A DNA stretch of 55,845 bases. Origin: an uncultured Clostridia bacterium (GTDB taxonomy: Bacteria > Bacillota > Clostridia > Oscillospirales > Acutalibacteraceae). The stretch is from the NCBI GenBank assembly GCA_947572385.1, contig CANPBX010000014.1:1-55845 (forward strand), written 5' to 3'. Shown here piece after piece: positions 1-55,845 of the stretch. Both the position numbers and the translations under genes were made by a program. Positions within the stretch are counted from its first letter, which is position 1. The number at the start of each line of letters is the position of its first letter. The notes under the pieces are model-generated. The model worked only from the letters and a program-made list of their open reading frames with translations. It searched no databases and was not told where the DNA came from.

Positions 1-1
1 C

Positions 2-823
2 GGCCTTGTAATGGCTTTCCAGGAGTTCCGTGTTGGCGATTTTCCCGGTCAGAGCGAATGGGTGGGCTTTAAGCAGTTCATATCGCTGGTGACCGACAGC
101 GCTATCCCTCAAGTTCTCCGCAACACCCTTGTGATCAGCCTTCTGAAGCTGACTATTGGTTTTGTCTGCCCCATAATCTTCGCCGTTATGCTTAACGAGA
201 TGAAGAACCAGGGTATCAAAAAAACTATCCAGACTGTTAGCTATCTGCCCCACTTTATTTCCTGGACCGTCTGCGCGCTGCTGATGTTCGACTTCCTGTC
301 AACTGACGGCGGCGCTGTCAATGAGATGCTGATGGCTGCCGGCTTTATCGACAAGCCCATAGGCTTCTTCCAGGACGGCAAGTATTTCTGGGGTCTGGCC
401 CTTGTGACCGACACATGGAAGGAACTGGGCTGGAACTCCATCATCTACATCTCAGCTATAGCTGGTGTTGACGCTGAGATGTATGAGGCTGCCGACATCG
501 ACGGCGCTACCCGCGCCCAGAAGATGTGGCATATCACGATCAAGGCAATCAAACCCACCATTATCCTTCTCTTCATTATGAACGTGGGCGGCATTTTGAA
601 TGCGAACTTCGACCAAATCATGATGCTTACCAAGCAGCTGTCCATTGGCGCTCTGACGGAATATGCTAATGTTATTGACACATATATCTTCCGCATGGGC
701 ATCTCTTTGGGCCGTGTATCCTACGGCACTGCCGCAGGCCTGCTGAAGTCCATTATCAACTTCATCCTGCTGCTGGTCGCCAACACCATAGCCGATAAGG
801 CTGGTGAGAACGCCCTGTTCTAA
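2..823 (+). CDS. Carbohydrate ABC transporter permease, LplB-like (5' end cut by window)
   Basis: Inner-membrane permease of a family-1 sugar importer, of the LplB type that moves oligosaccharides with a second permease and a lipoprotein. The reading frame is open to the window edge, and Gly-Leu-Val precedes the first visible Met (position 11), as in the middle of TM1 to periplasmic loop of LplB proteins, so the true start lies to the left. Several hydrophobic segments are visible. The cytoplasmic EAA loop, which docks the ATPase, is at about residues 157-176 of the visible part (EAADIDGATRAQKMW). The next gene starts 33 bases downstream and is the partner permease; the binding protein follows. 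No ATPase gene is present, so a shared MsmX/MsmK-type ATPase is inferred. Substrate cannot be told from sequence. Confidence 0.9.
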   Translation, partial: GLVMAFQEFRVGDFPGQSEWVGFKQFISLVTDSAIPQVLRNTLVISLLKLTIGFVCPIIFAVMLNEMKNQGIKKTIQTVSYLPHFISWTVCALLMFDFLSTDGGAVNEMLMAAGFIDKPIGFFQDGKYFWGLALVTDTWKELGWNSIIYISAIAGVDAEMYEAADIDGATRAQKMWHITIKAIKPTIILLFIMNVGGILNANFDQIMMLTKQLSIGALTEYANVIDTYIFRMGISLGRVSYGTAAGLLKSIINFILLLVANTIADKAGENALF

Positions 824-856
824 GCTCCATAATTAAGAGAAAGGGGGAACCCCATA

Positions 857-1789
857 ATGACTGGTATTAAAGAATCAAAGCATAAAATGAAAGAAAAGAA
901 AGTGGTAAGCGATTATGTCATAATCATCTCTATGGTTGTAGTCATGGTAGTTGTGTTCGTGACAACGCTTTATCCCTTCCTTAACTCTCTTGCCATATCC
1001 TTCAACCACGCGGATGACACTATTCTGGGCGGCATTACAGTATACCCACGCGTGCCAACTATTGCGAACTATAAGCAGATATTTACCAACCCCACCATCT
1101 GGAAGGCCTACGGCATAACCTTTGCAAGGACTATTATAGGTGCGGCGGGCGGTTTGGTGGTTACCGGTGCCATGGCTTTCGGCCTCTCACGAAAGAACCT
1201 GGTGTTCAGGAAGTTCTATACCTTCTTCTGCCTTATACCGATGTACTTCGGCGGCGGCCTGATCCCCACCTACTTTCTTATCCAGACCCTGGGTCTGCGC
1301 AACAATTTCCTGGTGTACATAATCCCCAACCTGGTGAACATCTGGAACATGATCCTGATGCGCTCATACTTCCAGTCCGTGCCGGACGCTCTCGAGGAGT
1401 CCTCGCGTATTGACGGTGCAAATTATATCACGATATTCTTCAAGATCTACTGGCCCGTTTCCACGCCTATCATTGCGACCATCGCTCTGTATTTTGGCGT
1501 GTACCACTGGAACGACTGGTTTATGCCCAACATTTATATTACCAACACTGACCTCAAGCCCATGACCTCCGTGCTTTTAAGCATTATAAGTGAGGCTGCT
1601 TTTGCGGAGCGTATGGCGGCTGCGGGCGCAGGAGCTTTTGTGGGGGACGCTTCAAAGGGTAAGCAGACAAACGTGCGCTCTATTACAATGGCTACCATGA
1701 TAACATCGATCGTGCCTATCGTTGCTATTTATCCATTCCTGCAGCGCTACTTCCTCAAGGGCATAATGGTCGGCTCCATTAAGGGATAG
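857..1789 (+). CDS. Carbohydrate ABC transporter permease, LplC/YtcP-like
   Basis: Second inner-membrane permease (310 aa, usual for the family) of the importer encoded here. A charged N-terminus (residues 1-17) precedes TM1 (about 18-42). The EAA-type loop reads LEESSRIDGANYITIF near residues 177-192, slightly divergent from EAA but with the conserved Gly. The C-terminus is hydrophobic and ends YFLKGIMVGSIKG, typical of YtcP proteins. The ribosome site AAAGGGGG lies 9 bases before ATG 857. It lies between the LplB-like and the binding-protein genes, giving the order B-C-A. Family assignment is firm; the sugar is unknown. Confidence 0.92.
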   Translation: MTGIKESKHKMKEKKVVSDYVIIISMVVVMVVVFVTTLYPFLNSLAISFNHADDTILGGITVYPRVPTIANYKQIFTNPTIWKAYGITFARTIIGAAGGLVVTGAMAFGLSRKNLVFRKFYTFFCLIPMYFGGGLIPTYFLIQTLGLRNNFLVYIIPNLVNIWNMILMRSYFQSVPDALEESSRIDGANYITIFFKIYWPVSTPIIATIALYFGVYHWNDWFMPNIYITNTDLKPMTSVLLSIISEAAFAERMAAAGAGAFVGDASKGKQTNVRSITMATMITSIVPIVAIYPFLQRYFLKGIMVGSIKG

Positions 1790-1900
1790 ATCATACCTTA
1801 GGCACTTACTGGTCTCAGTCATTCCGGGCGGGGCAGGGGGACAAAATGTCTTTTGCCCGCAGCCTGAATGAAAATAAATTTGTCTAGGAGGACGAAAACA

Positions 1901-3724
1901 ATGAGCAAGAAGATCCTGGCCCTGTTGCTGGCTCTTGTCATGATCGTAGGCGTGTTTGCGGCCTGCGGCGATGGCGGGAATAATTCCAGCGCGGGCAACA
2001 GCTCTACCAGCTCCACCGCCGGCGGCGATGAGAGCACTGGCGACGACGGTGAGCCCAGCAATGTTTCTACTGGCCCTGACGACGTGAGCGAGCCTTATTC
2101 TTTCCGCTGCTACTGGTACTATGATTGGGCTCAAATTAAAGAGTGGGGCGCTGACGCTTTCTCCAAGTTCATGTCTGAGAAGTTCAATGTGGACATTGAT
2201 TTTGAGAAGCCCGACGCTGACGCTGACTCCAAGCTTCAGCTGATGCTGACCGGCGGCGACCTGCCCGATGCTATAATCATCGACCGTGGCCGTGCTCTGG
2301 AGAACTGCGTACAGGCTAACGCTCTCGTTGAGATCGAGCAGTTCATGTATGACGGCTGCACATTCGCTGAGGACGTTGGCGAAGATACTCGGGAGCTGTT
2401 GAAGTGCCGTGACGGTAAGCTGTACGGTATTCCCAACTGGCCCCGCGCTCCTGGCAAGGCTTCTACCGGCGGTAACGAGCAGTGGATCGTAAACACAAAG
2501 GTTTATGAGGCTGCTGGCAAGCCCGCTCTGAACACCCTGGAAGACCTTCACCAGTACGCCCTGAAAGCGAAGGAACTGGCTGATGGCGGCCTGAAGTCAT
2601 ACAGCGGCATGGATATTATCCCCTTCTATGCTACTAACGAGGGCAATGGTTTCCGTATCACCAAGGGATTCTACCGTTCCTTCGGCGGCCGCAACCTTGT
2701 TGAGTCTTACTTCACTCAGGAGGATGGCAAGCTGGATCTGGCCGTCAACACTCCTCTCTACATAGAGGCTCTCCGTGAGGCTAACAAGTGGTATCGCGAG
2801 GGTCTGTGGACTCAGGATATCTACACCGACAATGGTGACCAGCTTACTGAGAAGTTCACCAATGGCCGTCCCGCTCTGGCTTTCTATGACTTCTCTCAGG
2901 ACGACACCAATAACTTCCGCCGCGTTTGCGTTGAGAAGTCTACCGAGGCTGGCGATGACACCTCCTATGAGGTTATCGGTGACCCCGCCAACCCTGACTT
3001 TGCTTCCTTCCCCCAGTATCCTGGTGTGAGCGCTGATACTATCACCTATGGTGACGAGGCTGGCTCTCCTGGCTGGAACGTTAACGTTATAACCACAAAG
3101 GCCGAGCGTCCCCAGCGTATATTTGACCTGTTCACCTGGATGATTTCCAAAGAGGGCTCCCAGTATCAGGTTTTGGGCGGTCCCGAAGGCCCCATCTGGG
3201 ATGGCGAGTTCGACGCTGACGGCAATGCCATTCTGAACATCGACTATGGTGCCATCACCTCCAAGGAGCAGGACGCTGCCGGAGCTTGGCTGTGGACTCA
3301 GCCCGCACACTCCGACTATGTTGATGCTTTCAAATTCGGTCTGAATGAGCGCGCCGAGAAGAAGAACTGGGTTGTTTCCATCCAGGCTAATCTCTGCACT
3401 TATGACGAAGAGGATCCAAAGGTTGGTCAGAAGTTCAAGACTGACCAGCTCACCGGTCTTGGTAATGTTATCGAGTCCACATCTGACCTGGGTATTGCTC
3501 TGAAGACCATCCAGGACCAGTGCATGGCTGAGATCCCCAAGATCATGGCTGCCGAGAGTGATGAGGAGTTCGACAAGCTGGTTGCTGACCTCCAGGATTT
3601 TGCAGCTAAGAACAAGCTGGCTGACATTCTGGTCGAGTGGCAGAAGAAGTATGATGAGAACATCGAGCTGCAGGGCTTCGATGCTTACAGCGAGGATTAC
3701 GACGTCTATAATCTGAATAAGTAA
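1901..3724 (+). CDS. Sugar-binding lipoprotein (extracellular solute-binding protein family 1, LplA-like)
   Basis: Membrane-tethered receptor that captures the sugar for the two upstream permeases. I place the start at ATG 1901: AGGAGG at 1886-1891 is 9 bases upstream and the protein then begins with a normal lipoprotein signal (KK, a hydrophobic run, FAAC lipobox at about residue 22), whereas an in-frame ATG at 1868 would only add an odd 11-residue leader. After the lipid Cys comes a Gly/Ser/Thr-rich linker (to about residue 60) and then the SBP fold; 607 aa is within the large LplA subgroup (about 500-600). Codons are strongly biased (GCT, CCC, AAG), suggesting high expression. A strong terminator follows the stop. 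Confidence 0.93.
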   Translation: MSKKILALLLALVMIVGVFAACGDGGNNSSAGNSSTSSTAGGDESTGDDGEPSNVSTGPDDVSEPYSFRCYWYYDWAQIKEWGADAFSKFMSEKFNVDIDFEKPDADADSKLQLMLTGGDLPDAIIIDRGRALENCVQANALVEIEQFMYDGCTFAEDVGEDTRELLKCRDGKLYGIPNWPRAPGKASTGGNEQWIVNTKVYEAAGKPALNTLEDLHQYALKAKELADGGLKSYSGMDIIPFYATNEGNGFRITKGFYRSFGGRNLVESYFTQEDGKLDLAVNTPLYIEALREANKWYREGLWTQDIYTDNGDQLTEKFTNGRPALAFYDFSQDDTNNFRRVCVEKSTEAGDDTSYEVIGDPANPDFASFPQYPGVSADTITYGDEAGSPGWNVNVITTKAERPQRIFDLFTWMISKEGSQYQVLGGPEGPIWDGEFDADGNAILNIDYGAITSKEQDAAGAWLWTQPAHSDYVDAFKFGLNERAEKKNWVVSIQANLCTYDEEDPKVGQKFKTDQLTGLGNVIESTSDLGIALKTIQDQCMAEIPKIMAAESDEEFDKLVADLQDFAAKNKLADILVEWQKKYDENIELQGFDAYSEDYDVYNLNK

Positions 3725-3752
3725 GATAATAAATCTACTTAAACAGAATAAA

Positions 3753-3785
3753 GGGGTCCGGGCCGAAAGGTCCGGGCTCTTTTTT
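3753..3785 (+). terminator. Rho-independent terminator of the sugar importer operon
   Basis: An 11-bp stem (3754-3764 with 3769-3779, three G-U pairs) closed by a GAAA tetraloop and followed by six T. It ends the three-gene importer operon. Confidence 0.9.
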
Positions 3786-3805
3786 ACCTTTTTTGCTGAA
3801 ACCAC

Positions 3806-3835
3806 TTGCGTAGAGTATAGTATAGGTAGTATAAT
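3806..3835 (+). promoter_or_regulatory. Probable sigma-A promoter for the MATE gene
   Basis: TTGCGT at 3806-3811, 18-base spacer, perfect TATAAT at 3830-3835, about 40 bases before the MATE start. Confidence 0.6.
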
Positions 3836-3876
3836 ATTTATTTAGAGTGATTTTAACAGAAGGGTAGGCTTCATAA

Positions 3877-5265
3877 ATGAAATTTAGGCTGAGGCCTCGG
3901 GCGCGCCGGGGTACATACGAAATCAACATGACCGAGGGTCCTCTTTTGGGGAAGTTGGTACGCTTCTCACTGCCGTTGGCCCTCTCAGGAGTATTGCAGT
4001 TACTGTTTAACGCCGCCGATGTAGTTGTAGTTGGACGGTTTGCCGGTAATCAGTCACTGGCAGCAGTTGGCTCCACAAGCGCACTGAACAACCTTATAGT
4101 AAACCTGTTCATTGGCCTCTCTATCGGAGTGAATGTGTTGGTTGCCCGTTACTACGGCGCAGGCCAGACCAGGGACCTATATGAAACAGTGCATACCTCT
4201 ATGCTTACCGCAGCTATCAGCGGTGTTGTGCTTATTTTTCTCGGCATGGGACTCTCTCGGCCGCTTCTTCAGATGATGGAGACCCCTGCGGATGTGATCG
4301 ACCACTCGGTGCTCTATATGCGCATAATATTTGCCGGTATGCCCGCAAGTATGCTCTATAACTTTGGAGCGGCAATACTTCGGGCTGTAGGTGATACTCA
4401 GCGCCCGCTCTACTTTTTGCTTACGGCAGGCGTAATAAATGTGCTGCTGAATCTATTCTTCGTAATAGTCCTGCACATGGGCGTGGCCGGAGTTGCCACT
4501 GCAACAGTTATATCCCAGTGTGTGTCCGCCGCGCTGGTGATACTCTGCCTTGTGCGCAGTGATGGAGTGTATCGCTTAGACTTGAAGAAGCTGCGCATCT
4601 ATAAGCATAAGCTCAAGGAGATGGCCCGCATTGGTATCCCTGCCGGCATCCAAGGCTCTATGTTCTCGATCTCCAATGTGCTTATCCAGTCCACGATCAA
4701 CTCCTTTGGCTCTATTGCCATGGCGGGGAGCACAGCAGCAGGTAATATAGAGGGCTTTGTCTGGACAGCGATGGACGCCTTTACTCAGGCTACACAGAGC
4801 TTTGTGGGCCAGAACTATGGCGCGAAGAAGATAGACAGGGTCAGCAAGGTGATGTGGCAGTGCATGATACTGGTGACCGGGGTCGGCCTGGTGTTAGGCG
4901 TGGGAGCCTACCTAGCAGCGAAGCCGCTTCTGGGAATATATTCCTCAGACCCGGCTGTTATCGAGTACGGCAAGGCGCGTATGCTGGCTATCAGTGTACC
5001 GTACTTTACCTGTGGGGCTATGGGTATATTTGTTGGCGGTATGAGAGGGCTGGGGTCATCTATGGTCCCAATGCTCAACACGGTGTTCAGCGTATGTGTG
5101 CTGCGCGTTGTGTGGATATACACGGTGTTTGCGGTGTGGCCTCAGTGGGAAGTGCTTTTTATCTCCTATCCGGTGACATGGATCATTGCTTCGCTGATTG
5201 GGGGCATATGCTACTTTATAATAAAGAAACGAGCAGTTGTCCGTCTGAAGCCGCAGGAAAGTTGA
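3877..5265 (+). CDS. MATE family multidrug/cation exporter
   Basis: Integral membrane antiporter of the MATE (MatE) family, which expels cationic drugs or toxic compounds in exchange for Na+ or H+. At 462 aa it has the usual length and about twelve hydrophobic segments in two homologous halves. The family opening is visible: TEGPLLGKLVRFSLPL followed by LFNAADVVVVGRFAG (about residues 19-58). The start at 3877 adds a basic 17-residue leader (MKFRLRPRARRG...); ATG 3928 at Met18 is the alternative, but only 3877 has a purine-rich site (GGGTAGG) upstream. Monocistronic, between a promoter (3806-3835) and a perfect inverted-repeat terminator (5306-5343). Substrate unknown. Confidence 0.93.
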   Translation: MKFRLRPRARRGTYEINMTEGPLLGKLVRFSLPLALSGVLQLLFNAADVVVVGRFAGNQSLAAVGSTSALNNLIVNLFIGLSIGVNVLVARYYGAGQTRDLYETVHTSMLTAAISGVVLIFLGMGLSRPLLQMMETPADVIDHSVLYMRIIFAGMPASMLYNFGAAILRAVGDTQRPLYFLLTAGVINVLLNLFFVIVLHMGVAGVATATVISQCVSAALVILCLVRSDGVYRLDLKKLRIYKHKLKEMARIGIPAGIQGSMFSISNVLIQSTINSFGSIAMAGSTAAGNIEGFVWTAMDAFTQATQSFVGQNYGAKKIDRVSKVMWQCMILVTGVGLVLGVGAYLAAKPLLGIYSSDPAVIEYGKARMLAISVPYFTCGAMGIFVGGMRGLGSSMVPMLNTVFSVCVLRVVWIYTVFAVWPQWEVLFISYPVTWIIASLIGGICYFIIKKRAVVRLKPQES

Positions 5266-5305
5266 AATTTTTATGTGAAAGAAGTTATAAAGCTGCAGGC
5301 TGTTA

Positions 5306-5343
5306 ATAAATTACCCCCCTAGTTTACTAGGGGGGTAATTTAT
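5306..5343. terminator. Bidirectional terminator, perfect 18-bp inverted repeat
   Basis: Arms 5306-5323 and 5326-5343 are perfectly complementary with a TT between them. A-rich and T-rich outer ends make it suitable for both strands, between the MATE gene and the minus-strand genes. The core CTAGTTTACTAG recurs in the hairpin at 48584-48611. Confidence 0.85.
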
Positions 5344-5618
5344 AGAACATTTTTTGAAATGGAGCTGCATTTTATTGCGATCATACCCTAAAGCTCTATA
5401 AAACACATGTGCTTCCGTGCGGCCCTCTCCAGACACAAGGCGACCAGTTTCTCCAGCCCGCTCTTCGCTGGCTTTAAGCAGAGCCTTACCAATACCCATA
5501 ATATTTTCCTCATAGGGCCAAAGTAAAGCAAATTATAGCCCGCGGAAACACAGCTCAGATAGTATAGAGAAGGAATATCGTCGAGGGCTGCATCATGGAT
5601 GGGTACCATTAAATGCAT
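5311..5618 (-). pseudogene. Decayed GNAT-family acetyltransferase remnant
   Basis: Two minus-strand pieces in different frames resemble one GNAT N-acetyltransferase. The C-terminal piece (stop at 5311) starts with the acetyl-CoA loop MGIGKALLKASEERA and goes on to TEAHVFYRALGY, a typical GNAT ending. The upstream piece (from 5618; MVPIHDAALDDIPSLYYLS) looks like a GNAT beginning but is in another frame, and the middle of the fold (around 60-70 residues) is missing. The remnant overlaps the 3' end of the tktB gene by 26 bases. Identification of the C-terminal part is fairly good; the N-terminal part is weaker. Confidence 0.5.
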
Positions 5619-6546
5619 TTTTTACAGTGGCCTCAATACCTTCGGCGCAGAGCCCAAATTCCTTGAGCAAGTCGAGCGCCGGGCCTGAGTGCCCGTACAC
5701 ATCCTTAATGCCCATGCGGGTCAGTGGGGAGGGGCAGTTTTCGCAGAGACAGGCGGCTACGGCCTCGCCAAGGCCGCCGATAATATTATGCTCCTCGACA
5801 GTTACAATGTGCTTTGTCTCCTTAGCTGCTTTGATCACCAGCTCCTGGTCCAGAGGCTTTACCGTGTGCATGTCAATGAGCCTGGCGTTTATTCCCTGAG
5901 ATGCCAGAGAATCCACGGCCTTTATAGCCTCTCCAACCATCAGCCCGGTGGCGATGACCGTGATATCGGTACCCTCGCGCAGGGTGATACCCTTGCCGAT
6001 CTCAAAACTGTAGTCATCGTTATTATTGTAGCTCTCCACAGCCAGACGGCCCAGCCGGATATACACGGGACCATTATGCTCTACAGCAGCTTTCACTGCA
6101 GCCTTCATCTCATAATGGTCAGATGGATTTAGAACCACCATGCCAGGTATGGTGCGCATAAGTGCAATATCCTCGCAGCACTGATGGGTGGCGCCGTCCT
6201 CTCCTACAGATATACCCGCGTGGGAGCCGACTATCTTCACATTCAGGTGAGGATAGCCAACGGAGTTGCGCACCTGTTCAAAAGCGCGTCCAGCCGAGAA
6301 CATGGCAAAGGAGGTGGCAAAAGGTATCTTACCGCAGGACGCGAGGCCTGCCGCCACACCTACCATATTGCCTTCCGCTATACCGCACTCAATAAATCTG
6401 TCAGGGTATGCCTTGCCAAAATTCTCGACCTTTGTGGCGTCAGCCAGATCGGCTACCAGCACCACAATGTCGGGGTTGGTCTTGCCAAGCTCGACCAGGG
6501 CATCGCCAAAGCTCTCCCTTGTAGCCTTTTTAACAATCTCAGCCAT
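5593..6546 (-). CDS. tktB: Transketolase, C-terminal subunit
   Basis: C-terminal half of a split transketolase (pyrimidine-binding plus C-terminal domains), which works with the N-terminal subunit at 6958-7797 to move two-carbon ketol units in the pentose phosphate pathway. Visible are FIECGIAEGNMVGVAAGLA (catalytic Glu region), GSHAGISVGEDGATHQ (residues about 108-123) and the C-terminal domain with TVEEHNIIGGLG. I chose ATG 6546 (MAEIVKK, site AGGAAGG upstream, 317 aa); an open frame extends to 6600 but lies over the VOC remnant. Split transketolases usually have the N-half gene directly upstream; here 411 bases separate them. Confidence 0.93.
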   Translation of the reverse strand: MAEIVKKATRESFGDALVELGKTNPDIVVLVADLADATKVENFGKAYPDRFIECGIAEGNMVGVAAGLASCGKIPFATSFAMFSAGRAFEQVRNSVGYPHLNVKIVGSHAGISVGEDGATHQCCEDIALMRTIPGMVVLNPSDHYEMKAAVKAAVEHNGPVYIRLGRLAVESYNNNDDYSFEIGKGITLREGTDITVIATGLMVGEAIKAVDSLASQGINARLIDMHTVKPLDQELVIKAAKETKHIVTVEEHNIIGGLGEAVAACLCENCPSPLTRMGIKDVYGHSGPALDLLKEFGLCAEGIEATVKNAFNGTHP

Positions 6547-6586
6547 ATACAAATAACCTTCCTTTCTATTTTCATCTCGTATCAGG

Positions 6587-6860
6587 TCATTCACCGACAT
6601 ATTGTACGAAGTCTAAATTATTACCATCAGGGTCCTTTACAGCAAATGCACGCCATTTCCACAGATATGTGACCGGCGCTGCGGATATTTCTATTCCCGC
6701 AGACAGCATACGATCGTACTCTCTGTCTGCGTTCCCGACCTCAAATTCAGGCCGCAGCTATAGGCGGGAACGATCACATTGCCGCTGGTGTAGGTGAACA
6801 CCAGCGTTATACCCCGATCTTTAGCTCCCAACGGGCTGGAACCAATTCAGCGGCTTTTTC
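6587..6860 (-). pseudogene. Decayed VOC/glyoxalase-family gene between the two transketolase halves
   Basis: Minus-strand translation ending at TGA 6587-6589 gives WKWRAFAVKDPDGNNLDFVQ, the hallmark C-terminal strand of VOC (glyoxalase/bleomycin resistance) proteins, preceded by EFEVGNADREYDRMLSAG. Further upstream, similar-looking strands (ITLVFTYTSGNVIVPAYSCG) continue only after a frame change near 6750, and no start is visible. At least one frameshift and a missing N-terminus make this a remnant. Its 5' limit is approximate. It fills the 411-base gap between tktA and tktB. Confidence 0.65.
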
Positions 6861-6957
6861 GGCAAACACCTTTTTAATAAAATGCAGTCAGGTCTGCAGG
6901 GGTTTGGGAAACTATATTTATAATTTATACAGCGAAGTTTCATGAAAAGCCTCAATA

Positions 6958-7797
6958 TCAGGAGAGGCTGGCAATGGCAGCGTTAAGTTCATCCATAGCC
7001 TGTGCGTACTGCTCGGCGCTGGGGGCTTTGCCGTGCCAGCCTGCCTGATCCTCCATAAAGCTTACGCCCTTGCCCTTGGTGGTTTTGGCAATGATGGCGA
7101 ATGGCCTGCCGGAGCACTTACCGGCGGCGTTAAAGGCGTCGTCAATGCTGTCAAAATCGTGACCATCCGCAACAGTGACCTCGCAGCCGAAGGAGCGGAA
7201 CTTCTCGTCAATGGGCTCGATCCCAGCGACCTTTTCTACGTCGCCGTCTATCTGCAGGCCGTTATAGTCCAGTATCAGGCAGAGATTGTCGAGGCCGCGG
7301 TGGGCTGCAAACATTACGGCCTCCCAGACCTGGCCCTCCTGTATCTCTCCGTCGCCCAAGAGGCAGTAAACCTTATAGTCCTTGCCATCCATCTTTGCTG
7401 CAAGAGCCATGCCAACAGCGGCTGAAATGCCCTGGCCTAGGGAGCCGGTGCTCATGTCAACGCCGGGGGTACCCTTCATGTCCGGGTGACCCTGTAGCAT
7501 TGCCCCAATATGCCGCAGCTTTTTCAGCTCGTTGGGGGAGAAATACCCGCGCAGTGACAAAGCGGCATACAGACCGGGGGCACAGTGGCCCTTGGAGAGC
7601 ACGAAGCGGTCCCTGTCTGGGCATTTGGGGTTTTGAGGGTCGATATTTAGTTTTTCAAAATACAGATAGGTAAAAATGTCGGCAGAGGAGAGGGAACCTC
7701 CAGGGTGACCGGATCTGGCGTTATATACGCCCTCGATGATACCAGCACGGACCTTGGCTGCCGTAAGCGCAAGGGACTGTCTTTTTTCTGCGTCCAT
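6958..7797 (-). CDS. tktA: Transketolase, N-terminal (thiamine diphosphate-binding) subunit
   Basis: 279-residue N-terminal half of a split transketolase. The thiamine diphosphate/Mg signature GDGEIQEGQVWEA...DYNGLQIDG is at about residues 147-184; SGHPGGSLSSADI and SKGHCAPGLYAAL, which contact the cofactor and substrate, are at about 29-41 and 69-81. ATG 7797 has AAAGGA upstream, and a good promoter (7882-7910) precedes it. The partner subunit is 411 bases downstream on the same strand. Pentose phosphate interconversion, cytoplasm. Confidence 0.95.
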   Translation of the reverse strand: MDAEKRQSLALTAAKVRAGIIEGVYNARSGHPGGSLSSADIFTYLYFEKLNIDPQNPKCPDRDRFVLSKGHCAPGLYAALSLRGYFSPNELKKLRHIGAMLQGHPDMKGTPGVDMSTGSLGQGISAAVGMALAAKMDGKDYKVYCLLGDGEIQEGQVWEAVMFAAHRGLDNLCLILDYNGLQIDGDVEKVAGIEPIDEKFRSFGCEVTVADGHDFDSIDDAFNAAGKCSGRPFAIIAKTTKGKGVSFMEDQAGWHGKAPSAEQYAQAMDELNAAIASLS

Positions 7798-7881
7798 GAG
7801 TCCAATCCTTTCTTTTGTTCAGATTTTACATATTGATAATACTTTACGGAGAAAAGAGACTTTGCTCTCATTCCTTAATAA

Positions 7882-7910
7882 AGTATACATGATTTAGGCC
7901 CAAATTGCAA
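7882..7910 (-). promoter_or_regulatory. Sigma-A type promoter for the transketolase genes
   Basis: Minus strand: TTGCAA at 7910-7905, 17-base spacer, TATACT at 7887-7882, about 85 bases before the tktA start. Confidence 0.65.
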
Positions 7911-7984
7911 TATACATTAGAGACGAGCTTTGAAACAGATTTTTATCAGTAAGCCGCATTTTGACGGTATACGGAGATGATATA

Positions 7985-9715
7985 TTGAAAAAACAGAGTT
8001 TTCTTTACGGCGCATTTATCCTCACCGCCGGGATGGCTGTGGTAAAGGTTATCGGTGCGGTATTTAAAATACCGCTTCAGCATTTCATAGGAGAGTATGG
8101 GATGGGTCTTTTCAACGTGGCATATAATTTCTACGGTCCGGTGTTTAGCCTTGCTACAGCAGGATTTCCGGTAGCGGTATCAAGGCTTGTAAGCGAGAAT
8201 GCCTCGCTGGGACGCTGGAACGATGTGCGCCAGGTAAAAGCTGTGGCGGGGCCGCTGTTCTTATGCTTTGGTATAGCTGGGGCGGTAGGCATGACAATGT
8301 TTGCGCCGGTGTACTGCGAAAGGATAATCGGCACGGAGCACGCCATCTTTCCAATGCTGGCACTGGTGCCGGCAATACTCTTCGCCTGCTGGGGAGCTAC
8401 ATACCGGGGCTATTATGAGGGCCTGAGAAACATGGGCCCCACCGCAGTATCAGAGATAATTGAGGCGGCAGTCAAGCTGTGCCTGGGTCTGGGCCTTGCA
8501 TACTTTGTTATGGACCATGGTATGGCAGAGTATAGGGAGAGCGGCACTGTATTTGGTCTGCTGGCAGGAGGGGAGGACCAGGCAGGCCTTTTGACCCTGG
8601 CCCTTGCCGCTGCAGGGGCCGTGCTTGGGGTGACGGCAGGCTCATTGGGGGCGGCGCTGTACCTCTCTGTGCGCTGGAAGATAAAGGGTGATGGGATCGG
8701 CCTGCGGGCAAGGAAACAAGCTCCACCGGCGCGCAGATGGGGGGAGACAGCTAAGGCGCTGCTAAAAATCACCGGGCCGGTGGCAGCGGGCTCTATTGCA
8801 ATGAACGCTGCCGGACTTATAGACGCGACCTTTTTGCAGAGCCGCATAGCCGATATAATGGAGATAGCGTCCAGCCGGCTGCTGACGGCCTATGAGGGAA
8901 TGATCCCCGCCATGTATCTGGAACATACGGAGACCCTGCCCACATTCCTGTACGGCTGCTATACCCTTGCAATGACTCTCTATCTGCTGATTCCTGCTTT
9001 GACACAGGCGATAGGCATGAGCGCCCTGCCTGCGGTCACCGAGGCCTGGGCCAGGGGCGACCGGCCTCAGCTGAAGGAACGCATGGAGTCTGTGCTCAGC
9101 GTGACGGCGCTTGTATGCTTCCCGGCAGGGCTTGGGCTAACGGCCCTAGCCGAGCCAATAGCTTCACTGCTGTACGGAGGTGGATCCGCGCCAATTATTG
9201 CCGGTGTGCTGCTGACCTTAGGGCCTGCCTCTCTATTCGCGGCGGTGAACACACCAGTTTCAAGTATGCTCCAGGCGGTAGGGCGGGCAGATCTGCCGGT
9301 GAAGCTGCTGGCTGTTGCAATGGCACTGAAAATTGGCGTGAACTGGTTCCTATGCGCTATTCCGGAGATAAATATTCGCGGCGCAGGCGTGGGAACTTTG
9401 GTGTGTTACCTGTTTTTGGCAACTGCACAGCTCTACTGCCTAAGGAGGGTGACAGGAGTGCGGCTGACCTTTAGGCGGCTGTTCCTGAAGCCGCTACTCT
9501 GCGGGATATTGTGCGGCGGAGGGGCCTGGGGAGTGTGCAGCGGGCTGTCGGCGCTGGGACTAGGAGGCATTGCCATTGGTGTATCTATAGGGTGTGGCGG
9601 AGCGATATATATTTTCGGACTGTTTCTGACCAGAGGAATAGCAAAAAAAGATTTGATTATGCTGCCGAAGGGACAAAAAATTGCGAAAACCCTTGAAAAA
9701 CGAGGGTGGATATGA
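7985..9715 (+). CDS. SpoVB/MurJ-type polysaccharide (lipid-linked) flippase
   Basis: Membrane protein of the MOP superfamily (stage V sporulation protein B / YabM group), thought to flip lipid-linked cell wall or cortex precursors. I place the start at TTG 7985: GGAG at 7973-7976 is 8 bases upstream and the product then begins MKKQSFLYGAFILTAG, the normal SpoVB opening. A TTG at 7961 is in frame but lacks a site. Length 576 aa; about 14 hydrophobic segments; family block LQHFIGEYGMGLFNVAYNFY at about residues 30-49. It heads a block with the same order as yabM-yabO-yabP-yabQ-divIC-yabR of Bacillus subtilis, with HU in place of yabN. Confidence 0.88.
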   Translation: MKKQSFLYGAFILTAGMAVVKVIGAVFKIPLQHFIGEYGMGLFNVAYNFYGPVFSLATAGFPVAVSRLVSENASLGRWNDVRQVKAVAGPLFLCFGIAGAVGMTMFAPVYCERIIGTEHAIFPMLALVPAILFACWGATYRGYYEGLRNMGPTAVSEIIEAAVKLCLGLGLAYFVMDHGMAEYRESGTVFGLLAGGEDQAGLLTLALAAAGAVLGVTAGSLGAALYLSVRWKIKGDGIGLRARKQAPPARRWGETAKALLKITGPVAAGSIAMNAAGLIDATFLQSRIADIMEIASSRLLTAYEGMIPAMYLEHTETLPTFLYGCYTLAMTLYLLIPALTQAIGMSALPAVTEAWARGDRPQLKERMESVLSVTALVCFPAGLGLTALAEPIASLLYGGGSAPIIAGVLLTLGPASLFAAVNTPVSSMLQAVGRADLPVKLLAVAMALKIGVNWFLCAIPEINIRGAGVGTLVCYLFLATAQLYCLRRVTGVRLTFRRLFLKPLLCGILCGGGAWGVCSGLSALGLGGIAIGVSIGCGGAIYIFGLFLTRGIAKKDLIMLPKGQKIAKTLEKRGWI

Positions 9716-9721
9716 TATCAT
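9693..9721 (+). promoter_or_regulatory. Probable promoter for the HU gene
   Basis: TTGAAA 9693-9698, 17-base spacer, TATCAT 9716-9721; it overlaps the last codons of the flippase gene and lies about 80 bases before the HU start. Confidence 0.5.
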
Positions 9722-9802
9722 TGCTACTGTCACGGGATTCGAAGACAATAGTGCGGGCCCAAAAGAGGCGCGCGGAACATTACTCAGGGAGGTAGCAATT
9801 AA

Positions 9803-10078
9803 ATGAACAAAACAGAACTGGTTGCAGAAGTATCCGAAAAGGCAGGGCTCACCAAGCGTGACGCAGAAGCCGCGGTGAAGGCCATAGTTGATAGTGTTAC
9901 AGAGGCTCTGGCAAAGGGCGATAAGGTACAGCTGGTGGGCTTTGGCACCTTTGAGGTGCGCGAGCACGCGGCTCGTGTAGGCCGTAACCCCCGTACCGGT
10001 GGCACCATGGAGATTGCAGCCTCCAAGGCCCCCGCTTTCAAGGCCGGTCAGGCTCTGAAGGATGCCGTAAACAAGTAA
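9803..10078 (+). CDS. hup: HU-family nucleoid DNA-binding protein
   Basis: Small basic histone-like protein (91 aa, standard HU length) that dimerises and bends DNA. The N-terminal helices [20 protein letters not shown] and the DNA-gripping arm segment ([20 protein letters not shown], about residues 48-67) are intact, as is the family ending. GGGAGG lies upstream of ATG 9803; its own promoter (9693-9721) and terminator (10102-10131) suggest expression apart from the downstream genes. Confidence 0.97.
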
Positions 10079-10101
10079 ACGGCAGGAATAGACTCCGTTT
10101 C

Positions 10102-10131
10102 GGGCCTGCTTATTTGGCAGGCCCAATTTTT
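10102..10131 (+). terminator. Rho-independent terminator after HU
   Basis: Perfect 8-bp stem GGGCCTGC (10102-10109) / GCAGGCCC (10117-10124), 7-base loop, then AATTTTT. It lies just before the ribosome site of rqcP, so it would also set readthrough into the downstream genes. Confidence 0.8.
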
Positions 10132-10158
10132 ATCTTATGTAAAGTGAAGGAGGTGATA

Positions 10159-10407
10159 ATGTTGAGACTTGACAAGTATCTGAAGATATCCCGGCTGATA
10201 AAGCGCCGCACAATAGCTAACGAGGCCTGTGACGCGGGGCGTGTTCTGGTAAACGGCAAGGAGGCCAGGGCATCTTACAATGTAAAGGAAGGAGATGTGC
10301 TGGAGATCCATCTGGGAGAAAGGGTATTGAAGGCACAAGTGCTCTCTGTGGCGGAGTATGCTAAGAAAGAGGAGGCCTCTGGGCTTTATAAAATGCTGGA
10401 GGAATAA
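10159..10407 (+). CDS. rqcP: RqcP (YabO), S4-domain ribosome-associated quality control protein
   Basis: 82-residue S4 RNA-binding protein of the YabO/Hsp15-like family. In B. subtilis RqcP stabilises peptidyl-tRNA on stalled 50S subunits during alanine tailing with RqcH. The S4 fold is plain: RLDKYLKISRLIKRRTIANE (residues 3-22), then GRVLVNGKEARASYNVKEGD. I chose ATG 10159 because AAGGAGGTGAT is directly upstream; a longer in-frame TTG at 10114 falls in the terminator. YabP and YabQ genes follow, as in Bacillus. Confidence 0.93.
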   Translation: MLRLDKYLKISRLIKRRTIANEACDAGRVLVNGKEARASYNVKEGDVLEIHLGERVLKAQVLSVAEYAKKEEASGLYKMLEE

Positions 10408-10456
10408 TACCGGGCTTTGACGGCATATACATTTCCAAGGAAGGGGCGTTGGAAAT

Positions 10457-10726
10457 ATGCCAGAGCAGCAGGTAAAAAAGCATGACCTTAGCATAATCAG
10501 CAGAGATAGGCTCACCGCCACAGGTATCAGGAGGGTGGACTTTTTCAGCGACGAGCTAATAACTGCCCAGACAGATATGGGACAGCTGAATATCAAAGGG
10601 GAGGGGCTGCATATCGAGAGCCTCAACTCGGACACAGGCGATATGCTGGTGAAAGGCAGGGTAGGAGCAGTCTCCTATACCGAGAGCAGCCCAGCCATGT
10701 CGTTTTTCGGCAGGCTGTTTAAATGA
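10457..10726 (+). CDS. yabP: YabP-family sporulation protein
   Basis: 89 aa, close to the usual YabP length. Family features are the early beta-strand region HDLSIISRDRLTATGIRRVD and the later GQLNIKGEGLHIESLNSDTG (about residues 41-60), ending with an aromatic FFGRLFK tail. In B. subtilis YabP is made in the mother cell and is needed, with YabQ, for spore cortex formation or coat attachment. The stop overlaps the yabQ start by four bases (ATGA), so the two are translationally coupled. Confidence 0.88.
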   Translation: MPEQQVKKHDLSIISRDRLTATGIRRVDFFSDELITAQTDMGQLNIKGEGLHIESLNSDTGDMLVKGRVGAVSYTESSPAMSFFGRLFK

Positions 10727-11271
10727 CCGGAATGACTCTGCCCGCCGCGTGTTTCTGCCTTATGACAGGTGCGATGCTGGGAGGACTGTTTTTAGGATGC
10801 AAGCTGCTGCGAGGGCTGCTGTATGGAGGCCGGTTCTGTGCGGCAGTGCTGGATGTGCTGTTCTGCTTGGTATGGGCTCTGACGGCTTTCCTCTGCGCTT
10901 TGGTGATAGATAAGGGAAGACTCAGGATGTTCCAGGTGGTCCTGCAGGGCCTTGGGGCCTGGGGGACAATAGTTGCTCTGGATCCCTTTGTAAACGGGCT
11001 GACTGGATTTATGCGGCGTATTGGCAGGCAGGTCATAAAATGGATAAGGCGGCCTATGGTTTTTCTCATGGGGCGCTGGCTGGCTGTATGGGCTGCTGCA
11101 AAGGAAAAACAGGTTCAAAAGCGCAAAGCAGTTAAAAAGAAGAAATTCCAGGCGAAAGCAGGAGCTAAGGATGGGAAAAATGAGCCCAGATATAGAAAGA
11201 GACTGTCAAAAGGCAAAATATATGCCCCAAAACGGAAAAAAACTAAAAACCCTCTTGAAAAACTTACGTAA
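10723..11271 (+). CDS. yabQ: YabQ-like spore cortex biosynthesis membrane protein
   Basis: 182-residue protein with about four hydrophobic segments in the first 130 residues and a long, very basic C-terminal tail (about residues 128-182, many Lys/Arg). Sequence is less conserved than YabP, but length, topology and position between yabP and divIC support YabQ. Its ATG overlaps the yabP stop. A promoter for divIC (11255-11284) overlaps its last codons. Confidence 0.78.
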   Translation: MTGMTLPAACFCLMTGAMLGGLFLGCKLLRGLLYGGRFCAAVLDVLFCLVWALTAFLCALVIDKGRLRMFQVVLQGLGAWGTIVALDPFVNGLTGFMRRIGRQVIKWIRRPMVFLMGRWLAVWAAAKEKQVQKRKAVKKKKFQAKAGAKDGKNEPRYRKRLSKGKIYAPKRKKTKNPLEKLT

Positions 11272-11284
11272 ACCGGTGTATAAT
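11255..11284 (+). promoter_or_regulatory. Probable promoter for divIC
   Basis: TTGAAA 11255-11260, 18-base spacer, perfect TATAAT 11279-11284, about 40 bases before the divIC start. It would let the cell division gene be made in growth, apart from the sporulation genes upstream. Confidence 0.6.
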
Positions 11285-11323
11285 TAGCCTAACACAAATT
11301 GCCGCTGGAGGGAGGGGCTGCCA

Positions 11324-11623
11324 ATGGGTGGTGAAACGCCAAAAAAGAAGATGCCCGGCGGCCTCCTGCTAAAGCTGGCAATATTTTGCCTGACCGCCGT
11401 TGTGGTGCTGTCTTTGGTTGAGCGCCAGGTGCAGATATCCGAAAGGCAGGAGCAGCTGCAGCAGTTGGAAGCCCAGCTTGAGCAGCAGAACCTGCAGAAT
11501 GAGGAACTGCGCGCCGCCATGAATGACGAGGAAGGCCTGCGCCGGTACGCTGAGAAGCGCGCAAGGGAGGACCTGGATTATGTCCGGCCTAATGAGCGTG
11601 TGTTTATGGACGGCGGCGAATGA
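11324..11623 (+). CDS. divIC: DivIC/FtsB-type septum formation initiator
   Basis: 99-residue bitopic division protein: short basic cytoplasmic end, one membrane segment (about residues 16-33), then an extracytoplasmic coiled coil rich in Gln/Glu/Leu (about 38-68), ending with the DivIC-type YAEKRAREDLDYVRPNERVF. DivIC partners FtsL and DivIB at the septum. Good site (GGAGGG) upstream. Located, as in Bacillus, between yabQ and yabR. Confidence 0.9.
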   Translation: MGGETPKKKMPGGLLLKLAIFCLTAVVVLSLVERQVQISERQEQLQQLEAQLEQQNLQNEELRAAMNDEEGLRRYAEKRAREDLDYVRPNERVFMDGGE

Positions 11624-11671
11624 CCGGCTTGGATATTAGGAAGGATTAATCGAGGAGGATAATGGGAGAAC

Positions 11672-12187
11672 ATGGGGCTTGAGGTTGGAGAGATCTACGA
11701 GGGAAAGGTTACAGGCATAACAAAGTTTGGAGCGTTCGTCAGCTTTGAGGGTGGGCAGACCGGCATGGTGCATATTTCGGAGATCGCGCCCACATTCGTG
11801 AGCGAGATAAAGGATTTTGTCTCCGAGGGGCAGACGGTGCGCGTGAAGGTGCTGTCCGTAAGCGAAGAGGGGAAGATAAGCCTTTCCATCAAAAAGGCAC
11901 TGCCGCCCGAGGAACAGCATAAGCCGCGCAGACCAGGGCCGCCTCAGGGAGGCAGAAGGCCTGCAGGACCGAGACCTCCCAGAGCTCCAAGACCTGAGCC
12001 CCAGCCGGGTCCGGGACGGCCGGGAGACTTTGAGTGGCAGAGCCGCCGTAACGACAGCGGGAGCTTTGAGGACATGATGTCCAGATTTAAGCAGACCAGT
12101 GATGAGAAGATGTCCGATCTGAAGCGAGGGAATGAGCCGCGCAGAGGATATTCCCGCCGTGGGCAGAAGGGCGGCGGAAGCTATTGA
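11672..12187 (+). CDS. yabR: S1 RNA-binding domain protein (YabR-like)
   Basis: 171 aa. An S1 domain occupies about residues 3-72 (VGEIYEGKVTGITKFGAFVS, then GMVHISEIAPTFVSEIKDFV and VKVLSVSEEGKISLSIKKA). The rest is a basic, Pro/Arg-rich low-complexity tail ending in Arg/Gly. This is the general stress protein 13/YabR class of RNA-binding proteins; exact role unknown. GAGGAGG at 11652-11658 is a little far from ATG 11672 (13 bases); an ATG at 11662 is closer but runs into a stop after six codons. Confidence 0.9.
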   Translation: MGLEVGEIYEGKVTGITKFGAFVSFEGGQTGMVHISEIAPTFVSEIKDFVSEGQTVRVKVLSVSEEGKISLSIKKALPPEEQHKPRRPGPPQGGRRPAGPRPPRAPRPEPQPGPGRPGDFEWQSRRNDSGSFEDMMSRFKQTSDEKMSDLKRGNEPRRGYSRRGQKGGGSY

Positions 12188-12212
12188 CCGGCCGCAGATA
12201 ATATCAAAAACG

Positions 12213-12242
12213 AAGCCTCACCAAACTTTGGCGGGGCTTTTT
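12213..12242 (+). terminator. Terminator after the yab gene block
   Basis: AAGCCTC/GGGGCTT outer stem with an inner CCAAA/TTTGG stem and one internal mismatch, followed by five T, just after the S1 gene. Confidence 0.75.
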
Positions 12243-12257
12243 GTCTTGGAGGTAATC

Positions 12258-13091
12258 ATGAGAGAGATAAAAGCTGAGCTGATAACCAAGGCCATCGCGC
12301 GGCTATGCGTTGAGTCCAATCGAGTGCTGCCCGAGAGCCTGGAGAGCTGCATTAGAAATACTGGAGAGACAAGTCCTGTCTCCCGACCGGTTATGGAAGA
12401 CCTATGCAGCAATCTGGACGCCGCGAGGGAGCTGGGCCTGCCAATATGCCAGGACACCGGTATGGCGGTAGTCTTCGCTGAAATTGGACAGGATGTGCAT
12501 ATAAACGGCAGTTTAACAGAGGCGGTGAATGAAGGGGTACGCCGAGGCTATGTGGATGGGCTGCTGCGCTGCTCAATAGTGGCTGACCCTATACGCCGGG
12601 GCAACACAGAGGACAATACACCGGCGATACTTCATGTTAGCCTGGTACAGGGGGGCAATATCAAGCTAACAGTTGCGCCAAAGGGATTCGGCAGCGAGAA
12701 TATGAGCAGATTGAAAATGTTTACCCCAGCTGCCAGCCGAGAGGATATCATAGGTTTTGTAGCAGACACTGTCAAAAAGGCCGGAGGAAACCCTTGCCCT
12801 CCGGTAGTACTGGGGGTTGGTATCGGCGGGGACTTTGAGCTTTGTGCGAAGCTGGCTAAAGAGGCCCTGTGCAGAGATGTGTCCGTACGGAATAAAGACC
12901 CGTATTACGCTGAGCTTGAGCAAGACATGTTAAATGCCGTAAACGCAACGGGGGTGGGCCCCCAGGGCTTTGGCGGGGACGTGACAGCGCTGGCGGTGAA
13001 TATTGAGACATATCCGACCCATATTGCTGGACTTCCTGTTGCTGTTAATGTAGGGTGTCATGTGACTAGACATAAATCTGTGACGATTTAA
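12258..13091 (+). CDS. Fumarate hydratase class I, alpha subunit
   Basis: 277-residue alpha (N-terminal) subunit of the oxygen-sensitive, iron-sulfur fumarase/tartrate dehydratase family, interconverting fumarate and malate. Cluster ligands are likely the Cys in LPICQDTGMAVVF (about residues 62-74), the Cys in the GNPCPPVVLGVGIGG block and the Cys of NVGCHVTRH near the end. ATG 12258 has GGAGG upstream. The family normally has a beta subunit gene directly after; here the next gene is hpf and no beta subunit is in the window, so the partner must be elsewhere or lost. Confidence 0.93.
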   Translation: MREIKAELITKAIARLCVESNRVLPESLESCIRNTGETSPVSRPVMEDLCSNLDAARELGLPICQDTGMAVVFAEIGQDVHINGSLTEAVNEGVRRGYVDGLLRCSIVADPIRRGNTEDNTPAILHVSLVQGGNIKLTVAPKGFGSENMSRLKMFTPAASREDIIGFVADTVKKAGGNPCPPVVLGVGIGGDFELCAKLAKEALCRDVSVRNKDPYYAELEQDMLNAVNATGVGPQGFGGDVTALAVNIETYPTHIAGLPVAVNVGCHVTRHKSVTI

Positions 13092-13102
13092 TAAAATTCA
13101 TC

Positions 13103-13131
13103 TTGCTTTTTTATATAAAATGTGCTATTCT
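13103..13131 (+). promoter_or_regulatory. Promoter for hpf
   Basis: TTGCTT 13103-13108, 17-base spacer, TATTCT 13126-13131, about 60 bases before the hpf start. Confidence 0.6.
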
Positions 13132-13192
13132 ATAGTTGGACAGAGAGCAAGGTACAATAAGTGCTCTCATATTCACGAAGGAGGAAAGAGCT

Positions 13193-13720
13193 ATGAAGAT
13201 CACTATTATCGGACGGAAAGTCAACCTTCGCAACAATTTTAAGGAGCTGGCGGAGAAGAAGCTGGCTAAGTTTGACCGTATCTTTGACGAAGACGCTGAG
13301 GCGGTCGTAACAGTTACCGTAGAACGCAACCGCCAGACTGTTGAGATCACTATCCGCCAGCGCGGTGCCATATTCCGCGCGGAGGATACCGCTTTGGATA
13401 TGAATGAGGCGCTGGACCATGTGGTGTCCGCTTTGGGCCGTCAAATGCGCAGGAACAAGACACGCCTGGAGAAGGCCAAGAAGGTAGACGCGGGCGTGGA
13501 GTTTGCTGACGTTTACTACGATGAACCCGAGGAAGAGCTGCAGGTGGCGCGCACGAAACGATTCTCTGTGAAGGTAATGACGCCGGAGGAAGCCATTATG
13601 CAGATGAACATGCTGGACCACGAGTTCTTCATGTTCCGCGATGATGCCTCTGGGGAGATAAACGTGGTATACCGCAGGAAGAATGGTGACTACGGCTTGC
13701 TGGTGCCTGATGAGAAATGA
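13193..13720 (+). CDS. hpf: Ribosome hibernation promoting factor, long form
   Basis: 175-residue long HPF, which dimerises 70S ribosomes into inactive 100S particles in stationary phase. The N-terminal S30AE fold covers about residues 1-100 and the C-terminal dimerisation domain (KRFSVKVMTPEEAIMQMNML...) about 118-175. ATG 13193 has AAGGAGGAAAG upstream; an in-frame extension to 13136 overlaps the promoter and is rejected. The stop overlaps the next gene by four bases. Confidence 0.95.
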   Translation: MKITIIGRKVNLRNNFKELAEKKLAKFDRIFDEDAEAVVTVTVERNRQTVEITIRQRGAIFRAEDTALDMNEALDHVVSALGRQMRRNKTRLEKAKKVDAGVEFADVYYDEPEEELQVARTKRFSVKVMTPEEAIMQMNMLDHEFFMFRDDASGEINVVYRRKNGDYGLLVPDEK

Positions 13721-14826
13721 CATATTCTGCAACCTGCCTGTTGGGGGTAGAGGGGCTGTTGGCCCAGGAGCTGCGTGATATAGGCTGTGAGGATGTCCGC
13801 GCAGAGAATGGCAGGGTGTTGTTCTCGGGCGACTGGGATATTCTGGCCCGGGCCAATATATGCAGCCGGTTTGCCGAGCGGGTGGGCATACAGATGGGTG
13901 ATTTCCAGGCTAAGAGCTTTGAGGAACTGTTCCAGGGAGTGAAAGCCATGCCGTGGGAGGAATTTCTCGGCAGGGAGGATGCTTTTCCGGTATCTGGCAG
14001 CAGCCTGAACAGCCAGCTGCACAGTGTGCCCGACTGCCAGGCTATAATCAAGAAAGCTGTGGTGGAACGCTTGAAAAAGAGCTACCGCCAGGATTGGTTC
14101 ACTGAAGACGGCCCTGCCCACCGTATCAGGTTTCGCATCATGAAGGACCAGGTGAGCCTGGCTTTAGATACCAGCGGTGCGGGTCTGCACAAGAGGGGTT
14201 ATAGGCCCGCGTCCAATGCTGCGCCGATCAAGGAAACTCTGGCAGCCGCTCTAGTCAAGTTATCCAGGCTGCGGTCAGACGCTACATTTTATGACCCATT
14301 CTGTGGATCTGGGACTCTGCTTATCGAGGCGGCAACCATGGCCCAGAATATTGCCCCGGGTATTGGGAGGCGGTTTCAGGCAGAGGTGTGGGAACAGACT
14401 CCGGCTGGTGTATGGGAGCGTGAACGAGGCCGTGCCAGAAGTATGGAGCGCAGAGATACCGGCTTTACGGCCACTGGCTATGACATCGACCCTGAGGCCG
14501 TTGAGATCACCCGGGAGAATGCTAAAAGGGCCGGTGTAAACGTCACTGCTAGAGTTCAGGATATCAAAGACTTTGAGCGGTCCACTGAATATGGCTGTGT
14601 GGTCTGCAACCCGCCATATGGTCAGAGGCTTATGGACCAGAAATCTGCTCAGAACATTTACCGGCAGCTAGGACGGATCTTTATGCCCAAGAGGGGATGG
14701 AGTTATGGCATCATAACTCCGGATGAGGACTTCGAGGACCTGTTTGGGCGCAGAGCGGACAAGCGCCGCAAGCTCTATAACGGTATGATACGCTGCCAGT
14801 TCTATCAGTATTATAAAACAACCTAA
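13717..14826 (+). CDS. THUMP-domain class I RNA methyltransferase (RlmL/YpsC-like)
   Basis: 369-residue SAM-dependent 23S rRNA N2-guanine methyltransferase of the RlmL N-part/YpsC family. N-terminal ferredoxin-like/THUMP region about residues 1-160; methyltransferase core from about 165. The SAM loop is DPFCGSGTLLIEA (about 192-204), the acidic ribose-binding motif is GYDIDPEAVEITREN, and the catalytic NPPY-type motif is CNPPYGQRL (about 298). ATGA overlap with hpf suggests co-translation. Exact target base not provable here. Confidence 0.9.
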   Translation: MTYSATCLLGVEGLLAQELRDIGCEDVRAENGRVLFSGDWDILARANICSRFAERVGIQMGDFQAKSFEELFQGVKAMPWEEFLGREDAFPVSGSSLNSQLHSVPDCQAIIKKAVVERLKKSYRQDWFTEDGPAHRIRFRIMKDQVSLALDTSGAGLHKRGYRPASNAAPIKETLAAALVKLSRLRSDATFYDPFCGSGTLLIEAATMAQNIAPGIGRRFQAEVWEQTPAGVWERERGRARSMERRDTGFTATGYDIDPEAVEITRENAKRAGVNVTARVQDIKDFERSTEYGCVVCNPPYGQRLMDQKSAQNIYRQLGRIFMPKRGWSYGIITPDEDFEDLFGRRADKRRKLYNGMIRCQFYQYYKTT

Positions 14827-14851
14827 GGTATAAGGATAAGAGGGTATGTAG

Positions 14852-15439
14852 ATGAAGCTTTTTCAACGGCTCAGGGGAGGCGTTGAGACTCAGCGGCTGT
14901 TGCTACGCCGGTGGGAGCACAAGGACTTTCGGGCCTATGTGCCTATTGTCTCCGACCCAGAGGTGATGGTGCCTGCAGGCTGCCAGCCCGCAAACAGTAT
15001 GGAAGCGGCCTCAGCCATGTTCTCAAGAGATATGCGCAACGACCTATGTTATGCAATAGTTCTGCGGGAGACGGGAGAGGTATTAGGCCGGTTCAAGTTT
15101 CAGAGCGACCTCAGAAGGTTTCATGTGAACAGCCTCTCCGTGGGATATGAGCTGCGCCGGGACCAGTGGGGCAGAGGTTATATGACAGAGGCGTTGGCTG
15201 CCATGATAACATATGCTTTCGAGAAGAAGAAGGTGGACGTGCTGGCGGTCAGCCATTATGCAGATAATGAGCGCTCCAAGCGGGTAATTGAGAAATGCGG
15301 CTTCAGGTTCGAGGGGATAGTACCATGGGCCTGCAAGCGCTTCGATGGCAGGATATGCGATGACGTCTGTTATTCGATACTGAGAGCGGATTACATAAAT
15401 GGGCTTGAGGCTAATGCTCAGGCGCACCTGCCGACCTAA
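14852..15439 (+). CDS. GNAT-family N-acetyltransferase (RimJ/RimL type)
   Basis: 195-residue RimJ/RimL-like acetyltransferase (acetyl_transf_3). Visible: TQRLLLRRWEHKDFRAYVPI near residues 14-33; the acetyl-CoA loop RRDQWGRGYMTEAL (about 104-117); and the asparagine-containing DNERSKRVIEKCGFRFEG near 139-156. This family acetylates protein N-termini, amines or drugs; the substrate is unknown. Last gene of the hpf operon, followed by a strong hairpin. Confidence 0.85.
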   Translation: MKLFQRLRGGVETQRLLLRRWEHKDFRAYVPIVSDPEVMVPAGCQPANSMEAASAMFSRDMRNDLCYAIVLRETGEVLGRFKFQSDLRRFHVNSLSVGYELRRDQWGRGYMTEALAAMITYAFEKKKVDVLAVSHYADNERSKRVIEKCGFRFEGIVPWACKRFDGRICDDVCYSILRADYINGLEANAQAHLPT

Positions 15440-15481
15440 AGATCATCAGTATCTGCATATGATTTAAGTATCTGCACAAAG

Positions 15482-15514
15482 AAAGCACACTCCAAACTAG
15501 GGAGTGTGCTTTTA
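15482..15514. terminator. Bidirectional terminator between convergent genes
   Basis: GCACACTCC (15485-15493) and GGAGTGTGC (15501-15509) with A-rich and T-rich flanks, between the plus-strand GNAT gene and the minus-strand antiporter. Three copies of AGTATCTGCA flank it (15446, 15467, 15512). Confidence 0.85.
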
Positions 15515-15528
15515 GTATCTGCATATAA

Positions 15529-16794
15529 TTATTTAGTAGTGGCAGTCGCTGGTTTAGCTTCTTTCGGTTTGATATCTCCAGCGGCGGTTAAAGCCAACTT
15601 TGTGAGCGTTGGCCCGACTAGCTCATAGATCAGCACGCCGAACAGTACAATGCTGCGGATAGTGGAGCCTATCTCGCCAAGCTCCCCCACCTGGGAAGCC
15701 ATACCCAATGCTACGCCCGCCTGTGGCAGAAGGGTTATACCAAGGTACTTTTGTATTTCCGGTGAGCATCCGGCGAATTTACTGCTGAACATGGAGCCGA
15801 GATATTTGCCTATAGAGCGGGAGAGTATATACATAAGTCCGATGCCTACAATGGCAAAGTCGGTGAATACATCAAAATGCAGTTCCGCGCCGCTGAGTAC
15901 AAAGAACAGGGTCAATAGGGGAGCGGACCATTTGTCGGCCCGGCCCATCAGATCCTCTGAACTGCCGCAGGTATTGCAGAATACGGTACCAAGCATCATG
16001 CATACCAAAAGGGAGGAAAACTTCACATGCACAGAGCCGATCTCAAAGGAGAGCATGGACATGGCTACCGCAAGGACTATGAATCCGGCTATCATTGCCA
16101 CACGGTTGCGGTTGGACTGAAACCAGCGCTCCATGAAGGTGAGTACCAATCCAAGCAGAGCGCCGAGGGCTATGGACAGAACGATCTCAAGCAGCGGCTC
16201 GAATATTATTGAAGCTATGTTGGCGCTATTGGTTTCCATGGCCTGGGCAGCGCCGAAGGATACAGCGAATATCACAAGGCCAACAGCGTCATCCAGAGCG
16301 ACCACAGGCAGCAGGATATCGGTGACAGGCCCCTTGGCCTTATACTGCCGTACAACCATCAAAGTGGCGGCAGGGGCAGTTGCCGCGGCAATGGCGCCGA
16401 GGGTTATGGCAGCGGAGACAGGAAGCTTGTCTCCCAGGAAGATGTGCAGTACCAAAAGAGCAGCGTCCACTAAAAGCGTAGCTACAAAGGCCTGAAAGAT
16501 GCCAACTATGACAGCGGCACGACCGGTGGTACGCAGGGAGGAGAGCCTAAATTCGCTGCCGATGGCAAAAGCAATAAAGCCCAGGGCCACGTCGCAGATG
16601 GGCTGCAGGGAATCTACCAGTTCAAAGCTGGTAAACCCAACCCCAGGAATGCCCAAACGCCCGATAATACATGGGCCAAGCAGCACTCCGGCGATAAGGT
16701 ACGAGGTAACGTCCGGAAGATGAAAGCGCTTGAACAGCCGGGTCATCATCAATCCGGCCACAAGTGCTACAGAGATACTCAAGAGCATGATCAT
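15529..16794 (-). CDS. Cation:proton antiporter, CPA2 (KefB/NapA-like) family
   Basis: 421-residue membrane antiporter with about 12-13 hydrophobic segments and no C-terminal TrkA domain. Family features are HLPDVTSYLIAGVLLGP near residues 26-42 and the AAATAPAATLMVV and LDDAVGLVIFAVSFG blocks, the second holding the paired acidic DD of the ion site (about residue 160). The C-terminus ends in a Lys/Ala-rich tail. No strong ribosome site is seen at ATG 16794 (Met3 at 16788 is equally possible). Own promoter at 16861-16889. Role: exchange of Na+ or K+ for H+. Confidence 0.88.
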   Translation of the reverse strand: MIMLLSISVALVAGLMMTRLFKRFHLPDVTSYLIAGVLLGPCIIGRLGIPGVGFTSFELVDSLQPICDVALGFIAFAIGSEFRLSSLRTTGRAAVIVGIFQAFVATLLVDAALLVLHIFLGDKLPVSAAITLGAIAAATAPAATLMVVRQYKAKGPVTDILLPVVALDDAVGLVIFAVSFGAAQAMETNSANIASIIFEPLLEIVLSIALGALLGLVLTFMERWFQSNRNRVAMIAGFIVLAVAMSMLSFEIGSVHVKFSSLLVCMMLGTVFCNTCGSSEDLMGRADKWSAPLLTLFFVLSGAELHFDVFTDFAIVGIGLMYILSRSIGKYLGSMFSSKFAGCSPEIQKYLGITLLPQAGVALGMASQVGELGEIGSTIRSIVLFGVLIYELVGPTLTKLALTAAGDIKPKEAKPATATTK

Positions 16795-16860
16795 ATCAAT
16801 AGTCCATCTTTCATAATAGGTAGACCCGGCAAAGCGCCGGAAATAGGCAAAACCTTATAT

Positions 16861-16889
16861 ATTTTACACTTGTGGGTGGGGTTTGTCAA
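16861..16889 (-). promoter_or_regulatory. Promoter for the antiporter gene
   Basis: Minus strand: TTGACA 16889-16884, 17-base spacer, TAAAAT 16866-16861. A small CCGGC/GCCGG hairpin lies in the leader near 16826-16841. I see nothing else in the stretch between this and the tRNA promoter. Confidence 0.7.
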
Positions 16890-17051
16890 CATGGTTTTTC
16901 AATTTATAGATGCTTAAAGCCTGTGTGGCGGCGGCATATATGGGCCAAAAGAAATTGCCGGTAAGCATGTTTTTACTGCTTATGCAAATTGTTTTCGGCT
17001 ATTGGATTTATGGCAGAAGTAAAAAATTTGAAATAATATTGTAAAAGCCGA

Positions 17052-17080
17052 TTGACAACCCGACAATAAAGTGCTATAAT
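17052..17080 (+). promoter_or_regulatory. Consensus promoter for tRNA-Leu(GAG)
   Basis: Perfect TTGACA (17052-17057), 17-base spacer, perfect TATAAT (17075-17080), 13 bases before the tRNA. Confidence 0.9.
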
Positions 17081-17093
17081 AACTCTCGTAGTT

Positions 17094-17177
17094 GCGCGAG
17101 TGCTGGAACTGGCAGACAGGCACGTTTGAGGTGCGTGTGCCTATGGCGTACGGGTTCAAGTCCCGTCTCGCGCACCA
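17094..17177 (+). tRNA. tRNA-Leu, anticodon GAG
   Basis: 84 bases with encoded CCA. Acceptor GCGCGAG/CTCGCGC; anticodon arm CACGT-TTGAGGT-GCGTG gives GAG; long variable arm GCC-TAT-GGC typical of leucine; T arm ACGGG-TTCAAGT-CCCGT. Perfect promoter before it and terminator after it. Confidence 0.96.
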
Positions 17178-17184
17178 AAAAGAG

Positions 17185-17227
17185 AGAGCTGTAATTTCTG
17201 TAAGAAATAACAGCTCTTTCTTTTTTG
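17185..17227 (+). terminator. Terminator after tRNA-Leu(GAG)
   Basis: GAGCTGT/ACAGCTC stem extended by AATTTCT/AGAAAT inside it, followed by TTTCTTTTTT. Confidence 0.85.
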
Positions 17228-17342
17228 TATATTAGTTAAAATTAATTATAGTTTTTATGCAACCAAACATCAAAAATCTGACTTCTTATATGTATAAACT
17301 ATTAAAAGGCTATAATATGGCCATATGTAAGGAGGGACAAAG

Positions 17343-17935
17343 ATGAAAAAAGCCAACCATACCAAACTTACGGCACTATTACTTGCTATTGTACTTTTAT
17401 GTGCATCCTCACGGCCTGCGCTCAGAAAGAGGACAGCGCTCATACTGGCCCGGTATCCCAGGGCAGCGGCGAATCGGGTACGGCTGAAGGAGGTGAGGAA
17501 AAGCCCACGCTTACCGCGCTATGCGACTTCGCTGAGTGCAATCCGGGCAGTGATATCCATGGCCCTCTATTATGTATATCTGGCATGGCAAATTATGAGC
17601 TGAAGATGGAGTATGTTCCGACACAGGAGCCCGATCGTTAAAATTATATCACTTGAGCAGGTATTGAGTTTATGTCAGGCAAGGGTGTCGATGCATTTAT
17701 TGAGGGTTGCTATATGGGAAACCTATTGACCACCTCTGAGGGCGGCATGTTTCCATACCCAGAGAAGGCTATGAAAAACAAGCTATTTCTGCCTTTGGAT
17801 AACTACATTAAGGACGCTCAGCTTATTGACAGGGAGCTTCATAATATCTTCGTTGATCATGATACTGGCAGAAGTTTGCAAAGGAGTGTGTACAAGCATT
17901 ATGTGACGATGCTAATGATGCTGGCGGAGTCATAA
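17343..17935 (+). pseudogene. Decayed sugar-binding lipoprotein, paralogue of the next gene
   Basis: Starts well (GGAGG, then a lipoprotein signal MKKANHTKLTALLLAIVLL) but the lipobox and early mature part (MCILTACAQKEDSAH) continue in another frame from about 17399, ending at a stop near 17641. A later piece from 17672 resembles the neighbour: FPYPEKAMKNKLFLPLDNYI matches its FTFPEKAMENRLFLPLDDYI, and after a large deletion the tail YKHYVTMLMMLAES matches HEQYILIQMLLAES. So one frameshift, one stop and an internal loss of roughly 250 codons. Confidence 0.85.
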
Positions 17936-17991
17936 GCATTACAAAGTTATTGTATCAAACTAAAATATCTTACGGAAAAGGAGTAACGACC

Positions 17992-19320
17992 ATGAAAAAA
18001 TTGATAGCTCTGGTGCTGGCTCTGGCATGTCTGATGACGCTTGCCCACTGCCGAAGCGCTCCTCAAAGCAGCTCCGGCACAGGGAAGAGTGAGAGCCTTA
18101 CCGTCGAGCAGATGGAAGAAAAGTTCGGAACAAAGGTAGTGAGGGTGCTGATTGACCTACCAAATGCAGAGGATGGGGCGAAAAGCGGACAATTTATTGA
18201 CGCTTTGACGAGCCTGCCGGGATACGGCACGGAATTTACGGTTTTTTTGGAATATATGCCCAATGAAGGCGTGGACAGGAGCAACGTTGTTACCCAAATT
18301 AAGACTGAAATAATGGCGGGAAAGGGACCTGATCTATTTCTGTGCGGTCAGGATACGTATGGCATAAGTGGTATAACTTATGGCGGTAGTAAGGACCCGT
18401 TCTTTACTTTTCCAGAAAAGGCCATGGAAAACAGGCTTTTTCTGCCGCTAGATGACTATATTGATAAAGCGGAGTATATGGAGTGGGATAAGTTCCTTCC
18501 GGTGTTAATGAAGGCGGGAAGGAATGAGGAGGGGCAGCAGATAATACCGATGGCTTATTTCTTTCCTGTGACCATAGTAGAGAAGGAGAAGTACGGTCTT
18601 GAGGGCTTTGTGTGTCCTAAAACCCGCATGGAAATGGTACAAAGCGGCAATGCCGCCGTTAGGTTCGCAAGCCAAATACGAACTGTAGACTTTGTTGGCC
18701 GGGTGATGGATCCCGGAGCAGATGAGCCAATATTTACGGAGGAGGAATTGCTGGAATACATGATGAAAGATGTTGAAATGGCAAAAATGGCTTCAGCTTC
18801 TTTTGACAATTCAATGGAAGAAGACGAAAACTGTCATCAGGGAGCGTTTTTTCGCACAAAAACCTGCTGGGATGATGAGAGCATTCCCATGGGTGAAGAC
18901 AGCCCTGACTACTGCATTATACCTGCCCGAAATGTAAACGGTGGAGTCACCGCAAATATAACAGCCTTTTCTGCAATAAACCGCAATGCCAAGTACCCGG
19001 AACTTGCCTTTAAAATAATTGACTATATAATGAGAACCGGGAGCCAGCAGAAAACCGATTTGTATGTAGAGCGCATAATGGGCGGTATGCCGGTGCATAT
19101 GGACGTTGGCAGCGAGGAATACCCAATGGAAAACTCATGGTACATGAAAGAGGCAAACTTTAAGGAGTTCGAGACAGCCAGGGCCGAGATAAGTGAGGTA
19201 AAGTTTTTAGGGCCGGTGGATATGGCTGTATGGGAAATCTTTGGTGCAACGGACGAGGAGCTAAAAAAGAGCGTGCATGAGCAATACATACTGATACAAA
19301 TGCTGCTTGCAGAAAGCTAA
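17992..19320 (+). CDS. Sugar-binding lipoprotein (ABC solute-binding protein)
   Basis: 442-residue extracytoplasmic receptor for the permeases at 19892-21525. ATG 17992 follows AAAGGAG; signal residues 1-19 end at lipobox LAHC (Cys20). The linker is Ser/Gly-rich, then the SBP fold with GPDLFLCGQDTYG and PEKAMENRLFLPLDDYI (about residues 115-155). The C-terminus reads EQYILIQMLLAES. It is the only intact one of three tandem related genes: decayed copies lie on both sides (17343-17935, 19357-19890). Substrate unknown. Confidence 0.88.
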   Translation: MKKLIALVLALACLMTLAHCRSAPQSSSGTGKSESLTVEQMEEKFGTKVVRVLIDLPNAEDGAKSGQFIDALTSLPGYGTEFTVFLEYMPNEGVDRSNVVTQIKTEIMAGKGPDLFLCGQDTYGISGITYGGSKDPFFTFPEKAMENRLFLPLDDYIDKAEYMEWDKFLPVLMKAGRNEEGQQIIPMAYFFPVTIVEKEKYGLEGFVCPKTRMEMVQSGNAAVRFASQIRTVDFVGRVMDPGADEPIFTEEELLEYMMKDVEMAKMASASFDNSMEEDENCHQGAFFRTKTCWDDESIPMGEDSPDYCIIPARNVNGGVTANITAFSAINRNAKYPELAFKIIDYIMRTGSQQKTDLYVERIMGGMPVHMDVGSEEYPMENSWYMKEANFKEFETARAEISEVKFLGPVDMAVWEIFGATDEELKKSVHEQYILIQMLLAES

Positions 19321-19356
19321 AAAATAGTGTATAATATATAAAAGGAGTGGTAAACA

Positions 19357-19890
19357 GTGAAAAGGGTGACAGCCCTTATGCTGGCGGTAATGTTATTGCT
19401 TACCCTTTCTAACTGTGGACGCAAAGCCCAGGATAGTCTGATCATACACCAAGGAGTCCCAGCGCCCTATGACTTGGGAGCAAATGACAGAGGATGCCTA
19501 CCCCAATATCCGGGCTGCATCAAATGGGTGTCTGTACAATATTATCGGCACGACTATTCAAAAGATGTTCCCGTCTTTTCAGAGGATGAACTGCTTGTGT
19601 GACTAAACAGTATGATACATGGCAGGCGGTCCCGAGGGATCCTTCGGGCATACCGCCACGGCAAACAACGACACGCCCTAGAGAAGCCGCTGGCAAATGA
19701 ACGAGACAAATTATATAGCCGTTACAGAAGTGCAGGAGCAAATGAATATGACAAATTTCCCGGGGACGGTGGAGAGTTAGCCTTTGGGGCGTGCTATGGT
19801 GTGACGAGGCGGCGAGGAAAGATCTGCCCATGAGAAATATGTTTTGATGGAAACGCTGCTTGCTGAAAGCCCAAAATTAGGAGTGATAAA
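19357..19890 (+). pseudogene. Second decayed sugar-binding lipoprotein, running into the permease gene
   Basis: Begins with a good lipoprotein signal (start GTG 19357, lipobox LSNC near residue 20) but breaks quickly. KDVPVFSEDELLV (to stop 19602) matches DEPIFTEEELLEY of the intact neighbour, so about 200 codons are missing in between. After more frame-broken sequence the tail HEKYVLMETLLAES reappears (about 19828-19870). In the intact gene LLAES is the C-terminus; here the stop is lost and the frame continues as PKLGVIK straight into the permease Met at 19892. Confidence 0.8.
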
Positions 19891-19891
19891 A

Positions 19892-20755
19892 ATGAAACGC
19901 TCAAGACCCGCATTGCAGGGATATCTGTTGATCGCGCCGCTTTTGATAGGGTGCCTGCTGTTCTATGCAATACCGTTCGTGCTGGTAGTACAGTATTCAC
20001 TTAGTACCGGAAGCGGGGACGCGCTGTATTTTATAGGCTTCATAAATTACCAGGATGTGACTGCGAACCATATGTTTACCCTGGCTTTTGGGAATACTAT
20101 GCGCTTTCTGGCGGCGGCACTGCCGCTTATTATGGTGCTGGCATATTTGATAGCCCTGCTGATGCAGAAGCACGCCAACAAGCATAGGCTGTTAAAGTCA
20201 GTGTTTCTGTTTCCGTACATTATGCCGGTAGTGGGGGCAGTTATACTGGTAGAGCTGTTCTTTGCCGAGGTTGGATTGGTACCTAGTGTAGCCAGCGCCC
20301 TTGGCCTGCCCTTTGTGGACTGGCTGGGCGGTCCGGCAGCCTTTGTGGTAGTGCTGCTCTTATACCTCTGGAAGAACACAGGCTACAGCGTCATACTGCT
20401 GCTGGCTGGCCTTGTGACTATACCAGAGGAGCAGTATTCTGCCGCCGACCTGGACGGCGCGTCCGGGTGGCAGAAGTTTTTCTATATCACTACTCCTCAG
20501 ATGTGGTACTCTGTGTTCTTTGCGATAGTCTTCTCGCTTATAAATGCCTTCAAGTGTTTCAGGGAGATATTCCTGATAGGCGGCACCCATCCTAACGAGA
20601 ACATATATATGCTCCAGCACTTCCTGAATAACAGCTTCGAGAATCTGAACTACGCGAAGCTTTCGGTTGCTTCGGTACTTCTGCTCATTGTGGTGCTTAT
20701 TGTGTTTTCAGTGTTCTATATATTTGTCCGCAGGAAGGAGGAGTATCGGGCATGA
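19892..20755 (+). CDS. Carbohydrate ABC transporter permease (MalF/UgpA-like)
   Basis: 287-residue inner-membrane permease with six hydrophobic segments. N-terminal LQGYLLIAPLLIGCLLFYAI is typical. The EAA loop (EEQYSAADLDGASGWQKFFY) is at about residues 177-196. ATG 19892 has TAGGAG upstream; the open frame extends 16 codons further into the decayed binding-protein tail. It overlaps the next permease by four bases. No ATPase gene nearby. Its C-terminal part (ENIYMLQHFLNNSF) resembles the permease at 52513-53376 (TDIYMLQHYMNNQF). Confidence 0.92.
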   Translation: MKRSRPALQGYLLIAPLLIGCLLFYAIPFVLVVQYSLSTGSGDALYFIGFINYQDVTANHMFTLAFGNTMRFLAAALPLIMVLAYLIALLMQKHANKHRLLKSVFLFPYIMPVVGAVILVELFFAEVGLVPSVASALGLPFVDWLGGPAAFVVVLLLYLWKNTGYSVILLLAGLVTIPEEQYSAADLDGASGWQKFFYITTPQMWYSVFFAIVFSLINAFKCFREIFLIGGTHPNENIYMLQHFLNNSFENLNYAKLSVASVLLLIVVLIVFSVFYIFVRRKEEYRA

Positions 20756-21525
20756 AAACCAAGACTTCCATAACAGGAAATATTTTTGCGTGGATATTTG
20801 CCATTATCTCCATAGCGCCGTTCGTTTATGTCCTGACACTGAGCTTTTTGACTTCAAACGGTATAACCTTCGGGCATTATTACGATGTGTTTCTGGGCTC
20901 GCCACAGTATCTCCTGCGCTTCTGGAAGAGCCTGCTTATCTGCCTGGTGATAGTTGCGGGGCAGCTTGTGGTCTCAATTTTAGCGGGCTATGGCTTTGCA
21001 AAATATGACTTCCCCGGTAAAAACTTCTTACTATTTATATTGATGATACTGATGGTCCTGCCGCTGCAAGTTACTCTTGCGCCCAACTATATAATGCTCG
21101 ACAAGCTGGGCCTGCTTGATACCTATTATGCTCTTATATTTCCATCGGTCTTTGTCCCTCTTGGCACATTCATTTTGACACAGAGCTTTAGATTGGTAAG
21201 CGAGGACATTATTGACGCGGCAAAACTGGACGGCTGCGGCCTGTTCAGAATGCTTACAAGGATAGTTCTGCCCATGAATACCAGCGGTCTGGTCTGTGTA
21301 ACACTGCTGTCGTTCCTGGACGGATGGAACATGGTGGAACAGCCTATTGCATATATTAAAGATTTCCAGCGTTACCCCATATCTGTGGCGCTTGCCTATG
21401 TGCCTCCGGCTGACCCGACGCTGCAGCTGGTGTGCTGCATTTTGGTGGTGCTGCCGCCGCTGTTCCTGTTCACCTACTTTAATCGTGAGCTTGTAGAGGG
21501 TATCGTACTTGCGGAGGTGAAATAA
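20752..21525 (+). CDS. Carbohydrate ABC transporter permease (MalG-like)
   Basis: 257-residue second permease of this importer. The EAA loop reads SEDIIDAAKLDGCGLFRMLT (about residues 155-174); the C-terminus ends LVEGIVLAEVK as in MalG-type proteins. Shares the four-base ATGA overlap with the upstream permease and ends one base before the next gene, so all three are one translational unit. Confidence 0.92.
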   Translation: MKTKTSITGNIFAWIFAIISIAPFVYVLTLSFLTSNGITFGHYYDVFLGSPQYLLRFWKSLLICLVIVAGQLVVSILAGYGFAKYDFPGKNFLLFILMILMVLPLQVTLAPNYIMLDKLGLLDTYYALIFPSVFVPLGTFILTQSFRLVSEDIIDAAKLDGCGLFRMLTRIVLPMNTSGLVCVTLLSFLDGWNMVEQPIAYIKDFQRYPISVALAYVPPADPTLQLVCCILVVLPPLFLFTYFNRELVEGIVLAEVK

Positions 21526-21526
21526 G

Positions 21527-22582
21527 ATGAAAAAGAAAGCGCTGCTTATATTTATACTGATATTTTGGATGGCTGGGGCATGCACATTCCTGGCTATGAA
21601 GATCGAGGGGCAGATGATACCAAAAGTGACCTCCGTTGAGCCCGACGGAGGATGGGACAGCGCCCCCTCTCTTCCTGCTGACTGCCTGATAGAGGACGAG
21701 AACGGTATACACCTATACAAGATATATGAAGGGACCGGCTGGGAAGCTGGCACCCGGGTGGCAGAGGAACAAGGCTGGGTGCAGGTCGAAGATAAGCTGA
21801 TGATGAGCAGCGCCTGGGGGGACTATGTGCAGTACAGCTCTAAACCATTGCGCGAGGGAGAGCTGGTTGAGGTGGTCCGTAACGGCGACAAGGTTGAGGA
21901 CCGCTGGCTGGCGATATTTCCTGAGGGCCTGATCCCGGAGACGGACTGGAAGGATCTTCCCAAAGGCGTGAGGCTTGAGGAGAGGAATGAAAAAACTGTC
22001 CAGCTCTATGTGGAGGATGACCAGGCGCCGTTTATGGCCGGACGGGCAAAAAGCCGTATACGTGAGCTTGCTGGAGCAAAAGTGTACAGCTTCAACGACA
22101 TGACCCAGATGCTGGATAATTTCACTGCATTGGGCCTGTTAACAGGTATGTTCATGTCGGCACTGGTACTGTGGATATTTTCGTGTGTATACTCAAAGGA
22201 AGCAAAACTCAACCGCTGGTATTTGGGTGTGAATCTGGTGCTGGGAGTGCTCCTGCTGGCGTGTGTGCCCGTTGTGCTTAACAGCATAGAGCTGCCATCA
22301 TCCTTATTGCCCCGGGAACGTATTACAGATATCGGCACTATTACCGGAGCGATAGACGAGTTCTTCGGAGCGTTAAAAGGATTTGCACCGCCTGCTTCCG
22401 AGACTGGGTTTCTCAGTCCGTCATTGCCGAAATCGGTGGCGGGCAGGGAAATAATTGGATCCAAAAATATGGTGATAATGAGGCCGGTGCTATATGGCTT
22501 TTTAGGCACGTTTTTCGCCGCGCTCTTTGCCCTTGGAGAGAAGGTAGTAATGTACATAAGGCGCCGTCCTAGAATAAAATAA
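21527..22582 (+). CDS. Unknown membrane protein coupled to the sugar importer
   Basis: 351 residues, not recognised. An N-terminal membrane segment (about 4-24) is followed by an extracytoplasmic domain of about 180 residues; then come two to three membrane segments (about 203-224, 235-255 and 325-345, the last before a basic end RRRPRIK). The extracytoplasmic part has small SH3-like patches (GWVQVEDKLMM, LREGELVEVV). Its start is one base after the permease stop, so it is surely co-expressed with the importer. A smaller protein of similar topology (49658-50053) sits at the same operon position in the second importer. Function unknown; an accessory or sensing role is only a guess. Confidence 0.75.
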   Translation: MKKKALLIFILIFWMAGACTFLAMKIEGQMIPKVTSVEPDGGWDSAPSLPADCLIEDENGIHLYKIYEGTGWEAGTRVAEEQGWVQVEDKLMMSSAWGDYVQYSSKPLREGELVEVVRNGDKVEDRWLAIFPEGLIPETDWKDLPKGVRLEERNEKTVQLYVEDDQAPFMAGRAKSRIRELAGAKVYSFNDMTQMLDNFTALGLLTGMFMSALVLWIFSCVYSKEAKLNRWYLGVNLVLGVLLLACVPVVLNSIELPSSLLPRERITDIGTITGAIDEFFGALKGFAPPASETGFLSPSLPKSVAGREIIGSKNMVIMRPVLYGFLGTFFAALFALGEKVVMYIRRRPRIK

Positions 22583-22638
22583 GCCATTGAAAAGCCTCTG
22601 TCATGTACTATGCAATTACCATCTTAGGAGGGGACAAA

Positions 22639-23364
22639 ATGACGAATGAATACGATGACCCAAAATTTTTCGAGCAGTATTCCAAAATGCCCAGGAGCAG
22701 GCAGGGCCTTGAGGCTGCCGGGGAGTGGCACCAGCTAAAGGAATTGTTTCCTAATATGTCTGGAAGTTCTGTGTTGGACCTAGGCTGTGGCTACGGCTGG
22801 CACTGCCGGTATGCCGCAGAGCAGGGAGCTGCCCGGATACTGGGTCTGGACATCAGTGAGAAAATGCTGGCTGAAGCCGGGCGGAGCGAGGGAGAGGCTG
22901 TTGAGTATCGGCTGTGCGGTATTGAGGATTATGAGTATCCGGCTGACGAGTGGGATATTGTTGTCTCAAATCTTGCCTTGCATTATATTGAAAATCTGGA
23001 GACAGTGTATCAAAAGGTCTTCACGACTCTAAAGCCCGGAGGAGTATTTTTGTTCAACATAGAGCATCCGGTATTTACCGCGGGTGTGGGTCAGGACTGG
23101 GTATATGCCGCTGACGGGGCTCCTCTGTACTGGCCCATAGACGGATACTTTTCACCTGGGGAAAGGGCCACAAATTTCCTGGGCTGCCAGGTGAAAAAGC
23201 AGCACCATACACTTACACAGATACTTAACGGCCTGCTTCGCTGCGGGTTTACGCTGACCGCCGTTGAGGAGGCCCAACCGGCTGAGGAAATGCTTGGTCA
23301 GCCGGGAATGACGGACGAGCTGCGCAGACCGATGATGCTTTTGGTGCGTGCAGAGAAGAGATAA
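22639..23364 (+). CDS. Class I SAM-dependent methyltransferase
   Basis: 241-residue methyltransferase of the Methyltransf_11/25 type. SAM motif I is VLDLGCGYGWHCRYAAEQGA (about residues 45-64), motif II LGLDISEKMLAEA, and motif IV DIVVSNLALHYI (about 105-116). ATG 22639 is preceded by AGGAGGGG; the upstream in-frame ATG (22603) lacks a site. The target (small molecule or other) is not evident. Confidence 0.88.
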   Translation: MTNEYDDPKFFEQYSKMPRSRQGLEAAGEWHQLKELFPNMSGSSVLDLGCGYGWHCRYAAEQGAARILGLDISEKMLAEAGRSEGEAVEYRLCGIEDYEYPADEWDIVVSNLALHYIENLETVYQKVFTTLKPGGVFLFNIEHPVFTAGVGQDWVYAADGAPLYWPIDGYFSPGERATNFLGCQVKKQHHTLTQILNGLLRCGFTLTAVEEAQPAEEMLGQPGMTDELRRPMMLLVRAEKR

Positions 23365-23396
23365 TAGTATTTTTGAGAAAAAACGCAAAAAAGGTC

Positions 23397-23425
23397 TTGA
23401 CAAACCACATCGCCGGTGCTATAAT
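23397..23425 (+). promoter_or_regulatory. Consensus promoter for tRNA-Leu(CAG)
   Basis: Perfect TTGACA (23397-23402), 17-base spacer, perfect TATAAT (23420-23425). Confidence 0.9.
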
Positions 23426-23460
23426 AAGTAAGCGTTAGGGCGATAGCCCAGACGATGTGA

Positions 23461-23547
23461 GCAGGTATGGCGGAATTGGCAGACGCGTATGGTTCAGGTC
23501 CATATGAGCGCAAGCTCTTGCAGGTTCAACTCCTGTTACCTGCACCA
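23461..23547 (+). tRNA. tRNA-Leu, anticodon CAG
   Basis: 87 bases with encoded CCA. Acceptor GCAGGTA/TACCTGC; anticodon arm TATGG-TTCAGGT-CCATA gives CAG; variable arm GAGC-GCAA-GCTC; T arm GCAGG-TTCAACT-CCTGT. Confidence 0.96.
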
Positions 23548-23554
23548 CAACTGG

Positions 23555-23593
23555 AAGTCCTTACAGTATTTTAGATATACTGTAAGGACTTTT
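23555..23593 (+). terminator. Terminator after tRNA-Leu(CAG)
   Basis: Perfect stem AGTCCTTACAGTAT / ATACTGTAAGGACT around a short loop, then TTTTT. Confidence 0.9.
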
Positions 23594-23619
23594 TCGTTTA
23601 TGCTGTGACTTTTTAGCAC

Positions 23620-23648
23620 TTTACTTAACTGTGGCGCTGTGTTATAAT
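23620..23648 (+). promoter_or_regulatory. Promoter for the LytTR regulator
   Basis: TTTACT 23620-23625, 17-base spacer, perfect TATAAT 23643-23648, about 35 bases before the gene. Confidence 0.65.
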
Positions 23649-23683
23649 AATAAATTATAACTGAGTGGAAGGGAGGCAAAATT

Positions 23684-24400
23684 ATGTACCATATTGTTAT
23701 TGGCGATGATGACACGGTATTTTTGGAGGAAGCTGCAGGTGTTGTGTCGGAATGCCTGACAGCAGAGGGCTTAGTTCAAGATGCTGATTTTGACATAGAA
23801 TGCTACTCCAAAGCAGAACCTCTTATAGACGCCCTTGAGAGGGGCGAAGAGGGATGCCTTCTACTTTTGGACGTGGAGTTTGGAGATGTCAATGGATTGA
23901 GTGCAGCGGCTTTGCTTCGGGAAAAAGAAGTTGAGTTTCGGCTGATTTATATTACCAGCTATCGAGACTATGTGTTTGACAGCTTTGATACACAGCCTTT
24001 GCACTATCTCCTAAAGCCGATTGATAGGGAGAAGCTGGCTGGGCTGATAAGGGATGATTTACGTCGTCAGTATCTGGATGCGAGGATATATCTGAAAGCG
24101 GGCAGCAAGCATTTATCGATCGCGTACAGTAATATTTATGCTGTTGAGGCAGCACAGCACAGGATCATTTTTCATCTGAAAAATGGGGTGGAGGAGTGGT
24201 CCGGCACTTTGCGGGAACTGGCAAAAACTCTTCCGGGATGGTGTTTCTGCCGATGCCATAACAGCTATATAGTGAACTTTTCCCATGTTACAGAGCTGGT
24301 GCGCTATCAGGCGAAGCTGGACAACGATATCATCATTCCAATAAGCAAGCGTTTTTATAAGCCCGCTATAGAGCAGTACATGGAGTTTCTAAAAAACTGA
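23684..24400 (+). CDS. LytTR-family response regulator
   Basis: 238-residue two-domain regulator of the AgrA/ComE/LytR class. The receiver (about 1-120) keeps the acidic pocket (GDDD at 7-10), phospho-acceptor Asp63 in LLLLDVEFG and Lys in YLLKPID. A LytTR DNA-binding domain fills about 135-238 (YAVEAAQHRIIFHLKNG... FCRCHNSYIVNFSHV). Such proteins bind paired direct repeats. The likely partner kinase is encoded convergently at 24435-25736, not in the same operon. The surface-protein locus 2 kb downstream is a possible target, unproven. Confidence 0.92.
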   Translation: MYHIVIGDDDTVFLEEAAGVVSECLTAEGLVQDADFDIECYSKAEPLIDALERGEEGCLLLLDVEFGDVNGLSAAALLREKEVEFRLIYITSYRDYVFDSFDTQPLHYLLKPIDREKLAGLIRDDLRRQYLDARIYLKAGSKHLSIAYSNIYAVEAAQHRIIFHLKNGVEEWSGTLRELAKTLPGWCFCRCHNSYIVNFSHVTELVRYQAKLDNDIIIPISKRFYKPAIEQYMEFLKN

Positions 24401-24434
24401 CCGCCGCCTTTTCAAATTAAAGACGGCGGCCTTT
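24401..24434. terminator. Bidirectional terminator between regulator and kinase genes
   Basis: CCGCCG...CGGCGG stem with TTT/AAA inside, overlapping both stops closely; it serves both convergent genes. Confidence 0.75.
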
Positions 24435-25736
24435 CTATTTACTTCCAGGCATAAGCAGCGCTGTGCGGGCGAGAAAAACCCCATCCTTAGCCTCGGTATA
24501 GAGCTCGCTTTGATACCGGCGCGCTACCTTTTCCATTATCCATAAGCCGTATCCGTGTCCGTCTCCTTTGTGTGAAATGTACCGCACGCTGTCCCTGCCA
24601 GGGTCCGGGGCCTGTGAGTATGGATTTTTACCCTCGATGAACAGATATTTGCCCCGAACGTGCATAGTGATCTCTATCCACTTCTGCTGGTCCTGTGTAA
24701 GCAGCTCGACCGCTTCTAGGGCATTGCGCACAAGGTTGATTAGATAAGATGCCAGGTCTTCATCCAGTATAGAGACAGTTTCTGGAATAGTTACTTTACA
24801 GCGAAAGTCTATGTCAGATGCTTGGGCGCGTTCAGCTCCCTGAGCCAGAATGGCGTTGACTATTGGGTGATTCGCTATTTTTATTGGCACGATTTTCTCG
24901 GTTTGACGGGTGAGCAGTGCAAGGTATCTGTCCAGCCCATCGTAGTCCTTTTTCCAGCTTAGTGACTGGAGCACACTTAAATTGCCAAGCATATCATGCC
25001 GGGCCTGTATGATGGCGGCGCCGCTTTCCTGGATGATACGCAGATTTTCAAGCGCAAGCTGGCTTCGAGTGGAGAGCACCGCCATCTCCGTTCGTGTACG
25101 GTTGTCCACCATTTGCTGCCAGAGTGAACGTAAAATAGTTAGATATGTCAGAGGCATAAGTATTAGTACAAGCATTATGCGCATAAGGCCGATCTTGTCG
25201 GGCATAGGCGTGCCAACAGGTACAGAGGTCACAATGATCAGGAGGTAATATGTGCCGCCGATTGCCGCAAAGAGCCACCAGCCTTTATTAAGGTCTCTTT
25301 GCAGTTCTATATAAGGTATGCGCAGGTACTGCCAGATAAGCCACTCGACCAGAGGGAATAGGACGAGCCGGGATATGAACATGGCAACATATGTATCGCC
25401 GGTAAGACGGTCTAGGAAGTTGGTGATTTGCAGTATCCAGAAAGACAATGTATCGGTCAGGCAGAACAGGAAGAAAAACCGTCCGCCGCGGTGTTTGGAA
25501 AGTGCAAGGAAAATTATTGCAGAGGGGATAGTGCATGTAAAGAATGCGACACTCATGATAATGGCTGGCCCCTTCCATATCATCAGAAGCGCATTTGCAA
25601 TCATTATTGCCATGCAGCTGCCGAAGCTGATGACCATGGTCGTTTTCCAGGAGTATTTAGGCTCGAATAGCAGAAGGAACAGTATTATAACATGGAACAT
25701 GGACAGAAGAAAAGATATATCCCTTAGCAATGTCAT
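24435..25736 (-). CDS. GHKL-domain sensor histidine kinase (AgrC-like)
   Basis: 433-residue membrane kinase. I start at ATG 25736 (AAGGGG upstream, then a hydrophobic N-terminus MTLLRDISFLLSMFHVII); the open frame up to 25904 crosses the promoter. About six to seven hydrophobic segments fill residues 5-215, as in AgrC/CitA-type sensors of peptides. The phospho-acceptor His lies in IIQARHDMLGNLSVLQ (about 240-255), the N box is YLINLVRNALEAV, and the G box is GDGHGYGLWIMEKV near the end. Partner of the convergent LytTR regulator by proximity. Confidence 0.9.
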   Translation of the reverse strand: MTLLRDISFLLSMFHVIILFLLLFEPKYSWKTTMVISFGSCMAIMIANALLMIWKGPAIIMSVAFFTCTIPSAIIFLALSKHRGGRFFFLFCLTDTLSFWILQITNFLDRLTGDTYVAMFISRLVLFPLVEWLIWQYLRIPYIELQRDLNKGWWLFAAIGGTYYLLIIVTSVPVGTPMPDKIGLMRIMLVLILMPLTYLTILRSLWQQMVDNRTRTEMAVLSTRSQLALENLRIIQESGAAIIQARHDMLGNLSVLQSLSWKKDYDGLDRYLALLTRQTEKIVPIKIANHPIVNAILAQGAERAQASDIDFRCKVTIPETVSILDEDLASYLINLVRNALEAVELLTQDQQKWIEITMHVRGKYLFIEGKNPYSQAPDPGRDSVRYISHKGDGHGYGLWIMEKVARRYQSELYTEAKDGVFLARTALLMPGSK

Positions 25737-25794
25737 TATTTTGAACCCCTTTTCATCTTGCACATATATTGAGACTATGACCTTATTGTATACT

Positions 25795-25823
25795 ATAGTA
25801 ATAGCGCAGCCGGACGGTGTCAA
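25795..25823 (-). promoter_or_regulatory. Promoter for the sensor kinase
   Basis: Minus strand: TTGACA 25823-25818, 17-base spacer, TACTAT 25800-25795. Confidence 0.65.
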
Positions 25824-25875
25824 GTTTTTTATCTTCCCACTTAGGTTGATTTCCTGCCCACTTGGTAGAAACCTC

Positions 25876-25904
25876 TTGCATATTATCTCAATATATTGTA
25901 TCAT
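25876..25904 (+). promoter_or_regulatory. Probable promoter for the stand-alone receiver
   Basis: TTGCAT 25876-25881, 17-base spacer, TATCAT 25899-25904, about 40 bases before the gene; divergent from and close to the kinase promoter. Confidence 0.5.
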
Positions 25905-25945
25905 ATGTTAGCTAGAATGGAAAGTAATGAGCGGAGGGGATATAT

Positions 25946-26449
25946 ATGGGAGGCCCGGACATTAATGAGATTCTGGAATGCTCAGATGCCGGAGTATTGA
26001 GCATAGAGCCGGAGGAAGTCCGGGAGATACTGGAAACAGGGAGCCATGGAGGTACATGCAGGGAATTATCAGGTATGAATATCCTGGTAGTGGAGGACAA
26101 CGAGATAAACCGGGGAATGGTAAAAATCGTGTTGGAGAAAGCGGGAGCTTCAGTTGTACTGGCGAACGACGGAAGGGCTGGTGCGTACACATTTGCAGCG
26201 TCAAATGTGAATGCGTTTGATTGTGTGCTTATGGATTTGTGTATGCCGGTCATGTCGGGATTTGAGTCGGCAAGAACTATTCGGGGTATGGACAGACCTG
26301 ACGCCGGTACCGTACCAATTATTGCCCTGTCGTCAGATTCATCAGAGAGGGATGTGCAGAATGCAAAGGACTCCGGGATGAACGAGCATTTGGCAAAGCC
26401 GGTAGACATTGTGCGGCTGTACAGAACACTGCAGGACCTGAAAAAATAG
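25946..26449 (+). CDS. Stand-alone receiver (CheY-like) protein
   Basis: 167 residues: an N-terminal extension of about 43 residues of no known fold, then one receiver domain (MNILVVEDNEINRGMVKIVL, residues 44-63). Acidic pair ED at 50-51, phospho-acceptor Asp97 in CVLMDLCMPVMSG, Ser/Thr switch region ALSSD, and Lys in HLAKPVD are all present. There is no output domain. The sequence looks like the receiver of a hybrid kinase; a good site (GGAGGGG) argues that it is a real gene, not a fragment. Divergent from the kinase gene. Confidence 0.85.
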   Translation: MGGPDINEILECSDAGVLSIEPEEVREILETGSHGGTCRELSGMNILVVEDNEINRGMVKIVLEKAGASVVLANDGRAGAYTFAASNVNAFDCVLMDLCMPVMSGFESARTIRGMDRPDAGTVPIIALSSDSSERDVQNAKDSGMNEHLAKPVDIVRLYRTLQDLKK

Positions 26450-26596
26450 GTGGTGGAACTTATAATTTTTTGACTTTATTGTAAGAAAAATTGTCAGGTT
26501 CTCAGCTTTACACCCTCGGTCGATTATCATATATTGATCTTATATCTCACAGATCGGGAATAGATCAGTTACTTAATGCGATTTAAAGAAAAACTC

Positions 26597-26625
26597 TTGC
26601 AATCAGATACAAAACAGAGTATAAT
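26597..26625 (+). promoter_or_regulatory. Promoter probably driving the surface-protein locus
   Basis: TTGCAA 26597-26602, 17-base spacer, perfect TATAAT 26620-26625, 24 bases before the signal peptidase gene. Just upstream, TGATCT (26535-26540) and AGATCA (about 26561-26566) form an inverted repeat that could be an operator. I find no comparable promoter in the next 20 kb, so this may serve most of the locus. Confidence 0.7.
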
Positions 26626-26649
26626 ATCTGATAAGAGGGGAGATGAACG

Positions 26650-27297
26650 ATGAACGAGGTGCCACACCAGAACACCACCGGCTTGGAGCCTACGGCGGAC
26701 AAAGCTGTAGATATTGTGGAAGTGAAGCCCACACTTGAGCAGCTGGAGCGTGAGCTTAAGTTCGAGCAGAAGAAGCATTTCTGGACTGGAGTGGCGAGGA
26801 ATACGCTCTTTTTCTTGGCTGTCGTATCTGCGGCGGTTGTTATCCTTGTAGTCTTTTTGTTCCCGGTTGTACAGCTTGAGGGCACGTCTATGGCGCCCAC
26901 GCTGCAAAACGGGGACGTGATAGTTTCAGTCAGTGGGGTGAAGATATCTTCAGGTGATATAATAGCCTTTTACCATAACAATACGATTTTTGTAAAGAGG
27001 GTAGTTGCCGTTGGAGGCGATACGGTCAATATCGACAGCGACGGCATAGTTTATGTTAATGATGTACCTTTGAATGAGCCTTACTTGGAGGAAAAGGCTA
27101 AGGGCAGCTGCGACATACCGTTGCCATACCAGGTACCAATAGACCAGTATTTTGTGTTGGGTGACCACCGCTCTGCTAGCATAGACAGCCGCCATGCTGC
27201 GGTTGGATGTGTGGGAGCGGACATGGTGCTGGGCCGGGTGGCGTGCCGCATATGGCCGCTAAACCGGGCCGGACTGTTTATAGACGAGACAAAATGA
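26650..27297 (+). CDS. lepB: Signal peptidase I (active type), first gene of the surface locus
   Basis: 215-residue type I signal peptidase, cleaving secretory signal peptides at the outer membrane face. An unusual 45-residue acidic cytoplasmic N-terminus precedes one membrane segment (about 51-75). Catalytic Ser80 lies in GTSMAPTLQNGD and Lys116 in FVKRVVAVGGD; GDHRSASIDSR completes the fold. It is closely related in layout to the Ser-less protein at 33042-33623. First gene after the promoter at 26597, 57 bases before the adhesin gene. Confidence 0.94.
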   Translation: MNEVPHQNTTGLEPTADKAVDIVEVKPTLEQLERELKFEQKKHFWTGVARNTLFFLAVVSAAVVILVVFLFPVVQLEGTSMAPTLQNGDVIVSVSGVKISSGDIIAFYHNNTIFVKRVVAVGGDTVNIDSDGIVYVNDVPLNEPYLEEKAKGSCDIPLPYQVPIDQYFVLGDHRSASIDSRHAAVGCVGADMVLGRVACRIWPLNRAGLFIDETK

Positions 27298-27353
27298 TAC
27301 CGATGCAGGCAGGAGGCCTGTTACGGATTTATAGGATATAAGGAGGCAGTATT

Positions 27354-30300
27354 ATGGAATCTCCCAATAGACAGGCAATAAGATTGCTGCGGGAGCAGAG
27401 AAAACGGAAGAAAAGAATAGCGGCGTTTCTATGCATGGCTGGCGTAGTGGTGGTAGGTACTGTGATGGCCCTGCGCATGAGTGGCCGCGCGATGAATAAT
27501 ATGGCGCTGGACTGTGTGCTTACCCACGATCTGCCGCACCAGCATAGTGAGAACTGCTACTACACTCCTCCTGAAGATGGAGCGCAGAAGGTTTTAGTTT
27601 GTGGCACGGCGGACTTTGTGATGCATAAGCATGATGAGGAGAACTGCCATGACAAAGATGGTAATCTGGTCTGCATGCTTCCGGAAATCGAGGAACATAT
27701 ACACACGACAGAGTGCTATCAGAGCCAGCAGGTACTTATCTGTGAGATGCAGGAGGGTGCTGGAGGGCATATCCACTCTGATATGTGTTATGTGACAGAC
27801 TATTCTGCGGAGCCGCTTTGTGGTATCAAGGAAAGTGATGGCCATACTCACGACCAGGAAACCTGCTATGACGAGAGCGGAGGGTTAGTCTGCGAACTTG
27901 AGGAGGCTGCGGCGCATATACATGATGACGGTTGCTATCCAAATAAGCTGGACTGTGGTATGAACGAGGGCGATGGAGCACACACGCACTCGGATGCGTG
28001 CTATAGCACGGAGGACATTCTTGCCTGCGGCAAGAATGATGTTCATCTGCACAGCCACACTGAGGAATGCTATCTGCATACAGTAGACCAGCTTGACGAG
28101 GCACAGGTGCAGGAGCTTTCATCGAAAGGTATAGATGTATCTCAAATAGCTTTTGCCAGCTCGCAGGAAGCCCCGGCAGAAGAAAACCGTGTACAGGCGG
28201 CCGATGGTATGCCTGTGTTGAAGTGCGGTCAGCTGCAGGTATTGGAGCATGTTCACGGCGAGGACTGCTATAGGGCAGTCGGTGTTGAAGGCGATATGCT
28301 GTCTGACTTGGAGAGCAGCGGTGAGGGGGCGGAAATGCCCGGACAGAGGACTGCCACCTATCAGGACGGTACTCTCAGGGCTACGGCAATATATAATGGC
28401 GCAGATCTCCCGGAGAATGCCAGGGTCAATGTGGAACGTGTGGACGAGAATGAAAACCTGCCGGAGAAGCAGGAGCAGTTCGCTGAGCTGATGCAGGATG
28501 AGGAGCTCAAGCTGAGTGCATTGTTAAAGGTCACTGTTTCTGGCATTGACGACATCTCGGTATTGTCTGAGCCGATCAAGCTGACTATTGAGCCTGCGGA
28601 GCAGGGTAAGGTTACAGCTATGGCTTGGTGCGGCAGTGCGGGCGGCACTGAAGCTGAAGGAATTTATGTGCAGAGTGAGAAGGAGATCAGGCTTCTGGAT
28701 GTGGCTGAACAGGATGGCAAAACTGTTGCCGTTGAGGTTTCTCCTGAGGCAGTGGTCGGCTTTGCCGTGCTCCAAAATAAGGAGGACAGTAACGAGAGCA
28801 AGGCTGACGACAACGGAGCTGATGATAACCAGAGCCAGGATACAAACAATACTGAAGTAAAAACTGTACTGAGCATTTCTCAGGACTTCGAGTATGAAGA
28901 TGAAGATTATATGATGGTCTTCCATATAAACGGTATAGCCCGCCCCAAGGAGACAACAGGGCGGCAGGAGGAAACTTCGGAGCCAAGGGAAGATGGAGAA
29001 CAGGCTGGGGAGGAAGTTGAGGACAAAAAAACCACGGAGGATGATCCACAGCCGGATATTGATGCGCTCGATGAAGTGACAGACGAAAATGATACTGAGA
29101 ATGAGCCTTACAATATGAGTGATGAAGAGAGGGCTGACTCAGGAGTCTTCTTCACTGGAAGTGCTGACGAGCCTGAAGCTACGCCAGAGCCTGTCCTGAC
29201 CCCGGAGCCTGTGGCAGAGCCTGAGCCCATAGTTCAGCCTGTATGGACTGATGGGCCGGTGGAGGAAACTGTAACTATCGCCGGAGACGTGCTGCCCGCC
29301 AACGTGTTGGATGACCCGGAGAATCCTCTCGGGCTGATGGTAGAGCAGTTGGGGGAAGATACGCCGGAGTATAATACTTATGCGGATTCTATACACTCTG
29401 ACAACACAGATAACGAACTTCCAGAGCTTAGGGTGGTCTCATATGGCTTGTATTATAAAGGCTCCGAGCTGGACTTAACACAGTGTGCTGTTGAGGTGAA
29501 TGTCACCGCTAAAAAGCGGCTTATTGACGCTGCTGTAGAGCTTGAGGAGGAGCGGAGCTCTGAAGCCGCAGACGAGTCTGGTTCCGTTAAAATTGCTATG
29601 GCTGCGCTTGTATCAGTTGACAGCCAGAAGGCCTCAGCAGAAGAAACTGAAGAAGATGAGATATATTCTATGCCTATAGATGGGGCCTATGAAGTCTCAG
29701 ACTCTGAGGACTCAGAAGCAGATGTCATAGATTTTGTAAAGGAGCAGATAAAAGAGGGCAGCGCGGTTGACGTTGGCTCGGCTGATACAGTGGACGAGGA
29801 CGGCGCCGCAATAAGTGCGGTTATAAAGGACGCAGGCAGTGAGGGCCCGCCGGCGTTCGGTATGACTGTTGTCACGGCAGAAAACCCGAATTTTACTGTG
29901 CAATATTATGCGTGGCTGGATAAGGCGAGGATTGGTGATGCCGGTACGTTGGATATCATTGATACTACTGGCGGAGAACTTCCCCAAAATGGTACAACGC
30001 CAGCAACATCAAAGTTGACCATTGACCCTGATGGAAGTGTAGCCACTGATAAAACGATGATGCAGATCTATACTGATGAGTCGACATCATATTTTAAGAG
30101 GCCAAATCTAGATTATTTTGCGCCGAAGGGCAGTGCTGCCGATAACTATGATATTAAGCAGATATGGGTGCTAAGAGATGAATTCAAGAATAGGTATAGC
30201 GAGGAGAGTTTCAAAAAAATTGTTGATGGCGCTAATGACATAAACATGTATTGGACCACTTACGGTCAGGCCTGTGGTGAGGGTGCAGATGCTTTTACGC

Positions 30301-32060
30301 CAGGAAATATTATGGATGCGAGCCAGTTGAAATTTACTAACCGTCCAGAAACTGCGGAACTGTATCATAATTACTTGTATATTACCTCTAACGATGTTAT
30401 TCGTTTGGTGTATGAGCCCAAAAGAGATGAAACTATTACAGTAGATGCTGATTTCTTTGACTATGATATCAGTGATGGATATGAGGAAACTGATGGAGTA
30501 AAAACAATGAAAGGCACAAAAAGTAATGGCATAAATAGCAAAGATAACTATACAGGAGATGGTAAAAAATATGCGTTCGGCAACGGAAATACAGGTACAG
30601 ATTATGGGGACTTAAAATGGAATGAAAACTATCTAAATAAGGCAAATAAGGAAGGAACTACTGAGAGAAGCTTTAAGGGCTGTACGTTTGGTCTGGTGAA
30701 AGGTTTGGAAGTTCTTAAAGGGGCAACAAGGCCTACGCCAGTGTTTGCAGACGGAGTAAGCGCCCCCAATTTGTTTGGAGAGACAACGGTTAAGGGAAAG
30801 ACAGATTATGAAGGTACGCTGACTTTTAATAAAGTTGGCGACACTCACACGCTTTCTATAGCGTCAGTGGTGAATTTGGGAACAATGGACAAATTAGAAA
30901 TGTTAGGCCACCCTCAACCAAAGTACACAAATATTTGGACTAATAATTTTTGGCCGATGGACAATATCACGGATCCTTCCGGCAAGCAGGACTTCATGTT
31001 TGGAAGCAATAGTTCTAATCAGAAATGGGAGTCTAGCAAAGATGGGAATAAGGGGCAACTTCCTCCCAGCGACGATGGCCGAGACCACAACGCTTACTTC
31101 GGTATGCACTTTGCCATTGAATTTGAGCTAACCGAGGCGTACAGAGGCCCGCTGGAGTATATTTTCTTCGGAGACGATGACATGTGGGTGTTCCTCACGC
31201 CTGTAAACGGTGAGGAGGCGGCATTCGGATACTCTCGGCTTATCTGTGATATCGGCGGCGTGCACTCGTCAGTTGGCGAGATGGTAAATTTGTGGGATTA
31301 TGTAGAAGAAGGAATAGCCCAGAAGTACCGGCTTGATTTCTATTATACTGAAAGAGGCGCGTCCGGCTCTACTTGTTGGATGCAGTATACGCTGCCGTCA
31401 GTGCGCGGGATCGATGGTACGAGAACAGAAGAGGATTACCGCACCCTGTCATTTGGCAAGGAGGTTAAAAAGCAGACCATAGATGGCGGGCTTTCGGATG
31501 AAACTGTTGATTTTGATACTGAAGAAAAGTTCCTTTTCAAGCTCACGCTGAAAGATGAGAACAATGATGAGTTGCGGGATAACTTTAGGTATGAAAAGTA
31601 CGATGAGAAAGGTAATATCGAGAAGCCTAATAATGAGGAAGATGGTTACCTTGACAGCAGAGTGCTGTATGACGGAGCGTATTTTGTTCTTGGGAAGGGT
31701 GAGAGGATAGAGATACAATATCTGCCTGTTGGAACAAAGTATACTATAGAGGAATGCGGCGTGTTTGATAGGGTAGAGGAAAGTGAAGATGGCACCAAGA
31801 TCGAATATATTGTTAAGAAAAAGGATGAACAGAAGTATGACTATATAGTTTCTGCAGACCCGGACGGTGGACGACTGAATGGCAGTGTTTATTCAGGTGA
31901 GATAAACGAAAATCAGACGGCAAATTTGAAGTTCATCAATACCTTTAAAGAGTTCCGTTTACCTGAAACCGGTGGTGTAAGCACATGGGGCTTAACAGGC
32001 GCGGGTGCTGTAATGTTCCTGGCGGCAGGGTGCCTGGTACGGCGCAGGCGCAGGAAATAG
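27354..32060 (+). CDS. Giant LPETG-anchored adhesin / pilus tip protein with HxH-C repeats
   Basis: 1568-residue cell wall protein. In order: very basic N-terminus and one membrane/signal segment (about 10-41); nine HxH...C(Y/H) repeats (62-306); a small beta-rich part (about 350-480); a long acidic, Pro/Glu-rich stretch (about 480-650); further unassigned modules; a fibro-slime/PA14-like domain (about 1240-1355; hallmark FFGDDDMWVF and CDIGGVHSSVGEM); a Cna-B/DUF7601-like domain with a TIEECG E-box-like strand; then LPETG (31959-31973), a membrane span and RRRRRK. GGAGG precedes ATG 27354. Bases 29.9-31.0 kb are more AT-rich than the rest. I infer a pilus tip or ancillary adhesin for a sortase in this locus. 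Confidence 0.9.
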   Translation: MESPNRQAIRLLREQRKRKKRIAAFLCMAGVVVVGTVMALRMSGRAMNNMALDCVLTHDLPHQHSENCYYTPPEDGAQKVLVCGTADFVMHKHDEENCHDKDGNLVCMLPEIEEHIHTTECYQSQQVLICEMQEGAGGHIHSDMCYVTDYSAEPLCGIKESDGHTHDQETCYDESGGLVCELEEAAAHIHDDGCYPNKLDCGMNEGDGAHTHSDACYSTEDILACGKNDVHLHSHTEECYLHTVDQLDEAQVQELSSKGIDVSQIAFASSQEAPAEENRVQAADGMPVLKCGQLQVLEHVHGEDCYRAVGVEGDMLSDLESSGEGAEMPGQRTATYQDGTLRATAIYNGADLPENARVNVERVDENENLPEKQEQFAELMQDEELKLSALLKVTVSGIDDISVLSEPIKLTIEPAEQGKVTAMAWCGSAGGTEAEGIYVQSEKEIRLLDVAEQDGKTVAVEVSPEAVVGFAVLQNKEDSNESKADDNGADDNQSQDTNNTEVKTVLSISQDFEYEDEDYMMVFHINGIARPKETTGRQEETSEPREDGEQAGEEVEDKKTTEDDPQPDIDALDEVTDENDTENEPYNMSDEERADSGVFFTGSADEPEATPEPVLTPEPVAEPEPIVQPVWTDGPVEETVTIAGDVLPANVLDDPENPLGLMVEQLGEDTPEYNTYADSIHSDNTDNELPELRVVSYGLYYKGSELDLTQCAVEVNVTAKKRLIDAAVELEEERSSEAADESGSVKIAMAALVSVDSQKASAEETEEDEIYSMPIDGAYEVSDSEDSEADVIDFVKEQIKEGSAVDVGSADTVDEDGAAISAVIKDAGSEGPPAFGMTVVTAENPNFTVQYYAWLDKARIGDAGTLDIIDTTGGELPQNGTTPATSKLTIDPDGSVATDKTMMQIYTDESTSYFKRPNLDYFAPKGSAADNYDIKQIWVLRDEFKNRYSEESFKKIVDGANDINMYWTTYGQACGEGADAFTPGNIMDASQLKFTNRPETAELYHNYLYITSNDVIRLVYEPKRDETITVDADFFDYDISDGYEETDGVKTMKGTKSNGINSKDNYTGDGKKYAFGNGNTGTDYGDLKWNENYLNKANKEGTTERSFKGCTFGLVKGLEVLKGATRPTPVFADGVSAPNLFGETTVKGKTDYEGTLTFNKVGDTHTLSIASVVNLGTMDKLEMLGHPQPKYTNIWTNNFWPMDNITDPSGKQDFMFGSNSSNQKWESSKDGNKGQLPPSDDGRDHNAYFGMHFAIEFELTEAYRGPLEYIFFGDDDMWVFLTPVNGEEAAFGYSRLICDIGGVHSSVGEMVNLWDYVEEGIAQKYRLDFYYTERGASGSTCWMQYTLPSVRGIDGTRTEEDYRTLSFGKEVKKQTIDGGLSDETVDFDTEEKFLFKLTLKDENNDELRDNFRYEKYDEKGNIEKPNNEEDGYLDSRVLYDGAYFVLGKGERIEIQYLPVGTKYTIEECGVFDRVEESEDGTKIEYIVKKKDEQKYDYIVSADPDGGRLNGSVYSGEINENQTANLKFINTFKEFRLPETGGVSTWGLTGAGAVMFLAAGCLVRRRRRK
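27537..28271 (+). repeat. Nine HxH-x(2-4)-C(Y/H) repeats in the adhesin
   Basis: Protein repeat: each unit of about 20-35 residues has HxH, two to four residues, Cys-Tyr (or Cys-His), and in most units another Cys 6-11 residues on (for example HKHDEENCHDKDGNLVC, HTHDQETCYDESGGLVC). Units start near residues 62, 91, 125, 139, 164, 188, 210, 233 and 299. The spacing of His and Cys suggests metal binding, which is inference. Confidence 0.85.
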
Positions 32061-32094
32061 ACAAACACAGAGATAACGGAAAGGGGGTGGCTTG

Positions 32095-33030
32095 TTGACA
32101 GATAAAGAACTCCACAAACTTGGGCGCAGGGAGCTTTTACAGCTTATGCTTGCGCAGGGCAGGGAAGCCGAAAAGGCAAAGCAGGAACTGACCGAGGTTC
32201 AGGACAAACTGCAGCAGCTTGAGGAGAGCTATGAGCGGCTGAAACGCCGTCTTGACGACAAGGATACGCAGATACATAAGCTGCGCGCCGCCTTGCAGTC
32301 TGCTCAAGGCGGCGCAGTGAGGGCTGACGGAGCAGGGGCTGCGGTAGCTGCAGTGCCGGTCCCTGATGATTACTATGCCCCTCCGCCGCCAGTACAGCAG
32401 CAGCCAACGGCTCCAGCTCCACGCGCTGCACCCCCGGCAGCCCAGATCCCTCCTGTACAGCAGCCTGTCAGGACTGCGCCGCAGCCTCAGCCACGGCATG
32501 GGGACGCGGGATATACCGGCGGCCATGCGGCGGGGGAGGCGTCGGTTACCGGAAGGCATACACGCAGGGAACAGGAATACTACGATTATCTGTTTGGGCC
32601 AGTGCAGAACCAGGGCCCTCAGGCCCAGCAGCCAAAGAGGGAGCGTCCAAGGCCCCAGGCACCGCCGCAGACTTACCGACAGCCGCAGGCCTACAGAGAG
32701 CCCCCTCCCCCTTACCGGGAGCCTCAGCACTTTAGAGAGCAGCCGCCGATGCCTGCGGGCCAGTGGGACCAGCCGCAGTATATGAAGGAGCAGCCTCACG
32801 CCTACTATAACGAGCCGCAGTATAGATACGCGGCCTATGCAAGGGAGCAGCAGCCGCCTGTCCCGGCCGTACCGGAGCCATCGTACCCGGCGTACCCGCC
32901 GCAGAGCCCGGATGAATTTATCCCGGCCCCAGAGGTCCCGCCGGAGAACAGTATGCAGATGCTCAATGCCGTAGAGATAGTCGATGGCAGGCCGGTGTCC
33001 CAGAGCCAGGTGCTGCGGCCCAAGCGCTGA
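32095..33030 (+). CDS. Coiled-coil, proline-rich protein of the pilus locus, unknown function
   Basis: About 311 residues, no signal peptide or membrane segment. Residues 1-70 are a charged coiled coil (RRELLQLMLAQGREAEKAKQ... LEESYERLKRRLDDKDTQIH); residues 85-290 are very rich in Pro, Gln, Tyr and Ala (repeated YREP/QP patches). Starts with TTG, either 32092 or 32095; I prefer 32095 for the 7-8 base distance from AGGGGGTGG. It sits between the adhesin and the Ser-less peptidase-like gene, so it is likely a cytoplasmic accessory of surface-protein assembly, but I do not recognise its function. Confidence 0.75.
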   Translation: MTDKELHKLGRRELLQLMLAQGREAEKAKQELTEVQDKLQQLEESYERLKRRLDDKDTQIHKLRAALQSAQGGAVRADGAGAAVAAVPVPDDYYAPPPPVQQQPTAPAPRAAPPAAQIPPVQQPVRTAPQPQPRHGDAGYTGGHAAGEASVTGRHTRREQEYYDYLFGPVQNQGPQAQQPKRERPRPQAPPQTYRQPQAYREPPPPYREPQHFREQPPMPAGQWDQPQYMKEQPHAYYNEPQYRYAAYAREQQPPVPAVPEPSYPAYPPQSPDEFIPAPEVPPENSMQMLNAVEIVDGRPVSQSQVLRPKR

Positions 33031-33041
33031 CAGGAGTGCTG

Positions 33042-33623
33042 ATGAAAAGCAAGGAGCTTGAGTTACCGACTGTTGAGCAGATCGAGGCTGAACTAAAGAA
33101 AGAGAACAACAGGAAAGAGTACAACCGGGTGTTGAGAAGCACGGTATTTGTGCTGCTGGTGGTGACAGCCGCGGCGGTCATAGTGGCGGTCCTTATGTTT
33201 CCGGTGCTGGAGATAAAAGGCGACGCCATGAACACGACGCTCCAAAACGGCGACTTTGTGGTAACAGGCAAGGCTAAGGAGTACCAGCGTGGAGACATCG
33301 TTGCCTTTTACTACAACAATACCCTGCTTGTGAAGCGCATTATCGCCAAGGGCGGGGACGAGGTCGATATTGATGAGGACGGAAATGTTACCGTGAACGG
33401 CCAGGCCATTTCAGAGCCATACGCAGCCGAGAAGACCCTTGGCGAATCTAATGTGACATTTCCATACAGTGTACCTCAGGATGAATTTTTTGTACTGGGT
33501 GATAACCGCGCCCAGTCCGTGGACAGCCGAAACACGGCCCTGGGCGCGGTAACACAAGACCTGATAGTCGGCAAGCTGCTATTCCGCGTTTGGCCTATTA
33601 CGGCTATTGGCGGTGTGAAGTGA
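33042..33623 (+). CDS. Signal peptidase I-like protein lacking the catalytic serine
   Basis: 193 residues, same layout as the enzyme at 26650-27297: acidic N-terminus, membrane segment (about 31-54), peptidase fold ending GDNRAQSVDSRN...RVWPI. The motif that should read GxSMxPTL reads GDAMNTTLQNGD: Ala62 (GCC, 33225-33227) replaces the catalytic Ser, while Lys98 (LLVKRIIAKGGD) is kept. The gene is otherwise intact, with CAGGAG before ATG 33042 and directly upstream of the pilin gene. Streptococcal pilus loci encode catalytically dead SipA/LepA-type proteins needed for pilus assembly; this is probably an independent analogue acting as a chaperone, not a protease. Confidence 0.9.
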   Translation: MKSKELELPTVEQIEAELKKENNRKEYNRVLRSTVFVLLVVTAAAVIVAVLMFPVLEIKGDAMNTTLQNGDFVVTGKAKEYQRGDIVAFYYNNTLLVKRIIAKGGDEVDIDEDGNVTVNGQAISEPYAAEKTLGESNVTFPYSVPQDEFFVLGDNRAQSVDSRNTALGAVTQDLIVGKLLFRVWPITAIGGVK

Positions 33624-33672
33624 GCTGGCGGTCAGGTCAGATATAAATTATATTTTGAAAGGATATGAGAGA

Positions 33673-35388
33673 ATGAAACAAATCAAAAAGCTTTTGGCTC
33701 TGGTATTGGCCTTAGCCATCTGCGCAGCATTCGCTTTGCCGGCAATGGCGGAAGCTGATGAAGCTGGTGGACCTGCAAGTGATGGACCGTTTACTCTTAC
33801 TATGAATAGTCCTCAAGTAGACCACACTTATGTGATTTATCAGTTATTTAAGGGTGATCCTGCGACGAACGGCGATGACTGGGTTCTTGCCAATGTAGAG
33901 TATGGTAGTTCTGGCTGGAGGATGACTGACAAAAATGCTGCAGAAGCTGCAGAAATCATCTCTAAGTATAGTGCTCAGGAATTAAATAATTTCGTGGGAA
34001 GCTTGGACTATGATTCTTTAACTCAAGTTGAGAATTCTAATAAAATAGCTAGTGCCAACGCAGAACCACTTACCTGGAAATTGGATGGCGGCTATTATGT
34101 CATAAAGGATATCACAGAACTAGCAGAAGGTTCAGATGACGTAATTTCTGGTATCATGGTGCGCGTTGTCGGCCCTGTAGATGTGACGCCCAAGCCAACT
34201 AAGCCCACACCTGATAAGGATATTGAGAATACTGACCCCGATGTTGTGGGCCCCTATGACTACAAGGTGGGTGACATGATTCCATATGTTCTTTCTGCAA
34301 AGGTGCCAGCTGCTAATTTAAGTAAGTATGTGAAGCCTGGAGATAGTAAATCCACGTATAAGCTTACTTTCCGGGATTATATGCCAGAACAGTTGACCTA
34401 CTTGCCCACTAAAGCTGATTTTAAGGTGTATTATAATAACGGTGGACGTGAGGTTATTGATGAAGGCAAGTACGAAATCAATAATAACCCAGATCAGGAC
34501 AAAGATGGCAAAACACCTACCTTTGAAATTTCCATGGATTTATTTGAAATTATCGGTACCGATTCTTCCGATTGGGAGGATTATATTGACGATGAAGGGA
34601 ACATTGTAATAGAGGTTACCTATTATGCCATGCTGAATGCGGTAACGACAGTACCGGTAGAGGGTGTCAAGAACCAGGTAACTTTGGTTTATCCCAATAA
34701 CCCATATGATCCAGATCAGGAAGGCTCTAGTGTTTCACCTCCGGTTGAAGTTCCCGTGTACTCCTTCGAGCTTGACGGTACTAAGGTTGATGGGAAAGAT
34801 GGGGAAAAATTTTTAAGTGGCGCAGTGTTTGAACTGAAGGGCGAAGATGGCAAAGTCCTTGATTTTGTGGAGGATAATGGAAAGTATATCCTTTGGAGCA
34901 ACACCGCTTATTCAGATAAGCAGACCGAGGGAGTAGGGGAGAATGCTACAACTTTCGTTTATAAAGTAGTTGGTGAAGACGAAAATGGTGAACAAGTGTA
35001 TGAGACGGATAACAATTCTCCTAAAAAATACTCTGTAGTAACCTCTGTCACTTCTAATACGGATGGCAAATTCGCATTTGGCGGTTTATCAGCTGGCACA
35101 TATATCCTGCACGAGACTAAGGCACCTGCCGGGTACAATGTTCTTGAAAAGGATATTAAAATTGTAATTACAGCAGAGTATGACGAAAACAATAAAGTAA
35201 TTAATGTTACCCATACTGTTGATGATGGAACTGCCGAGAACGGTACAGCTATTATAGTGGAGAATAATATGGGCTCCACTCTCCCCAGCACCGGCGGCAT
35301 GGGCACAACCATCATCTACATCGTAGGTGCAGTCCTGGTAGTCGGCGCAGGCGTGCTGCTGTTCACCAAGAAGCGTATGCACGGCTGA
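33673..35388 (+). CDS. LPSTG-anchored major pilin (isopeptide-forming, Cna-B type)
   Basis: 571-residue shaft pilin. Signal peptide 1-30 (ALPAMA end); N-terminal pilin domain (about 35-185); an isopeptide-type middle domain (DYKVGDMIPYVLSAKVPAAN, about 205 on); Cna-B domain with FELDGTKVDGKDGEKFLSGAVFEL and the E box YILHETKAPAGY; then LPSTG (35281-35295), a membrane span and KKRMHG. A pilin-type motif VTLVYPNNPYDP sits before the Cna-B domain (usual YPKN has Lys; here Asn). Start ATG 33673, AAAGGA upstream. Polymerised by the class C sortase encoded next. Confidence 0.92.
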   Translation: MKQIKKLLALVLALAICAAFALPAMAEADEAGGPASDGPFTLTMNSPQVDHTYVIYQLFKGDPATNGDDWVLANVEYGSSGWRMTDKNAAEAAEIISKYSAQELNNFVGSLDYDSLTQVENSNKIASANAEPLTWKLDGGYYVIKDITELAEGSDDVISGIMVRVVGPVDVTPKPTKPTPDKDIENTDPDVVGPYDYKVGDMIPYVLSAKVPAANLSKYVKPGDSKSTYKLTFRDYMPEQLTYLPTKADFKVYYNNGGREVIDEGKYEINNNPDQDKDGKTPTFEISMDLFEIIGTDSSDWEDYIDDEGNIVIEVTYYAMLNAVTTVPVEGVKNQVTLVYPNNPYDPDQEGSSVSPPVEVPVYSFELDGTKVDGKDGEKFLSGAVFELKGEDGKVLDFVEDNGKYILWSNTAYSDKQTEGVGENATTFVYKVVGEDENGEQVYETDNNSPKKYSVVTSVTSNTDGKFAFGGLSAGTYILHETKAPAGYNVLEKDIKIVITAEYDENNKVINVTHTVDDGTAENGTAIIVENNMGSTLPSTGGMGTTIIYIVGAVLVVGAGVLLFTKKRMHG

Positions 35389-35441
35389 TTGGCCTGAGAG
35401 GTTTTAGAGCACAGGTTTTATGAGTTCGTAGTTAGAAATTT

Positions 35442-35480
35442 ATACCCGCTGCTAACCGGCGGCGGGTATCCCCTTCGGGG
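35442..35480 (+). promoter_or_regulatory. Tandem hairpins between pilin and sortase genes
   Basis: ATACCCGC (35442-35449) pairs with GCGGGTAT (35462-35469); directly after it CCCC-TTC-GGGG (35470-35480) forms a second tight hairpin. No T run follows, so this is more likely an RNA processing/stability or attenuation element that lowers sortase expression relative to pilin than a full terminator. Confidence 0.6.
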
Positions 35481-35505
35481 GACATCAGTAAGGAGAGCCT
35501 TGTTT

Positions 35506-36375
35506 ATGGCGAAATGGCTAAAAAAGAATTTAACCAATATACTCTTATTTGTCATTGTGCTGGCGGGGCTCTGCTTATTGCTGTACCCTTCCTTCTCGGA
35601 CTGGTGGAACTCCATGCACCAGTCAAGGGCAATCGCGGCCTATGTTGAGACTGTGGACGCCATGTCCCAAGAGGAGATCGACGAGATTCTGAACGCTGCC
35701 AGGGAGTATAACGAGCGCATGTGGACCAAGCCCAACCGCTGGGTGCTCTCGCCGGAGGAGGAGGCTGAGTATAACAGCCTTCTGGATGTGAGCGGCACAG
35801 GTATCATGGGGTACATCAACATCCCGCTGATAGGCGTAAACCTGCCGATATACCACGGCACCGATGAGGCGGTCCTGCAGATCGCCAGCGGGCACCTGTC
35901 GGGCACGTCCCTGCCGGTAGGGGGGGCGGGCACCCATGCCGCCGTCTCCGGGCACCGCGGGTTGCCGTCCGCCAGGCTGTTTACGGATCTGGACCAGCTC
36001 AAGGTAGGCGACGTCTTTACTATTTCCGTGCTCAATGAGGTTTATACCTATCAGATAGAGCAGATAGTCACGGTCCTGCCCGAGGACATCTCACAGATGA
36101 ACCTGTACCAGGGGGAGGACCTGTGCACACTCCAGACCTGTACGCCCTACGGAGTGAACAGCCATCGGCTGCTGTTGAGAGGACGGCGCATTGAGGATGT
36201 GGGAGGGACTCTGGTTGCCGCGTCGGAGGCAGTTAGAGTGCCGAACTATGTAGTTATTCCAGCCGTGGGCATACCGATACTGTTCCTGCTGCTGGTCGTG
36301 GCGCTGGTATATTTCCGCCGCCGCAAACCCAGGATAACCCCGGAAGACCTGCGTGACATATTCAAGAAAAAGTAG
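35506..36375 (+). CDS. srtC: Class C sortase (pilus polymerase)
   Basis: 289-residue sortase with N-terminal (about 12-29) and C-terminal (about 246-265) membrane segments, as in pilin polymerases. Catalytic His150 (SGHRGLPSARLFT), Cys212 and Arg221 in TLQTCTPYGVNSHRLLLRGR, the class C signature. The usual lid motif Asp-Pro-aromatic before the catalytic domain is not seen; the region reads MWTKPNRWVLSPEEE. ATG 35506 is 10 bases after AGGAG; a TTG at 35500 is in frame. Expected substrate: the LPSTG pilin just upstream, perhaps also the LPETG adhesin. Confidence 0.93.
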   Translation: MAKWLKKNLTNILLFVIVLAGLCLLLYPSFSDWWNSMHQSRAIAAYVETVDAMSQEEIDEILNAAREYNERMWTKPNRWVLSPEEEAEYNSLLDVSGTGIMGYINIPLIGVNLPIYHGTDEAVLQIASGHLSGTSLPVGGAGTHAAVSGHRGLPSARLFTDLDQLKVGDVFTISVLNEVYTYQIEQIVTVLPEDISQMNLYQGEDLCTLQTCTPYGVNSHRLLLRGRRIEDVGGTLVAASEAVRVPNYVVIPAVGIPILFLLLVVALVYFRRRKPRITPEDLRDIFKKK

Positions 36376-36396
36376 CTTTGTGAAGGAGGAATTGCC

Positions 36397-37440
36397 ATGA
36401 ATATCAGGCGTTTGCTGGCTATACTGCTGGCGGTGGTACTGTCAACATTGCTTGCGACCCAGATATGGGCCGCCGCAGCCAACGAGCCGCTGGACCTGAA
36501 CAGACAGTGCTGGCTGACCGTGCATCCGTGCAGTACGTCAGACAAGGAAATGCTCGAGGATTTGTCCGGGGCAGATGTGGTCGTTGACCTGTACAAAGTA
36601 GCTGATATGAAGGCTGAGCAGAATAGCTATTCTTTTGAGACGATAAAGCCCTTTGACCTGCTTAAGATCCCCCAGGACATAGCTGATGACAGGTGGGCGG
36701 AGGTGGCGCAGTCGGCGGCAAATACGGTGCTGACTTCCGATACCTATACGCCTTATCAGAAAGATATTAAGGCAGGCACAAAAATCGAGCTGCAATCGGG
36801 TCTATATCTCCTGGTTGCCCACAAGAAAGGCGACGCCGACTATGTGAAGACCGTAATTGACGAAGACGGTAACAGCAGGACGGTTACCCAGGTAAGGACA
36901 GATAAACACCTGTATACCTTTGCCCCTGAGCTGGTTTCATTGCCGAGCAAGCTGCCTGAGAATGGGGCGATCAATACTGCAAACCCCGGTGATTGGATTT
37001 ATGATTTGGAGGTCAATTTAAAGCCCGAACTTAACGACTTAAAGGGGAAGCTTGAGATAGTTAAGACCCTAAGGACCTTTGATACTGCCTATGGACCGGC
37101 GACATTTGTTTTCCAGCTTGACTGGGATGAAAACGGCAAGCATTACAGTGACGTGCGCACCATTACTTTTTCATCTTCAGGAAAGCAGGTGCTGACAGTA
37201 GAGCTGCCGGTTGGTGTTACGGTAACAGTTACGGAGATCTACTCCGGCGCAAAGTATGAGATAGTTGGCAGCGCAGAGGGGACGGCTGTAATTGAAGCTG
37301 ACGAAGTAGCCCGGGTAGAGTTTGTAAATGATTATGATGAAGATAGCCCTCCCAATGGAGGCGGTACGATAACTAACAAATTCACTTTCAGTGACGGCAA
37401 ATGGCATGTAACCCAACAGGTCGACAGTACAGAGGAGTAA
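36397..37440 (+). CDS. Secreted pilin-like protein with DUF5979/Cna-B type domain, no anchor
   Basis: 347 residues. Signal peptide 1-26; pilin N-domain-like region about 40-190 (LSGADVVVDLYKVADM, later IELQSGLYLLVAHKKG); DUF5979-like Ig domain about 205-310 (GKLEIVKTLRTFD... ARVEFVNDYDE). There is no LPXTG or C-terminal membrane span; the end is polar (QQVDSTEE). Good site AAGGAGG. Possibly an ancillary subunit joined by other means, or released; that is inference. Confidence 0.8.
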   Translation: MNIRRLLAILLAVVLSTLLATQIWAAAANEPLDLNRQCWLTVHPCSTSDKEMLEDLSGADVVVDLYKVADMKAEQNSYSFETIKPFDLLKIPQDIADDRWAEVAQSAANTVLTSDTYTPYQKDIKAGTKIELQSGLYLLVAHKKGDADYVKTVIDEDGNSRTVTQVRTDKHLYTFAPELVSLPSKLPENGAINTANPGDWIYDLEVNLKPELNDLKGKLEIVKTLRTFDTAYGPATFVFQLDWDENGKHYSDVRTITFSSSGKQVLTVELPVGVTVTVTEIYSGAKYEIVGSAEGTAVIEADEVARVEFVNDYDEDSPPNGGGTITNKFTFSDGKWHVTQQVDSTEE

Positions 37441-37455
37441 GGAGGCGAGCGAGCT

Positions 37456-37959
37456 TTGAAAAAGAAATCGCTTATTTTTGCAGGGATTACAATTATCCTG
37501 ATTTTTGCAGCTAATCTCCCACTTGCTTGGGGATATTTCTCCACCTATACTGAGGCCAAGGGAGGTATACGGCTGCAGCCCAGAAAAGTGGACACAGAGA
37601 TAAAAGAAGATGTGTCGGACTGGACTAAACATGTGATTATATCTAATACCGGAGATGAGTCGCTGTATATTCGGGCAAGGGCCTTTGCCGGCAGTGAATA
37701 TAGGCTGACCTATATTACAGGCGATGATTGGACAGATGGAAAAGACGGCTACTACTATTATAACGGCATTCTGGGGCCCGGACAGGAAACTCCGGAGCTG
37801 CTTGTCAAAATTGAGGATCCTCCTGAGGATCCGATAGATGGGCAGGAATTTAATGTTGTTGTAGTTTATGAGAGCACACCGGTTAGATATGACGATAATG
37901 GCAAACCCTACGCGGACTGGAACAGGAAGCTGAAGGCCCGGGAAAGGAGTGCTGAGTGA
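37456..37959 (+). CDS. Small secreted TasA/camelysin-like protein
   Basis: 167 residues, TTG start with AAGGAGG upstream. One N-terminal membrane/signal segment (about 5-26, ending LAWGYFS), followed by a beta-rich domain (KHVIISNTGDESLYIRARAF). The short signal with an aromatic-rich cut region resembles SipW substrates, and a SipW gene lies 2.6 kb downstream. Family assignment is by resemblance and context only. Its stop overlaps the next start. Confidence 0.65.
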   Translation: MKKKSLIFAGITIILIFAANLPLAWGYFSTYTEAKGGIRLQPRKVDTEIKEDVSDWTKHVIISNTGDESLYIRARAFAGSEYRLTYITGDDWTDGKDGYYYYNGILGPGQETPELLVKIEDPPEDPIDGQEFNVVVVYESTPVRYDDNGKPYADWNRKLKARERSAE

Positions 37960-38756
37960 TGGAGAAAAAGCGCAGGATCAAAGGAATGACGCTGGGGAAT
38001 CTGGCTCTGTTTGCTGTTGCGGCAGTGTTGCTTATCAGCAGCAGTATTGGCAGTGCCCGAGCTGCCCTTACGTTCTTTTCAAAAACCTATACCTCACGCG
38101 TTCAGACACTTAATATTGGTGTAAGCCTTGTTGAAAACGGGTCATTTATTGCGTGGCGTGATTACGATAAGAAAACAGCTGACGGCAACTGGGACGTGAA
38201 CTCAGTGCCAGTAGACCAGCGGCTTTTCCAAAACCTATTGGACGAGAATGAGAATTTCTTGATGGGGAAGGTCTATGACGAGAAGCTGGCAGTGCATAAT
38301 AGTGGCAATATTGATCAGTACGTGCGAGTGAACATATACCGATACTGGGTGAAGGTAAAGGAAGATGGCAGCGAGGAGAAACTTCTTGACCTTTCACCGG
38401 ACCTTATAGATTTGAATTTTGTGAATACGGACCGCTGGCTGCTGGATGATGAGTCAACTACTCCGGAACGCATTGTGCTGTATTATGACAGCATTCTGCC
38501 ATCTGGCGAGACTACTCTCCCGTTCAGTGATACGCTGAAGGTTGATGGGTTGGCGGCAGACCATGTGACTCAGACTAAGACTACTAATAAGGAAGGCTAT
38601 ACAGTGATAACCACCACATACGACTATGACGGCGTGGAATTTCGTGTGGAAGTTGAGGTAAACGCTGTACAGACACATAATGCCCAGGACGCTATCTGGA
38701 GCACGTGGGGCCGTGAGGTGAGTATATCCTCCGATAAAAAGCTGAGCCTTAAATAA
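37959..38756 (+). CDS. TasA/camelysin-like secreted protein
   Basis: 265 residues. Long signal segment (about 10-35: LGNLALFAVAAVLLISSSIG) then ALTFFSKTYTSRVQTLNIGV, which matches the pattern of TasA/CalY proteins (short mature start with TYAYFSD-like residues followed by N-terminal beta strands), and VHNSGNIDQYVRVNIYRYW. ATG 37959 (a GTG three bases earlier is also in frame), preceded by GGAAAGGAG. Likely SipW-processed and either fibre-forming or matrix-associated; inference. Confidence 0.7.
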   Translation: MEKKRRIKGMTLGNLALFAVAAVLLISSSIGSARAALTFFSKTYTSRVQTLNIGVSLVENGSFIAWRDYDKKTADGNWDVNSVPVDQRLFQNLLDENENFLMGKVYDEKLAVHNSGNIDQYVRVNIYRYWVKVKEDGSEEKLLDLSPDLIDLNFVNTDRWLLDDESTTPERIVLYYDSILPSGETTLPFSDTLKVDGLAADHVTQTKTTNKEGYTVITTTYDYDGVEFRVEVEVNAVQTHNAQDAIWSTWGREVSISSDKKLSLK

Positions 38757-38769
38757 AGGAGGCGCGTGA

Positions 38770-39507
38770 ATGACAGGAAAGTTAAAAAAGTTATGCCTAT
38801 ATTTTATAGCGGGAGCCGTCCTGACTTTTGGAGGGCTCGCTGCCAGTGCGGATACCTATTATGGCAACTCCAACTGGCAGGTGACTTTTACAGATAAGCT
38901 GGAGGAGAACTTTGACTCAGGTGAGATAACCGATGTTTTTCGCGGACTTCAGCCCGGAGACAATGCGGTCGTTACCATAAAGCTGGTTAATAAAAACACC
39001 AAATCTACCGACTGGTATATGCGCAACGATGTTATAACCTCTATGGAGGATGGGAGCTCGGTAGCTGAGGGCGGCGCCTACACCTACAAGCTAACTTACA
39101 AGGATAAGACCGGTAAGGAGAAAATTCTTTATGACAGCGAAAAAGTCGGCGGCGACAACAGCAGCACTGTCGGTGAAGGCCTCCATGGAGCCACAGGAGC
39201 ATTGAAGGATTTCTTTTTCCTGGACTCCCTGGCCACAAACCAGTCAGGAGCGGTCACACTTGAGGTGGCTTTTGACGGAGAGTCACATATCAATGACTAC
39301 CAAAACACCTTGGCGGATTTGCAGATGAATTTTGCTGTTGAGCTTGGGGCTACCAACGATCAGACAGGCAACCGCACCCAGGTAGTGCGCACAGGTGATG
39401 ATACAGAGCTTCTGCCGCTTTACGCGGCAATGGCTCTAAGCGGAGTGGTGCTTCTGGCCTTGGGGATTTACAGCTTTTTGAAAGATAAGAGGAAGAGAGG
39501 AGAGTAA
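38770..39507 (+). CDS. TasA-like surface protein with a noncanonical sorting signal
   Basis: 245 residues. Signal segment about 6-27; beta-rich domain with LEENFDSGEITDVFRGLQPG (about 39-58) and a typical TasA-type VVTIKLVNKNTKSTDWYM. The C-terminus is a sorting signal in form: VVRTGDDTELLP, membrane span (about 214-234) and KDKRKRGE. VVRTG departs from LPXTG; the class B sortase encoded 2 kb downstream is the natural candidate enzyme. AAAGGAGG upstream. Confidence 0.75.
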   Translation: MTGKLKKLCLYFIAGAVLTFGGLAASADTYYGNSNWQVTFTDKLEENFDSGEITDVFRGLQPGDNAVVTIKLVNKNTKSTDWYMRNDVITSMEDGSSVAEGGAYTYKLTYKDKTGKEKILYDSEKVGGDNSSTVGEGLHGATGALKDFFFLDSLATNQSGAVTLEVAFDGESHINDYQNTLADLQMNFAVELGATNDQTGNRTQVVRTGDDTELLPLYAAMALSGVVLLALGIYSFLKDKRKRGE

Positions 39508-40517
39508 TGATGAAGCTGCTTAAACGGCTGCTTGGAGTGAGTCTTGCGTTTGGGCTGGTCCTGGCAATGGCATTCCCCCAAACTGCACAGGCGTACACGT
39601 ATACTGTGCGGATATACGCCGGACAGCAGGGAACTATAGTTAGCGGTAATGGGAAGATCACGGGCCAGGGGGAAGCACTGGTTTTTGAGGGGCTTTCTTA
39701 TAATGACCGTATCGATTTTCACAACAATATGGTCTCCCTGAAAGATGGGAGTAAGTATTATATCAAGGGTATCCGTCAGAGCGGCAAGGGTACTGAGGAG
39801 ATATCTGAGACCGGTAACAGTAAGCGTACCGCCTCATTTACAGTTACAAAGGACCAGGACTTTGTGGTGGCATATGGCGTGCTGACGGAGCCGGTACAGT
39901 ATACCATCAGATACCACAACGCCGCAGGTCAGGAATTGGCCCCAAGTGAAACTTACTATGGCAATGTGGGCGACAGACCGGTTATTGCATACCAGTATAT
40001 CGAAGGATATCAGCCGCAGGCTTATAACCTGACAAAGACTCTCTCCGCTGACCCTGGGGAGAACGTGTTTACATTTATATATACGCCACTGCCAAGAGAT
40101 ACGATCTATACCGGTACCACTACGACCGTGGTTTCTGAGGCAGGGCCGTCAGGGACTACGCCGCCGGCCTCAAGCGAGGATAGCGAGGATACTGACTCTA
40201 CAGCCTCTCAGCAGCCAGAAGAAGATATTTCTGATAACAGTGTCCCAGTAGCGGAGCCTACCCCTGGAGCTACTGGATTTCCAAGCAGGCCGCCTTTGAA
40301 TGAGTGGGACCTTGACAACGGCGACGTACCTCTTGCGGATTTTGATGAATTGGGCCTTGGCAGCGAGGAACAAAGTGAGCTGTCATCAGATGGGCAGATA
40401 TTTTGGAACAACATCCCATTAGCGGCAAAGATAGCGGGCGGTGTGGTTATGCTAGGAGGCTTCTCTGTGGCGCTATGGTTCCTGATCTTCCGCAGGATAA
40501 GGAAGGAAGACAGATGA
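39507..40517 (+). CDS. MucBP-domain membrane-anchored surface protein
   Basis: 336 residues. Signal 1-30; an N-terminal domain that appears to contain a repeat-type fold (YTVRIYAGQQGTIVSGNGK); a MucBP-like domain about residues 130-200 (YTIRYHNAAGQELAPSETYY and GDRPVIAYQYIEGYQ); a Thr/Ser/Glu/Pro-rich stalk (about 205-290); then a C-terminal membrane span (about 307-329) and RRIRKEDR. No sorting motif. MucBP domains can bind mucin-type ligands, which would fit a gut organism. ATG 39507 or 39510. Confidence 0.8.
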   Translation: MMKLLKRLLGVSLAFGLVLAMAFPQTAQAYTYTVRIYAGQQGTIVSGNGKITGQGEALVFEGLSYNDRIDFHNNMVSLKDGSKYYIKGIRQSGKGTEEISETGNSKRTASFTVTKDQDFVVAYGVLTEPVQYTIRYHNAAGQELAPSETYYGNVGDRPVIAYQYIEGYQPQAYNLTKTLSADPGENVFTFIYTPLPRDTIYTGTTTTVVSEAGPSGTTPPASSEDSEDTDSTASQQPEEDISDNSVPVAEPTPGATGFPSRPPLNEWDLDNGDVPLADFDELGLGSEEQSELSSDGQIFWNNIPLAAKIAGGVVMLGGFSVALWFLIFRRIRKEDR

Positions 40518-41035
40518 GAAGGTTAGCTGCGGCGTTATGCAATATCCTTGGCGTGATTATATTGCTGGCGGTTATTGGCGTGAGCTTGTTGCTGACAGTG
40601 CCTAAACTTTTTGGATACGAAATGTACAATGTGGTTAGTGGCAGCATGGAGCCGGAGATACCAGTAGGCAGCCTTATCGTTGTTGGCGCTGTTCAGCCGG
40701 AGAACATCAGCGAGGGTGATATTATTGCCTTTGAGAGCGGCGAGTCTGTGGTGACTCATCGGGTAGTGCAGAATAAAAAGCTTGAAGGCGAGTTTATCAC
40801 TAAGGGTGATGCCAACGAGAAAGAGGATATCAACCCAGTACCATATCAGGGACTTATAGGCCGGGTCGAGAAGCATATCCCATATATGGGACAATACATG
40901 CTGATTTTTACTACAGGTGTTGGCAAGGTATATATGCTATGCTTCGCTGCGTGTGGGGCAATGCTGAATATTTTGGCTGGCAGGATAAGGAGCCGTGCCA
41001 ATGAGAACGAGGATGATATTTTATCACCGGTATAG
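40514..41035 (+). CDS. sipW: SipW-type signal peptidase
   Basis: 173-residue peptidase of the archaeal/ER type found in Bacillus as SipW, which processes TasA-like matrix proteins. Membrane segments about 9-28 and 135-155. Catalytic Ser44 in SGSMEPEIPVGS and His82 in THRVV (His instead of Lys is the SipW hallmark); GDANEKED (98-105) completes the active site. ATG 40514 overlaps the previous stop (ATGA); the upstream open frame is not used. Its likely substrates are encoded at 37456-39507. Confidence 0.93.
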   Translation: MRRLAAALCNILGVIILLAVIGVSLLLTVPKLFGYEMYNVVSGSMEPEIPVGSLIVVGAVQPENISEGDIIAFESGESVVTHRVVQNKKLEGEFITKGDANEKEDINPVPYQGLIGRVEKHIPYMGQYMLIFTTGVGKVYMLCFAACGAMLNILAGRIRSRANENEDDILSPV

Positions 41036-41069
41036 GAAGTATACCGGGTGATAGGCAGAAAGGGGCCGC

Positions 41070-41861
41070 ATGGGAAAGAAAGTCAGACTTATCATAATGG
41101 CCGCGGCTCTGCTGGTGTTTTTGGGTTCCGGTGGGGCGGTACTGGTTATCCAGGGGAACTATCGGGCCAGCAGGCAGGGATATACTGATGCCGCGACAGA
41201 GTATACCCGGAAGCAGGAAAATAGCAGCAGGACAAATAGTTCTGTAAGTGCAGCCATGGGGGAAACTTCAGAAGAGGTGTTAGAGCAACCTCCTATAACT
41301 GTGGACTTTGAGCGGCTACGGGCTGATAACCCACAAGTAGCAGCTTGGCTCTATTGTGAAGATACGGCTATAGATTATCCGGTTATGCAGGGAAGTGACA
41401 ATGAATTCTACCTGCACCACTCATATACTGGCGCGGAGGACCAGAGCGGCGCAATTTTTGTGGACGCTCAGTGTACTCCGGGCTTTGCTGATTACAATTC
41501 TATTATCTATGGCCACAGCATGAAGGACGGCTCTATGTTTGGGGGGCTGGAGTCTTGGAAGAGCCAGGAGTATTATGAAGAGCACCCGGTTATGTGGCTG
41601 CTGACGCCTGAAGCAAATTACAGGATAAAGCTTTTTAGCGGCTATACCACCTCGGCATATTCGGAGACATATACTATCTTCCGAGGGCCAGGTGAGGATC
41701 TTGCAGCCTACATAGCTGAGAGTCAGATAAACTCTGATTTCACCCCGATTGAAATTAATGAGGCAGACGGAAGGTATGTTGTGCTTTCCACCTGTGCTTA
41801 TGATTTTGATGAGGCCAGATATGTTTTGCACGGCAGGCTGGAACAAGTGGATATGCAATAG
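41070..41861 (+). CDS. srtB: Class B sortase
   Basis: 263-residue sortase: N-terminal membrane segment (about 6-28), Ser/Thr/Glu linker, class B core with NPQVAAWLYCEDTAIDYPVM (about 87-106), catalytic His149 (IIYGHSMKDGSMF), Cys242 (VLSTCAYDF) and Arg250. Class B sortases anchor a few dedicated substrates. The only noncanonical sorting signal in the locus is on the protein at 38770-39507. Second sortase of the locus, different in class from the pilus polymerase. Confidence 0.93.
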   Translation: MGKKVRLIIMAAALLVFLGSGGAVLVIQGNYRASRQGYTDAATEYTRKQENSSRTNSSVSAAMGETSEEVLEQPPITVDFERLRADNPQVAAWLYCEDTAIDYPVMQGSDNEFYLHHSYTGAEDQSGAIFVDAQCTPGFADYNSIIYGHSMKDGSMFGGLESWKSQEYYEEHPVMWLLTPEANYRIKLFSGYTTSAYSETYTIFRGPGEDLAAYIAESQINSDFTPIEINEADGRYVVLSTCAYDFDEARYVLHGRLEQVDMQ

Positions 41862-41874
41862 GGAGGGCGGCGTC

Positions 41875-42867
41875 ATGGCACGTAAATTAAAGCTATGGTC
41901 CACCCTGTTTCTGCTATTATGTCTTGGCGGCTGTATACAGGGTCATACGGATATTCCGCTGGAGGAAGTGTCGCAGCCACCTTCTTCAAACTCAAGCAAG
42001 GTGGCTGCTTCAATGCCAGAGGCTGAAAAAACCCCCGCTGCAGCTCCGAGCGATTTTGCGCCATACCAGGCTCCTGAATTCGCCAGGGCAGATTTTGATC
42101 CCAGCGCTGCCGAGGGTGGGAATGGGGTAAGGGTAGATCTGTCAGGCTTGAGCAGGGGATATGTAGCAGTGACGGCAAACAGTGACAGGCGCATGAAGTT
42201 CCGAGTTGAAATGGGTGAGAAGGTATATAACTATGACCTTCCGTCGGATGGTACTCCAACCATATATCCGTTGCAAAGCGGGGATGGGAGCTATGTTTTC
42301 CGGGCGCTGGCGAACACTGCTGGGACAAACTATGCTGAGATATACTCCACACAGGCCGAAGTTCAGCTTGATGACGAGTTTCAACCGTTCCTTCGCCCCA
42401 GCCAGTATGTGGATTATAGCGAAGGCTCTCGCTGTGTCAAGCTTGCGGCGGAGCTGGCTTCTCAGCAGCCGGACGCCCTTGGGGTAGTGGAGGCGGTGTT
42501 CGACTATATCTGCGAACACGTGACTTATGATAAAGAAAAAGCTGCCACAGTTAATAAGGGGTATCTGCCACAGCCGGATGAGACGCTCACTTCCGGTAAA
42601 GGCATCTGTTTTGACTACGCCTGCTTGGTGGCAGCCATGTTACGCAGCCAGGGGATACCTACCAAGATGGTCTTTGGCTATGTGCAGCCGGGAGATTTAT
42701 ACCACGCCTGGAATATGTTCTATACAGATGAGAGCGGATGGGTGACAGTGGAATATGAGGTGGAGTCAAATAGCTGGAGCCGCCTTGACATGACTTTTGC
42801 TGCCAACGGTGCTGATCCTCAGTTTATAGGGGATGGCACTAACTATACAGACGTATATTTTTACTGA
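41875..42867 (+). CDS. Transglutaminase-like lipoprotein
   Basis: 330-residue lipoprotein: signal ending at LGGC (Cys20), Ser/Pro/Ala linker to about 65, a beta domain (about 80-165) and a transglutaminase/papain-like core. Putative triad Cys245 (GKGICFDYACLV), His277 (LYHAWNMFY) and Asp305 (WSRLDMTF). Bacterial members can be crosslinking enzymes or proteases. Outside the membrane and next to pilin genes, it could crosslink or trim surface subunits; no direct evidence. ATG 41875 with GGGAGG upstream. Confidence 0.85.
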   Translation: MARKLKLWSTLFLLLCLGGCIQGHTDIPLEEVSQPPSSNSSKVAASMPEAEKTPAAAPSDFAPYQAPEFARADFDPSAAEGGNGVRVDLSGLSRGYVAVTANSDRRMKFRVEMGEKVYNYDLPSDGTPTIYPLQSGDGSYVFRALANTAGTNYAEIYSTQAEVQLDDEFQPFLRPSQYVDYSEGSRCVKLAAELASQQPDALGVVEAVFDYICEHVTYDKEKAATVNKGYLPQPDETLTSGKGICFDYACLVAAMLRSQGIPTKMVFGYVQPGDLYHAWNMFYTDESGWVTVEYEVESNSWSRLDMTFAANGADPQFIGDGTNYTDVYFY

Positions 42868-42881
42868 AGGCGGGTGTGGAT

Positions 42882-43934
42882 ATGGAGAAAAGTAGAGGGC
42901 AGAGGTTGGACGCGCTGGGGGTCAGCGCTTTTTGTGAGAGCATGGCGATGATGATCCAGTCGGGGATACAGCCCGACGAGGCTGTTGCACTGTTAAGGCA
43001 GAGTGAAGGAAAAGGCGGTGCATTGGAAGACGCTCTTGCGGCTATGCAGGCAGAGCTGGACCTGGGCCATGGGCTGGCTGAAGCAATGAAGACCTGTGGA
43101 GCGTTTCCTGACTATGCGGTGAATATGATAGCAGCCGGGGAGGAATCCGGCCGCCTGGAGGCGGTGCTATTCCGTTTGAGCAAATATTATCTCAACGAGG
43201 AGACCATGGGGGATAAGCTGCGCAACGCTATTACCTATCCAGCTGTAATGCTGACGATGATAATTGCGGTGCTGGCGCTTATGCTCGCTATGGTGCTGCC
43301 AGCCTTTACACAGGTATATGAGAGGGTGACAGGCAGCCTTGCTGTGTCTTCTTACGGATACATAAGCTGGGCCTACGGATTCTGCTGGATAGCCCTTGGG
43401 GCTATGCTGCTGCTGGCGATGGTACTGGTGGTAGGCAGGCTGATGTGGAAAAGCAGGCATAGGGCAGCACTTGAAAATCTCCTGCAGAAGCTGCCGCTCT
43501 GTGGGGATATCCTGAGGGAGCTGGGGCTATACCGCTTTATGGGCGCGTTTGTGACTTACCTGTCCAGCGGAGCTGTACAGGATGTTGCCATGGAGGAGAG
43601 TATAAAGATGGCAGGATGCAGGCCTGTGGAGGAGAAGCTCCTGCGGTGCATGGCACATTTGCGGGCAGGGCACAGCTTTGCCCATGCAGCATATGACGAA
43701 GGACTGTTCGAGCCGGTTTATGGGAGAATACTGCTGGCAGGAGAGCGCAGCGGAAGAACTGAGACAGTGCTCTGGAGGCTCACTGACCTGCTGGAGGAGC
43801 ACTGCACCACCCTGACAGACCGGCTGGTTGGAATTGTAGATCCCTTGCTCTCAGGGGTGCTGCTGCTGACGGTAGGAGTTTCCCTGCTGAGCGTTATGCT
43901 TCCGCTGTTGGGCATAATGAATTCCATCGGTTAG
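42882..43934 (+). CDS. PilC/GspF-type inner-membrane platform protein
   Basis: 350-residue type II secretion/type IV pilus platform protein with two homologous T2SSF domains. Each has the family signature: GEESGRLEAVLFRLSKYY (about 89-106) and AGERSGRTETVLWRL (about 287-301). Membrane segments about 118-140, 155-186 and 323-346. Slightly short for the family (about 400). ATG 42882; GTG 42876 is in frame. Partner of the PilT-type ATPase at 45583-46641. Confidence 0.9.
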   Translation: MEKSRGQRLDALGVSAFCESMAMMIQSGIQPDEAVALLRQSEGKGGALEDALAAMQAELDLGHGLAEAMKTCGAFPDYAVNMIAAGEESGRLEAVLFRLSKYYLNEETMGDKLRNAITYPAVMLTMIIAVLALMLAMVLPAFTQVYERVTGSLAVSSYGYISWAYGFCWIALGAMLLLAMVLVVGRLMWKSRHRAALENLLQKLPLCGDILRELGLYRFMGAFVTYLSSGAVQDVAMEESIKMAGCRPVEEKLLRCMAHLRAGHSFAHAAYDEGLFEPVYGRILLAGERSGRTETVLWRLTDLLEEHCTTLTDRLVGIVDPLLSGVLLLTVGVSLLSVMLPLLGIMNSIG

Positions 43935-43938
43935 GGGA

Positions 43939-44283
43939 ATGGGTATGTATATAGATAAAAGGCGCAGAAAGCGCTGGCCGGTATTTTTATCCGCTATATT
44001 AACGGCTGGCTTGATTGTCTATGGATTTTGGCTTATTGCCGGAGGCTCCGGGAGGAACATGGAGACAGATGGGGCCAGGGCGCTGCGAGCGGCTATACAA
44101 AGCGCCGCGATGCAATGTTATGTTGTAGAGGGCATGTATCCGTCGGGACTCGTCTATCTTGAGGAAAACTATGGATTGCAAATAAACAGTGATGATTATT
44201 ATGTGACCTATGAAGTATTTGCGTCCAATCTGCCGCCGGATGTGACAGTGGATAGCAAGCCAAGGCAGGGGGGATCATTTTGA
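43939..44283 (+). CDS. Small membrane-anchored protein of the type IV pilus-like module
   Basis: 114 residues: basic N-terminus (KRRRKRW), one membrane segment (about 14-34), then ALRAAIQSAAMQCYVVEGMY, PSGLVYLEENYGL and NSDDYYVTYEVFASNLPPDV. The layout (N-terminal hydrophobic helix plus small globular part with YP-containing EGMYPSGL) is pseudopilin-like, but there is no clear prepilin cleavage site. Four bases overlap the next gene. I do not know its exact family. Confidence 0.7.
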   Translation: MGMYIDKRRRKRWPVFLSAILTAGLIVYGFWLIAGGSGRNMETDGARALRAAIQSAAMQCYVVEGMYPSGLVYLEENYGLQINSDDYYVTYEVFASNLPPDVTVDSKPRQGGSF

Positions 44284-44750
44284 AGCATAGATATCTTCCG
44301 GTCATGCTTTTTACCCTGGCGGTAGAGGCACTGTTTTTGATAGCGTTTTTATTTCTCACAATATTCGGTGCGGGGATATACCGGGAAACTGTAGAAGTAC
44401 AGGCGGCAAATGGGCAGGACCGCCTGCTGCTCAGCTATTTTTCCACACGTGCTAAAAGTGCCGACACCAAGGATGCTGTCACACTTTATGACGATGATAT
44501 CGGGCAGGTACTGAGCTTCGCGGATCCTGTTAGCGGCTATGCGGTACGGGTGTATCAGAAGGATGGAAAGCTGTTGGAGGACTATGCTCTGGCGGGTTCA
44601 CCACTGGTACCTGGCAGCGCGGCTGTAATCGGCAGTACGGAGGTTTTTAAGGTCAAAAGAGATGGAAAGCGCACATTCGTAGTTACTACGGATGTGGGCA
44701 CTGTGACCTTTACCTTAAAGTCGGGGGCAGAGTATGAAGGACAGACGTAG
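44280..44750 (+). CDS. DUF4860-like membrane-anchored protein (minor-pilin-like)
   Basis: 156 residues, TTG start after AGGGGGG, overlapping the previous stop. One membrane segment (about 8-31), then LLLSYFSTRAKSADTKDAVT and a beta-rich part ending in VGTVTFTLKSG. It resembles DUF4860 proteins, which in Clostridia accompany PilC/PilT. No prepilin peptidase motif is evident. Overlaps the next gene by 17 bases. Confidence 0.7.
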   Translation: MKHRYLPVMLFTLAVEALFLIAFLFLTIFGAGIYRETVEVQAANGQDRLLLSYFSTRAKSADTKDAVTLYDDDIGQVLSFADPVSGYAVRVYQKDGKLLEDYALAGSPLVPGSAAVIGSTEVFKVKRDGKRTFVVTTDVGTVTFTLKSGAEYEGQT

Positions 44751-45159
44751 AACTACAGCATTTTATATGGAGATGATATTGCTGGTGGCAGTGCTCACCG
44801 GCGTTGTTTTAGTGCTGGCAGACGTGTTTACGACTGCAAAGGAACAGAGCTCCCAGGCGAAAACACTGACTACAGCTGTGCGCTTAGCAGAGAACGCAGC
44901 TGAGATAGTGGCTGGCACTCAGGACCGCAGCGAGATTGTAGACATGCTGGGAGGCGGCGATAGTGCAGCCTGTCATTTGGAGATGCAGAAGATATTGGCC
45001 AGGTTTAACAACAGTATGGATCCTGACCCGGATGGGGGGTACTGTGTTGAAATCACATGGATTGACTATAACGGACTTATAAGCTATAATATTAGTGTGG
45101 CATGGCAGGAGGACAGCGAGCAGATCTATAACCTGAAAACAGCTGTCTTTTATGGATAA
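44734..45159 (+). CDS. Pseudopilin-like membrane-anchored protein
   Basis: 141 residues. Basic N-terminus then AFYMEMILLVAVLTGVVLVL, with a Glu close to the position of Glu5 of type IV pilins, followed by a helical stretch (SSQAKTLTTAVRLAENAAEI) and a small C-terminal part containing one Cys pair (about 74 and 99). This is the most pilin-like of the four small proteins, but the Gly/Ala before the cleavage point is not at the standard place. Confidence 0.65.
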   Translation: MKDRRRTTAFYMEMILLVAVLTGVVLVLADVFTTAKEQSSQAKTLTTAVRLAENAAEIVAGTQDRSEIVDMLGGGDSAACHLEMQKILARFNNSMDPDPDGGYCVEITWIDYNGLISYNISVAWQEDSEQIYNLKTAVFYG

Positions 45160-45170
45160 GGAGGGGCTTG

Positions 45171-45560
45171 ATGAGACAGGTATCGGTACGCCTTGGTCCA
45201 TTGGCGCTTTTGTTGACTGTAATAGTTATATGTATGACTGTGCTTGGACTGCTGGCTGTTACAACCGCCAGGGGTGATTTGAGCATGGCGAGGCGGTATG
45301 CTGACTCAATAGAGAAAAGGTATGGGCTTGAGGCACAAGGACAGGCTTTTTTGCAGCAGATCGTCCAGGAACCTGAAATATGGGATGAACTGGAGAGGGA
45401 CAAAGACGACATAGGTTGGAAGATCCTGACAGATGAGGGGTTGAGCCTGCATATTGGGATAGCTCGCAACAGAGATAAGTATGAGATAGTGAACTGGCAG
45501 TTTGTCCAGGAGAGCTGGGAGCCTCAAGAGGAGATCGGCGGACTGTGGAGCGGCGAGTAA
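45171..45560 (+). CDS. Small membrane-anchored protein of the type IV pilus-like module
   Basis: 129 residues, ATG 45171 (TTG 45168 also possible) after AAGGAGGGG. One membrane segment (about 8-32: LGPLALLLTVIVICMTVLGL), a charged helix (ARRYADSIEKRYGLEAQGQA) and a short polar C-terminus. No known family recognised. Lies directly before pilT with 22 bases between. Confidence 0.65.
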   Translation: MRQVSVRLGPLALLLTVIVICMTVLGLLAVTTARGDLSMARRYADSIEKRYGLEAQGQAFLQQIVQEPEIWDELERDKDDIGWKILTDEGLSLHIGIARNRDKYEIVNWQFVQESWEPQEEIGGLWSGE

Positions 45561-45582
45561 CTAAAGGAGAGGGGTCAATAGA

Positions 45583-46641
45583 ATGGATATTCAGGATGTT
45601 TTAGTGCAGGCAATGGAGTGGAGCGCGTCGGACATTTTTCTGGTGGCGGGCCTGCCTGTTACCCTTAAGTGTAAAGGACATCAGCAGAGGGTAGGGGAGG
45701 GTATTCTTATGCCGGAGCATACCCAGGCGCTGATAAATCAGATATACCGTTTCAGCGGGCGGGAGCAGACTAGGCTCGCCCAGGGCAAAGACGACGACTT
45801 TTCCTTCGCGGTGCGTGGTATGGGAAGGTTTCGGGTGAATGTGTTCAGGCAGCGCGGCTCCATGGCTGCAGTGATCAGGCTTATAAGATTTGGTCTGCCA
45901 GACCCTGAGCAGCTAAATATACCCGAAGAGGTCCTGTCGCTTACAGAGAATCAAAAGGGAATGGTCCTTGTGACTGGAGCAGTGGGCACAGGAAAATCCA
46001 CCACATTAGCGTGTATGATACATAGGATCAATCAGAGCAGGGACTGTCATATCATCACAATGGAGGACCCGATAGAGTACGTCCACCGCCACGAAAAGGC
46101 CATTGTGACTCAGCGTGAGATATCAATTGATACATCTGGATATCCCGATGCCCTGCGCTCAGCTTTGCGGGAGAGCCCTGATGTAATTCTGCTGGGTGAA
46201 ATGCGGGACTACGATACTATTTCCGCGGCTATAACCGCTACAGAGACAGGATTGCTGATGTTCAGCACCCTGCATACCGGCAGCGTTGCCAATACCATAA
46301 CAAGAATAATTGACGTTTTTCCCGCAAGCCAACAGCAGCAGGTCAAGATACAGCTGTCACAGCTTCTAAGGGGTGTGGTCTGCCAGCAACTAGTGCCAGG
46401 GGTTGACGGAAGGCTTATACCTGTGTTCGAGATAATGAAGTCAAATAACGCTGTGCAGAACATGATACGTGAGGATAAGCTGCACCAGCTGGATTCGGTA
46501 ATGATGTCCGGTGCAAAGGAAGGTATGCGCACTATGGACGGCAGTCTGCTCCAGCTATATAAGCAGGGAAAAATTGCAAAGGAGACCGCCCTTGTATACT
46601 GTGCTAACTACGAGCTTATGTCCAAAAGGCTTGAAGTTTAG
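45583..46641 (+). CDS. pilT: PilT-type (retraction) ATPase of a type IV pilus-like system
   Basis: 352-residue hexameric secretion ATPase of the PilT family (usual about 345-370). N-terminal PAS-like domain (SASDIFLVAGLPVTLKCKG); Walker A TGAVGTGKST (131-140); Asp box MEDPIEY; Walker B SPDVILLGEMRD (198-209) with the GEMRD typical of PilT rather than PilB; His box STLHTGS. No zinc-binding tetracysteine of PilB is present. It is the only ATPase of the module, so here it may power assembly as well, or the system may be a retraction-only device. AAAGGAGAGGGG upstream. Confidence 0.93.
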   Translation: MDIQDVLVQAMEWSASDIFLVAGLPVTLKCKGHQQRVGEGILMPEHTQALINQIYRFSGREQTRLAQGKDDDFSFAVRGMGRFRVNVFRQRGSMAAVIRLIRFGLPDPEQLNIPEEVLSLTENQKGMVLVTGAVGTGKSTTLACMIHRINQSRDCHIITMEDPIEYVHRHEKAIVTQREISIDTSGYPDALRSALRESPDVILLGEMRDYDTISAAITATETGLLMFSTLHTGSVANTITRIIDVFPASQQQQVKIQLSQLLRGVVCQQLVPGVDGRLIPVFEIMKSNNAVQNMIREDKLHQLDSVMMSGAKEGMRTMDGSLLQLYKQGKIAKETALVYCANYELMSKRLEV

Positions 46642-46657
46642 GGAAGAGGCAAAGTAA

Positions 46658-47446
46658 ATGACCGCGGTTATCATGTTTTTTGTGTGCCTGACGGCCTCCG
46701 GGGTGGGCTCAATAGCCGGATACGGAGGCGGTGTGATAATAAAGCCTGTGCTTGACGCAATGCATATCCTTCCGGTATCTACTATTAGCTTTCTCTCCGG
46801 CTGTACGGTACTGGCAATGGCGATAGTGTCATTGCTCAAAAGCAAGGGCAATGGTGTAAAGCTTCAGGTGCGTACCACCACGCCGCTGGCACTTGGGGCA
46901 GCAGCCGGAGGGCTGTTGGGAAAGTGGCTGTTTGAGCTGATGAAATCCGGTGCGGATGAAAATGTGCTGGGATCTACACAGTCGCTGCTTCTGCTGGCGA
47001 CAACAGTGCTAGTCTGGATATATACACTGAAAAGGGACAGACTGCCCTCGTATCGCCTTAAAAATATGTTGATGTGCGTAATTGTAGGAGTGGCTCTTGG
47101 AATAGTGTCGGCTTTTCTAGGTATTGGAGGAGGTCCGCTTAATGTGGCGCTCCTATTCTTCTGCTTCTCAATGGACGCTAAGGAAGCGGCAAAAAACTCT
47201 ATTCTTATTATACTATTTTCTCAAACAGCCAGCCTTTTCAGCGCACTTGCACAGCATAATGTGCCGGAATTTGTTTGGTATCATCTGGCGCTCATGGCTG
47301 CAGGAGGCATAGGCGGGGCGCTGCTTGGGGCGGCGCTCAGTAAAAAGATGGACAATAGAGCTGTCGAACGCCTGTTGTTAGGCTTGATGATAGTGATAAT
47401 CGGCGTCAATGTATATAATGTGGTAGTCTATGGTATGGCGAACTAA
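46658..47446 (+). CDS. TauE/SafE-family sulfite/organic acid exporter-like permease
   Basis: 262 residues, about eight hydrophobic segments in two halves. Family signatures are the glycine-rich GSIAGYGGGVIIKPVLDAMH near residues 16-35 and GIVSAFLGIGGGPLNVALLF (about 148-167). Role in export or uptake of small organic or sulfur anions is inferred from the family. No strong ribosome site; it follows pilT by 16 bases, so it may be transcribed with the surface locus, without any obvious functional link. Confidence 0.88.
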   Translation: MTAVIMFFVCLTASGVGSIAGYGGGVIIKPVLDAMHILPVSTISFLSGCTVLAMAIVSLLKSKGNGVKLQVRTTTPLALGAAAGGLLGKWLFELMKSGADENVLGSTQSLLLLATTVLVWIYTLKRDRLPSYRLKNMLMCVIVGVALGIVSAFLGIGGGPLNVALLFFCFSMDAKEAAKNSILIILFSQTASLFSALAQHNVPEFVWYHLALMAAGGIGGALLGAALSKKMDNRAVERLLLGLMIVIIGVNVYNVVVYGMAN

Positions 47447-47520
47447 ATATGTAATAATATGTGCCTCCAATGGGTATACTGTATAGTGAACGATTATTAC
47501 GGTGACGGGAGGCATTTTAT

Positions 47521-48546
47521 ATGGACAAGATAAGAGTTGTACAGTTTGGCTGCGGCAAAATGGCAAAGTATACTCTGCGATATCTCTACGAGAAAGGTGC
47601 GCAGATAGTGGGTGCCATTGACATCGATCCCGAAGTGGTGGGTATGGATGTAGGCGATTTTGCAGAGCTGGGTATGAAAACAGGGATCGTTATCTCCAGC
47701 GACGCGGACAAAGTCCTAGATGATTGCGATGCTGACGTGGCAATAGTCACGCTATTCAGTTTTATTGGTGATATATACGAATATGTGGAGAAATGTGTGC
47801 ATAGGGGAATCAACGTAATAACGACCTGCGAGGAGGCTATATATCCCTGGACAACCGCGGCGGCTGAAATAAACAGACTGGATGCGTTGGCGAAAGAGAC
47901 CGGCTGCACCATCACCGGTTCAGGTATGCAGGATATTTTCTGGATAAACATGGTTGCTATGGTGGCTGCTGGCTGCCATAGGATAGACAAGATCAAGGGT
48001 GCATACAGCTATAATGTGGATGAATACGGTTTGGCCTTAGCAAAAGCACATGGATGCGGTCTGACTCCCGAGGAATTTGAGAGGGAGATAGCACACCCCG
48101 CAGGGTTTGAGCCGTCATATGCCTGGAACGCCGCTGAAGCTATCTGTAATAAGCTTGGGCTTACAATAAAATCTATTACCCAAAGGCATGTACCTTGTGT
48201 GATCGGCAATGATATATATTCCGAAACCCTTGGGAAGACGATTGAAGCGGGTAAGTGTATTGGAATGTCAGCAGTGGTGACTATCGAAACATTGCAGGGC
48301 ATAACAGTAGAGGAGGAGACTATTGGAAAAGTCTATGGCCCGGAGGATGGAGATATGTGTGACTGGTGGTTTACCGGTGAGCCAAACACCGAATACCATG
48401 TCATAAAGCCTGCCACAGTTGAGCATACCTGTGCAACAGTTGTAAACCGCCTGCCGTCACTATTGCACGCACCTGCGGGGTATATTACTGCCGACCAGCT
48501 GGAGGTCAGTGAATATATGTCATATCCGATGGAATTTTATCTGTAA
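47521..48546 (+). CDS. 2,4-diaminopentanoate dehydrogenase-like / DapB-like NAD(P)-dependent oxidoreductase
   Basis: 341-residue oxidoreductase: N-terminal Rossmann fold ([20 protein letters not shown], residues 6-25), and a family segment [20 protein letters not shown] (about 101-120). The length and layout match 2,4-diaminopentanoate dehydrogenases (Ord) of clostridial ornithine fermentation, but homologues are often annotated only as dihydrodipicolinate reductase-like. No other ornithine-degradation gene is in the window. GGGAGG upstream, strong terminator downstream. Confidence 0.8.
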
Positions 48547-48583
48547 AGCTATAAACCTTATAGGTCCACTGATTAGTCTAAAT

Positions 48584-48611
48584 GAAAACCACTAGTTTAC
48601 TAGTGGTTTTC
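48584..48611 (+). terminator. Terminator after the dehydrogenase gene
   Basis: Perfect 13-bp stem (48584-48596 / 48599-48611) around TT, ending in TTTTC. Its core ACTAGTTTACTAGT repeats the loop of the hairpin at 5306-5343. Confidence 0.85.
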
Positions 48612-48630
48612 TTACGCCAAAGCAACCGAC

Positions 48631-48662
48631 AAAAAAGGATACTACATTTTGCAGTGTCCTTT
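48631..48662 (-). terminator. Minus-strand terminator next to the tRNA-Trp 3' fragment
   Basis: AAAGGATACT/AGTGTCCTTT (48634-48643 / 48653-48662) followed on the minus strand by a run of T. It is 38 bases beyond the left tRNA-Trp fragment and may be the original terminator of that tRNA gene. Confidence 0.7.
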
Positions 48663-48700
48663 GGGGATTATTTCGCTATCATGCGTACCTTGATAGGTAA

Positions 48701-48856
48701 GGGCAGGAGGATTCGAACCCTCGGCACGCGGTTTTGGAGTGGATGTGGAAAAAGCATTAGCGGGAATATAGCGGCCAGTTTTCCGCGCCGTTGAGCCGTT
48801 TGTGTTTCCAAAACACAAATCTCGAGAAGTTTTGATGATTTATTGATGACTTCCGA
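48701..48856 (-). repeat. Left direct repeat: tRNA-Trp 3' half plus element end (att-like)
   Basis: On the minus strand 48740-48701 reads as the 3' half of tRNA-Trp from the anticodon loop (CTCCAAA, anticodon CCA) through the T arm (GAGGGTTCGAATCC) into the acceptor; no 5' half adjoins it. The next ~115 bases to the right are nonetheless conserved with the copy at 55417-55575 (about 85% alike by eye). This is the structure left when a site-specific element inserts at the anticodon loop of a tRNA gene. Confidence 0.8.
48830..48849 (+). repeat. 20-base repeat, copy 1 of 3
   Basis: TTTTGATGATTTATTGATGA, also at 55248-55267 and 55552-55571. It lies in both element ends and just after the integrase gene, so it may be a recombinase arm or core binding site. 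Confidence 0.75.
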
Positions 48857-48894
48857 AAATTTGAAGCCCCAAGAGACGAGTTTCACAGCCAAAA

Positions 48895-48915
48895 TTTGCG
48901 CCGCAAAACAAAGAA
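48895..48915 (+). repeat. 21-base repeat with palindromic core, copy 1 of 3
   Basis: TTTGCGCCGCAAA (a 6+1+6 palindrome) followed by ACAAAGAA; copies at 53875-53895 and 55707-55727, all the same way round. Confidence 0.75.
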
Positions 48916-48937
48916 CAGCAGAAATCAGCATAGAGCG

Positions 48938-49279
48938 CTATACCTGCTTTTCCCCTGTCTGCAAATAGTCGGACACAACCGCATAGAACTCCGCTGCATC
49001 CAACAACTGCCTTTCGGCATCTTCAGCCGATACAAAAAAGAAATCCTCATAATCGCTTTGATCACGAATCAAAGACGCCTGCCCAACAATGTTGGATAAC
49101 TCTTTGGAGAATATGCCGGACTTTAAACATTTTTATCTGAAATGTGCAATCACACCGGAATGCTTTTTATAGTCGACGCCTTCCAGAGAGAACCACGCTC
49201 ATACTGTGAAATATTTGTAGTAGGAACGATTGACGCCGTCCTTGTACTCAGAAAGTTCCTGCCATTTGGCATCAGGCAT
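48938..49279 (-). pseudogene. Decayed HEPN-domain gene (toxin half of an MNT/HEPN pair)
   Basis: Its start (ATG 49279) overlaps the end of the nucleotidyltransferase gene, as in intact MNT/HEPN pairs. Translation gives MPDAKWQELSEYK, a gap relative to normal HEPN proteins, then VNRSYYKYFTV, stop, SLEGVDYKKHSGVIAHFR, stop, SGIFSKELSNIVGQASLIRD, QSDYEDFFF, then a frameshift and SAEDAERQLLDAAEFYAVVS, ending 48938. Two in-frame stops, one frameshift and one deletion: clearly inactivated. HEPN domains of this class are usually RNases held in check by the MNT partner. Confidence 0.85.
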
Positions 49280-49598
49280 ATAACCGTACTCCCTCCTTTT
49301 GGATGTTTCGGTAGTAGGGAAGTACCGTTTGATACTCCGTGTAATCAGCACGGGGAATAGCAGTAGGCGATATCGTAAGCCCATAGGCAAGGCTCAACTC
49401 TGAGGCAATTTCTCCCAGCTTGGGAAACGTCCGTGTGAGTTCTTCCCGCGGATAATCTACAATCGCGGCTACATCAACATCTGATTCATCATCCATCTCT
49501 CCCCGGGTATAAGAGCCATATAGAATAACCTCCTGCAAAGAAGAACCGTATAAGTTTTTGTATTCTTTAACCAAATCGCACTTCAGACACAGTTTCAC
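49272..49598 (-). CDS. MNT-type nucleotidyltransferase (antitoxin-like), partner gene decayed
   Basis: 108-residue minimal nucleotidyltransferase: GSYTRGEMDDESDVDVAA (residues 28-45) holds the GS and paired Asp motif of the Pol beta fold. In MNT/HEPN toxin-antitoxin modules this protein neutralises the HEPN RNase, in some cases by AMPylating it. Start GTG 49598 has no strong site. A very good promoter (49633-49661) precedes it. The downstream HEPN gene is broken, so this one is an orphan antitoxin. Confidence 0.88.
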   Translation of the reverse strand: MKLCLKCDLVKEYKNLYGSSLQEVILYGSYTRGEMDDESDVDVAAIVDYPREELTRTFPKLGEIASELSLAYGLTISPTAIPRADYTEYQTVLPYYRNIQKEGVRLYA

Positions 49599-49632
49599 TT
49601 ATTGGCAGTGCACATAAAACCCCCTGCCTAAA

Positions 49633-49661
49633 ATTATAGCACAATAATCTGATAAATTCAA
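49633..49661 (-). promoter_or_regulatory. Promoter for the MNT/HEPN pair
   Basis: Minus strand: TTGAAT 49661-49656, 17-base spacer, perfect TATAAT 49638-49633. The -35 overlaps the stop codon of the importer-linked gene upstream. Confidence 0.7.
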
Positions 49662-50053
49662 CTACTTGCCTTCCCCTTTCGCAGCTGGACCTCCTGCCCG
49701 TCAGAAACCTCCGTCGCGGCGGAAACCACAATCGGCTCCTTGATCTCAGTGATTCCAAATATCACGATATTCTTCTCATCCAGCTCGCGGTAATTGAGGA
49801 TATCCTTTGTGTTTACAACATATCTCTTTCCCCAGGGGCCGTCCTCCTGGACAACGGTATTCACCCGCAGGCACCCCCGTTGAGCATCGTACCAGGTATA
49901 TTCCTTAGGGATGCGCCCATCGGTTACCTGCCCCAGTTCCACAGCCGGAAGCGCGTTCTGATAACCAGTCTGTGCATATACAGTAGCGAATATCACAGCC
50001 GCGCAATAGGCCAGCGTGATACAAATATATACAATCCGCAATTTGTGTTTCAT
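49658..50053 (-). CDS. Unknown membrane-anchored protein at the end of the importer operon
   Basis: 131 residues. N-terminal membrane segment (about 6-27), then an extracytoplasmic part with TWYDAQRGCLRVNTVVQEDG (about 53-72) and YVVNTKDILNYRELDEKNIV. No known family recognised. It follows the permease by 8 bases; its position and topology recall the longer protein at 21527-22582 in the other importer. Confidence 0.7.
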   Translation of the reverse strand: MKHKLRIVYICITLAYCAAVIFATVYAQTGYQNALPAVELGQVTDGRIPKEYTWYDAQRGCLRVNTVVQEDGPWGKRYVVNTKDILNYRELDEKNIVIFGITEIKEPIVVSAATEVSDGQEVQLRKGKASS

Positions 50054-50061
50054 ATGCCCAC

Positions 50062-50934
50062 CTATGCCTTTACGCCCGACAGCGCAATGCCTTCCGTCAA
50101 ATGCTCCTGCCCGAACAGGAACACCAGCAGAGCCGGTATCAGATAGAACACGGAAACCGCAAAAAACATGCCCGGCTCCTCACTGACCACATTGCCCAGA
50201 TAGACGGACAGCGGGTTCTGATAAGTCTTGTCGATAAAGACCACCGCCTGGTCCACAATGTTCCAGTTGTCGGCAAACAGCAATACTGCCAGCGCCGCGA
50301 CCGTTGAATTCAAATTTGGCCGCACCACCGAGCGGTACGTGCGAAAAACCCCCGCGCCGTCCAAAGCGGCGGCCTCTACGCACTCCTTCGGAAAGCTTTT
50401 CAGCTGCTGGCGTACCAGAAACACTCCCAGGGGATGGAACAGCGCCGGGAGGATGATGGCAAGATAGGAGCTTCGGATATTCAGCCACCCGGCCACGAGA
50501 AAATTGGGCACCAGCAGGAGCTGGGTGGGCATGAGCATAACGATAATATAGGTGAAATAAATGGCTTCTTTATATTTCCAGCGGATATTCTCAAGGCCAT
50601 ACGCAGCTAAGGGAGCCAGTAGGCACTGTCCTAGCAGCACAGGTACTACGATTATTACCGAGTTCCAGAACATCCGCAGATAGCCCGGGCTTTCCAGCAA
50701 GAGCCTGCGGTACTGCTCAAGAGTGACCCGCTCCGGAAGCAGCCCGAAACGCACGAAGCGGATATTGTGGGAGGAAAAATCCCCAGTGTTGGAGGCCAGT
50801 ATCTCCGGCGAGTACCGGCTGATTATCTCGTCCTGCCCCATAAGGGAATTCGCCGCGATAAATATGACAGGGAACAGCGCCACGGCTGCCGCCAGCCATA
50901 TGATGATGTCCGCCCCGAAATGCTTCGTCTTCAT
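50062..50934 (-). CDS. Carbohydrate ABC transporter permease (MalG-like), element-borne
   Basis: 290-residue permease with six hydrophobic segments. EAA loop PKECVEAAALDGAGVFRTYR (about residues 186-205). It has a longer periplasmic loop after TM1 (about 30-75) than its paralogue at 20752-21525. The C-terminus ends LTEGIALSGVKA, typical of MalG-type proteins. Third gene of a four-gene minus-strand operon. Confidence 0.92.
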   Translation of the reverse strand: MKTKHFGADIIIWLAAAVALFPVIFIAANSLMGQDEIISRYSPEILASNTGDFSSHNIRFVRFGLLPERVTLEQYRRLLLESPGYLRMFWNSVIIVVPVLLGQCLLAPLAAYGLENIRWKYKEAIYFTYIIVMLMPTQLLLVPNFLVAGWLNIRSSYLAIILPALFHPLGVFLVRQQLKSFPKECVEAAALDGAGVFRTYRSVVRPNLNSTVAALAVLLFADNWNIVDQAVVFIDKTYQNPLSVYLGNVVSEEPGMFFAVSVFYLIPALLVFLFGQEHLTEGIALSGVKA

Positions 50935-50944
50935 GGCGGACCCT

Positions 50945-52483
50945 CTATTCGTTCAGCCAGATAGCCGCCCGCTCCTGGAGCTTTTTGGCGCACTGCTCCG
51001 GGGTGGTAAGGCCGTTTACATAGTATTCGTCCAAAAACTCCTGCACATCAATGCCATATGCGCCGGTATTGACCAGGGGAAGGGACAATATCTGTTCCAA
51101 AGTCCAAGTCATATCGGGGAGGCTCAGAGAGTCAAATTGGGGCGGTGCCACCATTAAGGAAACGCCGTTTTCTGCGATATACTCAACAGAATTTTGAAAA
51201 TTGGTCTTGCTCAGCGGGATATCGCTGGTATAGCGCTGCCGGGAGCCGAGGCCAGAAAAGTCCATGCTCTCCCGGGGCCGGACGCAGTACTTCATGAACT
51301 CCCAGGCCAGGTCCTTGTTCTTACAGTTCACCGGCAGGGCAAAGCTCTCGCAGGAGACTATCCCCAGCCTGCCGTCGGAGCTGGTATAGGGATAGGGCCC
51401 AGCCACATACTCCATGGGCTGCAGGACGCTTATCATACCGGCCAGGTTAACATTCATCTGGGCGGCAAGGGCCGGGCGGCTGACGGTGACAAGGTGTCCG
51501 AACATACCGGCGAAATTGCCAAGAGCAGCGGCCGGGTCGGCCCCAGTTTCCATACAGCGTAATTTCTCGTTCATCAGCCCGGGGTCTGAGATACCGATCT
51601 CGCTCTCCGTGTCCAGCTCCGGGTCGTCGTTGGACACGGCGGCGGTACGCTCAAGAAAGCGCAGAAAGTCCGGCGACTCAAAATCCGCAGACTTATTCTC
51701 AAGGTCAATATACCTGCACTTTTCCGCAGTGAACAGAATGTCCTTGCCGGGGGAGGTGAAGATCAGATTCAGCTCAGGGTCATCCTCAGCGGCCTGCTCG
51801 TACCAGTCCAAAATCTCATCACAGCTGACCGACTGGATCCCGCTGGAATCAACATTCAGGCTCTGCAAAACGGGCTTGCTGAAGAATATTCCGTTATACA
51901 TAAAGGAAAGCGGGAGTACGGGCGTTTTCCCGCTAACGGCAAAAGCGTCTAGGACCTCGGTGAAATACTCGTCAGGGTCTATCTCCGGGTCGTTTTCAAA
52001 AAAAGCTCCCAAATCCTCCAGCAGTCCGCTGACGCTGGGTAGGTCCAGGTCCTCTTGCACGTTATAGAGAAGATATTCCCCCTCTCCAGCGGCAAGCTCT
52101 AGGCGGAGTTGGGTATAAAAGCTCTCCTGGCGCATGCTCCGCTCGGTACGGGAAAGGGAGTTTAACTCCCCGTCGCCCAGCTCATAATCAAACTCAATTT
52201 TGACCTGGGGGTGCAGCTGCATAAACTCTTCAGCCAGCAAATCTATGGAACTGCTTTTTAAATACGAAACCGTTTTGATAGTGAGCGTTTCGCCGGAGCC
52301 GCCTTCTGGCTGGGGAGTCTGTAAGGCACTCTCAGAGGCTGCGTCCTGCTCTGAACTGCCCGAAACTCCATCGTCAGCCATAGCCTGGCTGTATATGGAA
52401 TCCTGCTCGCTCTGGCAGGCCGCGCATGATAGAACCAGGCAGAATGCCAGCAGAAGAGAACCGATGGACCTCGCTTTATTCAT
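50945..52483 (-). CDS. Sugar-binding lipoprotein, element-borne
   Basis: 512-residue SBP. ATG 52483 has AGAGGTGAG upstream; a GTG nine bases earlier is in that site. The signal (residues 1-21) ends at a lipobox: VLSC or CAAC are both possible, so the lipid Cys is 20 or 23. An acidic Ser/Glu linker follows, then KTVSYLKSSSIDLLAEEFMQ and IKVEFDYE-like starts of the SBP fold. Distinct in sequence from the other binding proteins in the window. Works with the permeases on either side of it. Confidence 0.88.
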   Translation of the reverse strand: MNKARSIGSLLLAFCLVLSCAACQSEQDSIYSQAMADDGVSGSSEQDAASESALQTPQPEGGSGETLTIKTVSYLKSSSIDLLAEEFMQLHPQVKIEFDYELGDGELNSLSRTERSMRQESFYTQLRLELAAGEGEYLLYNVQEDLDLPSVSGLLEDLGAFFENDPEIDPDEYFTEVLDAFAVSGKTPVLPLSFMYNGIFFSKPVLQSLNVDSSGIQSVSCDEILDWYEQAAEDDPELNLIFTSPGKDILFTAEKCRYIDLENKSADFESPDFLRFLERTAAVSNDDPELDTESEIGISDPGLMNEKLRCMETGADPAAALGNFAGMFGHLVTVSRPALAAQMNVNLAGMISVLQPMEYVAGPYPYTSSDGRLGIVSCESFALPVNCKNKDLAWEFMKYCVRPRESMDFSGLGSRQRYTSDIPLSKTNFQNSVEYIAENGVSLMVAPPQFDSLSLPDMTWTLEQILSLPLVNTGAYGIDVQEFLDEYYVNGLTTPEQCAKKLQERAAIWLNE

Positions 52484-52512
52484 TTCGCTCACCTCTGGGG
52501 AAATTTAGAAAT

Positions 52513-53376
52513 TTATTGGTATGCGTCCGTCACGCGCTTTTGTAGCCGGAAAACCAGTAGCAGTACCAGGCTGACCGCCAGGAACAGGATATATGCGGCG
52601 CTGCACATCTGGGGCAGGCTCAGGGACTGAAACTGATTGTTCATGTAGTGCTGGAGCATATAGATATCGGTGCTGGGATACGGGCCGTAGAGCATGTATA
52701 TCTCTTTGAACACCTTAAAGGAGTTCACAACAGACATAAGCAGCACCACAAAAGTGGTGGGGGAGAGGTAGACCCAGGTGACGCTCAGAAACTGCCGCCA
52801 GGCCCCGGCCCCTTCCAGAGCCATCTGTTCATAGTATGTTCTGGGGATCCAGACCAGCCCCGACCAGAACAGCACAATGTTGTAGCTGACATTTTTCCAG
52901 AGGAACACCACAACAAGCACTGCCATAGTCCAGCTGCTTTGAAAGACAAATTCGTCGGATAAGCCGGTCTGCAAAAGCAGTTTTCTCAGCAGCCCGTTCT
53001 GGTCAAAGAGGACTTTCCAGAAGTAGACGATGCTGCCGGAGGGGACCACCAGCGGTACCAGCAGGGCTAACGTCGCCGGAACTCTGCCGCGCCTCATCTT
53101 TTGCAGACAGAGCGACAGGAACAGCGCCAGCGCCATTCCCAGCGGTACGCACAGGCCGATAAAGAGCAGAGTGTTCCCGGCGGCCTGTCCGAAAAGCGGG
53201 TTTTTTAAGGCAGCGGCGAAGTTGCCCAGCCCGACAAAATGCGAATCGCCGAGGTTGTCGATGAGCGCGTAATAGATGGAGAAGATAAATGGGATTATGT
53301 AAAACATCATTACCCCAAGAAGGCTTGGGAGTAGAAACAGCCAGTAAATATGAGTGTGCTTTTTCAATAAACTCAC
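52513..53376 (-). CDS. Carbohydrate ABC transporter permease (MalF-like), element-borne
   Basis: About 287-residue permease. The open frame runs to 53577, but the first 67 codons cross the promoter at 53408-53436 and encode low-complexity sequence; I start at GTG 53376 (TTG 53367 is the alternative), giving a product beginning SLLKKHTHIYWLFLLPSLLG. EAA loop RTYYEQMALEGAGAWRQFLS near residues 175-194. Similar in its C-terminal part to the permease at 19892-20755. First gene of the operon. Confidence 0.9.
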   Translation of the reverse strand: MSLLKKHTHIYWLFLLPSLLGVMMFYIIPFIFSIYYALIDNLGDSHFVGLGNFAAALKNPLFGQAAGNTLLFIGLCVPLGMALALFLSLCLQKMRRGRVPATLALLVPLVVPSGSIVYFWKVLFDQNGLLRKLLLQTGLSDEFVFQSSWTMAVLVVVFLWKNVSYNIVLFWSGLVWIPRTYYEQMALEGAGAWRQFLSVTWVYLSPTTFVVLLMSVVNSFKVFKEIYMLYGPYPSTDIYMLQHYMNNQFQSLSLPQMCSAAYILFLAVSLVLLLVFRLQKRVTDAYQ

Positions 53377-53407
53377 GGCCTTGTATTGATGAATTGTTGT
53401 TTGATTT

Positions 53408-53436
53408 ATTATATCAGGAGGCAGGGGGATTGTCAA
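53408..53436 (-). promoter_or_regulatory. Consensus promoter of the element-borne importer operon
   Basis: Minus strand: perfect TTGACA 53436-53431, 17-base spacer, perfect TATAAT 53413-53408, about 30 bases before the chosen start. Confidence 0.85.
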
Positions 53437-53994
53437 GGGGCTGGGATATGGGGATGGACTCTTGTAGCGTTGGTTGGAAGGGTCGAGGGGATATTGTTGT
53501 TTGTAAAGAGCGAATTTCAGGATTACTCTTGAGATATTATACGCCATAATAGTGTGGGCATTTTGCACATATAGCAAAGATTACTGGGCAGTCGATTTTT
53601 AAGCAGGTTAAAGCGCGGGGTCTACCGCGCAGAAGACATCGGACGGCAGAGCCGACCGTTGGGGCAAAATGAGAGATTTTGCTTTCTGCAAATCAGGGAT
53701 CGGTCGATATACCGCCATTACGGATGAGAAACTGCAGGTTCGTGCGCGAGAAAACCTGCCCATGGGGCAGGGCAAGCATAGCGTTCGGCTATACGCCGTC
53801 CGCAGGAGCCGGGAGCTCCCGGCTCTCCCCTGCCCCTAAAGGGGAGTTGAATGGGCTTTGCTCGGCGCTCAAAATTTGCGCCGCAAAACAAAGAAAGGGC
53901 TTTTTCGAAAGGTCAGAAAAAGTAAGAAAAATGTCAGTGGACTTTCAAGGCAAGCTGTGGTATGTTGTGTTGTTGATGAAAGGAGGGCTGACAG
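53437..53994. other. Noncoding stretch between importer and integrase
   Basis: No convincing gene. It holds a perfect 20-base GC palindrome (53806-53825, GAGCCGGGAGCTCCCGGCTC), nearby CCCC/GGGG runs (CCCCTGCCCCTAAAGGGG), the second copy of the TTTGCGCCGCAAA repeat, and the integrase leader with AAGGAGG at 53980-53986. The mix of hairpins suggests terminators or recombination/regulation signals for the integrase. Confidence 0.5.
53875..53895 (+). repeat. 21-base repeat with palindromic core, copy 2 of 3
   Basis: Identical to 48895-48915 over the 21 bases; about 100 bases before the integrase ribosome site. Confidence 0.75.
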
Positions 53995-55212
53995 GTGGCT
54001 CAGAAGAAATTGTTGACGAACGGAAAAGCTTTTAAGCGAACCGATGATCGCTGGGGCGGTACAGGCTGGTACATGGACGAGAAAGGAGAGCGCAAGCGAA
54101 AATCCTTCTCCGGCACGACCAAGGCAGAGGTCACCAAGAAAATGACCGATTACGTTGCGGCCTTCAACGATGTCTTGCAGGAGTCGGACGAATCACGCAA
54201 AACTTTGAAAGAGAGCATGACCCATTGGCTCCAAGTTTTCAAATTTCCTTCAGTGGAACGCACCACCTACGACCGCTGTGAATGTACGGTAGAACACCAA
54301 ATTTTTCCTGTGCTCGGTGAGAAAATGGTAGGCGATATTACCGCCGCTGACCTTAAGGGAGTGCTCAACCATTGGATGGGCGAGGGCTACGCCTATACCA
54401 CGGTCAAGAAGGTGTACATCGTCCTCAACGAGTATTTTCGATACCTGGCCCAGCAAGAAATCTTAGCGAAGAATCCTATGAACAGCGTACCAATGATAAA
54501 GAAGTCCAATTTCATGGCCGCTCAGAACAAGGAAGACCGACCCACCCAGGAAACCGTAACAATATTCACACCGGAGGAAATAGAAAAATTCAAAACTGAA
54601 GCATTCAGCCGATTCAGCAATGGAAAGCCTAAGTACCAACAACCAGCGGCCTACATTCTCATGCTGAACACAGGTTTGCGGACTGGTGAGTTGCTTGGCC
54701 TTCTCAACAGCGACATCAACCTGGAGGGCAGATACCTTGAAGTACGCCAGAACGTCAAAGAGGTGTGCAGGCGTGAGGGAACAGATTACGTCCCAGGCCG
54801 GGAAGTAAAGGTTGGCAAGACCAAGACTGCCACCAGTAAGCGCCGTGTGCCCCTAAATGGGGCCACAGTGGACGCGATAGAGAAGATACGTCAGGAACGC
54901 GACTTCGGCCCCACAGCGCCCCTTGTGAGCGACGAGAAGGGCGACTACACCAGGCCGGTCAATTTCCGCAAGAGGTACTACAGAATTTTGAAAGCCGCAA
55001 GGATAGAGCAGAAAGGGCTCCACAGCCTCAGACACACATTCGGCTCATCCCTGGTAAATGGCATCCGCCAGCCAGATGGTACTCTCATGGCACTCTCACC
55101 AAGGCAGGTAGCCGACCTGCTGGGTCACAGTACCTCGCAAATCACCGAGATGTACTACGTCAAGAAAGACACCACACGCCTGCAAGGAATCACAGATGGG
55201 TTCAATTTTTGA
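53995..55212 (+). CDS. Tyrosine recombinase / integrase (phage-ICE type)
   Basis: 405-residue site-specific recombinase. An N-terminal arm-binding-like domain (about 10-60), a core-binding SAM-like domain (about 65-165), and the catalytic domain from about 190. Catalytic residues: Arg229 (NTGLRTGELLGL), a Lys in the KTKTATSKRRVPL hairpin, His343 and Arg346 (HSLRHTFG), His378 (LLGHST) and Tyr at about 387/388 (TEMYYV). GTG start with AAGGAGG eight bases upstream. It stands beside the right tRNA-Trp repeat, so it most likely integrates into tRNA-Trp. All motifs intact. Confidence 0.95.
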   Translation: MAQKKLLTNGKAFKRTDDRWGGTGWYMDEKGERKRKSFSGTTKAEVTKKMTDYVAAFNDVLQESDESRKTLKESMTHWLQVFKFPSVERTTYDRCECTVEHQIFPVLGEKMVGDITAADLKGVLNHWMGEGYAYTTVKKVYIVLNEYFRYLAQQEILAKNPMNSVPMIKKSNFMAAQNKEDRPTQETVTIFTPEEIEKFKTEAFSRFSNGKPKYQQPAAYILMLNTGLRTGELLGLLNSDINLEGRYLEVRQNVKEVCRREGTDYVPGREVKVGKTKTATSKRRVPLNGATVDAIEKIRQERDFGPTAPLVSDEKGDYTRPVNFRKRYYRILKAARIEQKGLHSLRHTFGSSLVNGIRQPDGTLMALSPRQVADLLGHSTSQITEMYYVKKDTTRLQGITDGFNF

Positions 55213-55247
55213 CAGGGGACAGCGAAACAGGGGAGGGCATCCCGAAA

Positions 55248-55267
55248 TTTTGATGATTTATTGATGA
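55248..55267 (+). repeat. 20-base repeat, copy 2 of 3
   Basis: Same 20 bases as 48830-48849, 36 bases after the integrase stop. Confidence 0.75.
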
Positions 55268-55382
55268 TGTGCCAGACGGAAAGGTTAGAAACGGATGCGA
55301 CCAGATACGAAAAAACAGCAAAATACACGCCATAGAGAGCGGCTCTACAGACCGCATCCCACCACCCAAAAACACGAGAAAA

Positions 55383-55408
55383 GCCCGGAATTCCAAGGAA
55401 TTCCGGGC
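55383..55408 (-). terminator. Minus-strand terminator beyond the right tRNA-Trp fragment
   Basis: Perfect 12-bp stem GCCCGGAATTCC / GGAATTCCGGGC around AA, with a T run on the minus strand. It stands 9 bases past the tRNA CCA end, the same layout as at the left repeat. Confidence 0.7.
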
Positions 55409-55416
55409 CAAGTCTG

Positions 55417-55575
55417 TGGCAGGGGCAGAAGGACTTGAACCCTCGGCACGCGGTTTTGGAGTGGATGTGGAAAAGGCATCAGCGGAAATAAACCAGCCAG
55501 TTTTCCGCGCGGTTGAGCCATTTGTCTTTCCAAGACACACGTCCGAAAAATTTTTGATGATTTATTGATGATTCC
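55417..55575 (-). repeat. Right direct repeat: tRNA-Trp 3' half with CCA plus element end (att-like)
   Basis: Minus strand 55462-55417 gives the tRNA-Trp 3' half: CTCCAAA loop, ACCGC, T arm GAGGGTTCAAGTCCTTC, acceptor TGCCCCT-G-CCA. To the right the element-end sequence (as at 48741-48856) continues. No tRNA 5' half is attached. It marks the start of a second, further element running off the window. Confidence 0.8.
55552..55571 (+). repeat. 20-base repeat, copy 3 of 3
   Basis: Same 20 bases as 48830-48849, inside the right element end. Confidence 0.75.
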
Positions 55576-55706
55576 CGAAATTCTCAAGCCCAAAACCGGA
55601 GCTTTCCAACATGAAAACAAGCCGCTTTTGAGTGGATTGGGCATAACGATGGTAGTGATAGTAGTATAGAAATAACACTTTGTCAAGTCGGCAGTACTTC
55701 TCAATT

Positions 55707-55727
55707 TTTGCGCCGCAAAACAAAGAA
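55707..55727 (+). repeat. 21-base repeat with palindromic core, copy 3 of 3
   Basis: Same 21 bases as 48895-48915. The remaining bases to the window end show no gene I can support; a minus-strand frame ending near 55755 might be the 3' end of a gene beyond the window. Confidence 0.7.
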
Positions 55728-55845
55728 AGCATTTCCAAATCATACCATTTACTTCTCCAAAATCTTAGAAGCTGTATTCACAAGAGGAAAAGACAGTGGT
55801 AAAAAAGATATATGGAAGAAAAAAGACGAAAGTCGTATCCAAGCG

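What the first reader, a model, noticed from the sequence alone, without database searches (positions are those of the whole stretch)
26597..46641. A 20-kb one-strand locus joining a sortase pilus, a TasA/SipW-type system and a PilT/PilC module
Eighteen genes run without a strand change and mostly overlap or lie within 60 bases of each other. They encode three signal peptidase-type proteins (one inactive), two sortases of different class, an LPSTG pilin, an LPETG giant adhesin, three TasA/camelysin-like proteins, a MucBP protein, a transglutaminase lipoprotein, and PilC, four small anchored proteins and PilT. Each part is known alone; I know of no described system that unites them. The tight spacing suggests one regulated surface organelle or matrix, perhaps with PilT giving movement or secretion energy to sortase- or SipW-dependent fibres. 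This is the best candidate for a new system here.
Basis: partly seen in the sequence, partly recalled or inferred. Interest (0 to 1): 0.88.

Follow-up and report, generated by a model that had tools for sequence, protein, structure and literature searches.

The report
Surface-fibre operon with stripped-down pilus motor
A gut bacterium carries in one 20-gene block the parts for two kinds of surface fibre and, fused to them, a widespread machine built on a pilus-retraction motor for which the usual assembly motor and processing enzyme were not found.

Summary
In detail: 20 genes (reader: 18) run on one strand from 26,650 to 46,641; 18 of 19 junctions are 56 bases or less. Comparison shows two units. 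Unit A (signal peptidases, LPXTG pilin, class C sortase, TasA-like proteins, SipW) is rare: its TasA2 is in 13 of 148 relatives. Unit B is a seven-gene set, transglutaminase-PilC-P1-P2-P3-P4-PilT, all seven in order in 87 of 109 loci; its P1 marks 44 of 391 sampled genomes of the class. Its PilTs form one clade among retraction ATPases with invariant catalytic residues. Yet in the window's genome PilT is the only strong ATPase of its kind and no prepilin peptidase is found; the same holds in a single-contig relative. P3 keeps the pilin Glu5 (104 of 107) but mostly lacks the cleavage-site glycine (15 of 107). Two of four components said to occur in every type IV filament system are thus not found. 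A and B are fused in 12 genomes of the window's genus, and apparently in a second family, but each also occurs alone.

The parts
26597..26625 (+). promoter-like site TTGCAA-17-TATAAT before the first gene
   Evidence: 10 of 12 matches; not above chance as a class
26650..27297 (+). signal peptidase I with Ser (GTSM) and Lys (VKR)
27354..32060 (+). 1568-residue LPETG-anchored adhesin with fibro-slime-like and DUF7601 domains
32092..33030 (+). coiled-coil, proline-rich protein (ProCoil)
   Evidence: found in 5 of 11 block loci of relatives (L048, L051-L054)
33036..33623 (+). signal peptidase-like protein with Ala for the catalytic Ser
   Evidence: under purifying selection
33673..35388 (+). major pilin, isopeptide domain D2, SpaA domain, LPSTG anchor
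35442..35480 (+). hairpin without U-tract (35442-35469) and a second small hairpin (35470-35480) between pilin and class C sortase; the first is kept in most relatives with A-U/C-G exchange in the stem
   Evidence: (z -2.86 for the interval)
35500..36375 (+). class C sortase
   Evidence: 259.8 bits, cut-off 160
36397..37440 (+). secreted DUF5979 protein without LPXTG, possible tip or ancillary subunit (Tip)
   Evidence: role inferred
37456..37959 (+). TasA/BsaA-like 1
   Evidence: E=2.2e-7, below curated cut-off
37956..38756 (+). TasA/BsaA-like 2
   Evidence: E=6.5e-6, below cut-off
38770..39507 (+). TasA-like 3 with C-terminal V(K/R)TGD-TM-basic tail, likely sortase signal
39507..40517 (+). 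weak MucBP protein with C-terminal TM
   Evidence: below cut-off
40514..41035 (+). SipW/archaeal-type signal peptidase, Ser (SGSM) and His (VTHR) present
41070..41861 (+). class B sortase
41875..42867 (+). transglutaminase-like lipoprotein, first gene of unit B
   Evidence: Cys, His and Asp each in 92 of 93 relatives, the other cut by the fetch
42876..43934 (+). PilC/GspF platform protein, the only T2SSF gene found in the genome
43939..44283 (+). P1, small TM protein, possibly GspG-like (CYxxEGxYP)
   Evidence: GspG likeness by eye
44280..44750 (+). P2, DUF4860
44734..45159 (+). P3, pilin-like TM with Glu at +5, Thr at -1
45168..45560 (+). P4, TM protein with near-invariant Gly before the TM
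45583..46641 (+). PilT retraction-type ATPase, the only strong T2SSE ATPase found in the genome
46658..48546 (+). TauE/SafE exporter and a diaminopentanoate dehydrogenase-like gene, following by 16 and 74 bases; possibly on the same transcript in this strain, not part of the conserved unit
48584..48611 (+). terminator-like hairpin with short T-rich tail after the last of these genes

Best explanation
The locus is a fusion of two units. Unit A builds surface fibres: class C sortase polymerises the LPSTG pilin (with the LPETG adhesin), SipW releases TasA-like subunits that form a second fibre, and class B sortase probably anchors TasA3 through its V(K/R)TGD tail. Unit B (transglutaminase-PilC-P1-P2-P3-P4-PilT) is a type IV-filament-derived envelope machine reduced to platform, retraction-type motor and four membrane-anchored, at least partly pilin-like proteins. 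Most likely PilT hydrolyses ATP and turns PilC, which moves a short complex of unprocessed P1-P4 in the membrane; this complex presents or works the transglutaminase-like enzyme, which cuts or cross-links proteins at the wall. In this lineage unit B was placed behind unit A so that the enzyme can act on the fibres or on their anchors. Shown: gene content, order, conservation, single PilT clade, intact motor and enzyme residues, and that in many carriers no second strong ATPase and no recognisable prepilin peptidase is found. Inferred: all steps of unit A's assembly (by family), rotation, a P1-P4 complex, the enzyme's substrate, the reason for the fusion.
For: Seven in order in 87 of 109 loci, six (PilC to PilT) in 102 of 109, many of the rest cut by contig ends; pairwise distances of the seven proteins correlate at 0.78-0.94, as shared ancestry would give. 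PilT clade 67 rows (one a duplicate genome), support 100/99, on the PilT side; Walker A Gly/Lys, Walker B Glu and HIS-box His invariant in 104 rows. Own genome: one strong T2SSE, no A24 match, one T2SSF gene, two sortases over cut-off, both here. P3 Glu5 in 104 of 107; its profile's PDB hits are 6 named pilins of 8, weak, best E=0.026; hhalign 90.1% to prepilins against at most 41% for 11 controls. Transglutaminase triad 92 of 93 each. All 20 genes under purifying selection against G018, dN/dS 0.016-0.325. Fusion in 12 genomes of one genus and, across two contigs, in G627.
Against: P2 and P4 are not closer to canonical prepilins than controls are (7.4% and 11.3%) and P1 only moderately (73.4% against at most 47.9%); P2-P3 (91%) and P3-P4 (86%) exceed the controls (at most 70%) modestly, while P1 is not close to P2, P3 or P4 (41-57%). 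P3 is not more positive before than after its TM in about half (54 of 109). P1 and P3 match no pilin family in Pfam over cut-off. No model of any P protein could be made. A24 is found in 14 of 18 genomes that I picked among the 80 loci, and all 14 have at least one further strong T2SSE ATPase; A24 is also in 4 of 32 DUF4860-positive relatives. Processing and extension in trans are possible there. Nothing ties the enzyme to the fibres beyond gene order. G101 (given as 100% complete) has PilC and P1-P4 with no T2SSE match, so PilT is not always needed.
Confidence: 0.45

Rival explanations
1. One reading: PilT and PilC give force to the sortase or SipW fibres themselves (movement, secretion or retraction), as one organelle.
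For: Fusion and order kept in 12 genomes of the genus and, across two contigs, in G627, while outer flanks differ; no other strong ATPase or platform of this kind found in the genome.
Against: Sortase pili are covalent polymers not known to retract (general knowledge). Of 80 loci of unit B kept from many species only the two of Neglectibacter type carry TasA2 and the pilin (flanks of at most 10 kb), and unit A occurs in G029 without PilT.
Confidence: 0.12
2. Two independent surface systems that merely share a promoter or regulon in this lineage.
For: Both units occur apart.
Against: The joint unit keeps its ends and order in six different upstream settings (window type, L173, L174, L175, L176, L178; judged by eye beyond the window's own genes) and appears again in a second family.
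Confidence: 0.3
3. Unit B is a real retractable type IV pilus whose pilins are processed by an unrecognised peptidase and whose PilT drives both extension and retraction.
For: P3 pilin likeness; P4 keeps a Gly before the TM in 102 of 106; a single motor driving extension and retraction is reported for CpaF (PMC11300603, title and start of abstract in the listing).
Against: No Gly at -1 in 92 of 107 P3; no A24 over cut-off in 28 of 32 DUF4860-positive relatives.
Confidence: 0.2
4. Unit B is a decayed type IV pilus with no function.
For: Two core components are not found.
Against: Strong purifying selection (PilT dN/dS 0.016), invariant catalytic residues, order kept across many genera.
Confidence: 0.03

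Closest known systems
Com pilus (ComGA-ComGG with ComC) of monoderm bacteria
   Same: Reduced type IV filament system: one platform, one ATPase, several small pilins
   Different: Com keeps the extension ATPase and a prepilin peptidase and arose with loss of PilT (PMC10191384, passages); unit B keeps PilT, the other two are not found, and it carries a transglutaminase
Type IVa pili of Clostridia (pil operons with pilB, pilC, pilD; PMC3244431, passages)
   Same: PilT and PilC homologous; unit B PilTs nest on the PilT side of the tree
   Different: No PilB or PilD at the locus; neither found in the genome (at E below 1e-20 and over cut-off) in 25 of 32 DUF4860-positive relatives
Streptococcus pyogenes pilus islands with SipA, some with a class B sortase
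   Same: Sortase pilus genes with a signal peptidase-like protein lacking catalytic residues (PMC4049620, passages); a class B sortase in pilus assembly (PMC3019223, listing only)
   Different: Here Ser only is lost and Lys kept; TasA/SipW genes and unit B are added
Clostridium perfringens sipW-bsaA operon
   Same: SipW with BsaA, which forms polymers, and a neighbouring srtB (PMC7395162, passages)
   Different: There SrtB was not needed for BsaA polymers; the passages read describe no class C sortase pilin or PilT module in the operon
Bacillus TasA-SipW-TapA and B. cereus TasA/CalY/CapP
   Same: SipW-processed fibre subunits
   Different: The B. cereus assembly is described as sortase-independent (PMC13082335, passages); here TasA3 carries a sortase-like tail

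Membership tests
Type IV filament superfamily (unit B) | Platform protein (PilC/GspF) | tested here: met
   PF00482 E=1e-36
Type IV filament superfamily (unit B) | Extension ATPase (PilB type) | tested here: not met
   Only strong T2SSE in own genome is PilT, which falls with PilT and not PilB; 25 of 28 A24-free carriers have only the module ATPase below 1e-20 (read by hand; 12 best candidates per genome scored). Whether PilT can extend is not tested
Type IV filament superfamily (unit B) | Prepilin peptidase | tested here: not met
   No PF01478 match in own genome; control genomes ring in 12 of 14. An unknown enzyme is not excluded; many other carriers have an A24 elsewhere
Type IV filament superfamily (unit B) | Pilins with class III signal peptide (Gly at -1, Glu at +5) | tested here: not met
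   P3: Glu 104 of 107, Gly 15 of 107; P4: Gly 102 of 106, no Glu at +5; P1 and P2 show neither by eye
Type IV filament superfamily (unit B) | Pilin fold | tested here: inconclusive
Type IVa pilus | PilM, PilN, PilO assembly complex | not tested
   No such match among the locus proteins; genome not searched
Sortase-assembled pilus (unit A) | Class C sortase next to LPXTG major pilin with isopeptide domain | tested here: met
Sortase-assembled pilus (unit A) | Pilin-motif lysine and E-box | not tested
   motifs recalled, not searched
TasA/SipW matrix fibre (unit A) | SipW-type peptidase with Ser/His | tested here: met
   for the window; by exact pattern SGSM in 10 and VTHR in 7 of 12 genomes, the rest not looked at
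TasA/SipW matrix fibre (unit A) | TasA/BsaA-family subunit | tested here: inconclusive
   TasA1 and TasA2 below curated cut-off, TasA3 none; no PDB relative for TasA2 and TasA3
SipA-like inactive signal peptidase | Catalytic Ser lost | tested here: met
   Ala in window, L051, L052, L054; Thr in L053; Ser in L048, L055, L056
SipA-like inactive signal peptidase | Catalytic Lys lost | tested here: not met
   VKR kept

The most novel reading that the evidence does not exclude
Unit B is a distinct class of type IV-filament machine that works with a retraction-type ATPase alone and with unprocessed pilin-like proteins, coupled to a surface transglutaminase; it is spread through the Clostridia, and in the window's lineage it was built into a sortase/TasA fibre operon as a fibre-working motor.
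Probability: 0.35. Interest if true: 0.92.

Novelty: new variant of a known kind. Interest (0 to 1): 0.74.

Why it matters
A review states that four proteins (pilin, prepilin peptidase, extension ATPase, platform) are found in every type IV filament system (PMC10191384, passages). A conserved operon that keeps the platform and only a retraction-type motor, in genomes without a recognisable prepilin peptidase, would show that the core can be cut further than thought and makes a question directly testable: what can PilT and PilC do without PilB and PilD? The invariant transglutaminase beside it hints at an enzyme worked by a motor at the cell surface. The operon is found in about one in nine sampled genomes of the class (44 of 391), and the P2 family is still labelled a domain of unknown function.

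Tried and rejected
A decayed pilus was considered and set aside because of purifying selection and invariant catalytic residues. The upstream LytTR regulator, GHKL kinase and receiver gene were considered as part of the unit and rejected: kinase and LytTR sit there in the near relatives L171 and L172 (the receiver gene recognised only in L172) but not in L173, L174, L175 or L178; in L176 only a weak receiver match lies further off. A wide tie between class B sortase and unit B was looked at: a match to this class B sortase lies in 9 of 80 fetched loci, two of which are the fused block itself; it was not tested against a background rate and is not claimed. P1 searched in Pfam and PDB gave nothing useful, P3 nothing in Pfam. 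TasA2 and TasA3 gave no PDB relative. Rfam found nothing at 24-50 kb. My first transglutaminase seed was in the wrong frame, so its 'TGase' rows there are void; it was redone. Simple greedy gene calls sometimes chose antisense frames, so absences were rechecked with all frames or tblastn. Counts and 61 included two duplicate genomes (L067 = L056, L068 = L057); one search recounts without them, (104 rows) and the tree still hold duplicates. Literature: no paper in the held library has PilT, PilC, sortase and transglutaminase together, none names DUF4860, none has type IV pil-, transglutaminase, PilT and Clostridi- together; the 12 papers listed of 14 are unrelated by title. One review (PMC5817068) has SipW, LPXTG, class C sortase and pilin together and was not read. 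Most subscription papers are not held, so this does not prove the operon undescribed.
Full report
What is there. The 20 genes from 26,650 to 46,641 are all on the + strand. Starts were revised for pilin (33,673), SipW (40,514) and transglutaminase (41,875). The 19 junctions run from -17 to +56 bases except 111 bases between pilin and class C sortase. In the window's own genome (84 contigs, 95% complete) the two sortases over cut-off are the two here (two partial hits lie below cut-off), the only T2SSF gene is this PilC, the only strong T2SSE ATPase is this PilT (the other hit is 24.6 bits, 25.4 with its neighbours, in a 775-residue frame), and no A24 peptidase is found.

Two units. DUF4860 (P2) occurs in 32 of 148 relatives (one of them, G101, below the family's cut-off), 15 of them among the 29 genomes of the window's genus, own included. 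Oriented loci show PilC-P1-P2-P3-P4 in all 31 examined (30 relatives and the window) and PilT in 30. The transglutaminase lies before PilC in 22 of the 31 and after PilT in one more; three of the eight without it are cut by contig ends. Twelve of the 15 same-genus loci carry the sortase/TasA/SipW block fused upstream; G004, G005 and G026 do not. The coiled-coil gene is found in 5 of the 11 relatives, and in L055 and L056 one signal peptidase precedes the adhesin with none after it; in L049, L050 and L057 contig ends cut the 5' part. TasA2 is found in 13 of 148 genomes: those 12 and G029. In G029 the set runs signal peptidase, pilin, class C sortase, Tip, TasA1-3, MucBP, SipW, with no match to the adhesin, class B sortase, transglutaminase or PilC in the 20 kb fetched and none to PilT in the genome. 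Outside the block the genes differ: upstream, the near relatives L171 and L172 resemble the window while L173, L174, L175, L176 and L178 do not (L177 gave no clear genes); that these five differ from each other is by eye. Downstream, the window's TauE gene is seen in L051 and L054 only. Hence a unit with sharp ends.

A second family. A profile of TasA2 finds 8 of 345 genomes of the order. Four are strong: three of the genus (own included) and G627 of another family; four weaker partial matches were not followed up. G627 has adhesin, signal peptidase, pilin, class C sortase, Tip, TasA1-3, MucBP, SipW, class B sortase and the transglutaminase up to residue 284, where the contig ends. Another contig ends with residues 286-330 of the transglutaminase, then PilC, P1-P4 and PilT at 72% identity. 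G627 also has other PilT-like genes.

Their titles include Gemmiger formicilis, Fournierella massiliensis, Lacrimispora xylanisolvens, Clostridium aminobutyricum, Oscillibacter sp. PC13, Hungatella and Lachnospiraceae assemblies, single assemblies titled Actinomycetota and Paenibacillaceae, and Neglectibacter sp. X58, whose contig has the length of the G011 contig and identical proteins, so the window is probably a Neglectibacter (inference). Over 109 loci (80 plus 31, less two duplicate genomes) all seven genes are in order in 87 and the six from PilC to PilT in 102; many exceptions are at contig ends, and L059 and L141 have the transglutaminase after PilT. In a sample of the class 44 of 391 genomes carry P1. 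Distances among the seven proteins correlate at 0.78-0.94 in 88 loci; shared descent alone would give this, and no outside control was run.

A motor without its partners. The PilTs of unit B form one clade (67 rows, one a duplicate, of 104; support 100/99, all bootstrap trees) nested among clostridial type IVa PilTs and apart from PilB (90 rows in all, midpoint root for drawing; the tool flags one long PilB branch, and the nearest sister of the clade is not settled, 95/42). Walker A Gly and Lys, Walker B Glu and HIS-box His are invariant in 104 rows; the AIRNLIRE-like motif is kept with variation. Of the 32 DUF4860-positive relatives 4 have A24 over the cut-off (G034, G053, G068, G093; searches compared by hand; G001 has a match below cut-off). 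Of the other 28, 25 have the module PilT as the only T2SSE match below 1e-20 (G002 also has a fragment at 5.8e-15); G050 has a second ATPase, G139 (60% complete) has PilB-like matches, and G101 has none (there only the 12 best candidates per genome were scored). G022 and G082 are listed with one contig. Against this, among 18 genomes that I picked from the 80 loci, mostly named strains, 14 have A24, and all 14 have at least one further strong T2SSE ATPase. The 4 without (Neglectibacter sp. X58, the same genome as G011, Oscillibacter sp. PC13, Yanshouia hominis and a Hungatella-titled assembly) have only the module PilT as a strong match. So unit B does not depend on a recognisable prepilin peptidase, but sharing one is possible where one exists.

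Are P1-P4 pilins? By hydropathy each has one TM segment in nearly all loci (110 of 111, 110 of 110, 109 of 109, 107 of 108). P3 has Glu at the pilin +5 place in 104 of 107 and Gly at -1 in 15 of 107 (automatic alignment); the -1 residue shows no link to A24 in the 20 loci that I looked at. The P3 profile finds in the PDB 8 weak hits, 6 of them named pilins, best E=0.026. Against 10 canonical prepilins from other loci hhalign gives P3 90.1%, P1 73.4%, P4 11.3%, P2 7.4%; among themselves P2-P3 91.2%, P3-P4 85.9%, P1-P4 57.4%, P2-P4 50.9%, P1-P2 47.7%, P1-P3 41.1%. Eleven control families, most of them shallower, reach at most 41% for P3, 48% for P1 and 70% for P2 and P4. So P3 is pilin-like, P1 perhaps, P2 and P4 by association only.

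The enzyme and other details. The transglutaminase triad is kept in 92 of 93 sequences at each place, the other being cut by the fetched end; the lipobox Cys aligns in 71 of 93. Nearest solved structures are a putative cysteine protease (3isr, 9.9e-6) and a microbial transglutaminase (6g49), so the reaction is open. In other genera a BTAD regulator adjoins or lies near the operon in 13 clustered loci; of four scanned all have BTAD and one (L120) a GGDEF match over cut-off. The second signal peptidase lacks Ser in the window, L051, L052, L053 and L054, while the signal peptidase found in L048, L055 and L056 keeps it, a precedent being SipA of S. pyogenes. TasA3 ends in V(K/R)TGD or a near form, a TM and a basic tail, TGD in 12 of 12. 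A hairpin without U-tract lies between pilin and class C sortase and is kept with stem exchanges in the nine sequences compared; L051 is identical to the window, and L046 and L048 were left out because no clear counterpart was seen. It fits unequal expression within one transcript rather than a stop (inference). All 20 genes are under purifying selection against G018 (dN/dS 0.016 for PilT to 0.325 for pilin); against G022 synonymous distance was saturated for 8 of 20 and the other 12 gave 0.031-0.174.

Judgement. It is lineage-specific, and its parts can live apart. The deeper novelty is unit B, a widespread operon that keeps the platform and retraction motor of a type IV pilus while neither extension motor nor recognisable prepilin peptidase is found in many carriers, coupled to a surface enzyme. 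Its function is not shown.

Noticed in passing
window 33750-35263: The mature pilin region looks swapped: L051 matches the window at about 95% on both sides but gives no match here, while the more distant L052 aligns throughout at 75%; signal peptide and LPSTG anchor are kept. Suggests cassette exchange of a surface antigen.
   Followed up: partly
window 42413-42440, - strand: A perfect 12 of 12 sigma-70-like promoter on the antisense strand inside the transglutaminase gene.
   Followed up: no
L058 (G101): PilC and P1-P4 with no PilT nearby and no T2SSE match in a genome given as 100% complete: perhaps a natural loss of the motor.
   Followed up: no
own genome G000: No sortase over the family cut-off besides the class C and class B ones of this locus; two partial hits lie below cut-off. 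A housekeeping sortase may be absent.
   Followed up: no
L035, L036, L037, L120 and others: BTAD transcription factors, some with GGDEF-like C-terminal domains, adjoin unit B in other genera, hinting at a link to cyclic-di-GMP control.
   Followed up: partly
L037 (G079), reverse-complement coordinates 7581-9486 and 19226-20000: A SipW-like gene and a weak TasA1-like gene lie a few kb from unit B on the opposite strand, and a class B-like sortase follows PilT, in a genome of another genus.
   Followed up: no
window 53995-55212: A phage-type integrase gene near the window's end.
   Followed up: no
L091-L145 (Lachnospiraceae-type loci): Unit B sits in a fixed housekeeping setting (cysteinyl-tRNA synthetase and an rRNA-methyltransferase-like gene upstream in 17 loci, a lactate/malate-dehydrogenase-like gene near by in 14, names by eye), as expected of old vertical inheritance.
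   Followed up: partly
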